Part shown: one piece after another, positions 1 through 64,000 of the stretch
Position numbering within the stretch: the stretch's first letter is position 1
Layout: each line of letters starts with the position of its first letter
Assembly: GCF_018446385.1 (NCBI RefSeq)
Contig: NC_056004.1
Span: forward strand, 33,486,492 to 33,550,491
Direction: 5' to 3'
From: Zingiber officinale
Taxonomy: Eukaryota > Streptophyta > Magnoliopsida > Zingiberales > Zingiberaceae
DNA length: 64,000 nt
Made by a program: the position numbers and the translations under genes
The notes under the pieces: model-generated
The model's database searches: none
Seen by the model: the letters and a program-made list of their open reading frames with translations, nothing else
Told to the model about the DNA's origin: nothing

Positions 1-1912
1 TGTGATGTGCGTAGGTTATATACACTTTTATGCATGTCTTGACACATATTTATTTGTATTTCATTGGCATAATCTATGTTTATTACATCCTATTTCATTG
101 TAATATCATACTTCCATTATATTTTGTTCGAAGATCTGCTCTTTTCTTGTTTTGATTGATAGCATGCTATTTGGAGCAAAAATGGAGCTAAAACGCACAC
201 GGGAGCAACTCCGGAAGAATTCATGCTTGGGTCGTGTATGCCACATGGCCGTGTGGCCATATCATGCCTTGGTCGTGCCAAATGGCACGGCCGTGCTCCA
301 GCACCAGATGTAAAGAAGGCCACGGTCGTGTGTCCCACACGGCCGTGCTAAGCTTCCCGTGGCCAAGCAACACACGGATGTGCCAAATGGCACGGTCGTG
401 CCAAGTTTCCAAAGGAGAGAAAGGACACGGCCGTGTGGCCTCGACAGAGAAGAAAAATGCCACGCCCGTGTGTGCCACACGGCCATGTGACTCAACCAGA
501 GAAGAAGTCGTGTGAGGCCGTGTCGATCTCACACGGCCGTGTGACGAAGAACACGGGTCGTGCCATGTCAAAACAGAGCTGTGCTGAATTCTGGGCAGAT
601 TGCAGACTGTTCGTAAAATGGCCATAACTTTGCGCTCGGTTGGAGTTTTTGGATAATCTTTATACTAAAATGTAGCAGACTTCAATATCTACAACTTTGC
701 TACAGGTCCAATAGAGAGGGAGACTTGTCTACCCATGCTAAATGGCACGGCCGTGCCTCCCAATCGTGGGTTCAACTGGACCTCCGCCCAGACTGCAGAC
801 CAAACTTTGAACCACCATAACTTTCGGCTCGGTTGGAGCAAGGGCTCGATCCAAGTATCAGATTAAATATAATTTCAAGATATACAACTTTGGTTCAGGG
901 TACGTGAATCACAAGAAAACCTGGTTTAGTGGGTTAAAACCCTGATTTACTGGACCCCTATTTTCCTGATTTTCCTGGGCAGTTTGGAGGAGGTATAAAA
1001 GGGTCAAGATCTTCATTCTTTGACTCATCTTGGGAGATTTTAGATCCGGGACTTCATCCCTTTCCTTGAGGGAAGGGTTCTCCCCTTAGGGGGAAATCCT
1101 AGAGCTCCATTCTCCTCCATCCCTTGGTGATCTATCCATCTCCGGAGCGAGGAGGCATCCCCAAGACATCGGAATCATCGGCAAGCATCTCTTCTTCCCC
1201 TTCTTCTCAAATCTAGGGTTGTAAGTATGCTTTTATATATGTTTTGGGGTTGTTCTTCCTTAGCAATGGAGTAGATCTCTAGATCTAGGATGTAGGGAGT
1301 ATTTGTGATGTGATGAATGATGTAAAACTATGTAGATTTTTGCCATGATTATATTCAATGACTTGTTGATGCATTGTTCTTGTTTGATGTAATGTGATTG
1401 TATGCAAACTCTTGTGGATTTGCCAATTCCCTATTTCTATGATTTTGCCCTATTTGTATCAATTAAATCTTGGATGTATTGTTGTGATTTGGACCTAATT
1501 CACATTCTTGATTGATTGTTTGAATGTCTTATGGATCTTGTAGATATTATCTCTCACTCGATTTTTCGAGGGAAGCATGCGTAAGGTGCAATCCCGTGTA
1601 AGGACAATTGGGGGATGAGCTTTAGGGGGAAAATAGGATAATTCAAGATGGTAGGATAGATTTATGCATTAATCTTTATATCTTATGGGTTGAGAGGTAA
1701 TGATTTCTATGTTGATTTTCCGAGGGACGCACGTGACAGGCATGCCCGTGTAAGGACAACATAGATTCATTCTTAATTGATAAATCTAGGTATGGATTTC
1801 AGTACTAGGTCGGTTCTCTATTCCAAGAGAGAACCGACAACCTTCTACAAATGATGGACAATTGAGAAATAGGATTTGGTTGATCATTTACATTGACCTT
1901 AAGGATCTTACT
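1..1912 (+). repeat. Gypsy-like LTR, copy 1 (3' end missing)
   Basis: Alignable with 2620-4485 at its start, in the palindrome zone, at the TATA region and through the stretch around 1720-1900 (GAGGGACGCACGTGACAGGC and following). The alignment stops near 1912, so the last roughly 240 bp present in copy 2 are absent. CACGGCCGTG-type palindromes cluster at 230-560 and 744. The copies are clearly diverged, so this is not a recent insertion. Confidence 0.7.
994..1000 (+). promoter_or_regulatory. TATA box in gypsy-like LTR copy 1
   Basis: TATAAAA within GGAGGTATAAAAGGGTCAAG, at the place where the U3/R boundary would be expected. The second LTR has TATATAAAG at 3675-3683 in the same relative position. 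Confidence 0.55.
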
Positions 1913-2619
1913 TTCACTACACTTTGAGTTGATGCTTGAATAGTTGATATCATTGAAATAGTCATGATTCATCTTATTTGTTTAGTACTTGGTTTCCATG
2001 GTGATTTCTCAAACTTCATTTTGGTTACTGGATGAGGCTCAACTCATGTAAGCTCATTTGGAAAAATCAAAATATCCCAACATTTGTGCTAAAGGTACAT
2101 TTGTGAATAAGATTTGCACAATGCAAATACTTATGAAAAAAAAGAAAAGCAAAAAAAAAAGTGAATAAAGGATATAAAAAATAGTTGTCGTGAGTGGAAT
2201 CTAATAAGCCACCCATTTAAGACCGAGTTAGGTTACTGGGGAAATGACTGCTTAGCTTCTCTTGAGATTGAGCACGCCTTTGAGACCTTGGGTTGATTGA
2301 GAAATATGAACCAAGTGTGTGGCAAGTAAGTGTCTATCACTGGTTACTTGTCTATCACTGGAAACATTAGGAATTCAAACTTGATGACGACTTGACTAAG
2401 ACATAGATTGAAACTTGAAGAGTTTTGTGTTACTTATTTGCACCGTGCACAAGAGACTTATGCTTAAGCCATACTAGGTTTATTTCTATGATCATGCTCA
2501 TTAATGAAACTTGTGGATAGAGTTAGGAGAGTGCATTAAGGATTATGATGCATTATTGAATACATGGATCGTGATTACGGTATTTTGCTTGAGGACAAGC
2601 AAAGGTTTAAGTCTGGGGG
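1913..2619 (+). other. 3' internal remnant and polypurine tract of gypsy-like element
   Basis: No coding frame. It holds an A-rich stretch (2136-2160) and ends with a polypurine tract, CTGGGGG at 2613-2619, directly before LTR copy 2. Confidence 0.55.
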
Positions 2620-4722
2620 TGTGATGTGCGTAGATTATATACACTTTTATACATACTTTGACACACATCTACTTGTACTTCATGCACATAATTTATGTTT
2701 ATTGCACCCTATTTCATTATAATGTCATACTTCCATTATATTTTGTTCGGAGATCTACTCTTTGCTTGTTTTGATTGATAGGACATGATTTGGAGCAAAA
2801 ACGGAGTTTAAATGAAATCGAGAGCTTCTAGAGTGACACGGCCATGGAAAACTAAGTTTTCCTCATGTTCTGGCCGTGTGGCAACCACACGGCCATGTCA
2901 AGGCCGTGTGGGGGGCGTGTAAAGGCCGTGTGAACCTCACATGGTCGTGCGAAGACCGTGTGTAACTTTCAACACTGCAGACCAAAAGTAAAATAGCCAT
3001 AACTTTGTGATCGGTTGGAGTTATGAGCCATTCCAAATATCAAAATGTAGATAACTTCAAGATATACAACTATTATGAAGACTTCAACCAGAGAAAACCA
3101 CATATTGAAGGTCTAAAATGCATTTCTATGTGACACGGCCTTAGCATAGGGCCGTGTGGAATCCCTGCACTGCACACCAAGAGTAAAACAGGCATAACTT
3201 TGTGCTCCGTTGGAGTTTTTGGATTTTTTTTTTTTTTAAACCAATTTATAGATAACTTCGGGATCTACAACTTTGAAGAATACATTAACTAGAGAAAATC
3301 CCATCTTGATGGAGTAAAAGACGTTGCAATAAGACATAGCTATGCAGGGCCAATCAAGGGGTGTGTGAGCCACATGGCCATGTCATGCAAGGGGGTGTGA
3401 GCTCCACATGGCCGTGTGAGCCACACAGCCATGTAAGGTTTCCATAGGAGAATAATGACATGGTCGTGTGAGCCACACAGCCATGTAAGGTTTCCAGAGG
3501 AGAAGAATGACATGGTCATGTGAGCCACACGGCCGTGTAAGGAGTGCAGTGGCAGAGCTAGACATGGCAGTGTCTCACACACGGCCGTGTGAGACTGGCA
3601 GAGAGGGGAGTGAGCCAGGCCGTGTCCCACACATGGCCAGGTCCTGGGGCCGTGTGCGCCCGATTTTCCCCCTCTATATAAAGGTTTCTTCTTCATTTCA
3701 ATGGGGATCTTCTCCCCTTTGGGAGAAAGGAAGATTTGGGTGATTTCTCTCCATCTTGGAGGGATTTTCCGGCAATTCTAGGGAGGATCTTCACGGATTC
3801 GACTCCAAGATCGAAGGATTGGATCCGAAGACTATTCTTCTCCGTAGATAAGTTTTCTTTCTCTCCTTTCTTGGATTTGAGGGATTAGAAATGCTTGTAA
3901 TCTTTGTTTCTTTCGGATTCTTTCTTTGATTTATGGAGTAGATCTCTTGTTCTAGGATGGAGGGAGTATTTGTAAGGAAATCTTGATGTAAAACTCTTGT
4001 GGATATGCCAATTTCCTATTTCTATGATTTTGTCCTGTTTTGTATCTATTCTTTCTTGTGTGGATTGTTGTGATTAGGGCTTAATTACCATGCTTGATTG
4101 AATGTTTGAATATCTTATGGATCTTGTATGAATTGCTCCTCATTCAATTTTTTGAGGGATCTTCGTGACAGGAACATGCCCGTGTAAGAACGCTTGAGGG
4201 GTAATCTTGAAGGGGAAATTAGGTATTTCAAGAAGGTAGAATAGATAGGTTGAATTAATCTTTATATCTTGATGGGTTGATGAGTGATGGATTCCTATAT
4301 TGATTTTCCGAGGGACGCACGTGACAGGCAAGCCCGTTTAAGGACAACATAGATTCATTCCTAATTGATCAATCTAGGTATGAATTTCAGTCCTAGGTCA
4401 GCTCTCTATTGCAAGAGAGAACCGACAACCTTCTACAAATGATGGACAATTGAGAAAATGGATTTGGTAGATCATTTACACTGAAGAACCTTACAAAGAA
4501 ACCAAAACTCCTAGAATATCCCTTATCATTGCCTTTATTCTTGTTGCTTATTCTTTCATTCTTTTGTTTACTTTTCATAGTTACACTTAGACTTTGTTAA
4601 TCCATTGATTTATTGTCTAGCTAATTTGCTTTGAGACATTCTTAGTCCTTATTCTAGTCCCTGTGGAAACGATAATCTTTTATATTACTTGCGATATTTC
4701 CATACACTTGCAGAGGTCAACA
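2620..4722 (+). repeat. Gypsy-like LTR, copy 2 (about 2.1 kb, complete)
   Basis: Runs from TGTGATGTGC to GGTCAACA, with canonical TG...CA ends. It contains CACGGCCGTG-type palindromes (for example 3528 and 3581) and a 52-bp tandem repeat (start points 3421, 3473, 3525) whose units each carry one palindrome half or whole. A TATA box lies at 3675-3683. The 3' part (4650-4722) holds a phrase GTCCCTGTGGAAACGAT of the type seen near LTR ends of plant gypsy elements. Confidence 0.7.
3421..3540 (+). repeat. 52-bp tandem repeat in gypsy-like LTR
   Basis: CCACACAGCC or CCACACGGCC starts at 3421, 3473 and 3525, giving two full units and a partial third. The units differ by a few substitutions. Confidence 0.75.
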
Positions 4723-5390
4723 TAGGGTAATTAGTGCCTTAATGCATATATGATACACATTCATGATTAGATTAGATCTTAATCAAGACAACTCAAAATG
4801 CCTACCAAGTTTTGATACCCATCACTACCTCGATCATTTGTTGTTGTTGAATCTGTCAAAGCAGAGCAACACATATTATCTTGGTAGGGTACGGAGGGAC
4901 AATCTTGGTCCCGCCTATCAAAGTTTGGGTGAGTACAAACTCAATTAGATTGAGTATAACTAGTTAACTCAATTTGATCGGGTATAACTATAGGCATTTT
5001 TCCAATGGTTGGAAGATAGGATAAAAATCACATTTATACTAAATCTTGGGCGATTTAGCCAAAGCTAACTCAAGTTTTAATATAAATGAGGATCTTGATC
5101 CTATAAACAAGAGTTGCACAGAGATGTAATTGATAATTAGTTATCTACCGATCATACTAAGTCTTGGGTGATTTAGCCAAAGCTAACTCAAGGCGTAGTA
5201 TGATGTGGATCTTATCCCGCGTGAATTATAGCCCATTAGTATGAATCTAGTAGTGTGGTTTGACCACATCCATGACTTGATTCTACAAAAGTTCTATAAT
5301 TCAGTGGGAGCATCATTTAGTTAAAGGCCTAATTAAATGATAAATGGAATATGATATTTACTCTCTGCTTTATTTATATTGTAGATTGTC
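4723..5390 (+). other. Copia A1 5' leader (truncated)
   Basis: Matches the 3' half of the A3 leader starting at 21184 (TAGGGTAATTAGTGCC). Untranslated; it contains two diverged direct repeats around 5037-5098 and 5153-5215 that share TTTAGCCAAAGCTAACTCAA. The primer-binding site and GC-rich part of the leader are missing. Confidence 0.65.
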
Positions 5391-8300
5391 ATGTCGACAA
5401 ACACGAACACTTTCTCCCTGCGTTCTGTCCTTGATAAGGACAAGCTCAATAGAGCTAATTTCCTGGACTGGTACAGGAATCTGAGAATCGTTCTCACACA
5501 AGAAAGAAAATTGTACGTCCTGGAGCAACCCATTCCCGAGGCTCCTCTTGCCACTGCCACGCGAGCTGACTGAGATGCTTATAAGAAGCATCAAGATAAT
5601 GCATTAGATGTATCATACCTCATGCTCGCAACCATGAACTCTGAGCTTCAGAAGCAACACGAGTTGATGACTGCTTATGATATGGTTGAACATCTTCGTC
5701 AACTATATCAAGGACAAGCAAGGCACGAGAGATTCAAGATCTCTAAGGCACTGTTTCAGTGCAAGATGCAAGATGGGACTCCTGTAGGTCCATATGTACT
5801 CAAGATGATTGGGTGCATAGAGAACCTACAGAGGTTGGGATTCCCACTTGGCCAAGAACTGGCCACTGACTTGATCATGCAATCCTTGCCAGAGAGCTAC
5901 AGTCAATTTGTTATAAATTACAACATGAACGAAATTGATAAGTCATTGCCCGAGCTGCTAAGCATGTTGAGAACTGTTGAGCTCAACCTTAAGAAGGTAA
6001 AGTCCAACTCCATTTTGATGGTGCAAAAGTATAAAGGCAAGGGCAAGCCTAAATGTAAGGGAAAGTCACAAGCCAAGGGCAAAGGCAAGGTAATGAAACC
6101 TAAAGGAGGGGTTGCCAAGGATGCTACCTGCTTCCACTGCGGTCAGACCGGACACTGGAAGAGAAACTGCAAAGGATACCTGGAAGATCTTAAGAAGAAA
6201 AGAAATGAGGTTTCTACTTCAGGTATATATGTTATAGAAGTCAATCTCTCTATTTCTTTATCATGGGTATTAGATACCGGATGTGCTTCTCACATTTGTA
6301 CTAATGTATAGGCACTGAGAAATAGCAGGACATTGATGAAGGGTGAGGTGGACCTACGAGTAGGCAATGGAGCACGGGTTGTTGCTGTTGCTGTAGAAAC
6401 TTACTATCTATCTCTGCCCTCTGGGCTTGTACTAGAATTAGATGAATGTTGTTATGTGTATGCTCTTACAAAGAACATCATTTCAGTTTCTTGTTTAGAC
6501 AAGAAAGGTTTTTCATTTATAATAAAGAACAAATGTTGTTCCATTTATTTAAATGATATGTTCTATTGTAGTGCACCTCTGATGAATGGACTCTACATTT
6601 TAGACTTAGAGAACCCCATCTATAACATAAGTACTAAAAGGTTCAAGTCGAATGAAATGAACCGAACCTATCTCTGGCATTGTCGCTTAGGTCATATAAA
6701 TGAGAATCGCTTATCCCAGCTCCATAAAGACGGTTTGCTGGACTCATTTGATTTTGAATCATATGATACATGCGAGTCATGCCTACTGGGAAAGATGACC
6801 AAGACTCCCTTTAGTGGACACAGCGAAAGAGCAACTGACTTGTTAGGACTTATACATAGTGATGTATGTGGCCCTTTTAATGTCACTGCCAGAGGTGGCT
6901 ATAGGTACTTCATTACATTTACTGATGACTTCAGTAGATATGGTTATGTGTATCTGATGACACATAAGTTACAATCCTTTGAAAAGTTCAAAGAATTCAA
7001 GAATGAAGTACAAAACCAGCTAGGCAAGAGTATTAAGATACTTCGATCAGATCGAGGTGGAGAATATCTTAGCCATGAGTTTCGTGACTATCTAGCTGAG
7101 TGTGGGATTCTATCCCAACTCACTCCTCTTGGAACACCACAGTGGAATGGTGTATCCGAAAGGAGGAATCATATCCTATTAGATATGGTACGATCTATGA
7201 TGAGTCATACAAATCTTCTTATATCTTTTTGGGGATATGCTCTAGACAGCAGCCTTCACACTTAACCGTGTTCCATCCAAAGCTATGATAAAGACACCAT
7301 ATAGGATATGGACTGGGAGAGATGCTCAGGTATCTTTTATGAGGATTTGGGGTTGTGAGGCTTACGTTCGACGTCAAGTCTCGGATAAACTGGGACCCAA
7401 ATCCGATAAGTGCTATTTTATAGGATATCCCAAGGAAACGAAGGGATATTACTTCTACATTCCCAGTCAACACAAAGTGTTTGTGGCTAAGACTGGGGTA
7501 TTTCTAGAAAAGGACTTTGTTTCTAGAAAAACTAGTGGGAGTACGTTCGATCTTGAAGAAGTTCAAGATATGAACCATAGCACTAAAGCCTTAATGGAAG
7601 TTGAACTGGAACCACAAAATGTTGTGGATGATGAGATTGTTCCACAAGGAGTTGAGGAACAACAACCAGTTCAAGTAGACCTACCTCTTCGTAGGTCTGA
7701 TAGGGTACGTCGTCAGCCTGAGAGATACTCATTTCTCTTGTCTGACCATGTTGATGTTATGCTCGTTGAGAATGAGCCTACCTCCTATCAGGAAGCTGTG
7801 ATGAGTCCAGATTCTGAGAAATGGCTAGAGGCCATAAGATCCGAGATGGAATCCATGTACACCAACCAAGTATGGACTTTGGTTAATCCACCTGAAGGCG
7901 TCAAACCCATTGGGTGTAAGTGGGTCTTTAAGAGAAAGACTGACATGGATGGACATTTGCATACCTATAAGGGTCGTTTGGTAGCTAAAGGTTTCAAGCA
8001 AATTCATGGTATTGACTATGATGAAACATTTTCTCCAGTAGCAATGTTTAAGTCCATTCGGATCATGCTTGCTATTGCAGCATACCACGATTATGAGATC
8101 TGGCAGATGGATGTCAAAACCGCATTTTTGAATGGAAACTTGCTCGAGGATGTGCACATGAAACAACCTGAGGGTTTTGTAGATCCACTACATACTGGCA
8201 GAGTATGCAAGCTGCATAGGTCCATTTATGGACTAAAGCAAGCTTCTCGGAGCTGGAATCTTCGATTCGATGATGCGATCAAACAGTTTGGTTTCATCAA

Positions 8301-9354
8301 GAATGAAGATGAACCCTGTGTCTACAAGAAGGTTGTTGGGAACACAGTTGTCTTCCTTGTATTGTATGTGGATGACATACTACTCATTGGAAATGATATC
8401 CCTTTCCTGCAGTCTGTAAAGACTTGGCTGGGGAATTGTTTCTCAATGAAGGACTTAGGTGAAGTAGCCTGTATTCTAGGCATAAAGATCTATAGAGATA
8501 GATCTAAGAGATTGCTTGGCCTAAGTTAAAGTACATATATTGACACGGTATTACTACTGTTTGCCATGCAGAATTTCAAGAAAGGATTTCTGCCGATGTC
8601 ACATGGTGTGAGTCTTTTGAAGACTCAAAGTCCCTCTTCTAGAGAAGAGAGAGACTGCATGGATAAGATCCCTTATGCTTCAGCCATAGGATCTATCATG
8701 TACGGCATGCTATGTACTCGTCCTGATGTTTCGTATGCTTTGAGCATGACGAGCAGATACCAGTCAGATCCAGGTGAGCGTCACTGGATAGCGGTCAAGA
8801 ATATCCTTAAGTACTTGAGAAGGACTAAGGAATATTTCTTGATATTTAGAGGCGATGGCGAGCTAGTTGTAAAGGGTTATAGTGATGCCAGCTTCCAAAC
8901 TGACCAGGATGATTATCGATCGCAGTCTAGGTTCATGTTTTGTTTAAATGGTGGTGATGTGAGCTGGAAGAGTTTGAAGTAGGACACAGTTGTTGATTCT
9001 ACAATAGTAGCCGAGTGTTTTGCTGCATTAGAAGCAGTAAAAGAAGAAGTTTAGATCCGTAAGTTCATTATTGAGCTTGGGGTGGTTCCTAGCATAGCCG
9101 ATCCTATAGAGCTCTATTGTGACAATAATGGAGCAATTGCACAGGCTAAGGAACCTCGCTCAGCCCAGCGGACCAAACACATACTACGGCGCTTCCATCT
9201 CATTCGAGAGATCATCAATAGAGGAGATGTGAAAATTTACAGAGTACCCACAGAGGCTCACATCGCTAATCCCTTGACCAAAGCTTTGGCACAAAGAAAG
9301 CATGATGGTCACACTAGGTCATTGGGTATTAGACCCTACACTGATTGGCGCTAG
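5391..9354 (+). pseudogene. Copia A1 gag-pol pseudogene
   Basis: Order gag, protease, integrase, reverse transcriptase, RNase H is that of Ty1/copia. Gag begins MSTNTNTFSL and holds an intact CCHC zinc knuckle (6129-6170), the only intact one among the four copies in the window. The protease has the D-T-G triad at 6273-6281. Integrase shows the HHCC zinc region and the downstream acidic residues (about 6670-7250). RT has YVDD at 8365-8376. RNase H and its tail run to 9354. The frame is broken by stops at 5571, 6309, 8527, 8980 and 9052 and by a 2-bp deletion near 7249 that changes the frame before 7285. Cannot encode a working polyprotein. Confidence 0.9.
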
Positions 9355-9368
9355 TGCTAGTGGGAGAT
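9355..9368 (+). other. Copia A1 polypurine tract
   Basis: TGCTAGTGGGAGAT lies directly between the gag-pol stop and the LTR start TGTTAG; the same string ends A2 and, on the other strand, A4. Confidence 0.65.
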
Positions 9369-10394
9369 TGTTAGTGAGAGCCCTAGAGCCAATCATGTGA
9401 TGATTGTTGTATGGACTCGATGTATCATATTCATATATATTTATAATGGCATTTCCTTATGGTTATTATACTTACTTGTATTGGTGTCAAATAACTAAGT
9501 ATAATAATGTCGTTGAGTAGAAGGTTTTTATCTATATCAATCGATTGGTTGAATCGATAATGAGATGATATAGAGAACACTACTCTTAATCATTCCTAGT
9601 CAAGTATTAACATTCAGTGACAATATTAATACGATGAGACTAGCATGTAGGTCAACTCGATGACTTGATCTCACAAGTTATGGATATAGAGATATCAAGT
9701 TGACACATGGGTATGCATTGGAGAATGTATACTGAATGACCCGCCATGAGAAAGTATCATGGATCGTTATATAAGTGTCATATACTTTCTCATGTGACTA
9801 TTAGTATGACTATCAGTCCTTGGACCTGAAGTCACCATGGTTCCCTACATAAGGAGTTGCATAATTTGGCATCGTCAAACGTTACCCGTAAATGGGTGGA
9901 CCATAAAGGCGACTACTGGGTATGTAACAAATTATGCGGATGGATGTGAGTGATGTAGATGGGATCTATCCCTCCTATAAGACGAGAGTGACATCATGAT
10001 TCTTGATAGAGTGAGACCACTAAGTGCATGGCAATGCCCAAATGAGTCAATATGAGATATTGAGCTCATTTGATTAGAGTGAGTCTACTTGGAGTTCAAG
10101 ACATAAATTGATTAGAGGATGACACGGTCTATGCCTCAATTGATCAATTTAGATGTCAAGAATAGAAGGACATTGTCACATATTGTGAGAGTCGCAATTA
10201 GTAGTCATAATGGTGATTTTGGATCTCGACATTCTTGTAACTTGGGTAGTAATGATGTGTTGCTAGATACCGCTCATTACTTATGTTTCTAAATGGGTTT
10301 AGGAGCATTGCCAACGTTACAAGAACCTATAGGGTCATACACAAAGGGCAGTTAGATGGAGATTAGGTTCATATGATGGAACAAGAGGATTAGG
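9369..10394 (+). repeat. Shared copia LTR of A1/A3, first part
   Basis: Starts TGTTAGTGAGAGCC, ends at the TTAGG target duplication of A2 (10390-10394). Continues at 19523. With one copy of the TSD removed the LTR totals about 1.8 kb, like the 3' LTR at 25714-27512. Confidence 0.8.
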
Positions 10395-12224
10395 TGTTAG
10401 TTAGAGCCTTAGAGCCAATCATTTGATGATTGTTGTATGGACTCGTTGTATTATATTCTTGTATATAAATAAAGGCATTTGTTTTTGGTTATTATACTTA
10501 CTTGTATTGGTGTCAAATAACTAAGTATAATAGCATCCTTGAGTAGAAGGTTCTTACCTATATCAATCGATTGGTTGAATCGATAGTGAGATGATATAGG
10601 GAACACTACTCTTAATCATTCCTAGTCAAGTATTAACATTCAGGGACAATGTTAATACGACGAGACTAGCATGTAGGTCAACTCGATGACTTGATCTCAC
10701 AAGTCATGGATATGGAGATATCAAGTTGACACATGAGTATGCATTGGAGAATGTATACTGAATGACCCACCATGAGAAAGTATCATGGATCGTTATATGA
10801 GTGTCATATACTTTCTCATGTGGCTATTAGTATGACTACTAGTCCTTGGACCTGAAGTCACCATGGTTCCCTACATAAGGAGTTACGTACTTTGGTTTCG
10901 TCAAACGTCACCCGTAACTGGGTGGACTATAAAGGCGATTACTGGGTATGTAACAAATTATGCGGAGGGATGTGAGTGATGTAGATGGGATCTATCCCTC
11001 CTATATGACGGGAGTGACATCGATATTCTTGATAGAGTGAGACCACTAAGTGCATGGCCATGCCCAAATGAGTCAATATGAGATATTGAGCTCATTTGAA
11101 TGAGTGAGTCTACTTGGAGTTCAAGATTTAGATTGATTAGAGGATGACACAGTCTATGTCTCACATTGATCAATCTAGATGTTTTGGATAGAAGGGCATT
11201 GTCATATATTGTGAGGAGTCACAATCAGTAGTCACAAGGTGATGTTGGATCTCAACATTCTTATAACTTGGGTAGTAATGATGTGTTGCTAGATACCGCT
11301 CATTACTTATGCTTCTAAATGGGTTTAGGAGCATTGCCAACGTTATAAGAACCTATAGGGTCACACACATAGGGCAATTAGATGGAGATTAGGTTCATTT
11401 GATGAACCTAAAAGATTAGGTTCATGTGATGAACCAAATTGGATTAAGAGCAATCCAAATTAGGCTAATTGAGTTGGACTCAATTTGGTTCATGTATTAA
11501 ATGAGTCTAATTTGGACTTAGACTCATTGAATCAATTTAATTCAATGAATAGGGATTCATTAAATTAAAATTGACTTGAACCAATGGTTAGATTTGATCA
11601 ACCATGGGAGAGAAGTGGTCAAGTTTGACTTGACTTGAGAGGAAGATGAAGAGTCAAGTTTGACTTGACCATTTGCCACCTCATTAGTGAGTTGGTAAGA
11701 AGTGGACCAATGATGATGTTCCACATCATCATGGTTGCTTAAGTGAGATGCCACCTCATTGGAGTTACCAAGAGTTGTGACTCTTGGCATCCCATGGAGG
11801 TTACAATCTCTCTTAAAGTGGTCGGCCACTTTAGATGAGGGGGTTAGTGCATTTTGTATGCTTGGAAAGTAACTCTCATCTTCTTCTTCCTCTCAAGGTT
11901 TCTTCTCTCCCTCTCCTCCTCCTTGCCGTGACCATCAAAGGTGCTAGCACACCTTTTGTGTGGTTTTCTCCATCTCTTGCTTCTGTGGATACACATAGAG
12001 GAGTATCTACTTTGATACTCTCGAGATCCGGCGAACCTTGGACGAGCGGGATTACGTGAAGGGCTTCACATCAAGGGTAACCTCTTTATCTTGTAGATCT
12101 AAAGTAGATCTAGGCTTGGAAAACATGTATATGAAATTTTATTTTTTCGCACGGATCCGTGGCATGGGACTTTCGGGGTTTCCACAACGCAAAAAGCGAT
12201 TTTTGCGGCCCGAAAACCCCAAGA
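10395..12224 (+). repeat. Copia A2 5' LTR
   Basis: Begins TGTTAGTTAGAGCC. Its last bases read CCCAAGA where the 3' LTR has the canonical CCCAACA, a single substitution. A TATA box, TATATAAATA, lies at 10462-10471, near the LTR start, which implies a short U3 and a long R-U5. Confidence 0.85.
10462..10471 (+). promoter_or_regulatory. TATA box of copia A2 5' LTR
   Basis: TATATAAATA, conserved in the 3' LTR of A2 at the same offset (17755-17764). Confidence 0.5.
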
Positions 12225-12225
12225 A

Positions 12226-12239
12226 TGGTATCAGAGCCA
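12226..12239 (+). other. Copia A2 primer-binding site
   Basis: TGGTATCAGAGCCA, complementary to the 3' end of initiator methionine tRNA, one base after the LTR. Confidence 0.85.
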
Positions 12240-13736
12240 CGTGCAAAGCGTATACATGTTTTAATTTGTATTTTTATGAAAATTACAGATCTGTAACTTT
12301 CTGTGAATTTATGAATTTTATAGTTTTTATGGGTATTTTTCTCGTAGAAGCGAAGCACAAGTGTTTAGACACTTGTAGGCTTCGACTACCGAGAAGATCT
12401 TTCCGAAACGGCAAGGTTTCACCCCAAATCGTTTTGGGACAGCTGGCTAAGGCACTGTAGGATCACTAAGGAACACTCGCGATGGTTATATCGCGGGTAG
12501 GGGTGTTGCCCCTGACCCCGCAAGGGGATTCGTTCCGCGATTGCTCCCGAAAATCGCTAAACGGGACCGCCAGGAATTTTTACTCATAAAAATTGTAAAA
12601 ATTATAAGAAAAATTACAGAAATTTATAGAAATTACATAATTTAGAATTATGTATTATTTTGTGATGGTCATGGCCCAAAAGACCCAAATAGATTGGAAA
12701 TTGTGTTGTAATTCATAATACAGCCTGTGTGCCGTCGTGTGATTATGCGTGTTGTATATTTGATACACGACCTGCGCGTCGTGCCTTTCTATTTATTTAT
12801 TCTTGTTGTAAATTAGTTTAGACTCGAATGTAACTCAAGTTTCACCATTGTAATGTACAAAAAATGGAGTGGTGGAAGGTCCACTCGAGACGGAGTTACG
12901 AGGAGGGCGCGAGCAACACAAGGTGGTCAAAGGAAGGAGTTTGAGAAGCTGTTGACCTTAGGTTGACCATCCGATCTTATCATTGGCTTGAGAAGATCGT
13001 AGTAGGGCCATGACTAATCACAAAAATATTTAATTAATTGCTTGTGTGTGTATATGTGATGCATGCTAGAATAGTAATTAATTAGCGCCTTGACGATTAG
13101 ATTAGATGTAAATCGCATACATGATGCGCCCTAACGATTAGATTAGATCTAAATCACATATATGATACACCTCTTCGATTAGATTAGATCTCAATCGCGT
13201 CAACTCGAAATGTCTACCATGTCGTGATACCCATCACTACCTCGATCGCATGTTGTTGTTGAATCTGCCAAAGCAGAGCAACGCATACTATCTTGGTAGG
13301 GTACGGAGGGACAATCTTGGTCCCGCCTATCAACGCATGGGTGAGTACAACTCAATTAAATTGAGTAACTAGTTAACTCAATTGGATCGAGTTTAACTAT
13401 AGGCATTTTCCAATTGTTGGTAGATAGGTCAAAATCACGTTTATATTAACTCTTGGGTGTATTAATCAAAGCTAACTCGAGTTTTAATATAAATACGGAT
13501 CTTGATCCTATAAACAAGAGTTGCATAGAGATGTAATTGGTAATTAGTTACCTACCGATCATACTAAGTCTTGGGAAATTTAGTCAAAACTAACTCAAGG
13601 TGTAGTATGATGTGGATATTGTCCCACATGAATTATAGAATTCAGTGGGAGCATCATTTAATTAAAAGGCCCAATTAAATGATTAGAAGAATATGATATT
13701 TATTTATTTTTCTACATTTTTCTGTTGAGGATAACC
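12240..13736 (+). other. Copia A2 5' leader (about 1.5 kb, untranslated)
   Basis: No supported gene. It holds a GC-rich, self-complementary block (about 12475-12570; GCCCCTGACCCCGCAAGGGG) that is conserved in A3 and A4, followed by an AT-rich part and the same repeat-bearing region seen in A1. A possible role in RNA packaging or translation is inference. Confidence 0.6.
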
Positions 13737-16700
13737 ATGACGTCAAATACGAACTCTTTTTCCCTGCGTTCCGTCCTTGAGAAGGACAAGCTCAACAAAG
13801 CAAATTTCTTGGACTGACATAGGAACCTGAGAATCGTTCTCACACAAGAACGTAAACTGTACGTTCTGGAGCAGCCCATTCCGGAGGCACCTCCTGCCAC
13901 TGCCACGCGAGCTGACCGTGATGCTTACAAGAAACATCAAGATGACGCATTAGATGTGTCATGTCTTATGCTCGCGACCATGAACTCTGAGCTTCAGAAG
14001 CAACACGAGTTGATGGGCGCTTATGATATGGTTGAACATCTTCGTCAACTATATCAAGGACAAGCGAGGCACGAGAGATTCGAGTTCTCTAAGGCACTGT
14101 TTCAGTGCAAGATGCAAGATGGGACTCCCATAGGCCCATATGTACTTAAAATGATTGGGTACATAGAAAACCTACAGAGGTTGGGATTCCCACTTGGCCA
14201 AGAGCTGGCCACTGATCTGATCTTGCAATCCTTGCCAGATAGCTATAGCGAATTCGTTCTAAATTATAACATGAACGAAATTGACAAGCCACTGCCAGAG
14301 CTGCTTAGCATGTTAAGAACTGCTGAGCTCAACCTTAAGAAGGTTAAGCCTAACTCCATTTTGATGGTGCAAAAGGGCAAAGGCAAGGGCAATCCTAAAG
14401 GTAAGGGAAAGTCTCAAGCCAAGGGCAAAGGCAAGGCACTGAAACCCAAAGGAGGGGTCGCCAAGGATGCTACCTACTTCCACTGCGGTTAGACCGGGCA
14501 CTGGAAGAGGAACTGCAAATTATACCTGGAAGATCTTAAGAAGAAGAGAAGTGAGACTTCCACTTCAGGTATCTATGTTATAGAAGTCAATCTATCTATT
14601 TCTTCATCATGGGTATTAGATACCGGATGTGCTTCTCACATTTGTACTAATGTGCAGGCGCTGAGAAATAGTAGGGCATTGACGAAGGGTGAGGTGGACC
14701 TACGCGTAGGCAATGGAGCACGGGTTGCTGCTGTTGTTGTAGGAACTTATCATCTATCTCTACCTTCTTGGCTTGTATTAGAATTAGATGAATGTTGTTA
14801 TGTGCCTACTTTAACTAAGAACATAATTTCAGTTTCTTGTTTGGACAAGAAAGGTTTTTCATTTATTATAAAGAACAAATGTTGTTCAGTTTATTTAAAT
14901 GAAATGTTCTATTATAGTGCACCTCTGATAAACGGACTCTATATTCTAGACTTTGAGAACCCTATCTATAATATTAGTACCAAGAGGTTCAAGTCAAATG
15001 ACATGAACCAAACCTATCTCTGGTACTGTCGCTTAGGTCATATAAATGACAAATGCTTATCCCAGCTCCATAAAGATGGTTTGCTGGACTCATTTGATTT
15101 TGAATCATATGAGACATGCGAGTCATGCCTTCTAGGCAAGATGACCAAGACTCCCTTTAGTGGACATAGTGAGAGAGCGACTGACTTGTTAGGTCTTATA
15201 CATAGTGATGTATGTGGCCCTTTCAATGTCACTGCTAGAGGTGGTTATAGGTACTTCATTACATTTACTGATGACTTCAGTAGATATGGTTATGTGTACC
15301 TGATGACACATAAGTCAGAATCCTTTGAAAAGTTCAAAGAATTCAAGAATGAAGTACAAAACCAGCTTGGCAAAAGTATTAAGATACTTCGATCAGATCG
15401 AGGTGGTGAATACCTTAGCCATGAGTATGGGATTCTATCTCAACTCACTCCTCCTGGAACACCACAGTGGAATGGTGTATCAGAAAGGAGAAATCGTACC
15501 TTATTAGATATGGTATGATCTATGATGAGTCACACAGATCTTCCTATGTATCTTTGGGGCTATGCTCTAGACACAGCAGCCTTCATTCTCAACCGAGTTC
15601 CATCTAAGAATGTAATAAAGACACTATATAGGATATGGACTGGGAGAGATGCCCAGGTGTCTTTTATGAGGATTTGGGGTTGTGAGGCTTACGTTCAACG
15701 TCAAGTCTCGGACAAATTAGGACCCAAATCCGACAAGTGTTATTTCATTGGATATCCCAAGGAAACGAAGGGATATTACTTCTATATTCCCAGTCAACAC
15801 AAGGTAGTTGTGGCTAAGACTGGGGTATTTCTAGAAAGGGACTTTGTTTCTAGAAAGACTAGTGGGAGTACGTTCAATCTTGAAGAAGTTCAAGATATAG
15901 ACCATACCACTGAAGCCTCAATAGAAGTTGAACTGGAACCACTCAGTGTTGTGGATGATGTTGTTCCACAAGGAGTTGAGGAACCACAACCAGTTCAAGT
16001 AGACCTACCTCTTCGCAGATCTGATAGGGTACGTCGTCAGCCTGAGAGATACTCATTTCTCTTGTCTGACCATGATGACGTTGTGCTCATTGAGGATAAG
16101 CCTACCTCCTATCAGGAAGCTGTGATGAGTCCAGATTCCGATAAATGGCTAGAGGTCATGAGATCCGAGATGGAATCCATGTACACTAACCAAGTATAGA
16201 CTTTGGTTGATCCACCTGAAGGGGTCAAACCCATTGGGTGTAAGTGGGTCTTTAAGAAAAAGACTGACATGGATGGACTTATTTATAAGGGTCACTTGGT
16301 AGCTAAAGGTTTCAAGCAAATTCATGGTATTGACTATGATGAAACATTTTCTCCAGTAGCGATGTTTAAGTCGATTCGGATCATGCTTGCTATTGCAGCA
16401 TACCATGACTATGAGATATGGCAGATGGATGTCAAAATCATATTTCTGAATGAAAACTTGCTCGAGGATGTGTACATGACACAACCTGAGAGTTTTGTAG
16501 ATCCACAACATACTGACAGAGTATGCAAGCTGCATAGGTCCATTTATGGACTAAAGCAAGCTTCTCGGAGCTGGAATCTTCAATTTGATGATGCAATCAA
16601 ACAGTTTGGTTTCATCAAGAATGAAGATGAATCTTGTGTCTATAAGAAGGTTGTAGGGAACACAGTTGTCTTCCTTATATTGTATGTGGATGACATACTA

Positions 16701-17673
16701 CTCATTGGGAAAGACATCCTTTTGCTACAGTCTGTCAAGACTTGGCTAGGGACTTGTTTCTCAATGAAGGAATTAGGTGAAGCATCCCGCATTCTAGGCA
16801 TACAGATCTATAGAGATAGATCTAAGAGGTTGTTTGGCCTAAGTCAGAGTACATATATTGACAAGGTACTCCTTCGGTTTGCCATGCAGAACTCCAAGAA
16901 GGGATTTCTGCTGATGTCACATGGTGTGAGTCTTTCGAAGACTCAAGATCCCTCTTCTAGAGAGGAGAGAGACCGCATGGATCAGATCCCTTATGCCTCA
17001 GCCATAGAATCTATCATGTATATCATGTTATATACTCGTCCTGATGTCTCGTATGCTTTGAGCATGACGAGCAGATACCAGTCAGATCCAGATGAAAGTC
17101 ACTGGATAGCAGTCAAGAATATTCTTAAGTACTTAAGAAGGACTAAAGAATATTTCTTGATATATAGAGGCGATGATGAGCTAGATGTAAAGGGTTACAG
17201 TGATGCCAGCTTCCAAACCGACCAAGATGATTATCGATCGCAGTCAGGGTTCGTGTTTTGCATAAATGGTGGTGTTGTGAGCTGGAAGAGTTCGAAGCAA
17301 GACACAGTCGCTGATTCTACAACAGAGGCCGAGTATATTGCTGCATCAGAAGCTGCAAAGGAGGCAGTTTGGATCCGCAAGTTCATCACTGAACTTGGGG
17401 TGGTTCCTAGCATCGCTGACCCCTATTGAGCTCTATTGTGACAACAATGGAACAATTGCACAGGCTAAGGAACCTCGCTCACACCAGCGAACCAAACACA
17501 TACTACGGCGCTTCCATCTCATTCGAGAGATTATCGAGAGAGGAGATGTGAAGATTTGTAGAGTACCCACAGAAGCTAACATTGCAGATCCCTTGACCAA
17601 GGCTTTGGCACAGAGAAAGCATGATGGTCACACTAGGTCATTAGGCCTTAGAGCCTACACTGATTGGTACTAG
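13737..17673 (+). pseudogene. Copia A2 gag-pol pseudogene
   Basis: Gag starts at 13737 (MTSNTNSFSL). Protease D-T-G is at 14619-14627, integrase about 15010-15600, RT with YVDD at 16683-16694, RNase H about 17190-17640. Lesions: TGA at 13815 (Trp codon), TAG at 14490, TGA at 15516 (Arg codon), TAG at 16197 (Trp codon) and a 1-bp insertion near 17423. A 21-bp in-frame deletion near 15427 removes seven integrase residues. The first Cys of the gag zinc knuckle is Tyr (14475-14477). All but the insertion leave the frame unchanged, so decay is mostly by point mutation. Confidence 0.9.
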
Positions 17674-17687
17674 TGCTAGTGGGAGAT
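17674..17687 (+). other. Copia A2 polypurine tract
   Basis: TGCTAGTGGGAGAT immediately before the 3' LTR. Confidence 0.65.
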
Positions 17688-19517
17688 TGTTAGTTAGAGC
17701 CCTAGAGCCAATCATTTGATGATTGTTGTATGGACTCGTTGTATCATATTCTTGTATATAAATAAAGGCATTTGTTTTTGGTTATTATACTTACTTGTAT
17801 TGGTGTCAAATAACTAAGTATAATAGCGTCCTTGAGTAGAAGGTTCTTATCTATATCAATCGATTAGTTGAATCGATAGTGAGATGATATAGGGAACACT
17901 ACTCTTAATCATTCCTAGTCAAGTATTAACATTCAGGGACAATGTTAATGCGACGAGACTAGCATGTAGGTCAACTCGATGACTAGATCTCACAAGTCAT
18001 GGATATGGAGATATCAAGTTGACACATGGGTATGCATTGAAGAATATATACTGAATGACCCACCATGAGAAAGTATCATGGATCGTTATATGAGTGTCAT
18101 ATACTTTCTCATGTGGCTATTAGTATGACTACTAGTCCTTGGACCTGAAGTCACCATGGTTCCCTACATAAGGAATTACGTACTTTGGTTTCGTCAAACG
18201 TCACCCGTAACTGGGTGGACTATAAAGGCGATTACTGGGTATGTAACAAATTATGCGGAGGGATGTGAGTGATGTAGATGGGATCTATCCCTCCTATATG
18301 ACGGGAGTGACATCGATATTCTTGATAGAGTGATACCACTAAGTGCATGGCCATGCCCAAATGAGTCAATATGAGATATTGAGCTCATTTGAATGAGTGA
18401 GTCTACTTGGAGTTCAAGATTTAGATTGATTAGAGGATGACACAGTCTATGACTCACATTGATCAATCTAGATGTCTAGGATAGAAGGGCATTGTCATAT
18501 ATTGTGAGGAGTCACAATCAGTAGTCACAAGGTGATGTTGGATCTCAACATTCTTATAACTTGGGTAGTAATGATGTGTTGCTAAATACCACTCATTACT
18601 TATGCTTCTAAATGGGTTTAGGAGCATTGCCAACGTTATAAGAACCTATAGGGTCACACACATGGGGAAATTAGATGGAGATTAGGTTCATTTGATGAAC
18701 CTAAACGATTAGGTTCATGTGATGAACCAAATTGGATTAAGAGTAATCTAAATTAGGCTAATTGAGTTGGACTCAATTTGGTTCATGTATTAAATGAGTT
18801 TAATTTTGACTTAGACTCATTGAATCAATTTAATTCAATGAATAGGGATTCATTAAATTAAAATTGACTTGAACCAATTGTTAGATTTGATCAACTATGG
18901 GAGAGAAGTGGTCAAGTTTGACTTGACTTGAGAGGAAGATGAAGAGTCAAGTTTGACTTGACCATTTGCCACCTCATTGGTGAGTTGGCAAGAAGTGGAC
19001 CAATGATGGTGTTCCACATCATCATGGTTGCTTAAGTGAGATGTCACCTCATGGGAGTTACCAAGAGTTGTGACTCTTGGCATCCCATGGAGGTTATAAT
19101 CTCTCTTAAAGTGGCTGGCCACTTTAGATGAGGGGGTTAGTGCATTTTATATGCTTGGAAAGTAACTCTCATCTTCTTCTTCCTCTCAAGGTTTCTTCTC
19201 TCCCTCTCCTCCTCCTTGTCGTGACCATCAAAGGTACTAGCACACCTTTTGTGTGGTTTTCTCCATCTCTTGCTTGTGTGGATACATATAGAGGAGTATC
19301 TACTTTGATACTCTCGAGATCCGGCGAACCTTGGACGAGCGGGATTACGCGAAGGGCTTCGTATCAAGGGTAACCTCTTTATCTTGTAAATCTAAAGTAG
19401 ATCTAGGCTTAGAAAACATGTATATGAAATTTTATTTCTTCGTACGGATCCGTGGCATGGGACTTTCGGGGTTTTCGCAACGCAAAAAGCTGTTTTTGTG
19501 GCCCGAAAAACCCAACA
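17688..19517 (+). repeat. Copia A2 3' LTR
   Basis: TGTTAGTTAG to CCCAACA, 1830 bp, same length as the 5' LTR. Followed by TTAGG and then by the continuation of the interrupted LTR. Confidence 0.9.
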
Positions 19518-20304
19518 TTAGGTTCATGTGATGAACCAAATTGGATTAAGAGTAATCCAAATTCGACTAATTGAGTTGGACTCAATTTGATTCATGTGTC
19601 GTATGAGTCTAGTTTAGACTATGATTCATTGAGTCAATTTAAACCAATGAATAGAGATTCATTAAATTAAATTGATTTGAATCAAAGGTTAGATTTGATC
19701 AACCATGGGAGATAAGATGTCAAGTTTGACTTGACTTGAGAGGGAAGATGAAGGGTCAAGTTTGACTTGACTAAATGCCACCTCATTGTGACTTGGCATG
19801 GGCCGGCCAATGATGATATTCCACATCATCAAGGCTATATCATTATGTGCCACCTCTTGAGGAAGACCAAGAGCCATGACTCTTGGTATTACATGAAGGT
19901 TTAAAACACTCCATTAAGTGGTCGGCCACATTAGTGTGATGCAATTGTGTGCTCATTCAAGGCTTCTTCTTCCTCCTCTCTTCTTCTTCTCTCCTTCTCC
20001 TCCATTGCCGAGACCTCTCATGGGTGCTAGCACACTCTAAGTGGTTCTCTCCGCCTTTTGTCCATGTGGATACGTGTAGAGGAGTGTACACTTGACACTC
20101 TATGAGATCCGGCAACCATTTGGACGAGCGGGATAAGCGAAGGGCATCGCTATAAGGGTAAAACCTTTTTCCATGTAGATCTAAGGTAGATCTAGTGTAT
20201 ACAAACATGTACATAAATATTTTATTTATCTTCGCACGGATCCGTGGCTAGCTTCAAGGTTTCCGCAACGCAAAAAGTGATTTTTACGGCTCGAAAGTTT
20301 AATA
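19518..20304 (+). repeat. Shared copia LTR of A1/A3, second part
   Basis: After the TTAGG duplication the sequence resumes TTCATGTGATGAACC exactly as in the uninterrupted LTR at about 26731. It ends AAGTTTAATA where the 3' LTR has AAGTCTAACA, and is followed by a primer-binding site. It therefore served as 5' LTR of A3 as well as 3' LTR of A1. Confidence 0.8.
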
Positions 20305-20305
20305 G

Positions 20306-20319
20306 TGGTATTAGAGCCA
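20306..20319 (+). other. Copia A3 primer-binding site
   Basis: TGGTATTAGAGCCA, one mismatch from the A2 site. Confidence 0.75.
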
Positions 20320-21795
20320 CGTGCGAAGCTTGTACATGTTTGTATTTGTTATTACGAAAAGGTTTCAGATCTGTAAGTTTCTATAATTTTTCTACTTTTA
20401 TAAATTTTGTGAGTATTTTTCTTGTAGAGGCGAAGCAACAAGTGTTTGGACACTTGTAGGCTTCAAATACCAAGAAAAATCTTCCGAAATGACAAGGTTT
20501 CACCCAAATAAAATTATTTTTTTTTGGGACAGTGGCTTAAGGCGCTATTAGATTAGTTTGGGATACTCGCGATATTCGTTTCGCGAGAAGAGGCGCTGCC
20601 CCTAACCCCGCAAGGGGCATTGTCTCGCGATCGCGCTCGAAAATCGCTAAACGGGACCGTCGAGAAGTTGTGACTCATAGAATTGATAAAACAGTAGTAA
20701 AATTATAGAAATTTATGTAAAATACATAATTTAGAATTATGTATGATATTGTGATGGTCATGGCCCAAAAATCCCAATGTGATTGGTTAAAATTGTGTTG
20801 TAATTCATAATATGGCATGCGCGCCATTTTTTGTATTGTGCGTGTTGTATACGATATGCGACCTGCGCGTCGTGCCTTCCTTATTATGTTCCTGTTGTAA
20901 ATATATTTTAGACTCGAATGTAACTCGAGTTTCATATTTGTAATATACAAAATGAAGCGGTGGAAGGTCCACTCAAGAAGGAGTTACGAGGAGGGTGCTG
21001 TCAACACATGGCGATCAAAAGGAGGCTCTTGAAGAAGTCGTTGACCCTAGGTTGACCGTCCGATCTTTTCATTGGCTTGAGAAGATCGTAGTAGGGTCAT
21101 GACCTCATCACAAATTGATTAATCGGTATATATATATATATATATATATATCATTGCTTATGTGCATGTGATGCATGCTAAAGTAGGGTAATTAGTGCCT
21201 AAATGCATATATGATATATATTCATGATTAGATTATATCTTAATCAAGTCAACTCGAAATGCCTACCAAGTTTTTATACCCATCACTACCTCGATCATTT
21301 GTTGTTGTTGAATCTTCCAAAGCAAAGCAACGCATATTATCTTGGTAGGGTGCGGAGGGACAATCTTGGTCCCGCCTATCAAAGCTTGGGTGAGAACAAA
21401 CTCAATTAGATTGGGTATAACTAGTTAACTCAATTGGATTGGGTAAAACTATAGGAAATTTCCAACGGTTGGGAAGATAGGATAAAGATCACATTTATCT
21501 TGATCCTATAAACAAGAGTTGCATAAAGATGTAATTGATAATTAGTTATCTACCGATCATACTAAGTCTTGAGCGATTTAGGCAAAACTAACTCAAGGCG
21601 TAGTATAATGTGGATCTTGTCGAGCGAGAATTATAACTAATTGGTATGAATCTAGTAGTGTGGTTTGACCACATCCATGACTTGATTCTATAAAAGCCCT
21701 GTAATTCAGTGGGAGCATCATTTAGTTAAAGGCTTAATTAAATAATAAATAGAATATGATATTTACTTTCTGCTTTATTTATGTTGTAGATTGCC
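20320..21795 (+). other. Copia A3 5' leader
   Basis: Colinear with the A2 leader, with the GC-rich structured block at about 20570-20665 and a (TA)n run at about 21128-21150. No supported gene. The part from 21184 on matches the A1 leader. Confidence 0.6.
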
Positions 21796-24700
21796 ATGTC
21801 GACGAACACGAACATTTTCTCCCTACGTTCTGTCCTTGACAAGGACAAGCTCAATGGAGCTAATTTCCTGGACTGGTACAGGAATCTGAGAATCGTTCTC
21901 ACACAAGAAAGAAAATTGTACGTCCTGGAGCAGCCCATTACGGAGGCACCTCCTGCAACTGCCACGCGAGCCGACCAAGATGCTTATAAGAAGCATCAAG
22001 ATGATGCATTAGATGTGTCATGCCTCATGCTCGCAACCATGAACTCTGAGCTTCAGAAGCAACATGAGTTGATAACTGCTTATGATATGGTTGAACATCT
22101 TCGTCAACTATATCAAGGACAAGCAAGGCACGAGAGATTCGAGATCTCTAAGGCACTATTTCAGTGCAAGATGCAAGATGGGACTCCCATAGGTTCATAT
22201 GTACTCAAGATGATTGGGTACATAGAGAACCTACAGAGGTTGGGATTCCCACTTGGCCAAGAACTGACCACTGACTTGATCTTGCAATCCTTGCCAGAAA
22301 GTTACAATCAATTTGTCATAAATTACAACATGAACGAAATTGATAAGTCACTGCTTGAGCTACTAAGCATGTTGCGAACTGCTGAGCTAAACCTTAAGAA
22401 GGTAAAGCCCAACTCCATTTTGATGGTGCAAAAGCATAAAGGCAAGGGCAAGCCTAGAGGTAAGGGAAAGTCCCAAGCCAAGGGCAAAGGCAAGGTAATG
22501 AAACCTAAAGGAGGGGTTGCCAAGGATGCTACCTGCTTCCACTACGATCAGACCGGGCACTGGAAGAGGAACTGCAAAGGATACTTGGAAGATCTTAAGA
22601 AGAAGAGAAATGAGATTTCTACTTCAGGCATATATGTTATAGAAGTCAATCTTTCTATTTCTTCATCGTGGGTATTAGATACCGGATGTGCTTCTCACAT
22701 TTGTACTAATGTGTAGGCGCTGAGAAATAGCAGGGCATTGACGAAGGGCAAGGTGGACCTACGAGTAGGCAATGGAGCATGGGTTGCTGCTGTTGCTGTA
22801 GAACTTACTTTCTATCTCTGCCCTCTGGGCTTGTACTAGAATTAGATGAATGTTGTTATGTGCCTGCTCTCACAAAGAACATCATTTCAGTTCGTATTTA
22901 GACAAGAAAGGCTTTTCGTTTATAATAAAAAAATAAATGTTGTTCCGTTTATTTAAATGATATGTTCTATTGTAGTGCACCTCTGATGAACGGACTCTAC
23001 ATTCTAGACTTAGAGAATCCCATCTATAACATAAGTACCAAAAGGTTCAAGTCGAATGAAATGAACCGAACCTATCTCTGGCATTGTCGCTTAGGTCATA
23101 TAAATGAGAAGCGCTTATCTCAACTCCATAAAGATGATTTGCTGGACTCATTTGATTTTGAATCATATGAGACATGCGAGTCATGCCTACTAGGTAAGAT
23201 GACCAAGACTCCCTTTTAGTGGACACAGCGAAAGAGCAACTAACTTGTTAGGACTTATACATAGTGATGTATGTGGCACTTTCAATGTCACTGCCAGAGG
23301 TAGTTATAGGTACTTCATTACATTTACTGATGACTTCAGTAGATATGATTATGTGTATCTGATGACACATAAGTCACAATCCTTTGAAAAGTTCAAAGAA
23401 TTCAAAAATGAAGTACAAAACCAGCTAGGCAAGAGTATTAAAATACTTCGATCAGATCGAGGTGGTGAATACCTTAGCCATAAGTTTCGTGACTATCTAG
23501 CTGAGTGTGGGATTCTATCCCAATTCACTCCTCCTGGAACACCATAGTGGAATGGTGTATCCGAAAGGAGGAATCTTTCCCTATTAGATATGGTACGATC
23601 TATGATGAGTCACACAGATCTTCCTATATCTTTTTGGGGATATGCTCTAGACACAGCAGCCTTCACACTTAACTGTGTTCCATCCAAAGCTGTGATAAAG
23701 ACACCATATAGGATATGGACTGGGAGAGATGCCCAGATATCTTTTATGAGGATTTGGAGTCATGAGGCTTACGTTCGACGTCAGGTCTCGGACAAACTAG
23801 GACCCAAATCCGATAAGTGCTATTTTATAGGATATCCCAAGGAAATGAAGGGATATAACTTCTACATTCCCAGTCACCACAAAGTGTTTGTGGCTAAGAC
23901 TAGGGTATTTCTAGAAAAGGACTTTGTTTCTAGAAAAAACTAGTGGGAGTACGTTCGATCTTGGAGAAGTTCAAGATATGGACCATAGCACTGAAGCCTT
24001 GATGGAAGTTGAACTAGAACCATAAAATATTGTTGCACAAGGAGTTGAGGAACAACAATCAGTTCAAGTAGACCTACCTCTTCGTAGGTCTGACAGGATA
24101 CGTCGTCAGCCTGAGAGATACTCATTTCTCTTGTCTAACCATAATGACGTTATGCTCGTTGAGAATGAGCCTACCTCCTATCAGGAAGCTGTGATGAGTC
24201 CAGATTCTGAGAAATGGTTAGAGGCCATGAGATCTGAGATGGAATCCATGTACACCAACTAAGTATGGACTTTGGTTGATCCACCTGAAGGTGTCAAACC
24301 CATTGGGTGTAAGTGGGTCTTTAAGAGAAAGACTAACATGGATGGACATTTGCATACCTATAAGGGTCATTTGGTAGCTAAAGGTTTCAAGCAAATTCAT
24401 GGTATTGACTATGATGAAACCTTTTCTCCAGTGGCGATGTTTAAGTCCATTCGGATAATGCTTGCTATTGCAGCATACCACGATTATGAGATCTGGCAAA
24501 TGGATGTCAAAACCACGTTTCTGAATGGAAACTTGTTCGAGAATGTGTACATGACACAACCTGAGGGTTTTGTAGATCCACTGCATACTGACAGAGTATG
24601 CAAGCTGCATAAGTCCATTTATGGACTAAAGCAAGCTTCTCGGAGCTAAAATCTTCGATTCGATGATGCGATCAAATAGTTTGGTTTCATCAAGAATGAA

Positions 24701-25699
24701 GATGAACCCTGTGTCTACAAGAAGGTTGTTGGGAACACAGTTGTCTTCCTTGTATTGTATGTGGATGACATACTACTCATTGAAAATGGCATCCCTTTGC
24801 TGCAGTCTGTAAAGACTTGGCATAAAGATTTATAGAGATAGATCTAAGAGATTACTTGGCCTAAGTCAAAATACATATATTGATACGGTATTACTACGGT
24901 TTGCCATGCAGAATTCCAAGAAAAGATTTCTGCTGATGTCACATGGTGTGAGTCTTTCGAAGACTCAAAGTCCCTCTTCTAGAGAGGAGAGAGACTGCAT
25001 GGATAAGATCCCTTATGCTTCAGCCATAGGATCTATCATGTACGTCATGCTATGTACTCGTCCTGATGTTTCGTATGCTTTGAGCATAACGAGCAGATAC
25101 TAGTCAGATCCAGGTGAGCGTCACTGGATAGCGGTCAAGAATATCCTTAAGTACTTGAGAATGACTAAGGAATATTTCTTGATATTTGGAGGCGATGGCG
25201 AGCTAGCTGTAAAGGGTTACAATGATGTCAGCTTCCAAACTGACCAGGATGATTATCGATCGTAGTGTGGGTTTATATTTTGTTTAAATGGTGGTGTTAT
25301 GTGCTGGAAGAGTTCGAAGCAGGACACAGTTGCTGATTCTACAACAGAGGCCGAGTATATTGCTGCATCAGAAGCAACAAAGGAGGCAGTTTAGATCCGT
25401 AAGTTCATTATTGAGCTTGGGGTGGTTCCTAGCATAGCCGATCCTATAGAGCTCTATTGTGACAACAATAGAGTAATTGCACAGGCTAAGGAACCTCGCT
25501 CAGCCCAGCGGACCAAACACATACTACGGCGCTTCCATCTCATTCGAGAGATCATCAATAGAGGAGATGTGAAAATTAAATTTGTAGAGTACCCACAGAG
25601 ACTTACATCGCTAATCCCTTGACCGAGGCTTTGGCACAGAGAAAGCATGATGGTCACACTAGGTCATTGGGTATTAGATCCTACACTGATTGGCGCTAG
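21796..25699 (+). pseudogene. Copia A3 gag-pol pseudogene (most decayed)
   Basis: Gag is open from 21796 to a TAG at 22714; protease D-T-G is at 22678-22686. Beyond that the frame breaks repeatedly: small indels near 22800, 22893, 22930, 23214 and 23937; TAG at 23545; TAA near 24259; TAA in a Trp codon near 24647; a deletion of about 46 bp near 24820; TAGs near 25100 and 25262; TAG in a Trp codon at 25392; and a short insertion near 25577. RT YVDD survives at 24758-24769. The second Cys of the zinc knuckle is Tyr (22543-22545). Confidence 0.88.
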
Positions 25700-25713
25700 T
25701 GCTAGTGGAAGAT

Positions 25714-27512
25714 TGTTAGTGAGAGCCCTAGAGCCAATCATGTGATGATTGTTGTATGGACTCGATGTATCATATTCCTATAAAGGCATTTCTTTATGTT
25801 TATTATACTTACTTGAATTGGTGTCAAATAACTGAGTATAAAAGCGTCCTTGAGTAGAAGGTTCTTATCTATATCAATCGATTGGTTGAATTGATAATGA
25901 GATGATATAGAGAATACTACTCTTAATCATTCCTAGTCAAGTATTAACATTCAGGGACAATGTTAATACGATGAGACTAGCATGTAGGTCAACTCGATGA
26001 CTCGATCTCACAAGTCATGGATATTAGATATCAAGTTAACACATGGGTATGCATTGGAGAATGTATATTGAATGGCCCGCCATGAGAAAGTATCATGGAT
26101 CGTTATATGAGTGTCATATACTTTCTCATGTGACTATTAGTATGACTATCAGTCCTTGGACCTGAAGTCACCATGGTTCTCTACATAAGGAGTTGCATAC
26201 TTTGGCTTCGTCAAATATCACCTGTAAATGGGTGGACTATAAAGGTGAATACTGGGTATGTAACAAATTATACGGAGGGATGTGAGTGATGTAGATGGGA
26301 TCTATCCCTCCTATATAACGGGAGTGACATCATGATTCTTGATAGAGTGAGACCACTAAGTGCATGGTCATGCCCAAATAGGTCAATATGAGATATTGAG
26401 ATCATTTGATTAGAGTGAGTCTACTTGGAGTTCAAGACATAAATTGATTAGAGGATGACATGGTCTATGTCTCAATTGATCAATTTAGATGTCAAAGATA
26501 GAAGGACATTGTCACATATTGTGAGAGTCACAATTAGTAGTCACAATGGTGATGTTGGATCTCAACATTCTTGTAACTTGGGTAGTAATGATGTGTTGCT
26601 AGATACCGCTCATTACTTATGTTTCTAAATGGGTTTAGGAGCATTGCCAACGTTACAAGAACCTATAGGGTCACACACAAAGGGCAGTTAGATAGAGATT
26701 AGGTTCATATGATGGACCAAGAGGATTAGGTTCATGTGATGAACCAAATTGGATTAAGAGTAATCCAAATTAGACTAATTGAGTTGGACTCAATTTGATT
26801 CATGTGTCGAATGAGTCTAGTTTAGACTATGATTCATTGAGTCAATTTAAACCAATGAATAGAGATTAATTAAATTAAATTGATTTGAATCAAAGGTTAG
26901 ATTTGATCAACCATGGGAGATAAGAGGTCAAGTTTGACTTGACTTGAGAGGGAAGATGAAGGGTCAAGTTTGACTTGACTAAATGCCACCTCATTGTGAC
27001 TTGGCATGGGTCGGCCAATGATGATGTTCCACATCATCAAGGCTATATCATTATGTGCCACCTCATAAGGAAGATCAAGAGTCATGACTCTTGGTATTAC
27101 ATGGAGGTTTAAAACACTCCATTAAGTGGTCGGCCACATTAATGTGAAGCAATTGTGTGCTCATTCAAGGCTTCTTCTTCCTCCTCTCTTCTTCTTCTCT
27201 CCTTCTCCTCCATTGCCGAGACCTCTCAAGGGTGCTAGCACACTCTAAGTGGTTCTCTTCACCTTTTTTCCGTGTGGATACGTGTAGAGGAGTGTACACT
27301 TGACACTCTACGAGATCCAGCAACCATTTGGACGGGCGGGATAAGCGAAGGGCATCGCTACAAGGGTAAAACCTTTTTCCATGTAGATCTAAGGTAGATC
27401 TAGTGTAGACAAACATGTATATGAATATTTTATTTATCTTCGCACGGATCCGTGACTAGCTTCGAGGTTTCCGCAATGTAAAAAGTGATTTTTACGGCTC
27501 GAAAGTCTAACA
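25714..27512 (+). repeat. Copia A3 3' LTR
   Basis: TGTTAGTGAGAGCC to GTCTAACA, 1799 bp. It shares the TGTTAGTGAG start with the shared LTR, distinct from the TGTTAGTTAG start of A2. The next bases, ATATC, would be the target duplication; the matching copy should lie left of the window. Confidence 0.85.
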
Positions 27513-29072
27513 ATATCCACCAAACCCCACTTTCTTACCCACCTCTTGGTGGCCGGCCAAGCCTAGCTTGGAGCCCAAGCTAGGGCCGGCCAAACCAAAC
27601 CAAGAAGGGAGCCAAGTTGTGTCTGGCCCTAGCTTGGAGCCCAAGCAAGGGTGGGTGGCCAGCCACATTGAAATCAAAAGGGAGTTTTAAATTTTGAAAT
27701 CTTTCATTTTATGGAAGTCATGGTTTTAAAAGAGAGTTTTAAAATTTTAAAATCTTTCTACGAAGGATTAAGAGAAAGATTTGATATCTTTCCTTATTTG
27801 CAGTTAAGAGAAAGATTTAAATTTTTGATAAAACATTCCTTTTTGTAACCATCCACATGTTTTAAAAGAGATATTTTAATTTATAAAATTTTCCTTTTAT
27901 AACCAACCATGAAGGGATTTAAAGAAAGAAATTTTTTAATTAAAATTTCTTATTGGAAACAAATAAGGAAGTTTTAATTTCATGTTTAAAACTTTCCTTG
28001 TTTGGATTTAAAGGGGTGGCCGGCCATGACAAGAAGAAAAGGATGTTTTAATTTTTTGTTTTAAAACTTTCCTTTTTAGTCATTGGCAAAGAATATAAGG
28101 AAGTTTTAATTATGTTTAAAACTTTCCTTATTTGCCAAGACCAAGGAATATAAAAGAAAGGGTAGAGGTGCCTCACCGAACAACACATCTTCTATTCCTC
28201 CTCTCTTATTCCTTGTGGATAGCCCTTCCTCTTCCCCTATTCTTCTTCTTTGTGGCCGGCGGCATCACCTTCTTGGAGAGATTTTGGTGGCCGGATTTTT
28301 CTTGGAGAAGAAGAAGAGAAAGGAGGCATTGTTTCCTAGCATCCCTTGGAGATTGGTTGGTGGCCGGAACTCATCATCCTTGAAGGTTATTGGTGGCCGA
28401 AACTTGGAAGCAAGAAGAGAAGGCTTGGGTGGATTTCATCTTGGAAGATCGTCGCCCACACAATGTCCAAGAGAAGGAGAGGAATACAATAGAAGATCAA
28501 AAGGTCTATAAGCTACGAAAGGTATAACTAGTTATAAGTTTCCGCATCATAACTAGTGCATCCTTTTTGTATAGATCTTGTAAAACTAAACACAAGAGGT
28601 TATCGGTTTTAATTATCATTTTTGTTATCGATATTCGTTTCAATTTCATGTTTCGATAATGTGTTTCTATTGAGGTCTCTGTAGTTAAACCTAGTTTACT
28701 GTGAGAAGTTTAAATATCTGATTTCTTCGAAAGGCTTTGTCTAGGCAATGGTGGATGATCTCATACCTAAGAACGCCTAGTACCTCGCCACGTTTGACCT
28801 AGAAGCCGATCCTTGAAATAGATATTTGATCAACTTTTGTAATATGATTTAACTTAGGAAAATCATATCGGTTGAACTTGAAGTAAGAATGTTAAGTTTC
28901 ATTCCCAATTCAAGTTTAACTTCTAAAGGGAAAATTTGGATTAATAATGTTAAGCATCGTTTGCAATCCAAATTTAACTTTAGTAGAACACATGGGTAGC
29001 TAGGATAGTTCTATGCTTGTATAAATTTGTGTACAGGGGAACTAGGACGATATTCCGAGTAGCAACCAACAC
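27513..29072 (+). repeat. Truncated LTR, same family as the solo LTR at 55730-58421
   Basis: Homologous to the reverse complement of 55730 to about 57510. It shares CACCTTCTTACCCA-type sequence, GGCCGGCC sites, CTAGCTTGG/CCAAGCTAG inverted repeats (27570-27595), the alternating TTTAAAACTTTCC blocks, and the terminal CGAGTAGCAACCAACA. The 5' part is missing exactly where copia A3 ends, so the copia tandem most simply interrupted this LTR and the other half lies outside the window. Small ORFs here (28132-28511) follow the repeat, not a gene. Confidence 0.65.
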
Positions 29073-30086
29073 ACTCTTACGACTCACTTGACGCTTCTTT
29101 GCAACCTTGACCTCTTCAAGCCTACTTCCTTTGGCTCTCGTCACTCAGATGCATTCAAGCTCGCGGCTCGTCCCCAATGTCATCCTTTGTGGATGCCTTA
29201 ATGTCGCTTCCCTCAACCCTTGACCTTGTTGCCTTGTCCACGATCTCTCAGATAATCCATCCTTCACCGGACTCGAAGTCATCAACCTGAGTCATATGTG
29301 TATCCTGTAAACCTACACAACTCAAATACACATATCAAATACAAGGGTGAACCTAACTAAAACCCTTTGCCCAAACACCAAAACACATGGTCGCACAGAC
29401 CATTGGAACTGGTCCAACGTAAGTAGTTCAGTTGACTAATCCAATTTTGGTAAATGGCAGAGATCGAATTGAATTGACGCATAATTGGCAGATTCAGGTT
29501 TGGTCGACCGATCAGCTAGATCATTCGACCGATTAGCGTGATTTATGGGATTGGATGGATCAGAACAAGGCAAACAAGGAAGGGCGTAAACTTCAGTCAA
29601 TTGATAAGAGGTTCAGTTGACTGATAGGTTTAGTCGACCCAACGATTTTTAAGTCGACTGAACGATGTCTATAAAAGAAGGCCTCGGGGTTCAAGTTGAG
29701 ATAAGAATTCTTCATTCTGCTTCATTTTTTTTTGTAACTCTACTACGTGTGCAAGTTCCTACTGCTACGACTTCGGAAGGCTCACCGACAACCAAGATTC
29801 ATCTTCATTTCTATTTTGTCAGTATCTTTATTTTTCTTGCACATTGTATTTATACTTGTATTATTTCATCATTTAGTGGATTTTCCCAATGAAAGTGATC
29901 AAAGATCATGGGCCTTAAAGTAGGAGTCAGTTGGGCACCGAACCAAGTAAAAAAGGAGACTTGTCTTTTGTCTTTATTTGTTTTTATTTCCGCTACTTAA
30001 CTCTTTTTATTTTTATTATTATGAAAAGACAAGATTTTGAACGAATGAGATTCACACCTCCCTCTCTCGTCTTTATCGATCCAACA
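29073..30086 (+). repeat. Degenerate LTR retrotransposon remnant
   Basis: No intact frame. It contains GTCGACCGATCAG, GTTGACTGAT and AAGTCGACTGA motifs, a TATAAAAG at 29670-29677, and an end CATCGATCCAACA-like (30074-30086) of the kind that closes some plant copia LTRs. The start is not visible, and 29073-29400 may belong to a different fragment. Confidence 0.4.
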
Positions 30087-30240
30087 AGGATGACCGATAT
30101 TGCACTGAAATATTAATTCCATGACTAAATTAGAGATCGAAATAATATTCGGTTACTAATTATAATATTTGATTGTTAATTAGTGACTAAATATTAATTC
30201 CATTGCTAATTTAGCTTTTTTTAGTGTACATTTAATTGTT
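30087..30240 (+). repeat. CACTA-like subterminal repeat remnant
   Basis: Repeats of the form GACTAAATATTAATTCC and ATTCGGTTACTAATT, ending GCTTTTTTAGTGTA, resemble the repeats in 33813-34277. Boundaries are approximate. Confidence 0.35.
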
Positions 30241-30482
30241 ATATAGATAATTGATCTATTTTTTCCTTTCTTTTTGCGCTAATTGGCTAACATATATAGT
30301 TTGATATTCATGTTGCTGTCTGACCATTCCCATATAAAAGGTCATTGTGCTAAGGTAAAATACTCCCTATAATTTACTTGTATGTATCTTATCGTAGAGT
30401 CGGCATTACTAAACTGCTTAAATTGAGTGATATCACTTTTTACTCTAATACATTGTTTTTGTTAAACATTAGCTTTAGCCCA
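30241..30482. other. AT-rich spacer
   Basis: Nothing recognised. Confidence 0.4.
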
Positions 30483-31364
30483 TGATACAGCAAATAATGT
30501 GGGTCCCTAAAGTCGGGTCAAAGTCAAGAAAGTCAGGTGGCATGGCGGTCAAAGTCCAAGAGGAATTGACACACGACATTGGCTCAATCATGTATATCTC
30601 GATCGAATGGTCTAGCCAATCGAGCACTAAGTCCCTCAGAGTCAACAAAGCCCTGAGCTGTATCAGTGGCATTCAAAGCTGAGTCAGGTAACTCCACCAA
30701 GTGCTCTAGCTAATCAAACCAGAGGTCCAATCAGACATGCTGGACACATGACCCGACTAGACCAAACTCTTTACATAAGTATAAGGGCTAAGCGTACGCT
30801 AAGTCCTTAGGTGTGACATCCATCCTTTATCGGACTACAAAGAGGATTCGGTCAGCCAGTTAGCCTATCCATTAAGCAAATAGGTGGTCCACATACTCAA
30901 CGACTTAATATTCCTTCTTGGCATTTTGTGTAATGACTGTCAGGGCGTCAAAGGAATATTCCTTGTGTTGTCTGTGTGAGGAAGCTTCTACACTACAAAA
31001 TACAGAAATGGTGAGTCCATTTTTGAAAAGTTATCATAGAGACAGAAGAGTTGGTCCTTTTTGGGAAATACATCAAGATTCATACAGAGAGTAAAAGTAA
31101 CACTCTAAAAGCGGGTCTCCATCTAGAGGCACAGATATGTTACATTACGCGAACTCAACCTAAGGCACTCATATTCCACTTTTTTCACTTCCATTATTCA
31201 TTGTATTTCTCTCAAACACCTATTTGACTTGAGCGTCAAAGTGCATGTGCCGAGGACCCCTCCCTGATCCAGTTGCTGATGTTTTTTCCTCTACTTTTTA
31301 TTTTTGATACGCAAGATCACACGACATTTTTGATTTTCACCGTGGAGTCTTTTCACAGTCAACA
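30483..31364 (+). repeat. Candidate solo LTR or LTR remnant
   Basis: Less AT-rich than its surroundings. It ends ...GTCAACA followed by TCAGAGCCAC, part of a primer-binding site. The phrase TTGACTTGAGCGTCAAAGTG near 31220 is typical of the 3' part of plant LTRs. No target duplication was found, so both ends are tentative. Confidence 0.35.
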
Positions 31365-33189
31365 TCAGAGCCACATACCCAGTGTTTCATCTCCTCTGAT
31401 TTTAAACAAGATAAACCCACAATAAATGCAAATATAATCCTCAAAAGACTTAAAATTCCTAGGGCTTTGCTCCTTAATTTGGCTTAGTTTGAAGTTTCCA
31501 CTGTATTGGAGTAAAAACACTACAGTCATTTTGTTCTTATCGGTGTGGGTTCTAGGTTTGAGATTCGTGTAATCTGTACTATTTATGGTTATGTGGCACG
31601 AGCTAGGAGGAATAAAATCTGGTTGTCCAAAGACATGATTTAGTAACCCTAGATAATATGTTGCTCTAACTTTGGCATTGTACTAAAAAAATTCATAGCA
31701 CTAATTAGTCATCACAAACTGCATGATCTTGATTGATTAGTTTAACTTTGGCAACCGTGATATCTGTTGGACATAAACTAATGAGAAAGTACTGCGCAGC
31801 TCCTTATTAATTAACTATTAAAATTCTCAACTTTTAAGAGAAATAATGATCCACAGTTCTTTTTGGATTAAGTTCGAGAAGGGCTTGAATCTTGTCTCGG
31901 GGCAATGGTAAAATATAGGACGAGCTCCATGTAGTGAGAATTTAAATCTCAAGTAGGATATATCATATGTCCGTGATGTTTGAATTACTCGTGATGTTGG
32001 ACTATTCGTCAAAATTTATCTGTGTTTTTAGATTAATTTACCTTCATGGTCAGTAGAAAAAAATCTGTGAAACTAGTCTAGTGGCCTCTAGGATTAATAA
32101 GTTCAAAGAGCTAAATACCCCGATTAAAAAAATATATTTGAATCTTTGAGTATTAGGGTTAAATGTGGTGCTTCTGTTAAAAGAAGAATGAGAAGTTTCA
32201 ATATAATCAATTTGTTGCAGCCAAAAGGTTGACGCAGACCAATGCAATATAGAATAACTGAAATTCTGTGATGAACAATGGAATTCTCATCATCAATAAC
32301 AGAAATTAAAATTGCACTGGCAAACTAATATCATAGGAACTAATTCACTTACTGAGAGCTTAGAAAAACATCTTAATTACCAATAATTTTAAGTTCAAAA
32401 ATAAAATTTCTGTTGCATATGATCATGTTGAGTATATGCTGTTTTTCCAAAATAACAAAGTGATGACTTGAAGCTTAACTTGTAAAGTTTCTGAAACAGC
32501 AAGAATAGAGTTAATAAGGATTAATCTGATTAATGCTGTAAAAAATCTTTCACTTCTGGTATGAATGCAGTTCTTTCACTTTGATCCCTCAATTTGTTAT
32601 CGAGATTTTGAAGAGAGCTATGACCCTTTGTGCTAAGGCTTATGTGTATAGCACATCTTGTCAACAAGTGTCTCCTTTATGTTATGAAAGAATATTCAGC
32701 ATGTAGATTGAAATAATTGAGACTTTATAGATTTTAGTACCATTTCCTTGATCTAGGGTTAGAACTAGACTAATGGCAGACAATAGTCAGAGTTACTTAA
32801 CTATTGTTCTTGCTCATCATAATGTGCACACTGCACTATCTATGTTTTCCCCTTCATTCGATGTAATGAGTTCTCTATTGTCTATGATCACATGGTCCTT
32901 TATTTGTACTTTTTATTAATATAAGTCCTTATCTCAGTATCCAAAGTACAAAATCAACCGAGACTATCATATTTGGCATATGAATTACTAAATAATAAGA
33001 TGATCAACATACTGTGCACTGAATTTGTTAGGAAATAATAGAAGAGCAACATCTCTCTTGTAGCTTGAAGAAAACATAGAAAGTTTTGCAATATATTTTC
33101 ATACTGAAGTTGCAAAGAGAATATGTTAAGCTGCCTCACATGAATTGTTGTGTCTATATTTCGTTTTAATCACATGAATTGTTGTGTCT
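31365..33189. other. AT-rich intergenic stretch
   Basis: No convincing gene on either strand: all ORFs are under 70 codons and unlike known proteins. A 21-bp direct repeat (CACATGAATTGTTGTGTCTA...) occurs at about 33137 and 33172. Confidence 0.5.
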
Positions 33190-33785
33190 ATGTACTTCAT
33201 GCAGGAGCAATCCAAATTTTAAAGAGTCATAATTTTTTATTCGGTATTTGGAATCAAGTTCTATTGACGATCACACGTGTAAAATTTCAAAATCTATATT
33301 TGTTACGGAGGAACCCATAACGACTAAATTTCAGACCCAAATTCCACCATTTAGGCTCTCAACCGAGCCTTTGAAGATTTTATTACTATTGTTTTAGTAA
33401 TTTTTATTTTTATAGTATTTAGGATAATTTTGATATTTCTGATATTTATGAGTCCTAGTTTATCTATTTCGATTTCTTCCAAGAGATTTCCTTTTTTGGA
33501 AAGATCCTTGTTATTTTTTTACAAGATTGAAATTAAAGTTCATATATTAGGATTTCTTCCCTTTCTTAGTTATAGGGTCTAGAGTTCATATAAACACATA
33601 AATAACTTTATAAGAATTAATCCTTTTTTCATCAACAAAGTTTTCTTTTCTAGTAAATTTGATGAATTTTCCTTATTTTTTAGCCTTCTCTTTTTTTAAG
33701 TTCTACGATCTCCTCTGTCTTTAGTTCGCGGGATAATCGCTATCCTGTCGAGTGTCAGTATTGCTAGGGTTTCATGCAACATTGA
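33190..33785 (+). repeat. Possible LTR remnant
   Basis: AT-rich sequence with AAACACATAAATAAC-like leader style and TTCGCGGGATAATCGCTATC near 33725. Its composition and order resemble an LTR 3' half, but no partner or duplication is present. Confidence 0.25.
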
Positions 33786-33812
33786 TATGTAAATTGAGAT
33801 ATACATAGTTGA

Positions 33813-34277
33813 TACAAGAAAATGTAAAATTAACGACCGATTTAACAACCAAAATAAAATTCGGCTGTTAAATAGTGATCGAATAAAATTTTCAATTGCA
33901 AATTAACGACCGAATTAATATCGATCGCTAATGTTAGTGACCCAATAAAATATCGGTCGCTAACTTTTTTGTCGTTATTTTTAATGTTTGATTTTGATTC
34001 AGTTGCTAAAATTAACAACTAAATATAAAATATCAATTGCTAAAATTAGAGATCAAATTAAAAATTGATCGCTAAATTAGCAAATGATAAATTATATTCG
34101 ATCGCTAAATTAGCAACCAATAAATTATATTTGGTAGTCAATTTTAGTGACGGAATCAAAATTGGTCATTAGAAATAACAATGAAAAAATTAGCAACCGA
34201 TCATTTCTATCGTTAATCCATTGCTAAATGTATTTAGCAACCAATTAACGTCTCAATAATGATCACTTTTTCTTGTA
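33813..34277. mobile_element. Small CACTA-like MITE, degenerate
   Basis: Left end TACAAGAAAATG and right end CACTTTTTCTTGTA form imperfect inverted termini close to the CACTA consensus CACTACAAGAAAA. The roughly 465-bp interior consists of many short inverted and direct repeats of the form GATCGCTAA, AACGACCGA and TAAAATTCGG. It has no coding capacity. The terminal CAC trinucleotides are lost on both sides. Confidence 0.5.
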
Positions 34278-34588
34278 CATGACTATTCATCAGATTTTTT
34301 ATTACTTGTATAATGAGAATAGTGGTTTTCTTATATAACATCCAGAACCTACTTTTTGTATTTTATAACCGAACTTTTTCTTGTACGTGAGTATTGATCA
34401 GATTTTTTATTACTTGTATACTGAGAATAGTAATTTTCTTATATAACATCCAGAACCTACTTTTTCTATTTTATAACCTAACCTTTTCTTGTACGTGAGT
34501 ATTGATCAAATTTTTTATTACTTCTATACTGAGAATAGTAGTTTTCTTATATAACATCAAGAACTTACTTTTTCTATTTTATAACCCG
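34266..34588 (+). repeat. 108-bp tandem repeat, three copies
   Basis: Units start at 34266, 34374 and 34483 with CTTTT(T)CTTGTAC and contain ATATAACATCCAGAACCTAC. The first unit begins inside the right end of the CACTA-like MITE. Confidence 0.85.
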
Positions 34589-35079
34589 TCTCTAATAATA
34601 TGTTTCAGTTTATTGAGTTATATGAAGCTTTAAGTAACTGTACCACATTCTCTCATAAGTTGTAAAAAAAAATGCCTTTAGATGCTCACCTATATCAAAC
34701 TAGCCATAAGAAAGCTGACTAAAGTTCATAAAAAGAAAACAAGATTCACTATAGTACATACAATCCTTATTCTTACTAGAATAGCCAAAAGTGTGGCTGT
34801 TCTTTAAAACAAGTTGTTCCACTAATAGTTAAGTTGAGGAATGACCAACCGACACACCGAATAATGTTAGGATTCGGAGCACCAATATAATCTTCCTTTC
34901 GTGAGTAGTTCAAGAAAAAAGACCCTGACCATTTACATTCTGCTTTATACTCAAATAGTTGTAAAAAAATGCCAGAGCATTTGTTGATATATGCCATGTT
35001 GATGTGTTCCCTTCTAAGGGCATGGGAAGTAGGAGGTACATGTGTAAACCTATTCATGAATTTTAGCTTCTCCCTTGAG
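34589..35079 (+). other. Region upstream of the NF-YB gene
   Basis: Presumed promoter and 5' UTR. No clear TATA or CCAAT box that I would defend. The frame is open back to 34969, but this extension does not look like NF-YB protein. Confidence 0.35.
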
Positions 35080-35553
35080 ATGGAAGGCATGCCTGAAGGC
35101 CATGACTGCAATGCCCCAAATGCCACAAGTAGCTTTTCAGGAGATGCATGCATTAGTGAGCTGCAAGAACATCTACTGCCGATCGCTAATGTGGGGCGAA
35201 TCATGAAGAAAGTACTTCCGCCTAATGCCAAGATATCCAAGGAAGCAAAAGAAACCATGCAAGAATGTGCTTCCGAGTTCATTGGCTTCATCACTGGAGA
35301 GGCTGCGGACATATGCCACAAGGATGATCGCAAGAGCGTCAATGGAGATGACATTTGTAGTGCTATGAAGACACTTGGGCTAGACTATTATGGGAATGCC
35401 ATGAAGAGATACTTGATCAGGTACAAGGAACATGAGGAGAGGGCATCTACTTCCAAACTAAATAGAAACACTGTAATCGATATTGTTGATGAATTATCTA
35501 TCTCAAAGGCTGGTTCCTCTGGAAGGTGTCCAATGAATCATCCAAGAGGTTGA
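35080..35553 (+). CDS. NF-YB (CCAAT-binding, histone-fold) transcription factor subunit
   Basis: Single-exon gene for 157 residues. Known family role: NF-YB pairs with NF-YC through a histone fold, and the dimer with NF-YA binds CCAAT boxes in the nucleus. The histone fold spans about residues 32-118 and starts with LPIANVGRIMKKVLPPNAKI; QECASEFIGFITGEA and KSVNGDDICSAMKTLG are the other conserved blocks. The LEC1-type aspartate after AKIS is Lys, so it is a non-LEC1 member, closest in feel to the NF-YB4/5 group. The start at 35080 was chosen over the upstream in-frame ATG at 34969 because the extra 37 residues have no family resemblance. The short acidic C-tail is unconserved. It is an isolated gene in transposon-rich surroundings; expression is not shown by sequence. 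Confidence 0.85.
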   Translation: MEGMPEGHDCNAPNATSSFSGDACISELQEHLLPIANVGRIMKKVLPPNAKISKEAKETMQECASEFIGFITGEAADICHKDDRKSVNGDDICSAMKTLGLDYYGNAMKRYLIRYKEHEERASTSKLNRNTVIDIVDELSISKAGSSGRCPMNHPRG

Positions 35554-37559
35554 TAGTCCAATAGGTTGCAATGAATGGTAATGGAAATGATTTCCTGCTT
35601 CTTTTCCATGGCTTTTTTTTTAATGATAAAATCTCAGGTGATGAATGTTCATTTATCTAATTCATGGACCTGTCAACCTATGCAAAAAGTGATAACTAGA
35701 TAATCTCTGGACTTATATTAGTCGCACCCAAGAAAATATAGTAGAATATGATGCATGTTGATATTGTGCAGGTGTTTGAAACGTAATACATTACTGCACT
35801 TTTAAAAACATGAACAAATTAAACTGATATTATATGATTGATAAGATTTCAAAACAAGCTTAGACTTTTCTTAGAATAGACAACATTCTTTCTTAATTTG
35901 GAGCTTCAATATGAATTGATGAACACTTCTTTCATATTTCTAACCTTAAATTTGAGAGAGTCAGTTTGCTTCATTATACTGAGGACTAAAAAGAGGTGGA
36001 GCAAGAGGAATACATGCTCTCTAGATAAACTAGCTAGCGGTGGATCTAAAATCTCAAGATTAACCATTTTGGCTAAAGCAAACAAACAATTACAAAGACA
36101 AAAAAGATAATCATCATCAAAGCAAAGTTTTATATTATGGGCTTATAAACTTCTCTAATCGATCAAAATAAATGAGTCAGTAGAATCCACATAAAATTCA
36201 TCTTGATCGACAACAAATCAACCTTGTTGGATCATGCAGTTGATGTAAGCCATCTCAGCATCTATTGACATTTGAGGTGTCAAGTGTATATGTAAGTTTA
36301 TGATGCTATGGAAATCTATCAGGCAAAATCATATCTAGCTATGATGCTTGACTTATTTGTGAAAGTCGATATAAGGTAATAAATATATCATCTAGTATAA
36401 CTTGAATCATGTTATTAAATTTTAAAAATATCCTGATTAGATCTAATCAGGATGAAAAACCATCGTCCCAACATAAATAAGGCCTTGGTATCCTTCTTTT
36501 AACCTTGACTCAAAGTAGTTAATGAAGTTGTGGCTAGTTGAATCAACCTATCGTTAACTTAGGACCATATATAACATTTTAAAACATTCTCGTCTAGTAA
36601 AGAAAAGTTTGTACATAAGGTCACCAAAGTAACCAAGAGGGTGGTAAGGGTTTCCAACATTGGAGAGGATCACTCATATGTCTATTTGATTCTATGGATT
36701 TTTTTGATGAAGAGGCATGTCTTAAGCTTGATTTCCATTTCTAATCTATAAAAGATTAACAAATTCAGTTTAAGCATACACAAATTGTTAGAACTGAGCT
36801 GAACAATTAAAGTTTCTATTATTACAGTTTGTTTTCATTAAAACTTTATTTAAAGGCAATTTTCAATTATTTTTATGAATGTGCGTAGATTCATTTTTTT
36901 TAATTGTCATTTCAAAGCCAACCAAACCAAGACCAAACTAAAAATTTTAGTTTGGTTTCAAATCAAAGCAAAATAGTATCAATTTGGTCACAATTTTAGA
37001 TCTTTCCTATCAACTCAATAAATTAAAGTACCCTTATTATTAATTGTTCAATACTCTAAGGGAACTATGAAATGCATTCAATGAGAACCTATTCTCACAT
37101 CCAAGCGGCTAGCCAAGCTAAGGCTAGTGAAATGCTATGAAGCTTAATTCAATAGGATGTAGTTGTTACTTCTCTTGGGGTTATTACCACTAGGTTTATA
37201 TAACCTTCTACAATTTGCCTCGTCTTTGTGACAAGCTCTACTTTATGGATTAATTTCATAGTGAAGGAGATTATAGTCTCTAATTATGCGCTTTTTTTCT
37301 TTAGGGACTTGTTTCCTTATTTGTATGCAGTGAGTATAACAACTAACTTGGACAAAAATTTAGCTGTCAATTTGGCGATGGTTGTTTGCTATTTAGTCTT
37401 CAATAATGTTGGTAGGAGATTATTTGTCTTTCTTTTATTTGTTGCTCGTATGAATTTATCATTTAAAATAATCCAATCTAGGTCAAGTAGCATCAAAATA
37501 GACATGTAAAGGATTTCATTTTATCTTGTTCCCACTAATAACATCATTAGCATCTAGAT
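35554..37559. other. Intergenic, AT-rich
   Basis: Presumed 3' UTR near 35554-35700. No gene, LTR or TIR recognised. ORFs at 35898 and 37228 are short and unlike known proteins. Confidence 0.5.
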
Positions 37560-37562
37560 GGC

Positions 37563-37762
37563 CACTACAAGAAAAACTCTCATAGACATCGGTGGAACAA
37601 CAACAGTTTTAAGCAAAAACCGATGTCTTTGAGTATTTTACACCGATTTTTCCAAAAATCGGTGTCTATGAGCGCAGATTTTTCACTCATAGACATCGGT
37701 TTTTTAGCCGATGTCTATGAGCGCCTTTTTTTTGTTAATAGACACAGGTTTTAACAGCGGTT
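37563..37762 (+). repeat. CACTA left TIR and subterminal repeats
   Basis: TIR 37563-37593, then repeated CATAGACATCGG / CCGATGTCTATGAG motifs in both orientations to about 37760. Confidence 0.85.
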
Positions 37763-38806
37763 TTTAAAATCCGGTGTTAATGAACCAAAAAAAAATAATT
37801 TAATTTTTCCACCAGCCAAAATTTACAACACTTCACAAAGTTCCCTCCAAACCTAAACCAATATCGTGCCCCTTCTCTCAGCCTAAACCTAAACCTAAAC
37901 CTCCGACCATCTCTCTCAGCCTCATCTCCCTCTTCCCCTTCCTGAATCTCTTCCCCTTCCTGGATCGACACCCCTTCCTCTGCCGATTAGGATCAAAACC
38001 ACCTGCTTCGGTCCTGTTAGTTAGTTACTTTATTTTCATTGTCAAGTAACATCAGATTTAAGTTAGTTACTTTATTTTCATTGTCTTTAAAGGACTACTG
38101 TTATTATATATTTTCCTGGTTTCTTGTCATGGTTATTCCTTATCCTCTATCCTTTATGTACTTTCTTTTGCTTTAGATGCTAGAACAAAAAGCAAACTAA
38201 TGCTTTGATTGAGGTTATGAAAATTCATAATTTTTTGTGCTCCAGAGACAAATTAATTCTTAGCGATGGATTTGGGTTCAATTCCATCAATAAGAAAAAT
38301 GAAAAACAGTACTAGACATGATTTTTGTTTAAAAATTCATGCGGGCTATGAAGAATGCTCCTAAACAAGGAGACAACAATGTTAAACAAACATGTTAACA
38401 ACATTTAACATCAAAATAGTGTTGTAAATACAGAAATTGATTTTCCTCATTATTATTCTTCTTCTCTGAACTTGGGATAAAAGCTACTGAGGTTCCTACA
38501 CAATTGGGAGACTTTGCAAAACCAAAGTAACTAATTTATTAGGTTGAAATGATAGATAGATGAATATTATGGATACTGTTGTAAGAAGAATACTATTGTA
38601 AGAAGAATATTTACAAAACCAACGTGTAAAATTCAACGTGTGTTGGAGCTAATATTTGTAAATATCTGAAGAGTTGAACTTTACAATAAATTAGATGTGA
38701 CGCGAATTGTGGTACTTGGTGCATCAAGTGGTGTATAAGTTATTTGACATATTACTATTGAAGAGTCAAAGGATTTCTCAATTTCATTCTTAATTTAAAC
38801 AAGACA
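37763..38806 (+). other. CACTA core, left part: possible captured promoter/5' UTR
   Basis: A CT-rich stretch (about 37840-37985) with three CCTAAA units at 37881-37902 looks like a plant 5' UTR. It is followed by intron-like AT-rich sequence with a duplicated GTTAGTTACTTTATTTTCAT (about 38018 and 38062). 38512-38600 duplicates material from the right end (58585-58690). The sequence runs up to the A4 insertion site. The assignment as UTR plus intron of the FPP fragment is inference. Confidence 0.45.
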
Positions 38807-38811
38807 TTTTT

Positions 38812-40654
38812 TGTTGGGTTTTTCGGGCCGCGAAAACCGCGTTTTCACGTCGCGGAAACCCCGAATCACCCAAGCCACTGGATCTCGTGCGAAGGATAGA
38901 TTTCAAAATTTTACATGTACGAGTTTCTACTTAGATCTACTTCTAGATCTACATGAAGAAAAGGTTATACCTTTGAAGCGCGCCCTTCGCGAATCCCGCT
39001 CGTCCAAGGTGCCGGATCTCTAGACCGTCAAGCATACGGTCCTCTAGAAGTATCCACACGAACAATCCTTGATGGAGAAGACCAAACAAAGGTGTGCTAG
39101 CACCTTGTCTTGTTAGGCCAAGTGAGGAGGAGAGGGAGAAGAAAGAGCTCCAAGAGGAAGAAGATGTGAATGCACTTGAATGAGAAAAATGAATTCACTT
39201 CCCATTCAAAAGTGGCCGGCCACTTCCCAAGTGTAACCCCCAAATTTTGCATTAAGTGCAATTAATGTGAAGCCATTAAAGAGAATGGCTTTGTAACTTC
39301 CATGAGGTGGCACCCCATGATGATGTGGAGTAACATCATTAGTCCACATCAATGCCAACTCACCAATGAGGTGGCATAAAGTCAAGTCGAACTTGACTTT
39401 TATCTTCCTCTCAAGTTAAGACAAACTTGACTTAATCTCTCTCATGGTTGATCTAATCCAACCATTTGATTCAAGCCAATTTAATATAATGAATCTAATT
39501 CATTTAATTAATTGATTCAATGAGTCATAATCTAAATTAGACTCATTGAACACATGAATCAACTTGAGTCCAACTCAATTAGCCCAATTAGGATTACTCT
39601 TAATCCAATTTGATTCATCAAATGAATCTAATCCTCTTAGTTCATCATATGAACCTAATCTCCATCTAATTGTCCTTAGTGTGTGACCCTATAGGTTCTT
39701 GTAATGTTGGCAATGCCCCTAAACCCATTTAGGAGCATAAGTAATGAGCGGTATCTAGCAACACATCATTACTACCCAAGTTACAAGAATGTTGAGATCC
39801 AACATCACCTTGTGACTACTAATTGTGACTCCTCACAATATATGACAAGTGTCCTTCTATCCTAGACATCTAGATTGATCAATGTGAGGCATAGACAGTG
39901 TCATCCTCTGACCAATCTAAATCTTGAACTCCAAGTATACTCACTCAATCAAATGAGCTCAATATCTCATATTGACTCATTTGGGCATGGACATGCACTT
40001 CGTGGTCTCACTCTATCAAGAATATCGATGTCTCTCCCGTCATATAGGAGGGATAGATCCCATCTACATCACTCACATCCCTCCGCATAATTTGTTACAT
40101 ACCCAGTAATCGCCTTTATAGTCCACCCAGTTACGGGTGACGTTTGACGAAACCAAAGTACATAACTCCTTATGTAGGGATCCATGGTGACTTCAGGTCT
40201 AAGGACTGGTAGTCATACTAATAGCCACATGAGAAAGTATATGACACTCATATAACGATCCATGATACTTTCTCATGGCGGGCCATTCAGTATACATTCT
40301 CCAATGCATACCCATGTGTCAACTTGATATCTCTATATCCATGACTTGTGAGATCAAATCATCGAGTTGACCTACATGCTAGTCTTATTGCATTAACATT
40401 GTCCCTGAATGTTAATACTCGACTAGGAATGATTAAGAGTAGTGTTCCCTATATCATCTCACTATCGGTTCAACTAACCGATTGATATAGGTGAGAACCG
40501 TCTACTCAAGGACGTTATTATACTTAATTTATTTGGCACCAATACAAGTAAGTATAATAACCAAAAACCAAATACCTTTATTTATATATAGAATATGATA
40601 CAACAAGTCCAAAATACAATCATCAAATGATTGGCTCTAGGGCTCTAGCTAACA
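38812..40654 (-). repeat. Copia A4 3' LTR
   Basis: On the plus strand TGTTGGGTTTTTCGG to CTAGCTAACA, 1843 bp. Compared with the 5' LTR it keeps an extra block of about 21 bp near 38832 (CGCGTTTTCACGTCGCGG). Confidence 0.85.
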
Positions 40655-40668
40655 ATCTCCCACTAGCA
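40655..40668 (-). other. Copia A4 polypurine tract
   Basis: ATCTCCCACTAGCA on the plus strand, the reverse complement of the A1/A2 tract. Confidence 0.65.
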
Positions 40669-43600
40669 CTAGTGCCAATCAATGTAGGCTCTAAACCCAA
40701 ATGACCTAGTGTGACCATCATGCTTCCTCTGTGCCAAAGCCTTGGTCAAGGGATCTGCGATGTTAGCCTCTGTAGGTACTCTGCAAATCTTCGCATCTCC
40801 TCTCTCGATGATCTCTCGAATGAGATGGAAGCGTCGTAGTATGTGTTTGATCCGCTGGTGTGAGCGAGGTTCCTTCGCCTGTGCTATAGCTCCATTGTTA
40901 TCACAATAGAGCTCAATAGGGTCAGCAATGCTAGGAACCACCCCAAGTTCAGTGATGAACTTGCGAATCCAAACTGCCTCCTTTGCTGCCTCTGATACAG
41001 CAATATACTCGGCCTCTGTCGTGGAATCAACTACTGTGTCCTACTTCGAACTCTTCCAGCTCACAGCACCACCATTAATGCAAAACACGAACCCTGACTG
41101 CGATCTATAGTCATCCTGGTCGGTCTGGAAGCTAGCATCACTGTAACCCTTTACAGCTAGCTCATCATTGCCTCCATATATCAAGAAATATTCTTTAGTC
41201 CTTCTTAAGTATTTAATAATATTCTTGACCGCTATCCAGTGACTTTCATCTAGATCTGACTGGTATCTGCTCGTCATGCTCAAAGCATACGAGACATCAG
41301 GTCCAGTACATAGCATGGCGTACATGATCGATCCTATGGCTGAGGCATAAGGGATCTGATCCATGCGGTCTCTCTCCTCTCTAGAAGAGGGACCTTGAGT
41401 CTTCAAAAGACTCACGCCATGTGACATCGGCAGAAATCCCTTCTTGGAGTTCTGCATGGCAAACCGTAGGAGTATCTTGTCAATATATGTACTCTGACTT
41501 AGGTCAAGCAATCTCTTAGATCTATCTCTATAGATCTGTATCCCTAGAATGCGAGATGTCTCACCTAAGTCCTTCATTGAGAAGCAACTCCCTAGCCAGG
41601 TATTGATAGACTGAAGCATAGGGATATCCTTCCCAATGAGCAGTATGTCATCCACATACAATATGAGGAAGACAACTATGTCCCCTACAACCTTCTTGTA
41701 GACACAAGGTTCATCTTCGTTCTTGATAAAACCAAACTGTTTGATTGCATCATCGAATCGAAGATTCCAGCTCCGAGAAGCTTGCTTTAGTCCATAAATG
41801 GACCTATGCAGCTTGCATACTCTGCTAGTATGCTGTGGATCTACAAAACCCTCAGGTTGTGTCATGTACACATCCTCGAGTAGGTTTCCATTCAGAAACA
41901 CGGTTTTAACGTCCATCTGCCAGATCTCGTAATCATGGTAAGCTACAATAGCAAGCATGATCCGAATGGACTTAAACATCGCTACTGGAGAAAAGATTTC
42001 ATCATAGTCAATACCATGAATCTGCTTGAAACCTTTAGCTACCAAACGACCCTTATAGATAAGTCCATCCATGTCAGTCTTTCTCTTAAAGACCCACTTA
42101 CACTCAATGGGTTTTACTCCTTCAGGTGGATCAACCAAAGTCCATACTTGGTTGGTGTACATGGATTCCATCTCGAATCTCATGGCTTCTAGCCATTTCT
42201 CAGAATCTGGTCTCATCACAGCTTCCTGATAGGTGGTGGGCTCATCCTCTATGAGCACAATGTCATCATGGTCAGACAAGAGAAATGAGTATCTCTCAGG
42301 CTGACGACGTACCCTATCAGACCTGCGAAGAGGTATGTCTACTTGAACTGGTTGTTGTTCCTCAACTCCTTGTGGAACAACATCATCCACAACACTTTGT
42401 GGTTCCAGTTCAATTTCCATCGAGGCATCAGTGTTATTGTTCGCATCTTGAACTTCTTCAAGATCGAGCGCGCTCCCACTAGTCTTTCTAGAAACAAAGT
42501 CCCTTTCTAGAAGGACCCCAGTCTTTGCCACAACTACCTTGTGCTGACTGGGAATATAGAAGTAATATCCCTTAGTTTCCTTGGGATATCCTATAAAATA
42601 GCACTTGTCGGATTTGGGTCCTAACTTGTCTGAGACTTGACGTCGAACGTAAGCCTCACAACCCCAAATCCTCATGAAAGACACCTGGGCATCTTTCCCA
42701 GTCCATATCCTATATGGTGTCTTTAATTATCACGGCCTTGGATGGAATTCGGTTGAGTATAAAAGCTGCTGTGTCTAGAGCATAGCCCCAAAGGTATGTC
42801 GGAAGATCTATGTGACTCATCATCGATCGTACCATATCTAATAGGGTACGATTCCTCCTTTCGGACACACCATTCCACTGTGGTGTTCCAGGAGGAGTGA
42901 GTTGGGATAGAATTCGACACTCAGCTAGATAGTCACGGAACTCATGGCTAAAGTATTCTCCACCTCAATCGGATCGAAGTATCTTAATACTCTTGTCAAG
43001 CTGGTTCTGTACTTCATTCTTGAATTCTTTGAACTTTTCAAAGGATTCAGACTTATGTGTCATCAAGTACACATAACCATATCTACTGAAGTCATCAGTA
43101 AATGTGATGAAGTATATATAACCGCCTCTAGCAGCGACATTGAAAGGGCCACATACATCACTATGTATGAGTCCTAACAAATCAGTCGCTCTTTCGCTGT
43201 GCCCACTAAAGGGAGTCTTGGTCATCTTGCCTCGTAGGCATGACTCGCATATCTCATATGATTCAAAATCAAATGAGTCCAGCAAACCATCCTTATGGAG
43301 CTGGGATAAGCGCTTGTCATTTATATGACCTAAGCGACAGTGCCAGAGGTAGGTTTGGTTCATGTTATTTGACTTGAACTTCTTGGTATTTATGTTATAG
43401 ATAGGGCTCTCAAGGTCTAGAATATAGAGTCCGTTTATCATAGGTGCACTACAATAGAACATATCGTTTAAATAGACGGAACAACATTTGTTCTTTATTG
43501 TAAACGAGAAACCTTTCTTGTCCAAACAAGAAACTGATATAATGTTCTTAGTTAATGCAGGCACATAACAACAATCGACTAACTCTAGTACAAGCCCAGA

Positions 43601-44629
43601 GGGCAGAGATAAAAAGTAAGTCCCTACAGCAACAGCAGCAACCCATGCTCCATTGCCTACTCGTAGGTCCACCTCGCCCTTTGTCAATGCCCTGCTATTT
43701 CTCAGCGCCTGCACATCAGTACAAATGTGAGAAGCACATCCAGTATCTAATACCCATGATGTAGAAATAGATAGATTGACTTCTATAACATATATACCTG
43801 AAGTGGAAGTCTCACTTCGCTTCTTCTTAAGATCCTCCAAGTATACCTTGCAGTTCCTCTTCCAGTACCTGGTTTGACCGCAGTGGAAGCAGGTAGCAAC
43901 CTTGGCGACCCCTCCTTTAGGCTTCAGTGCCTTACCTTTGCCCTTGGTTTGGGACTTTCTCTTACCTTTGGGTTTGCCCTTGCCCTTGTGTTTCTGAACC
44001 ATCAGAACAGAGTGGGGCTTTGCCTTCTTAAGGTTCAGCTCAGCAGTTCTTAACATGCTAAGCAGCTCGGGCAGTGGCTTGTCAATCTCGTTCATATTGT
44101 AGTTTAGAACGAGTTGACTGTAGCTATCCAGCAAGGATTGCAAGATCAGGTCAGTAGCCAGCTCTTGGCCAAGAGGGAACCCCAACCTTTGTAGGTTCTC
44201 TATGTACCCAATCATTTTGAGTACATATGGGCCCACTGGAGCCCCGTCTGACATCTTGCACTGAAACAGTGCCCTTGAGATCTCAAATCTCTCATGTCTC
44301 GCTTGTCCTTGATACAGTTGACGAAGATGTTCAACCATATCGTAAGCGCCCATTAACTCGTGTTGCTTCTAAAGCTCAGAGTTCATGGTCGCGAGCATTA
44401 AACAAGACACATCTAATGCGTCATCTTGATGCTTCTTGAAAGCATCTCGGTCAGCTCGCGGGGCAGTGGCAGGAGGAGCCTCCGGAATGGGCTGCTCCAG
44501 AACGTACAGTTTACGTTCTTGGGTGAGAACTATTCTCAGGTTCCTGTACCAGTCCAGGAAGTTTGCTCCGTTGAGCTTGTCCTTCTCGAGGACAGATCGC
44601 AGGGAGAAGGTGTTCGTGTTCGACGTCAT
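40669..44629 (-). pseudogene. Copia A4 gag-pol pseudogene (nearly intact)
   Basis: Reads 44629 to 40669 on the minus strand: gag (MTSNTNTFSL start), protease D-T-G (43739-43747), integrase, RT with YVDD (41647-41658) and RNase H. Lesions: a TAG at 44369, a TGA in an Arg codon at 42965, a 4-bp insertion near 42725 that shifts the frame, and a TAG at 41041 before the RNase H tail (40941-40669). The zinc-knuckle His is Tyr (43865-43867) and the preceding Gly is Arg. 42684-41041 is one open stretch of 547 codons covering the end of integrase, RT and most of RNase H. Confidence 0.92.
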
Positions 44630-46125
44630 GGTAATCTACAACATAAATAAAAGTAGAAATAAATATCATATTCTTAATCATTTAATTAGGCCTTTAACTA
44701 AATGATGCTCCCACTGAATTCTATAATTCATGTGGGACAAGATCCACATCATACTAACCCTTGAGTTAGTTTTGGCTAATACGCCCAAGACTTAGTATAA
44801 TCGGTAGGTAACGATTACCAATTACATCTCTATGCAACTCTTATTTATAGGATAAAAATCCGCATTTATATTAAAACTCGAGTTAGCTTTGGCTAATATG
44901 CCCAAGAGTTAATATAAACGTGATTTTGACCTATCTACCAACCATTGGATAATGCTTATAGTTAAACTCGATCCAATTGAGTTAACTAGTTACTCAATCT
45001 AATTGAGTTGTACTCACCCATGCGTTGATAGGCAGGACCAAAATTGTCCCTCCGTACCCTACCAAGATAGTATGTGTTGCTCTGCTTTGACAGATTCCAC
45101 AACAACATGCGATCGAGGTAGTGGTAGGTATCACGGCATGGTAGGCATTACGAGTTGACGTGATTTAGATCTAATCTAAATGATGATGCGTATCAAATAC
45201 TTGATTTAGATCTAATCTAATCGTGGGGTGCATCATGTGCACGATTTAGATCTAATCTAATCGCTAGGCACTAATTAACTACTTAATTAAACATGCATCA
45301 CATACATATAAGCAATTAATTAAATTATTTTGTGATTGTGTCATAGCCCTACTACGATCTTCTCAAGCCAATAAGAAGATCGGATGGTCAACCTAAGGTC
45401 AACAGCTTCTCAAGCTTCTTCCTTTGACCACCTTGTGTTGCTCGCGCCCTCCTCGTAACTCCGTCTCGTGTGGACCTTCCACCACTTCAAAATTACATTA
45501 CAATTTTGAAACTCGAGTTACATTCGAGTCTAAATCTAATTTACAACCAGAATATAAGAGAAAGGCACGACGCGCAGGTCGTGAAAATAAAATAAATAAA
45601 AAGAATAAATACAGCACGCACACCACATAATGGCACGCAGGCCGTATTATGAATTACAACACATTTCCAAATCCAATTTGGGTCGTTTGGGGCATGACTA
45701 TCACAAAATTAATATATAATTCAAAATTAAATATTTCTATAATTTTTTGTAATTTTTTTTATAATTTTACAATTTTTACGGGTACAATTTCTCGGCGGTT
45801 CCGTTTAGCGGTTTTCGGGCGCAATCGCGGAACGAATCCCCATGCGGGGCCAGGGGGAGTACCCCTACCCGCGATCTAACCATCGCGAGGGTTCCTTTGC
45901 GATCTAACAGCGCCTTAGCCCGCTGTCCCAAAAAGATTTGGGGCGAAACCAAGCCGTTTTGGAAAAATCTTCCCGGTAGCGGAAGCCTACAAGTGCCGAA
46001 ACACTTGTGCTTCACTTCTACGAGAAAATTACCCATAAAAACTATAAAAAACCTAAATTTACAGAAAATCACAGAAGCTATTTTTTTCATAAAATCAAAA
46101 ACAAACTTGTACACGCCTTCGCACG
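44630..46125 (-). other. Copia A4 5' leader
   Basis: Untranslated, colinear with the A2 leader; the GC-rich structured block is at about 45800-45895. Small ORFs here are not supported as genes. Confidence 0.6.
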
Positions 46126-46139
46126 TGGCTCTTATACCA
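46126..46139 (-). other. Copia A4 primer-binding site
   Basis: TGGCTCTTATACCA on the plus strand; the reverse complement is TGGTATAAGAGCCA, one base from the LTR end. Confidence 0.75.
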
Positions 46140-46140
46140 C

Positions 46141-47121
46141 TGTTGGGTTTTTCGGGCCGCGAAAATCCCGAATCACCCATGCCACTGGATCTCGTGCGAA
46201 GGATAGATTTCAAAAATTAACATGTACGAGTTTCTACTTAGATCTACTTCTAGATCTACATGAAGAAAAAGTTATACCTTTGAAGCGTGCCCTTCGCGAA
46301 TCCCGCTCGTCCAAGGTGTCGGATCTCTAGACCGTCAAGCGTACGGTCCTCTAGAAGTATCCACACGAACAATCCTTGATGGAGAAGACCAAACAAAGGT
46401 GTGCTAGCACCTTGTCTTGTTCGGCCAAGAGAGGAGGAGAGGGAGAAGAAAGAGCTCCAAGAGGAAGAAGATGTGAATGCACTTGAATGAGAAAAATGAA
46501 TTCACTTCCCATTCAAAAGTGGCCGGCCACTTCCCAAGTGTAACCCCCAAATTTTGCATTAAGTGCAATTAATGTGAAGTCATTAAAGAGAATGGCTTTG
46601 TAACTTCCATGAGGTGGCACCCCATGATGATGTGGAGTAACATCATTAGTCCACATCAATGCCAACTCACCAATGAGGTGGCATAAAGTCAAGTCAAACT
46701 TGACTTTTATCTTCCTCTCAAGTTAAGACAAACTTGACTTAATCTCTCTCATGGTTGATCTAATCCAACCATTTGATTCAAGCCAATTTAATATAATGAA
46801 TCTAATTCATTTAATTAAATTGATTCAATGAGTCATAATCTAAATTAGACTCATTGAACACATGAATCAACTTGAGTCCAACTCAATTAGCCCAATTAGG
46901 ATTACTCTTAATCTAATTTGATTCATCAAATGAATCTAATCCTCTTAGTTCATCATATGAACCTAATCTCCATCTAATTGTCCTTAGTGTGTGACCCTAT
47001 AGGTTCTTGTAATGTTGGCAATGCCCCTAAACCCATTTAGGAGCATAAGTAATGAGCGGTATCTAGCAACACATCATTACTACCCAAGTTACAAGAATGT
47101 TGAGATCCAACATCACCTTGT
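46141..47121 (-). repeat. Copia A4 5' LTR, inner part
   Basis: Starts TGTTGGGTTTTTCGG; interrupted after CTTGT (47117-47121), the target duplication of the nested element. Confidence 0.85.
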
Positions 47122-47721
47122 TGTTAGGATCTTTCGTACGGCTAGAGAGGGGGGTGTGAATAGCCGCCCCAAATCGCTCTCGTTTCTTCCTACAATTAGG
47201 TTAGTCGCAGCGGAAAATACAAAGAAACGAAAGAGAAGAAAACCAAACCTTAACACGAGGATGTAACGAGGTTCGGAGATTAGGGCTCCTACTCCTCGGC
47301 GTGTCCGTAAGGTGGACGAGTCCGGTCAATCCGTCGGTGGATGAGTCCCCGGAGAACCGGCTAATACAATATACTCCTTGTGGGTGGAGAAACCTCGCCA
47401 CAAACGTTTGCAACAGCAAACAAAGAGTACAAGAGCAGTAAGAAAAGCAATACAATATGAATACAATCGCACTCTACCAATTGCTTGCTTTCTTGTCGAC
47501 TGGAGGTGAAGCAGCAACTTCACGCGACGCCTACAACAGCAGGAACCCAGCCGGAAGCTCACGCGAAGCTTTGGAGGAGCTCAACAAAGCTCAAGCACAG
47601 CAGCACTTAGAACAGCAAGAAGGAAGAAGGAGATCTTTTCGCACAGAAGATGCCTCGATCCTTTATACCTGCGAAGAAGAAACAGTGAAGAAACTAACCG
47701 TTGTGTCGCAACGGCTAGAAC

Positions 47722-48055
47722 CCCGATCGGTCTGACCGATCGGCCTAAGCGCATGAGGCTTGTTTGTCACCGATCGGTCCCGCCGATCGGTGTCGCGATC
47801 AAGCCACGATCGGTGCGTGGACCGATCAGAACCTCGATCGGTCCATAGCCGATCGGCGCTCCTCACGCCATCGATCTATTCCGATCGGTCCGATCGAGGC
47901 CATGAAATGGATCGGTCGGCAGACCGATCCACGGTTTTCTTCTCGCGAGGTTCCCGATCGGTCTCCGGACCGATCAGGGAACACCCTGATCAGCACGCCT
48001 GATCGGTCACCGGACCGATCGAGGGAAGTTCTGATCGGATCGGTCACCAGACCGA
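47722..48055. repeat. GATCGGTC/GACCGATC palindrome cluster, 3' LTR
   Basis: At least eight inverted pairs with short loops, for example near 47722, 47957 and 48001. ORFs rich in DRS/RSV dipeptides across it are produced by the repeat. Confidence 0.8.
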
Positions 48056-48540
48056 TCCAACTCCTCGGTTTAGAGTGCCCTCTCTAACCTAGTTCGGAGA
48101 ACGAGCTACCGAGCCCTCTCCGACTCCATATGCCAAGCTTCACTCACTTGGACTTCTCAACACCAGATGTCCGATCACCCTTGATCCATCTGGATTTTCC
48201 CTTGCCCGGCTTCACTCACCAGGACTTTCCACCTGGCTTCACTCACCAGGATTTCACACTGCCTAACATCCCAGTTAGGACTTTCTCATTCACCTAGCTT
48301 CACTCACTAGGATTTTCACCTGGCTTCACTCTCCAGGCTTCACTCACCACGACTTTTCCGTCTCCCTGGCTTCCCTCACCAGGACTTTCCCTTGCCTGGC
48401 TTCACTCACCAGGACTTCCCAACTGCCTAACATCCCAGTTAGGACTTTCCACTGCCTGGCTTCACTCACCAGGACTTTCCAACTGCCTAACATCCCAGTT
48501 AGGACTTTCCACTGCCTGGCTTCACTCACCAGGACTTCTC

Positions 48541-48810
48541 CGTGCCAAGTCTTCATACTTGGACTTTTCCCGTGCCAAGTCTCCATACTTGGACTTTTCC
48601 CGTGCCAAGCTCCCTGCTTGGACTTTTCCGTTGCCAAGTCTCCATACTTGGACTTTTTCCCGAATCAGGTCAACTCAAGTCTCAACCAGGTCACCTTGAC
48701 CAAAGCTTGCACCCTCATTCTCCCAAGTCTCCATACTTGGACTTTTCCAGTGCCAAGCTCCCTGCTTGGACTTTTCCGTTGCCAAGTCTCCATACTTGGA
48801 CTTTTTCCCG
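48541..48810. repeat. CCAAGT/ACTTGG hairpin tandem, 3' LTR
   Basis: Units GCCAAGTCTCCATACTTGG and GCCAAGCTCCCTGCTTGG, each followed by ACTTTTCC, in fewer copies than in the 5' LTR; interrupted around 48661-48725 by AGGTCAACTC-type sequence. Confidence 0.8.
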
Positions 48811-49057
48811 AATCAGGTCAACCAGGTCAACCTTGACCTACGGTTGCACCAATAATCTCCCAAACATCTATTCTTGTCCCATATCAAGAATAGAACTCTC
48901 TCACGAGTGTCAAACATCAACATGCAACACAACTAGGTCAACCTTGACCTAAGGTTGCACCGACAATCTTCCCAAGTCAAACATCAAAATACAACTCGAG
49001 TCAAGTCAACTCGAGTCGGGTCAACCAGGTCAACCTTGACCTAAGGTTGCACCAACA

Positions 49058-49075
49058 ATCTCCCCCTTTTTGATG
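49058..49075 (-). other. SIRE-like polypurine tract
   Basis: ATCTCCCCCTTTTTGATG on the plus strand, adjoining the 3' LTR. Two further copies lie at about 49231-49257 and 49361-49384. Confidence 0.7.
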
Positions 49076-50846
49076 TTTGACAAAACCATAATCAAGTTAG
49101 GTTAACCCGATAACCTAACTTAGGTTTTCCAACCATCTTCCAATGTCCAATGTTCTTTCCTTGAACATTCTCTAGACATTCTCCCCTTAGGTTAACCTGA
49201 TAACCTAACTTGGGTTCTCTAATAATTCTCCCCCTTTTTGACACACATCAAAAAGTATTCCAATGTTCTTCCTCGAACATTCCTTGACAATCTTCCCCTA
49301 GCTTAGGTTAAACCGATAACCTAACTTGGGTTCTCCAATAATTCTCCAATGAACACTCTCCCCTTTTTGACACACATCAAAAAGATAAAGAAGGTATCAA
49401 GGTCAAGAGTTTCTTCCTAATGAAAGTCCCATACCTTTCATTGAAACTCTTATTTTCCCTTGATACTAAGCTCAACAATCCACTTAGTGATAATCCCATA
49501 TCACTAATCCTCAAGGAGTAAAACTCCCCCTAAAAGTCAACTCCCTTGACTAATAGTTAAAACTCCCCTAAAGGCCAACTCCCCCTTGAAATTTCAGACA
49601 TCCAGTCGAATTTCAGCAATTCAGCACGCACTATCGGTCACCAGACCGATCAGGAACCCCTTGGATCGATTCCCAGATCGATCCTCTTTCTGGATCATCA
49701 CTGGATCGGTCCAGCGACCGATCCACACTCTGAATCAGAGATTTCTGATTTTTCCTCTCCCGAAATTCGAAACCCCTAATAAATTTCAGAAAATTCGAAA
49801 AATTGTGAAATTTTGAGGATACATTCCTCATATCATACACTATCATGGAAAAATAATTTTCTATGAAAATAGTTTCCATTTTCAAATCTTGATACAAAGT
49901 TAAAAAAACTTTGAAATAGTTCAAGTTTTAACTCAACTTTGTATCACAAAGTTCAATGATGAATGCTATCACTAGGAAAGCTTCATCAAGGTTTTTCAAA
50001 TCAATTTTAAAATGCTTTTAAAACCATTTGAATTTAGGACCATAATCTTAGGGCTAGATGTACATGACTTGTACACAAGCTTTCCCTATGATCCTTAGTT
50101 TCTTGAATTAGGCTCATCTAGATACAAGAACTATGCACCTTGATCCTAACTCATGATCCTAATATCTCACACACATCTAAAGTGTATCAAACCACATTCA
50201 AGTCAATTTGATGTGAGATATGGGTTAAGGTCAACTTAGGCTAAGTTCTCATGCATTTTCTAAACATCAATTTGATCTCAATATCAAAATGTGTTTTTCC
50301 TTAAATCAATTACATTGATTATAATGCAAGAGATGATGACATGGCATATAATGATATCATAAGTAAAAACATGTGCCAATGTCATGATGTCATGGCATAA
50401 AGTTTAAAAACTTAAATAAAGCATGACATATAAACTAGCCTAGCACTATCATGACATTTCAAATGATGATAAAACTAAACATGATGTCATGACATGTCAT
50501 ATGGCAAACAACCATGGTAAGTTAACACAAATAAAATACCTAGATTACCTATCTAAGTATCCTTAATCTCTTAGTTAACTTAAATTCTAATCCTAGATTG
50601 CCCATATATCCCTAAGAGAAAACCAAAATCCCAATTATGGTTTTTCTCTAGGTTTCTTAAATTGTGCCAAATAAGATTAAAATATTCTCACTTTGGCACA
50701 CTTTACTCTTCCAAGGAGTGAATGATAAAGATTATCCCCTTTCATTTTCAAAGGTTCCCAAAACCTTGAAAATGCTCCTTGAGTGTCAATTTCCTCAAAG
50801 TTGGGTTAACTACCCTTCTTATTGGAGTTGACACTCTCTAACCCAT
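49076..50846 (-). other. SIRE-like interior without pol
   Basis: No pol homology on either strand. Near the LTR are repeats of GGTTAACCTGATAACCTAAC and TTTTTGACACACATCAAAAAG. 49632-49725 carries three GATCGGTC/GACCGATC-type pairs like those in the LTRs. 50330-50520 is rich in ATGATGTCATGACAT-type inverted repeats. Confidence 0.55.
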
Positions 50847-51590
50847 TTATGGGGTAGAGAAGATGCTCCTAGGAACCCAATACCTATTTGAGCTCATTGG
50901 GTTCACTAAATATTCACTAGGGATAACTTCCCTAGCAACCCTCCTAATGACCCTCTTAGGCTTTAAAGCCTTGGTCATTTGGGTCTCATCAAGATCAACT
51001 CTAGGGGTGACTCCCCTTGTGACCTTGGTGGTGGTCTTCCTAGCCCTAGGTTTTGTTCCATAATCGAATGGAACATTATGATAGGTGGGCTTGACCATTT
51101 GGGACTTAGGTTTGTGACCCAAACCTTTCTTGTCCTTGGGCTTTGGTTTTTGACCCTTAAACCCTAGAGATGACTTCTCCATGTTTTTAAGAGCCTTTTC
51201 TAAATTATCAAGTCTTGACCTCAAGACTTGATTTTCCCTCTCTAATACCTCAAGTTTTAATTTGTCATTTTCTCTTGAGATATTCCTAGGCATGTGTCTA
51301 GTCTTTTTGGGATTTCTACCTAGGTTTTCCTTAACTTTAGAAGCGTTAATCCTAGGGTTGGTATTTCTAGTGTTATCCTTACCTAGGCTAACATGTTTAG
51401 CTCCTAAGCACATGTATTGGTTCCTAAAGTTAACATGCTTATCATTATTAACAATTGCAACAAAACTACTAGCATGAGTTTTATTAGAATTGCAATAATG
51501 AACCTTAGAGGTTACCTTAGGGTTTGCCTTAGCTCCCCTATCGTTGTGCCCGGTCTCTTGCCCTTGTGAGGTTGCCTCCCCCTCGGACAA
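50847..51590 (-). CDS. Gag-associated ORF2 of the SIRE-like element
   Basis: 247 codons, minus strand. Basic protein; residues about 107-140 show a heptad pattern (ENDKLKLEVLERENQVLRSR) consistent with a coiled coil. The C-terminus, NRYWVPRSIFSTP, then stops where an autonomous element would continue into the protease. It overlaps the end of ORF1 by 79 bp in a different frame, so it is probably the 3' half of an original gag separated by a frameshift. It contains no enzyme motif. Confidence 0.6.
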   Translation of the reverse strand: MSEGEATSQGQETGHNDRGAKANPKVTSKVHYCNSNKTHASSFVAIVNNDKHVNFRNQYMCLGAKHVSLGKDNTRNTNPRINASKVKENLGRNPKKTRHMPRNISRENDKLKLEVLERENQVLRSRLDNLEKALKNMEKSSLGFKGQKPKPKDKKGLGHKPKSQMVKPTYHNVPFDYGTKPRARKTTTKVTRGVTPRVDLDETQMTKALKPKRVIRRVAREVIPSEYLVNPMSSNRYWVPRSIFSTP

Positions 51591-52318
51591 TGGCTCCTAT
51601 AGTGTCCCTTTTGCTTGCATTGGAAGCACACGATGTGCTCCTTGCCCTTGCGTTTCGGGACTCCGGCTTCCTTGACCTTTGGCGCCGGTGGAGTCTTTCT
51701 TACCCTCTTTGGACACTTACTCTTGTAGTGCCCAAATTCCCTACACTCAAAACACATTATATGCAATTTACTTGAACTTAAAGTGTTTGAGTTACCTAGG
51801 ATTGAGGATGAATGGATGTTCTCTTCTTCATCCCTCCCGGAGGTAGAAGCTTCTTCTTCGTGCTCCGATCTTGAAGAAGAACTCACTTCCTCTTCTTCCT
51901 TGGATGTTGAGTAGCCCTCAACTCCCAACTCGCTCCCTCCATGATGTGAGCTACTTGGCTCACTAGGCTCCTCTTCATGGCTTGAAGTGGAACTCTCCTC
52001 ATGGTACTTGGCCAAGTTATCCCACAACTCCTTGGCATTGTTGTATTCACCTATCTTACGCAAAATATTAGTAGGTAATGAAAATTCAATTGTTTTAGTT
52101 ACCTCATTGTTGATCGTTGATTGATGGACTTGTTCCTTTGTCCACTTGTTCTTCTCTAGAGGCTCTCCTTCTTTATCCATTGGAGGAGTAAAACCTTCTT
52201 GTACACAAAACCAGTTCAACATATTAGTCCTAAGAAAATACATCATCCTTACCTTCCAATATGTGAAGTTGTCGTTGTAGAAGGGTGGAATCGTGATGTC
52301 TTCTCCGAATTGATCCAT
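51512..52318 (-). CDS. Gag ORF1 of the SIRE-like element, two zinc knuckles
   Basis: 268 codons from MDQFGEDITIPP on the minus strand. The frame extends to 52429, but that extension lies across the PBS into the LTR, so 52318 is the better start. The N-terminus (YWKVRMMYFL, KELWDNLAKYHE) resembles plant copia gag of the UBN2/DUF4219 style. A Ser/Glu-rich linker follows, then two CCHC knuckles at about residues 189-202 (CFECREFGHYKSKC) and 231-244 (CFQCKQKGHYRSHC). Both keep all four zinc ligands, unlike three of the four Copia-A copies. The gag core between the N-terminal part and the linker looks shortened. It would bind element RNA in virus-like particles; particle proteins from another element would be needed for movement. 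Confidence 0.75.
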   Translation of the reverse strand: MDQFGEDITIPPFYNDNFTYWKVRMMYFLRTNMLNWFCVQEGFTPPMDKEGEPLEKNKWTKEQVHQSTINNEVTKTIEFSLPTNILRKIGEYNNAKELWDNLAKYHEESSTSSHEEEPSEPSSSHHGGSELGVEGYSTSKEEEEVSSSSRSEHEEEASTSGRDEEENIHSSSILGNSNTLSSSKLHIMCFECREFGHYKSKCPKRVRKTPPAPKVKEAGVPKRKGKEHIVCFQCKQKGHYRSHCPRGRQPHKGKRPGTTIGELRQTLR

Positions 52319-52364
52319 CTCTAGCTTTGCTCCCACGGGTGTTGATCCGACGAAGAGCAACCTT

Positions 52365-52376
52365 GCTCTGATACCA
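52365..52376 (-). other. SIRE-like primer-binding site
   Basis: GCTCTGATACCA on the plus strand; the reverse complement, TGGTATCAGAGC, matches the initiator tRNA-Met site. Confidence 0.8.
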
Positions 52377-52980
52377 CTTGTTAGGATCTTTCGTACGGCT
52401 AGAGAGGGGGGTGTGAATAGCCGCCCCAAATCGCTCGATTCTTTCTACAATGTCGAGTTAGCGCAGCGGAAATAAAACAATAGAAGCGACAAGGAAAGAA
52501 ATCAAACCTCAAACTCAATGGATGTAACGAGGTTCGGAGATTAGGGCTCCTACTCCTCGGCGTGTCCGTAAGGTGGACGAGTCCGGTCAATCCGTCGGTG
52601 GATGAGTCCCCGGAGAACCGGCTAATACAATATACTCCTTGTGGGTGGAGAAACCTCGCCACAAACGTTTGCAACAGCAAACAAAGAGTACAAGAGCAGT
52701 AAGAAAAGCAATACAATATGAATACAATCGCACTCTACCAATTGCTTGCTTTCTTGTCGACTGGAGGTGAAGCAGCAACTCCAACGCCTACAACAGCAGG
52801 AACCCAGCCGGAAGCTCACGCGAAGCTTTGGAGGAGCTCAACAAAGCTCAAGCACAGCAGCACTTAGAACAGCAAGAAGGAAGAAGGAGATCTTTTCGCA
52901 CAGAAGATGCCTCGATCCTTTATACCTGCGAAGAAGAAACAGCGAAGAAACTAACCGTTGTGTCGCAACGGCTAGAACCC

Positions 52981-53282
52981 TGATCGGTCTACAGACCGAT
53001 CAGCCTAGGCGCATGAGGCTTCTGTTTGTCACCTGATCGGTCGGTCTGGGGATCGGTCTGATCGGTCGTGACGACCGATCAGATTGGATCTCGATCGGTC
53101 CATAGACCGATCGAACTCCCTTTTCCCTTCCGCGCTATTATCACCTGATCGGTCCGCAGACCGATCAGATTGCACTAAGTGTGCTTCTGAGTGGTTCCTG
53201 ATCGGTCCCCGGACCGATCAGATTGCACTCAGTGTGCTACTGAGTGCCGCAGTATCACTGGATCGGTCACCGGACCGATCCA
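52981..53282. repeat. GATCGGTC/GACCGATC palindrome cluster, 5' LTR
   Basis: Inverted pairs such as TGATCGGTCT-AC-AGACCGATCA (52981-53002) and those near 53147, 53199 and 53261, with stems of 9-10 bp and loops of 2-4 bases. Confidence 0.85.
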
Positions 53283-53754
53283 ACTCCTCGGCTTAGAGTG
53301 CCCTCTCTAACCTAGTTCGGAGAACGAGCTACCGAGCCCTCTCCGACTCCATATGCCAAGCTTCACTCACTTGGACTTCTCAACACCGGATGTCCGATCA
53401 CCCTTGATCCATCTGAATTTTCCTTGCCGGCTTCACTCACCAGACTTTCCACCCGGCTTCACTCACCAGATTTCCACACTGCCTAACATCCCGATTAGGA
53501 CTTTCTCATTCACCTAGCTTCACTCACTAGGATTTTCACCGCTTCACTCACCAGATTTCCAATCTGCCTGGCTTCACTCACGTGAACTTTCCGTCTGCTG
53601 GCTTCACTCACGGGACTTTCCCCAGCTTCACTCACCGGGACTTCCCAACCGCCTAACATCCCGTTAGGACTTTCCCCGCTTCACTCACTGGACTTTCCAA
53701 ACGCCTAACATCCAGTTAGGACTTTCCATCACTTTCCTCACTGAGACTTCTCCG

Positions 53755-54045
53755 TGCCAAGTCTTCATACTTGGACTTTTCTCGTGCCAAGTCTCCATAC
53801 TTGGACTTTTCCCGTGCCAAGCTCCCTGCTTGGACTTTTCCAGTGCCAAGTCTCCATACTTGGACTTTTCGCGTGCCAAGCTCCCTGCTTGGACTTTTCC
53901 AGTGCCAAGTCTCCATACTTGGACTTTTCGCGTGCCAAGCTCCCTGCTTGGACTTTTCCAGTGCCAAGTCTCCATACTTGGACTTTTCCAGTGCCAAGCT
54001 CCCTGCTTGGACTTTTCCGTTGCCAAGTCTCCATACTTGGACTTT
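53755..54045. repeat. CCAAGT/ACTTGG hairpin tandem, 5' LTR (expanded)
   Basis: About eleven units of 26-27 bp alternating between GCCAAGTCTCCATACTTGG and GCCAAGCTCCCTGCTTGG, each followed by ACTTTTCC. Each unit is an inverted repeat, so both strands can form hairpins. ORFs on both strands across it are artefacts of the period. Confidence 0.9.
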
Positions 54046-54303
54046 TTCCCGAATCAGGTCAACCAGGTCAACCTTGACCTACGGTTGCACCAATAATCTC
54101 CCAAACATCTATTCTTGTCCCATATCAAGAATAGAACTCTCTCACGAGTGTCAAACATCAACATGCAACACAACTAGGTCAACCTTGACCTAAGGTTGCA
54201 CCGACAATCTTCCCAAGTCAAACATCAAAATACAACTCGAGTCAAGTCAACTCGAGTCGGGTCAACCAGGTCAACCTTGACCTAAGGTTGCACCAACACT
54301 TGT

Positions 54304-55144
54304 GACTACTAATTGTGACTCCTCACAATATATGACAAGTGTCCTTCTATCCTAGACATCTAGATTGATCAATGTGAGGCATAGACCGTGTCATCCTTTG
54401 ACCAATCTAAATCTTGAACTCCAAGTAGATTCACTCAATCAAATGAGCTCAATATCTCATATTGACTCATTTGGGCATGGACATGCACTTCGTGGTCTCA
54501 CTCTATCAAGAATATCGATGTCTCTCCCGTCATATAGGAGGGATAGATCCCATCTACATCACTCACATCTCTCCGCATAATTTGTTACATACCCAGTAAT
54601 CGTCTTTATAGTCCACCCAGTTACGGGTGACGTTTGACGAAACCAAAGTACATAACTCCTTATGTAGGGATCCATGGTGACTTCAGGTCTAAGGACTAGT
54701 AGTCATACTAATATCCACATGAGAAAGTATATGACACTCATATAACGATCCATGATACTTTCTCATGGCGGGTCATTCAGTATACATTCTCCAATGCATA
54801 CCCATGTGTCAACTTGATATCTCTATATCCATGACTTGTGAGATCAAATCATCGAGTTGGCCTACATGCTAGTCTTATTGCATTAACATTGTCCCTGAAT
54901 GTTAATACTCGACTAGGAATGATTAAGAGTAGTGTTCCCTATATCATCTCACTATCGGTTCAACTAACCGATTGATATAGGTGAGAACCGTCTACTCAAG
55001 GATGTTATTATACTTAGTTTATTTGGCACCAATACAAGTAAGTATAATAACTAAAAATCAAATGCCTTTATTTATATATAGAATATGATACAACAAGTCC
55101 AAAATACAATCATCAAATGATTGGTTCTAGGGCTCTAGCTAACA
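54304..55144 (-). repeat. Copia A4 5' LTR, outer part
   Basis: Resumes GACTACTAATTGTGAC as in the intact 3' LTR near 39815 and ends CTAGCTAACA. Confidence 0.85.
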
Positions 55145-55729
55145 TTTTTTTCATTGGCCTCTTAATTCAAGCTCTTTCTATGTTTCAGCAATTTGTGGGA
55201 ATCATGGGGAGCAAGACGTGGATATGGAATAGGAAGTCCACAGGGAAGAACATTGAGGTTAGCATTAATCAAATCATCTTTTTGATGGTTTATTACTGAT
55301 TTTTGCACAACTAATGTTTCAGTATAAACAATTCTCGGACTCAAAGATCGATATCTTCTATTATTGATTTTGATTGTTTATTACTGGTTGTTTATTGTTA
55401 ATTTTTTGGATTATAAATAAAGAAGGCAACAACTCATCAGTACCAAACAAATTTTCAGCTCTTCTAGACTGAGCATATGTCTCTTCTTATGTTGGGAATC
55501 AATTTGTAAATGCCTATGATTTCTCTCAGAAAGGGAAGACCCTGGAGTTGGAGAAATCTATAGAAAACTTGAACGAACAACTATCTTCTATCCGCAGCAA
55601 GTCCAATGCTAAAGATGATCTTTTGGCAAAGCAAGCAAAAGTAGCTGAGGAAGCAATTTCAGGTTAGATTTTTTTTTTTCCTTTCATTTTCTTCCCAACA
55701 CAAAAACTATGTTGTTTTAAGAACAAACC

Positions 55730-58421
55730 TGTTGGTTGCTACTCGGAAAACCTAGAGGTTCCACTGTACAAAAATTTGTACAAATGTCTGAACCTTTTCC
55801 TAGCTACCATGTGTTCTTTTAAATTAAATTTTGGATCGCCTGCGGAACTTAACACGTTTGATCCAAAACTTAATCTATTTGTTCTTTTAGGTTTTGACTT
55901 GGATCTCCTGCGGAACTTAACACGTTCGACCCAAGTCACCTTAAGTTATTAATTCCATTAAATATTAATTTCCATAATTGGTTCCCAGTACTGACGTGGC
56001 GAGGCACATGACCTTCTTGGATATGGGAGCAACCACCACCGACTAGACAAAACCTTTTATGGAAAGCTAATATTTAATTTCCTAAAATAACTTTAGGTTA
56101 ACCGAAAAGAACAATCAAATCACAAGGAAAAGAAAAACAAAAGAACACTATATCGAAAACAAATTCGAAACTCTAGAATCGTATGCCTCTTGTATTTAGT
56201 ATTATTTCCAAAAATAACTAGTATGATGCGGAAAGAAAAAATATTAGTTATACCTTTTAGAAAAACCTCTTGATCTTCTACCATATTCCTCTTCTAACCT
56301 CGGACGTTGTGTGGGCAACGATCTTCCGAGATGAGAAATCACCAAACACCTTCTCCTTTCTTCAAATTTCGGCCAAGCACAAAGCTTCCAAAAGATGAAG
56401 ATCTTTTCCACCAACCAAGCTCCAAGGGATGTAGGCTTTCTCTCCTTCTTACTCAAGCTAGATCCGGCCACCAATTAAAACTCCATAAGCATGAAGAGGT
56501 TCGGCCACAAAGAGAAGAAGAAGAGAAGAAGGAAGGGCCGGCCACACCACCAAGGAAGAGAGGAAGAAAAATAGAATGGAGTCGTTCACCTTGAAGCCTC
56601 CTTTATAATCCTTGGTCTTGGCAAATAAGGAAAATTTTAATAAAAATTTCCTTAATTATTTTTCCATTGAAAAGAAAAATTATTTAATTAAAAATAATTT
56701 TCTTTTTCAAATACAATGGCCGGCCACCTCAAGCCCCGAATCAAGGAAAGTTTTAATTAAAACAAGAATTAAAACTTCCTCATTTGTTTCCGGAAATTTA
56801 TAAAAATTTCTCCAATAATTTAATCCCTTCATGATTGGTTTATAAAAAGGAAATTTAATAAATTAAAATATTTCTTTTAAACATTTGGATAAAAAGAAAG
56901 TTATCTCTAAAAATTAAAATCTCTTTTAATCTACAAATAAGGAAAGATATCAAGTCTTTTCTTAATCTTTTGTAGAAACTAATAAAAGAGAATTATTAAT
57001 TTTTAAACTTTCTTTTAAATCATGAACATGGTTAAAAAGGAAAGTTTTCTTAAAATTTAAAATCCTCCTTTAATCAACAAATAAGGAAAGATTTCAAATT
57101 TTAAACTCTCTTTTAAACATGTAGATGATTTACAAATAAGGAAAGTTTTTACCAAAAATTAAAACCATCCTTTTAAACCACAAATAAGGAAAGAGATTAA
57201 TCTCTTCTTTTAATCTTTTGTAGAAAGCTATAAAAGGAAATTTTTAATTTTTAAACTCTCTTTTAAAATCATGATATCCACATAAGAAATAATTTTAATA
57301 AAAATCCTTTTTAATATTCTAGTGGCCGGCCACCTAAGCTTGGGACCCAAGCTTTGGCCGGCCACCTAAGCTTGGGACCCAAGCTTTGGCCGGCCACCTA
57401 CATGACTCATCCACTTGATCTTGGCCGGCCCTAGCTTGGGTTCCAAGCTAGCTTGGCCGGCCCCATTGGATGGGTAAGAAGGTGGGTATGCGGTGGGTAT
57501 AAATCTCTATATACTAGAGGCTACGATAGGGACCGAGAGGAGGAATTGGTTTTGGTCTCCCGATGAAATTAAGCATCCCGTGTTCGCCCCGAACACACAA
57601 CTTAATTTCATCAATAATAATTCATTCCACTAAAGAACTATTATTGAACTACCGCACCAATCCCAAATTACATTTTGGGCTCCTTCTTATTATGAGTGTG
57701 TTAGTCTCCCTGTGTTTAAGATAACAAATGTCCACTAATTAAGTAAGTTACTGACAACTCACTTAATTAATATCTAGCTCCAAGAGTTGTACCACTCAAC
57801 TTCATCATCATATCGGACTAAGTCCACCTGCAGGGTTTAACATGACAATCCTTATGAGCTCCTCTTGGGGACATTCTCAACCTAGATTACTAGGACACAG
57901 TTTCCTTCTATAATCAACAACACACACTATAAGTGATATCATTTCCCAACTTATCGGGCTTATTGATTCATCGAACTAAATCTCACCCATTGATAAATTA
58001 AAAAAATAAATATCAAATATATGTGCTTGTTATTATATTAGGATTAAGAGCATACACTTCCATAATAACTGAGGTCTTTGTTCCTTCATAAAGTCAGTAT
58101 AAAAGGAACGACCTCAAATGGTCCTACTCAATACACTCTAAGTGTACTAGTGTAATTATATAGTTAAGATAAACTAATACCTAATTACACTACGACCTTC
58201 CAATGGTTTGTTCCTTTCCATCTTGGTCGTGAGCTACTGTTTATAATTTATAAGGAACCAATAACATGATCTTCTGTGTGTGACACCACACACCATGTTA
58301 TCTACAATATAAATTAATTGAGAAACTACATTTATCATAAATGTAGACTTTGACCAATGTGATTCTTATTTCTAGATAAATATTTATACCAAAAGCTAGG
58401 CTTTTAGTATACACTCTAACA
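55730..58421 (-). repeat. Solo LTR, 2.69 kb, in the second intron of the FPP fragment
   Basis: On the plus strand TGTTGGTTGCTACTCGG to ACACTCTAACA, flanked by AAACC on both sides (55725-55729, 58422-58426). It carries no internal region, so it arose by LTR-LTR recombination. On its own strand it begins TGTTAGAGTGTATACTAAAA. Contains GGCCGGCC sites and AAGCTTGGG-A-CCCAAGCTT inverted repeats. Small ORFs at 56244-56803 are not supported as genes. Confidence 0.88.
57324..57463. repeat. GGCCGGCC plus AAGCTTGGG hairpin tandem
   Basis: GGCCGGCC starts at 57324, 57356 and 57388, a 32-bp period; between sites stands a 9-bp stem inverted repeat with a 1-base loop. A variant with CTAGCTTGG-GTT-CCAAGCTAG follows at about 57431-57452. 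Confidence 0.88.
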
Positions 58422-58586
58422 AAACCATGCATGATCTACTTGTTAGGATGGGAAAAAGCAGAAGCTCGAGCTCTGGCTTTACAGAAACAATTGGATGATG
58501 CCTTGCTTCAGAAGAAAATGGCAGAAGAAAGATTAGTCGAACAGGATACAGAATTACAAGAATTCAGGCAGCAACTAATTTATTAG

Positions 58587-59134
58587 TTGTAAATACTGTT
58601 GTAAGAAGAATATTAGTTACTTTGCAAAACCAAAGTAACTAATTTATTAGTTTGTGTATTTTATGGATACTGTTGTAAGAAGAATATTTATGTAATTTGT
58701 GAATATTTGTGTATTTTATAGATACTGTTGAATGAAGAATATTTGTGTAATTTGTGAATATTTGTGTATTTTTTTTGTTACTGTTTCGGAAATCAAATTT
58801 GTACTGTTAAAAAATACTGATATTACATCGGTTTTCCACCGCTGCAAAATCGGTGTTATTAACTAATATTACATCGGTCGTATACCGCTGCCAAAACTGG
58901 TGTTATTAACATATAATATTACATCGGTTGTACACCGTTGATGAAACGGTGTTGTTAAGTGATACTACACCGGTTAATAACCGATTCGAACACCGGTGTC
59001 GTTAAGTGATACTACACCGGTTTTAAACCGATGTCTAAAATGACAGACTTTTTACATCGCCTTCATAGACATCGGTCGAAAATGTAATAGACACCGGTGA
59101 AAAACCGATATCTATGAGAGTTTTTGTTGTAGTG
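58587..59134 (+). repeat. CACTA right subterminal region and TIR
   Basis: Directly after the FPP stop come repeated TACTGTTGTAAGAAGAATATT units (58598, 58670 and a variant at about 58728). From 58820 there are many ACATCGGT, ACACCGGT and ACCGATGT copies. The TIR is 59104-59134. Confidence 0.8.
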
Positions 59135-59137
59135 GGC

Positions 59138-60224
59138 ATTGCCATAGATCTCAAGAATAACCCTAAATCTCAATCATCAAGCGCAAAAACTTTTTAAGCA
59201 AAGCTCTAAAAGATAGGGCATCAAATACATGAAAATATACAAACTACACTATCACAATAGTAATCTTAAGTAGTTTGGTTCTAAAAATTAAAAGGACAAG
59301 GTTAATGAATCCTTTAAAACAATATGACACCAAAGCACCAAATGATTATTGTCCTTTCCTTCATATATTTCTTTTTCACTCAATCTTGCTATGGAAGCAT
59401 CCCAAAAGAGAACATTTCTTGTTCAAAGCTTCTAGTGATAATAGTTTATCAATATTTGTTCAATCATTATTCTCACAAAAATAAATGTATCTCATCCAAA
59501 AGATCTTGGGCAAAAAAATGCCTTTTTATTATCAAAAGGATGTTTCATTTTAAAAGTTATCATAAAGAATCTCATTGTATTTTTTTCTCAAAAATATTTT
59601 TATTCCAATTCTATTAGCTATAACTACTACAATAACGTGTAACAATTTTGACCATCACTGCTATAAATAATATATATCAAATTGTTCCTCAATACAAATA
59701 ATTATGACCAAAATTGCTACTACAGTAGTAAAATGCTTTTGATTAAATTAGAACAATTTCAATATATTGAAACAATTTAAATAAATACAAAATATTTTGA
59801 CACAATAATATTCCGTGTAATAATTTAAATTTAGAATAATTTCATTTTACGTTATATATATTTTTTAATAATTCAGGTATTTAAACCCTTACCGTCCCAA
59901 TTAATCATGAAAGTAGACTACCTTTACTCACCAGATATATCTGAAAGCATCCGGAAGCACAAGCAACTCCTCATTTATCAGTCTTAAGATTCTTATAATA
60001 TACCACAACTGAAAGCTTAGCTATCTGCTAAATGTCTTAAATAAAACACCCCTTTAAATATATTTTTTAAATAAGTTACCCCTAAAAACTAAAGGCCACG
60101 CTTTTAATTCGTATCCAAAAAAGTTTGATATACTCTACCATTATCTATCCCCGTAAAGCTCAGCTCGCTTATATAATTAATGAATATAATTGACACAAAC
60201 TTCTAAAAACAAGTTCCATATAGA
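59138..60224. other. AT-rich intergenic stretch
   Basis: Begins with the continuation of the CACTA target site. No gene or repeat recognised; overlapping ORFs at 59275-59617 are Lys/Phe/Ile-rich chance frames. Confidence 0.5.
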
Positions 60225-60235
60225 CCTTATCATGA

Positions 60236-60376
60236 TTTGGAACCGAGGGTTCAACGATTCAGAATCGTCAGTTCGACGGTTCCAGACAGGTCGACACTTA
60301 ATCTTAACCGTCCAAAATGGTTACGGTTTACGGTTCAGAACCGTCGGTTCACGGTTCGTCACGGTTTGCCACGGTT
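60236..60376. repeat. hAT-side subterminal repeats, left
   Basis: ACGGTTCAGAACCGTC, TTCACGGTTCGTCACGG and related forms in both orientations. Confidence 0.65.
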
Positions 60377-60540
60377 CAAGATTAATATGTTAAAAAAAAT
60401 AAAAATTAAAAAGTAAATATTAAAAATTAGAAATTAAAATTTATTGAAAAAATGGCTTGCACTTATTTAAGTTGCATACGTATCCCTTTAGGGGAATCAA
60501 AGCTCACGTAGTTCTTTTACATTTTTATCCTTTTACATTT

Positions 60541-62647
60541 TCATTCACTTCCATTTCCTGTTCCTGTCGTATTATCAAAATCTTCAACTTCGTCATCTGA
60601 AAGTTGCATTCCTTGGATTCTTTTCTCCGCTCTGATCCAATCGTCCAGTAATGCTTGGGCTTACAATGAGTCGGGAGACAAAGTTGATCGTCATTCATCT
60701 AATATGTTGTCGTCGGCACTGAACGTCTGCTCCACAGCAACAGTTGACACTGGACAAGCTAAAATTTCTTTTGCGATCACGGAGAGAACGGGAAAGCTTT
60801 GAGCCTTCTGTGACCACCACTTTAAGATATCGAAGTTTTCGCTATCTGCTTCATTAAAATCAAAAGAAGTCGTAAAATAATTCTCAAGTTCCTGTGTGGA
60901 ACTTGAGGATCCTCGTGGGCGTTTTGTCAGTTCTTTTAATAAGAGTTGTGCTTTTGTAAGTTTTAAATTACTATTAGTAGTTTGTTGAATTTCAGAAATA
61001 TTAATTTGTGTTCCATATTTTCCATAATATTGATTATAAATATCATATAAATAAATTCTAACATTATATATAATATTAACTGGATCAGGGGAAGAAGAAT
61101 CTTTAATTGGAATTAAAGCGTCATAATATAAAGTTAACATTTCTTGTAAAACTTTTAATTTAAATCTAGGATCTAAAGCAAATGCAATTAAATAAATTTC
61201 AGGAATTAAATAAAAATATTTTTCCAATTTAGTTTTCATAGCTAAGATGCAAGGAGATAAAGATTCATTATTAATACGTTCATTTAAAACTAATATTATA
61301 TTAGAAAAATTTTCTAAAACTAATTGAGCAGTGGGATAATAAACACCGGAAAGTTGTTCGGTTACATCATTAAATACTTTTAAAATTTCACAAATACTAC
61401 TACAAATATTCCATTGTTGTGAAAATAAATATATATTAGTATTAGTGTTTTGTGCAAAAAATGAACATAATAATTCTTTATATTGAAATGAATCTTGTAA
61501 TAATGTATGTTGAATTCCAACGTGTTGGTACATCACATGGAAATTTTTTAGGTCTCATTCCATTAATTTTACAAAACCTACCCCATTGTTTCATTATAGA
61601 TGGATGAGACTATAAATAAGAAATTACAATTCTAATTGGTTTAATATAATTTTCTAAAATTTTTAACCATCTTGAACACATAAATTTAAAACATGGCATA
61701 CACAATGAATATGAAAAAATAAACCTCCAATAATAGGTTGACAAACAAATTTTAGATCATCTATACAAGCGGTATTAGAACTAGCATTATCTAATGATAT
61801 TGAAAATATTTTATGAGTTAAACCATATTCTTCTAAAATTAAACATAATAATTGTGCGATATTATGAGCATTATGTGATTTATCAAAAACTCTATAAGCT
61901 AATAATCTTTTTTGGAGGTTCCAAGAGTTATCGATCCAATGGCAAGTCACACCCATATACGAATGTGTTTGCCAAGGATCACTCCAAATATCGGAACATA
62001 AAGAAACTTTATTATCTAATTTACTAAATTCATCAATTAAATTCTTTTTTTCCTTGTTTCACTCATTTTTTTAATTGTACAAGTGTAGTTCTAGGAACAC
62101 GTTTAGCACATGGATTAAGAGATTCTTTACAAAAATCTTCAAATGTGCATTTAGATCCAAAACTAAAAAAAATATGTTCAACGGAAACAAATTTAGCTAA
62201 TGATTCTCTTAATTTATTATCCGAATATAAAAATAAACCAGAATCGGTACTACCGCTAGTTGAAGAAAATCTTGATAATTATGTTTGAGAACGGTCGAAT
62301 CCATATTCCGTCGGGTGCTTCGTTTCTACATGTCGTTTCAACGACCCATAGCCGCCGCCGGCTTGGAATTTGTAGGAAGCATTGCAGTGCTTACATTTTG
62401 CACGTATTTCTCCAGACGAAAGAGTGACCTTCTCAAAATGTTTAGTGAAAATAGAAGACTTTAGAGGAGGAAGTTCCCGAACCTAAGAAGTAATTGCATC
62501 GGTACTTCCTTGTGTTTCGGGTGTTGGATTTGGAAGATGTTCGATCTCATCATCGGTGGATTGAATGTTGGGGTCCTCCTCCCGCGGATTCATTATTTGC
62601 TTTCCCTTCCGAGCTCGAGATGATGCACCTCCGCGGCCTCCTTCCAT
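60541..62647 (-). pseudogene. hAT transposase pseudogene (BED finger, RICESLEEPER-like)
   Basis: Reads 62647 to 60541 on the minus strand. Start MEGGRGGASSRARKGKQ; BED zinc finger after the first stop (C-X2-C...H-X4-H within CKHCNASYKFQ and LKRHVETKHP, about 62330-62400); RNase-H-like core with DIWSDPWQTHSYMGVT, SLDNASSNT and CVCHVLNLCVQDG (about 61660-62000); PTRWNST region near 61520; and the C-terminal hAT dimerisation block LKWWSQKAQSFPVLS...ACPVSTVAVEQTFSA (about 60700-60830). Stops at 62483, near 62281, near 62065 and at 60691, plus frameshifts near 61650 and 61510, make it non-functional. Known hAT transposases cut and paste DNA with 8-bp duplications. Confidence 0.85.
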
Positions 62648-62857
62648 TGTAATTGAAAATTGAAAACGAAAGCGTGTAGAGATTAGAGAATACAAAAATG
62701 AGATTAAGAGTAGAGAAGATGTGTGTAAAAAATAATGAAATGAGCTCTCTATTTATAGAGTTTTGATAGTAACGGACACTAAATCATAGTCATTGATCAA
62801 AAAACGATCAAATGATCCTAACCGTTGAAAAAAAAATACTCAAAAAACTCTCCCAAC

Positions 62858-63140
62858 GGCTACAAACCGCTGGTTAACCGGCGGTTCTAACGGCTATGAA
62901 TCGTCGGTTAACCGGCGGTTCAAGCCGTTTTAAAAAAAAAAAAAAATTACGGCTGAACCGCCGGTTCAACCCGTCGGTTAACCGGCGGTTCGCCGATTTT
63001 ACAATCAATGAACCGGAACCGGCCCGGCAACTTGCCGGGCTGGTTCCAGTTCGACCCGACGAACCGGGTCAACGGGCAACCGGCCTGTTGACCCTGTTAC
63101 GAGCCCGGGCCGGGTCCGGGCCAGACCCGGCCTGGGGTCG
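62858..63140. repeat. hAT-side subterminal repeats, right
   Basis: At least five GGTTAACCGGCGGTTC-type units, many palindromic (GGTTAACC), then a CG-rich zone (CCCGGGCCGGGTCCGGGCC). The ORF at 62896-63261 is a by-product. Confidence 0.7.
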
Positions 63141-64000
63141 GGTCTGGGTTTTTAGTTTCTACCTAATAGTGCAAACAAGTTATAAGCTAAAAACATCGGG
63201 AAATCAACTAGTGCTTTTTGTAATCTTCCCAGAAAAAAGAAAGAGAGTTAGAAGAAATTAAGAACCGCACAGCAGTACAGATAAACTACTTTCTCACTGT
63301 TTGCTAACGAAGGACGAGTCTACTGTGCCGAGCCCATGGGCTTAGCTCAGTGGATCCATGGGCTCAGAAACGGACCCAACATTTGAAATTAAATATTAAT
63401 TTAACTACGCAAAAGGAACGAGACCTTTTTGGTAAAATGCTCCATATCCATCAACTCTCAATAATTTTCTTAAAGTTCGTCTGCAAATGCAACAACCGAT
63501 GCCTTTGCTCCACGCACCACATCCACCTTCATTACCGTGCCTCCCTCCTCAATGCATCAACATGATTCAAGATCAACCACGGGAGAAAAAGGAAACGGAG
63601 AACTGATAGGGGGAAAAAATGGGACAATGAATGAAAAGTGCTTTGAGCATGAAACATGGTAGAGCCCGCGCCGACAGCTACTGCTTCCATACTATTATAG
63701 CAGTTTCATGTTCCAGAGTAAACTTTGTTCAATGTTCCAACAGCTGCTCCCTTCACTTTGCCATCCTGATGTTGCTCATCATTTTGTGGCTAGCCCCTAC
63801 AAAGAAATCATACCTCAGCTGGAGCCATTCAAACTAATGCGAGTTATTGGATTGAGAATCTACTCACCTTTTCCTCTCTTGATGAGAAGCATCACCATTG
63901 TTTGTGCCATCTAAATGCTACTTGTAAAGATCTTTTTCTTTGTAGTCTGTTTCAGAGATTCAAAGGTCCTACACAGCATACTTTATTGGTACCATTTTCA
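63141..64000. other. Unassigned right end
   Basis: Moderately AT-rich. An open frame at 63708-63914 (+) has a protein-like composition (HHFVASPYKEIIPQLEPFK) but no family I recognise and no clear splice context. Nothing else supported. Confidence 0.4.

Follow-up and report, generated by a model that had tools for sequence, protein, structure and literature searches.

An insertion at 37563..59134 of the window, by which we mean the whole 64,000-nucleotide stretch of ginger DNA analysed here, is very probably best explained as a Pack-CACTA, a non-autonomous CACTA transposon with host gene cargo, with the history of capture and spread proposed below. Across its family, host coding DNA lies between TIRs, and its source genes are elsewhere, on C14/C13 for a filament-like plant protein (FPP) gene and on C21 for a transporter gene. 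A Pack-type CACTA with FPP cargo had been suggested in a preliminary description, and this reading is supported by 33 copies, a donor elsewhere and an empty site on C20; further host-gene fragments were found in sister copies.

Boundaries and anatomy of the insertion

The insertion and its parts are as follows.

37560..37562, left target-site duplication (TSD), GGC
37563..59134, whole CACTA insertion with FPP cargo in forward orientation, delimited by TIRs, TSD and empty site
37563..37593, + strand, 5′ TIR, beginning CACTACAAGAAAAAC, 29/31 to the 3′ TIR
37563..38015, + strand, 5′ terminal and subterminal region common to the family, 88-96% to fetched copies having this end
38016..38051, + strand, probable internal-deletion junction with ~25 bp of filler repeating sequence just downstream (window 38005-38075 compared with the same sites in fetched copies)
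38052..38563, + strand, segment X, found in FPP-bearing and FPP-less sister elements
38564..38619, + strand, 3′-subterminal-like sequence that borders the FPP fragment on its upstream side and recurs downstream of it (exact 39/39 duplicate in copy L043)
38620..38811, + strand, captured FPP part 1, donor intron 1, 95.3% to donor bases 115-307 (aligned as 38620-38812)
38812..55144, − strand, nested Ty1-copia LTR retrotransposon with TG...CA ends, LTRs 98.1% alike
47122..54298, strand unassigned, second LTR element lodged within the copia element's 3′ LTR, with TSD CTTGT and own LTRs 85.5% alike, junctions read
55145..55729, + strand, captured FPP part 2, running from the end of intron 1 through exon 2 (which has the ATG), intron 2 and exon 3 into part of intron 3, 96.8% to donor bases 301-887 (aligned as 55144-55729)
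55189..55257, + strand, FPP exon 2, 15 nt of 5′ UTR and then ATG 55204 to 55257 (MGSKTWIWNRKSTGKNIE)
55530..55662, + strand, FPP exon 3, AG/GT borders intact
55730..58421, strand unassigned, second nested insertion in the FPP fragment, solo-LTR-like, TG...CA, TSD AAACC at 55725-55729 and 58422-58426
58427..58577, + strand, captured FPP part 3, the end of intron 3 and the start of exon 4 (from 58447), broken off within the exon, 98.1% to donor bases 883-1038 (aligned as 58422-58577)
58578..59134, + strand, transposon 3′ region, giving the FPP frame an in-frame stop at 58584-58586
59104..59134, − strand, 3′ TIR, 29/31 match with the 5′ TIR
59135..59137, right TSD, GGC

The TIRs start with CACTA, as in the CACTA superfamily. 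When 37563-37593 is aligned with the reverse complement of 59104-59134, the 29 of 31 matching bases given in the preliminary description are reproduced, while in 10 mononucleotide shuffles of the remaining window the left TIR matches at no more than 18-20 bases. The 3-bp duplication, GGC on both sides, was likewise found where it had been described.

The window insertion is on C19, and its allelic site on the paired chromosome C20 is empty. Joined to each other, the window flanks match C20:26252347-26252850 at 97% over 1-500. The target triplet occurs there once, as GAC compared with GGC in the window, and no footprint is seen.

With the nested elements set aside and their TSDs counted once each, the core is 2537 bp and its longest stop-to-stop frame is 81 aa, agreeing with the earlier claim of a core of about 2.5 kb without transposase. 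Longest frames in 9 longer copies are 137-193 aa, and none of 10 frames of L043 matched a transposase. PF02992 is abundant in the genome (6544 candidates), and none of the best 150, which were scored, could be tied to the TIRs of this CACTA family as an autonomous partner.

When the genome was searched with a 261-bp probe from the 5′ end, matches mostly started within a few bases of the 5′ TIR among the best 40 scored of 3257 first-look candidates. A 5′-UTR-like stretch had also been claimed for the core. Assuming that this refers to the CT-rich sequence near the 5′ end, it falls within the terminal region common to other copies and has no match in donor stretch L063; it appears to be transposon sequence. 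With segment X, 13 of the 40 scored matches (the best 40 of 340 candidates) end at base 512.

The copia element and the solo-LTR-like element split the FPP fragment in three. The copia element has a TSD of TTTTT at 38807-38811 and 55145-55149, and domain matches to RVT_2 (4.9e-68), GAG-pre-integrase (2.2e-17) and rve (5.9e-5, under its cut-off). Overlaps in donor coordinates between adjacent FPP pieces hold the 5-bp TSDs of these two nested elements, and a repeat scan of the window reported repeats from the nested elements only.

The FPP fragment and its donor

The captured piece is a 924-bp genomic FPP fragment from the 5′ part of the gene, introns included. Its intact donor, the full-length parent whose existence the preliminary description proposed to check, is at another locus with two alleles, C14 and C13. 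The window pieces are 95-98% identical to it, and the L043 fragment is 96.5% identical across all 924 bp; the match runs through exons and introns. On the spliced translation of the consensus of the copies, PF05911 was detected at 8.2e-17. The three exons had been called correctly bounded, which holds for exon 2 (55189-55257) and exon 3 (55530-55662) but not for the third (58447-58577), which keeps its acceptor and is cut within donor exon 4, an exon with an open frame of ~800 aa.

Incidentally, C8:99687300-99697200 (L059) was first taken as the parent. Frames of about 800 aa are found at the C7/C8 as well as the C13/C14 loci, but C14/C13 match as full FPP genes at 98-99%, and C8/C7 are a paralogue. 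The C8 paralogue was retained solely for polarising substitutions. In 913 aligned bases, the transposon consensus differs from the donor by 17 substitutions and 11 gap columns; polarisation places 10 of the substitutions on the donor side and 2 on that of the transposon, with 5 undecided.

Because the introns are present at similar identity, the source was not spliced mRNA, making retroposition of FPP mRNA extremely unlikely. Equally improbable are the other two vehicles, Helitron and Pack-MULE. Pack-MULEs have 8-11 bp TSDs and Mutator TIRs, and Helitrons have TC...CTRR ends with neither TIR nor TSD. The 3-bp TSD and the TIRs of CACTA type fit neither, even though gene fragments are also carried by retroelements, Helitrons and Pack-MULEs, as noted in the accessible part of a soybean study (PMC1947982).

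Copies in the genome

At least 33 copies carrying the FPP fragment, the window included, are present in the genome, which answers the proposal to look for other copies with the same exons. An exon-4 probe matched in all 37 scored candidates. In 33 of them the match crosses the FPP/transposon junction (bases 1-171), the same 3′ junction in each; two matches end at 148 and are the donor alleles on C13 and C14, and the other two span only 6-147 at 83-84% and are the paralogue alleles on C7 and C8.

No common 3′ flanks were found among 21 copies, which, together with the copy number and the empty allelic site, is as expected of a mobile insertion. The TSDs are equal in 8 of the 9 two-ended copies, the other being L057 with TGA/CGG. 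For five of the 21 copies (L039, L044, L053, L056 and L058), the 5′ end was not seen in the stretch read.

FPP exons do lie in order between the CACTA ends, as they would if a resident FPP pseudogene had been struck by CACTA ends of independent origin. The preliminary description had named a parent FPP locus in this place in related species, with the CACTA ends belonging to two elements, as the case that would speak against its reading. Looked at within the same assembly, this case is hardly credible, given that the flanks are joined over one triplet at the empty target site on the paired chromosome, that 33 copies have their FPP/transposon 3′ junction in common and that intact donor alleles are on C13 and C14.

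Age and selection

Thirty copies differ from their consensus by 0.44-1.97%, with a mean of 1.25% (about 1 My). In 21 copies the captured frame has 64 non-synonymous changes (8 stops) and 32 synonymous ones, where the non-coding spectrum predicts 67.0 (8.5 stops) and 27.6 under neutrality. The captured frame thus appears to decay as expected without selection since the copies spread.

It is therefore very unlikely that the captured frame, with 108 consensus codons, a start codon, two introns and a stop supplied by the transposon, is expressed and maintained through selection. In the consensus the frame is intact, and the whole frame is open in 14 of 30 copies (12 of the first 21), 11 of which (9 of the first 21) also have all four splice dinucleotides. 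The dN/dS against the C8 paralogue is 0.36, but this mostly reflects gene-to-gene divergence because the true donor is just ~2% away, and the changes among the 21 copies, stops included, fit neutrality.

We also consider it quite unlikely, but conceivable, that the chimeric elements are transcribed; they carry 5′ parts of FPP and MADS-box genes together with the start codons, and in a fair share of the copies the splice sites are intact. Transcripts or small RNAs from them might then act on the donor genes or give new short coiled-coil proteins, with insertions like that in the window differing from one haplotype to the other in a clonal crop.

Further cargo and order of capture

Copies read at length fall into three main cargo arrangements. 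A MADS-box piece is present in 16 of the 21 and an amino-acid-transporter piece in 15, and some have BOP1-like, GT14 or second-FPP pieces. Donors at 97-98% were located for three of five further cargo pieces, namely the transporter (98.1% to the C21 donor over 839 bp, introns included), FPP-a (98%) and BOP1-like (97% of residues). The best genic matches of the MADS-box piece, at most candidates for its donor, are 85% and 84% of residues. Comparing the transporter piece with solved structures yielded nothing of use.

The window copy is the sole one of the 21 with both ends and no further cargo, and by comparison with the other copies it is probably an internally deleted family member. Such short forms could instead be ancestors, with the order 5′ end, X, FPP and 3′ end being older and the MADS-box, transporter and other pieces added later elsewhere. 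This order of events is unlikely. On C3, MADS-box, transporter and segment X matches occur in a sister element that has no FPP match, and therefore those fragments need not postdate FPP; the FPP-less junction is seen in L064, while L061 did not show it because other sequence occupies that place. The ~25 bp filler at the window junction repeats sequence beside the break, as a deletion would leave, and the distance of the window copy from the consensus (1.42%) is similar to that of other copies. In L039, L044, L053 and L058, which have no MADS-box in the stretch read, the same strand has MADS-box matches farther upstream, at a distance of ~8 to 14 kb from the FPP exon, and the window copy is therefore the odd one out.

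With internal deletion as the preferred reading, we propose the following course. An ancestor already holding MADS-box and amino-acid-transporter fragments would have acquired the FPP fragment as DNA, within its 3′ subterminal region. Template switching during gap repair may have brought the fragment in, or else a fusion of adjacent elements; the duplicated 3′ subterminal sequence bordering the fragment (39/39 in L043) fits both. Some 1 million years ago, the transposase of autonomous CACTAs would then have mobilised and multiplied the element. An internal deletion, repaired with filler DNA, would have removed the other cargo from the window copy, whose FPP fragment would subsequently have been split by two insertions of LTR type.

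Comparison with known systems

The Tpn1 family of Japanese morning glory is said, going by the title of Kawasaki and Nitasaka 2004, to be En/Spm-related and to capture host genes. The ginger element is a clear new example of the Pack-CACTA kind, which itself is already known. The ginger family documents CACTA gene capture with unusual completeness, with intact donors located and several layers of capture within a single family. A sister copy allows one acquisition to be ordered, copies are enough for a selection test, and the paired chromosome has the empty allele of the window copy. It is a case of a known gene-shuffling route in plant genomes, where the front part of a gene was picked up and copied dozens of times, and it offers material for testing how CACTA elements acquire genes while leaving knowledge of the kind unchanged.

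Pack-CACTA or Pack-TYPE transposons have been described in Arabidopsis and maize (PMC8903248; PMC13317346). Like them, as far as the available part of PMC8903248 describes them, the ginger element has CACTA TIRs, no transposase and host DNA inside, and combines conserved ends with an acquired interior and several loci as cargo sources per element. Unlike those in the portions available, it is hosted by ginger, its family's cargo is FPP, transporter, MADS-box, BOP1-like and GT14, and at least 33 copies share one FPP fragment, with cargo arranged in three main ways in the copies read at length.

In Chenopodium, CACTA elements with host gene pieces include one from the flower-development gene AP2; unlike in ginger, the pieces in the accessible text are short (e.g. 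80 bp) and lie upstream of the TAD domain in the coding part of the element (PMC8978399). Tgm-Express1 of soybean, in the excerpt available, is a 5.7 kb CACTA with five host gene fragments and usable splice sites (PMC1947982), and the ginger element is likewise a CACTA carrying host gene fragments with splice sites. Tgm-Express1 sits in a gene intron and splicing of its exons was shown (PMC1947982), whereas the ginger element is known from sequence alone; on the other hand, the ginger family, unlike Tgm-Express1 as described there, has many copies.

A single insertion that the paired chromosome lacks

The window (G000:C19:33486492-33550491) belongs to a ginger assembly of 3.09 Gb in 211 contigs. 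The published assembly is described in PMC8342452 as haplotype-resolved, with 22 pseudochromosomes in 11 pairs and 3.09 Gb before scaffolding, and we infer that consecutive contigs are chromosome pairs. The left end of the CACTA element, CACTACAAGAAAAAC at 37563, and its right end at 59134 form terminal inverted repeats (TIRs) agreeing at 29 of 31 bases; in 10 shuffles, the left end matched at no more than 18 to 20 bases. The target-site duplication (TSD) is GGC outside either end. When the genome was searched with probe 37540-37800, 41 matches were obtained from the best 40 of 3257 candidates scored. They start at probe bases 13-25, about 11 bases or less from 37563, except for the window itself and one short match at 77%.

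When 250 bp of each flank are joined across one triplet, the sequence matches C20:26252347-26252850 from end to end at 97%; the two further hits are simply the C19 flanks themselves. This empty site reads CTAGATGACATTGCC, with a single triplet, GAC in place of GGC, and without a footprint in the DNA read there. Thus, the whole block is one insertion that is missing from the paired chromosome, and the haplotypes differ by 21.6 kb here (C20:26252347-26252850 versus window 37313-59387).

Three LTR features lie within the block.

38812-55144, minus strand (pol domains): copia-type LTR element, TSD TTTTT
47122-54298, inside the 3' LTR of the copia-type element: inner LTR element, TSD CTTGT
55730-58421: solo-LTR-like piece, TSD AAACC

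On the minus strand, the copia-type element has RVT_2 at 4.9e-68 and further pol domains. Its two LTRs share 98.1% identity, with 33 mismatches in 1819 aligned positions; at the 1.3e-8 per site and year applied in the ginger study (PMC8342452), this gives an age of about 0.7 My. By comparison, the LTRs of the inner element are just 85.5% alike, but as an insertion it should be no older than its host, and the divergence between its own LTRs is a poor guide to its age. Repeats at a spacing of about 30 bp occur within the inner LTRs.

Capture of the FPP fragment and its donor

Bases 115-1038 of the donor stretch L063, on the reverse strand at C14:94219450-94220500, are covered end to end by window segments 38620-38812 (95.3% identity), 55144-55729 (96.8%) and 58422-58577 (98.1%). 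In L043, a longer sister copy, the same 924 bp match at 96.5%, introns included. The FPP fragment is captured as genomic DNA. L063 lies within an FPP gene whose exon-4 frame spans 801 aa (799 aa in the C13 allele). Because the fragment begins within intron 1 and stops within exon 4, the two complete exons are exon 2, which holds the ATG, and exon 3; exon 4 is truncated. At the exon-4 break the donor continues, while the transposon adds ATTTATTAG, a stop. The spliced translation of the copies' consensus matches PF05911 at 8.2e-17.

Copies in the genome

An exon-4 probe gave 37 matches from 37 candidates scored. Among them, 33, window included, pass through the FPP/transposon junction; two end at base 148, the capture breakpoint, and are the donor alleles on C13 and C14; two span 6-147 at 83-84% and represent a paralogue on C7 and C8. 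In all, 21 of 33 were read at length, the window and twenty copies over 7.9 kb each; reading of the FPP fragment in 9 further copies brings this to 30 of 33. Both TIRs were recognized in 9 of the 21 copies besides the window's own, with equal triplets in 8 of the 9. Each of the 21 has a 3' flank of its own, hence no allelic pairs were observed in this set. Stretches in copies L042 and L058 match the joined L043 flanks with a 3-bp overlap at 77-84%, and are related empty sites for L043. The CACTA transposase domain PF02992 is very abundant in the assembly, with 6544 first-look candidates and all of the best 150 scored over the cut-off.

Further captured genes

At least some of a MADS-box exon is present in 16 of the 21 copies, half or more of a transporter fragment in 15, a fragment here called BOP1-like in 6, and a second FPP exon, FPP-a, in 4. 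Three main arrangements are formed, with FPP-a (n = 4), with BOP1 (n = 6), and with MADS-box but neither of these (n = 6).

The transporter piece matches PF01490 at 1e-6. Over 839 bp, introns included, L043 3848-4686 is 98.1% identical to the donor stretch L062 on C21, and the match starts and stops inside exons.

The MADS-box piece matches PF00319 at 8.2e-24. Its best genic matches, on C1 and C2, agree at 85 and 84% of residues (best 150 of 465 scored); these genes are candidate donors. The match is absent from the stretch read in L039, L044, L053, L058 and the window. For the first four, same-strand matches lie farther upstream (C15:85308075, C5:9376328, C2:101693872 and C21:53056916, respectively), and probably belong to the same elements, past nested insertions. 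No such match lies near the window copy among the 150 matches listed. The MADS-box fragment of copy L041 begins with an ATG exon.

FPP-a (L043 2490-2596, MDRRSW...) has 18 genome matches. Seven are read as transposon copies, and two at 98%, on C4 and C3, as donor alleles because FPP frames lie about 3 kb downstream; the other nine, at 74-81%, are probable additional FPP genes. L043 thus holds two different FPP family members, at 2490-2596 and 5731-6654, each with a start-codon exon.

The BOP1-like piece gave 13 matches from 19 scored, read as 9 transposon copies, 2 donor alleles (C1 and C2, 97%) and 2 paralogues (79%); in Pfam it has weak WD40 matches alone, under cut-offs. In L040, the one copy scanned, a GT14-like piece matches PF02485 at 2.1e-10 on the reverse strand. 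At about 2280-2420 of L040, a short frame (RECDVLILDTGLGSAENQARVKELLHVEESKLEEDEG) upstream of the BOP1-like exons may derive from the same or another host gene.

Proposed order of events

Matches to MADS-box, transporter and segment X occur in the sister element C3:140748419-140750422, which has no FPP match in the genome search with the exon-4 probe. Its sequence and that of the FPP-bearing elements diverge at L043 base 5674. In L043, an exact duplicate of 39 bp of 3' subterminal sequence flanks the FPP fragment. The FPP-less sister and the duplicate fit FPP uptake within the 3' subterminal region, which would have come later than that of MADS-box and transporter, although the C3 sister may instead have lost FPP. 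Late uptake could have proceeded by fusion of neighboring insertions, a model presented in PMC8903248, or by template switching during gap repair.

In the window, the 5' end is joined to segment X (38052-38563) via a filler of about 25 bp repeating sequence beside the break, from which the window copy is read as a putative deletion derivative. Segment X gave 340 first-look genome candidates, and no donor gene was recognized among the best 40 scored.

Dating and selection

Over 913 aligned bases, 17 substitutions and 11 gap columns separate the transposon consensus from the donor. Using C8 as outgroup assigns 10 of the substitutions to the donor and 2 to the transposon, with 5 undecided. Individual copies deviate from this consensus by 0.44-1.97% (on average 1.22% for n = 21 and 1.25% for n = 30), which dates their spread to about 0.9-1.0 My at 1.3e-8. 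The spread therefore came soon after capture.

In the 21 copies, frame changes comprise 64 non-synonymous (8 stops) and 32 synonymous, versus 67.0 (8.5 stops) and 27.6 expected from the non-coding spectrum. Of 127 non-coding changes in these copies, G-to-A and C-to-T changes make up 86, as would be expected of methylated silent DNA. The frame is open in 14 of 30 copies, 11 of which also keep all four splice dinucleotides; open frames mean young copies, not necessarily useful ones.

Comparison with known systems

Our literature search, which covered mainly open-access papers, found no paper joining CACTA with 'filament-like plant protein' or Pack-TYPE with Zingiber. Tgm-Express1 of soybean is described as bearing fragments of five genes, which are spliced (PMC1947982). 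Pack-CACTA elements are reported from Arabidopsis and maize, some with cargo from several loci (PMC8903248). The ginger element is a further example of this already described kind.
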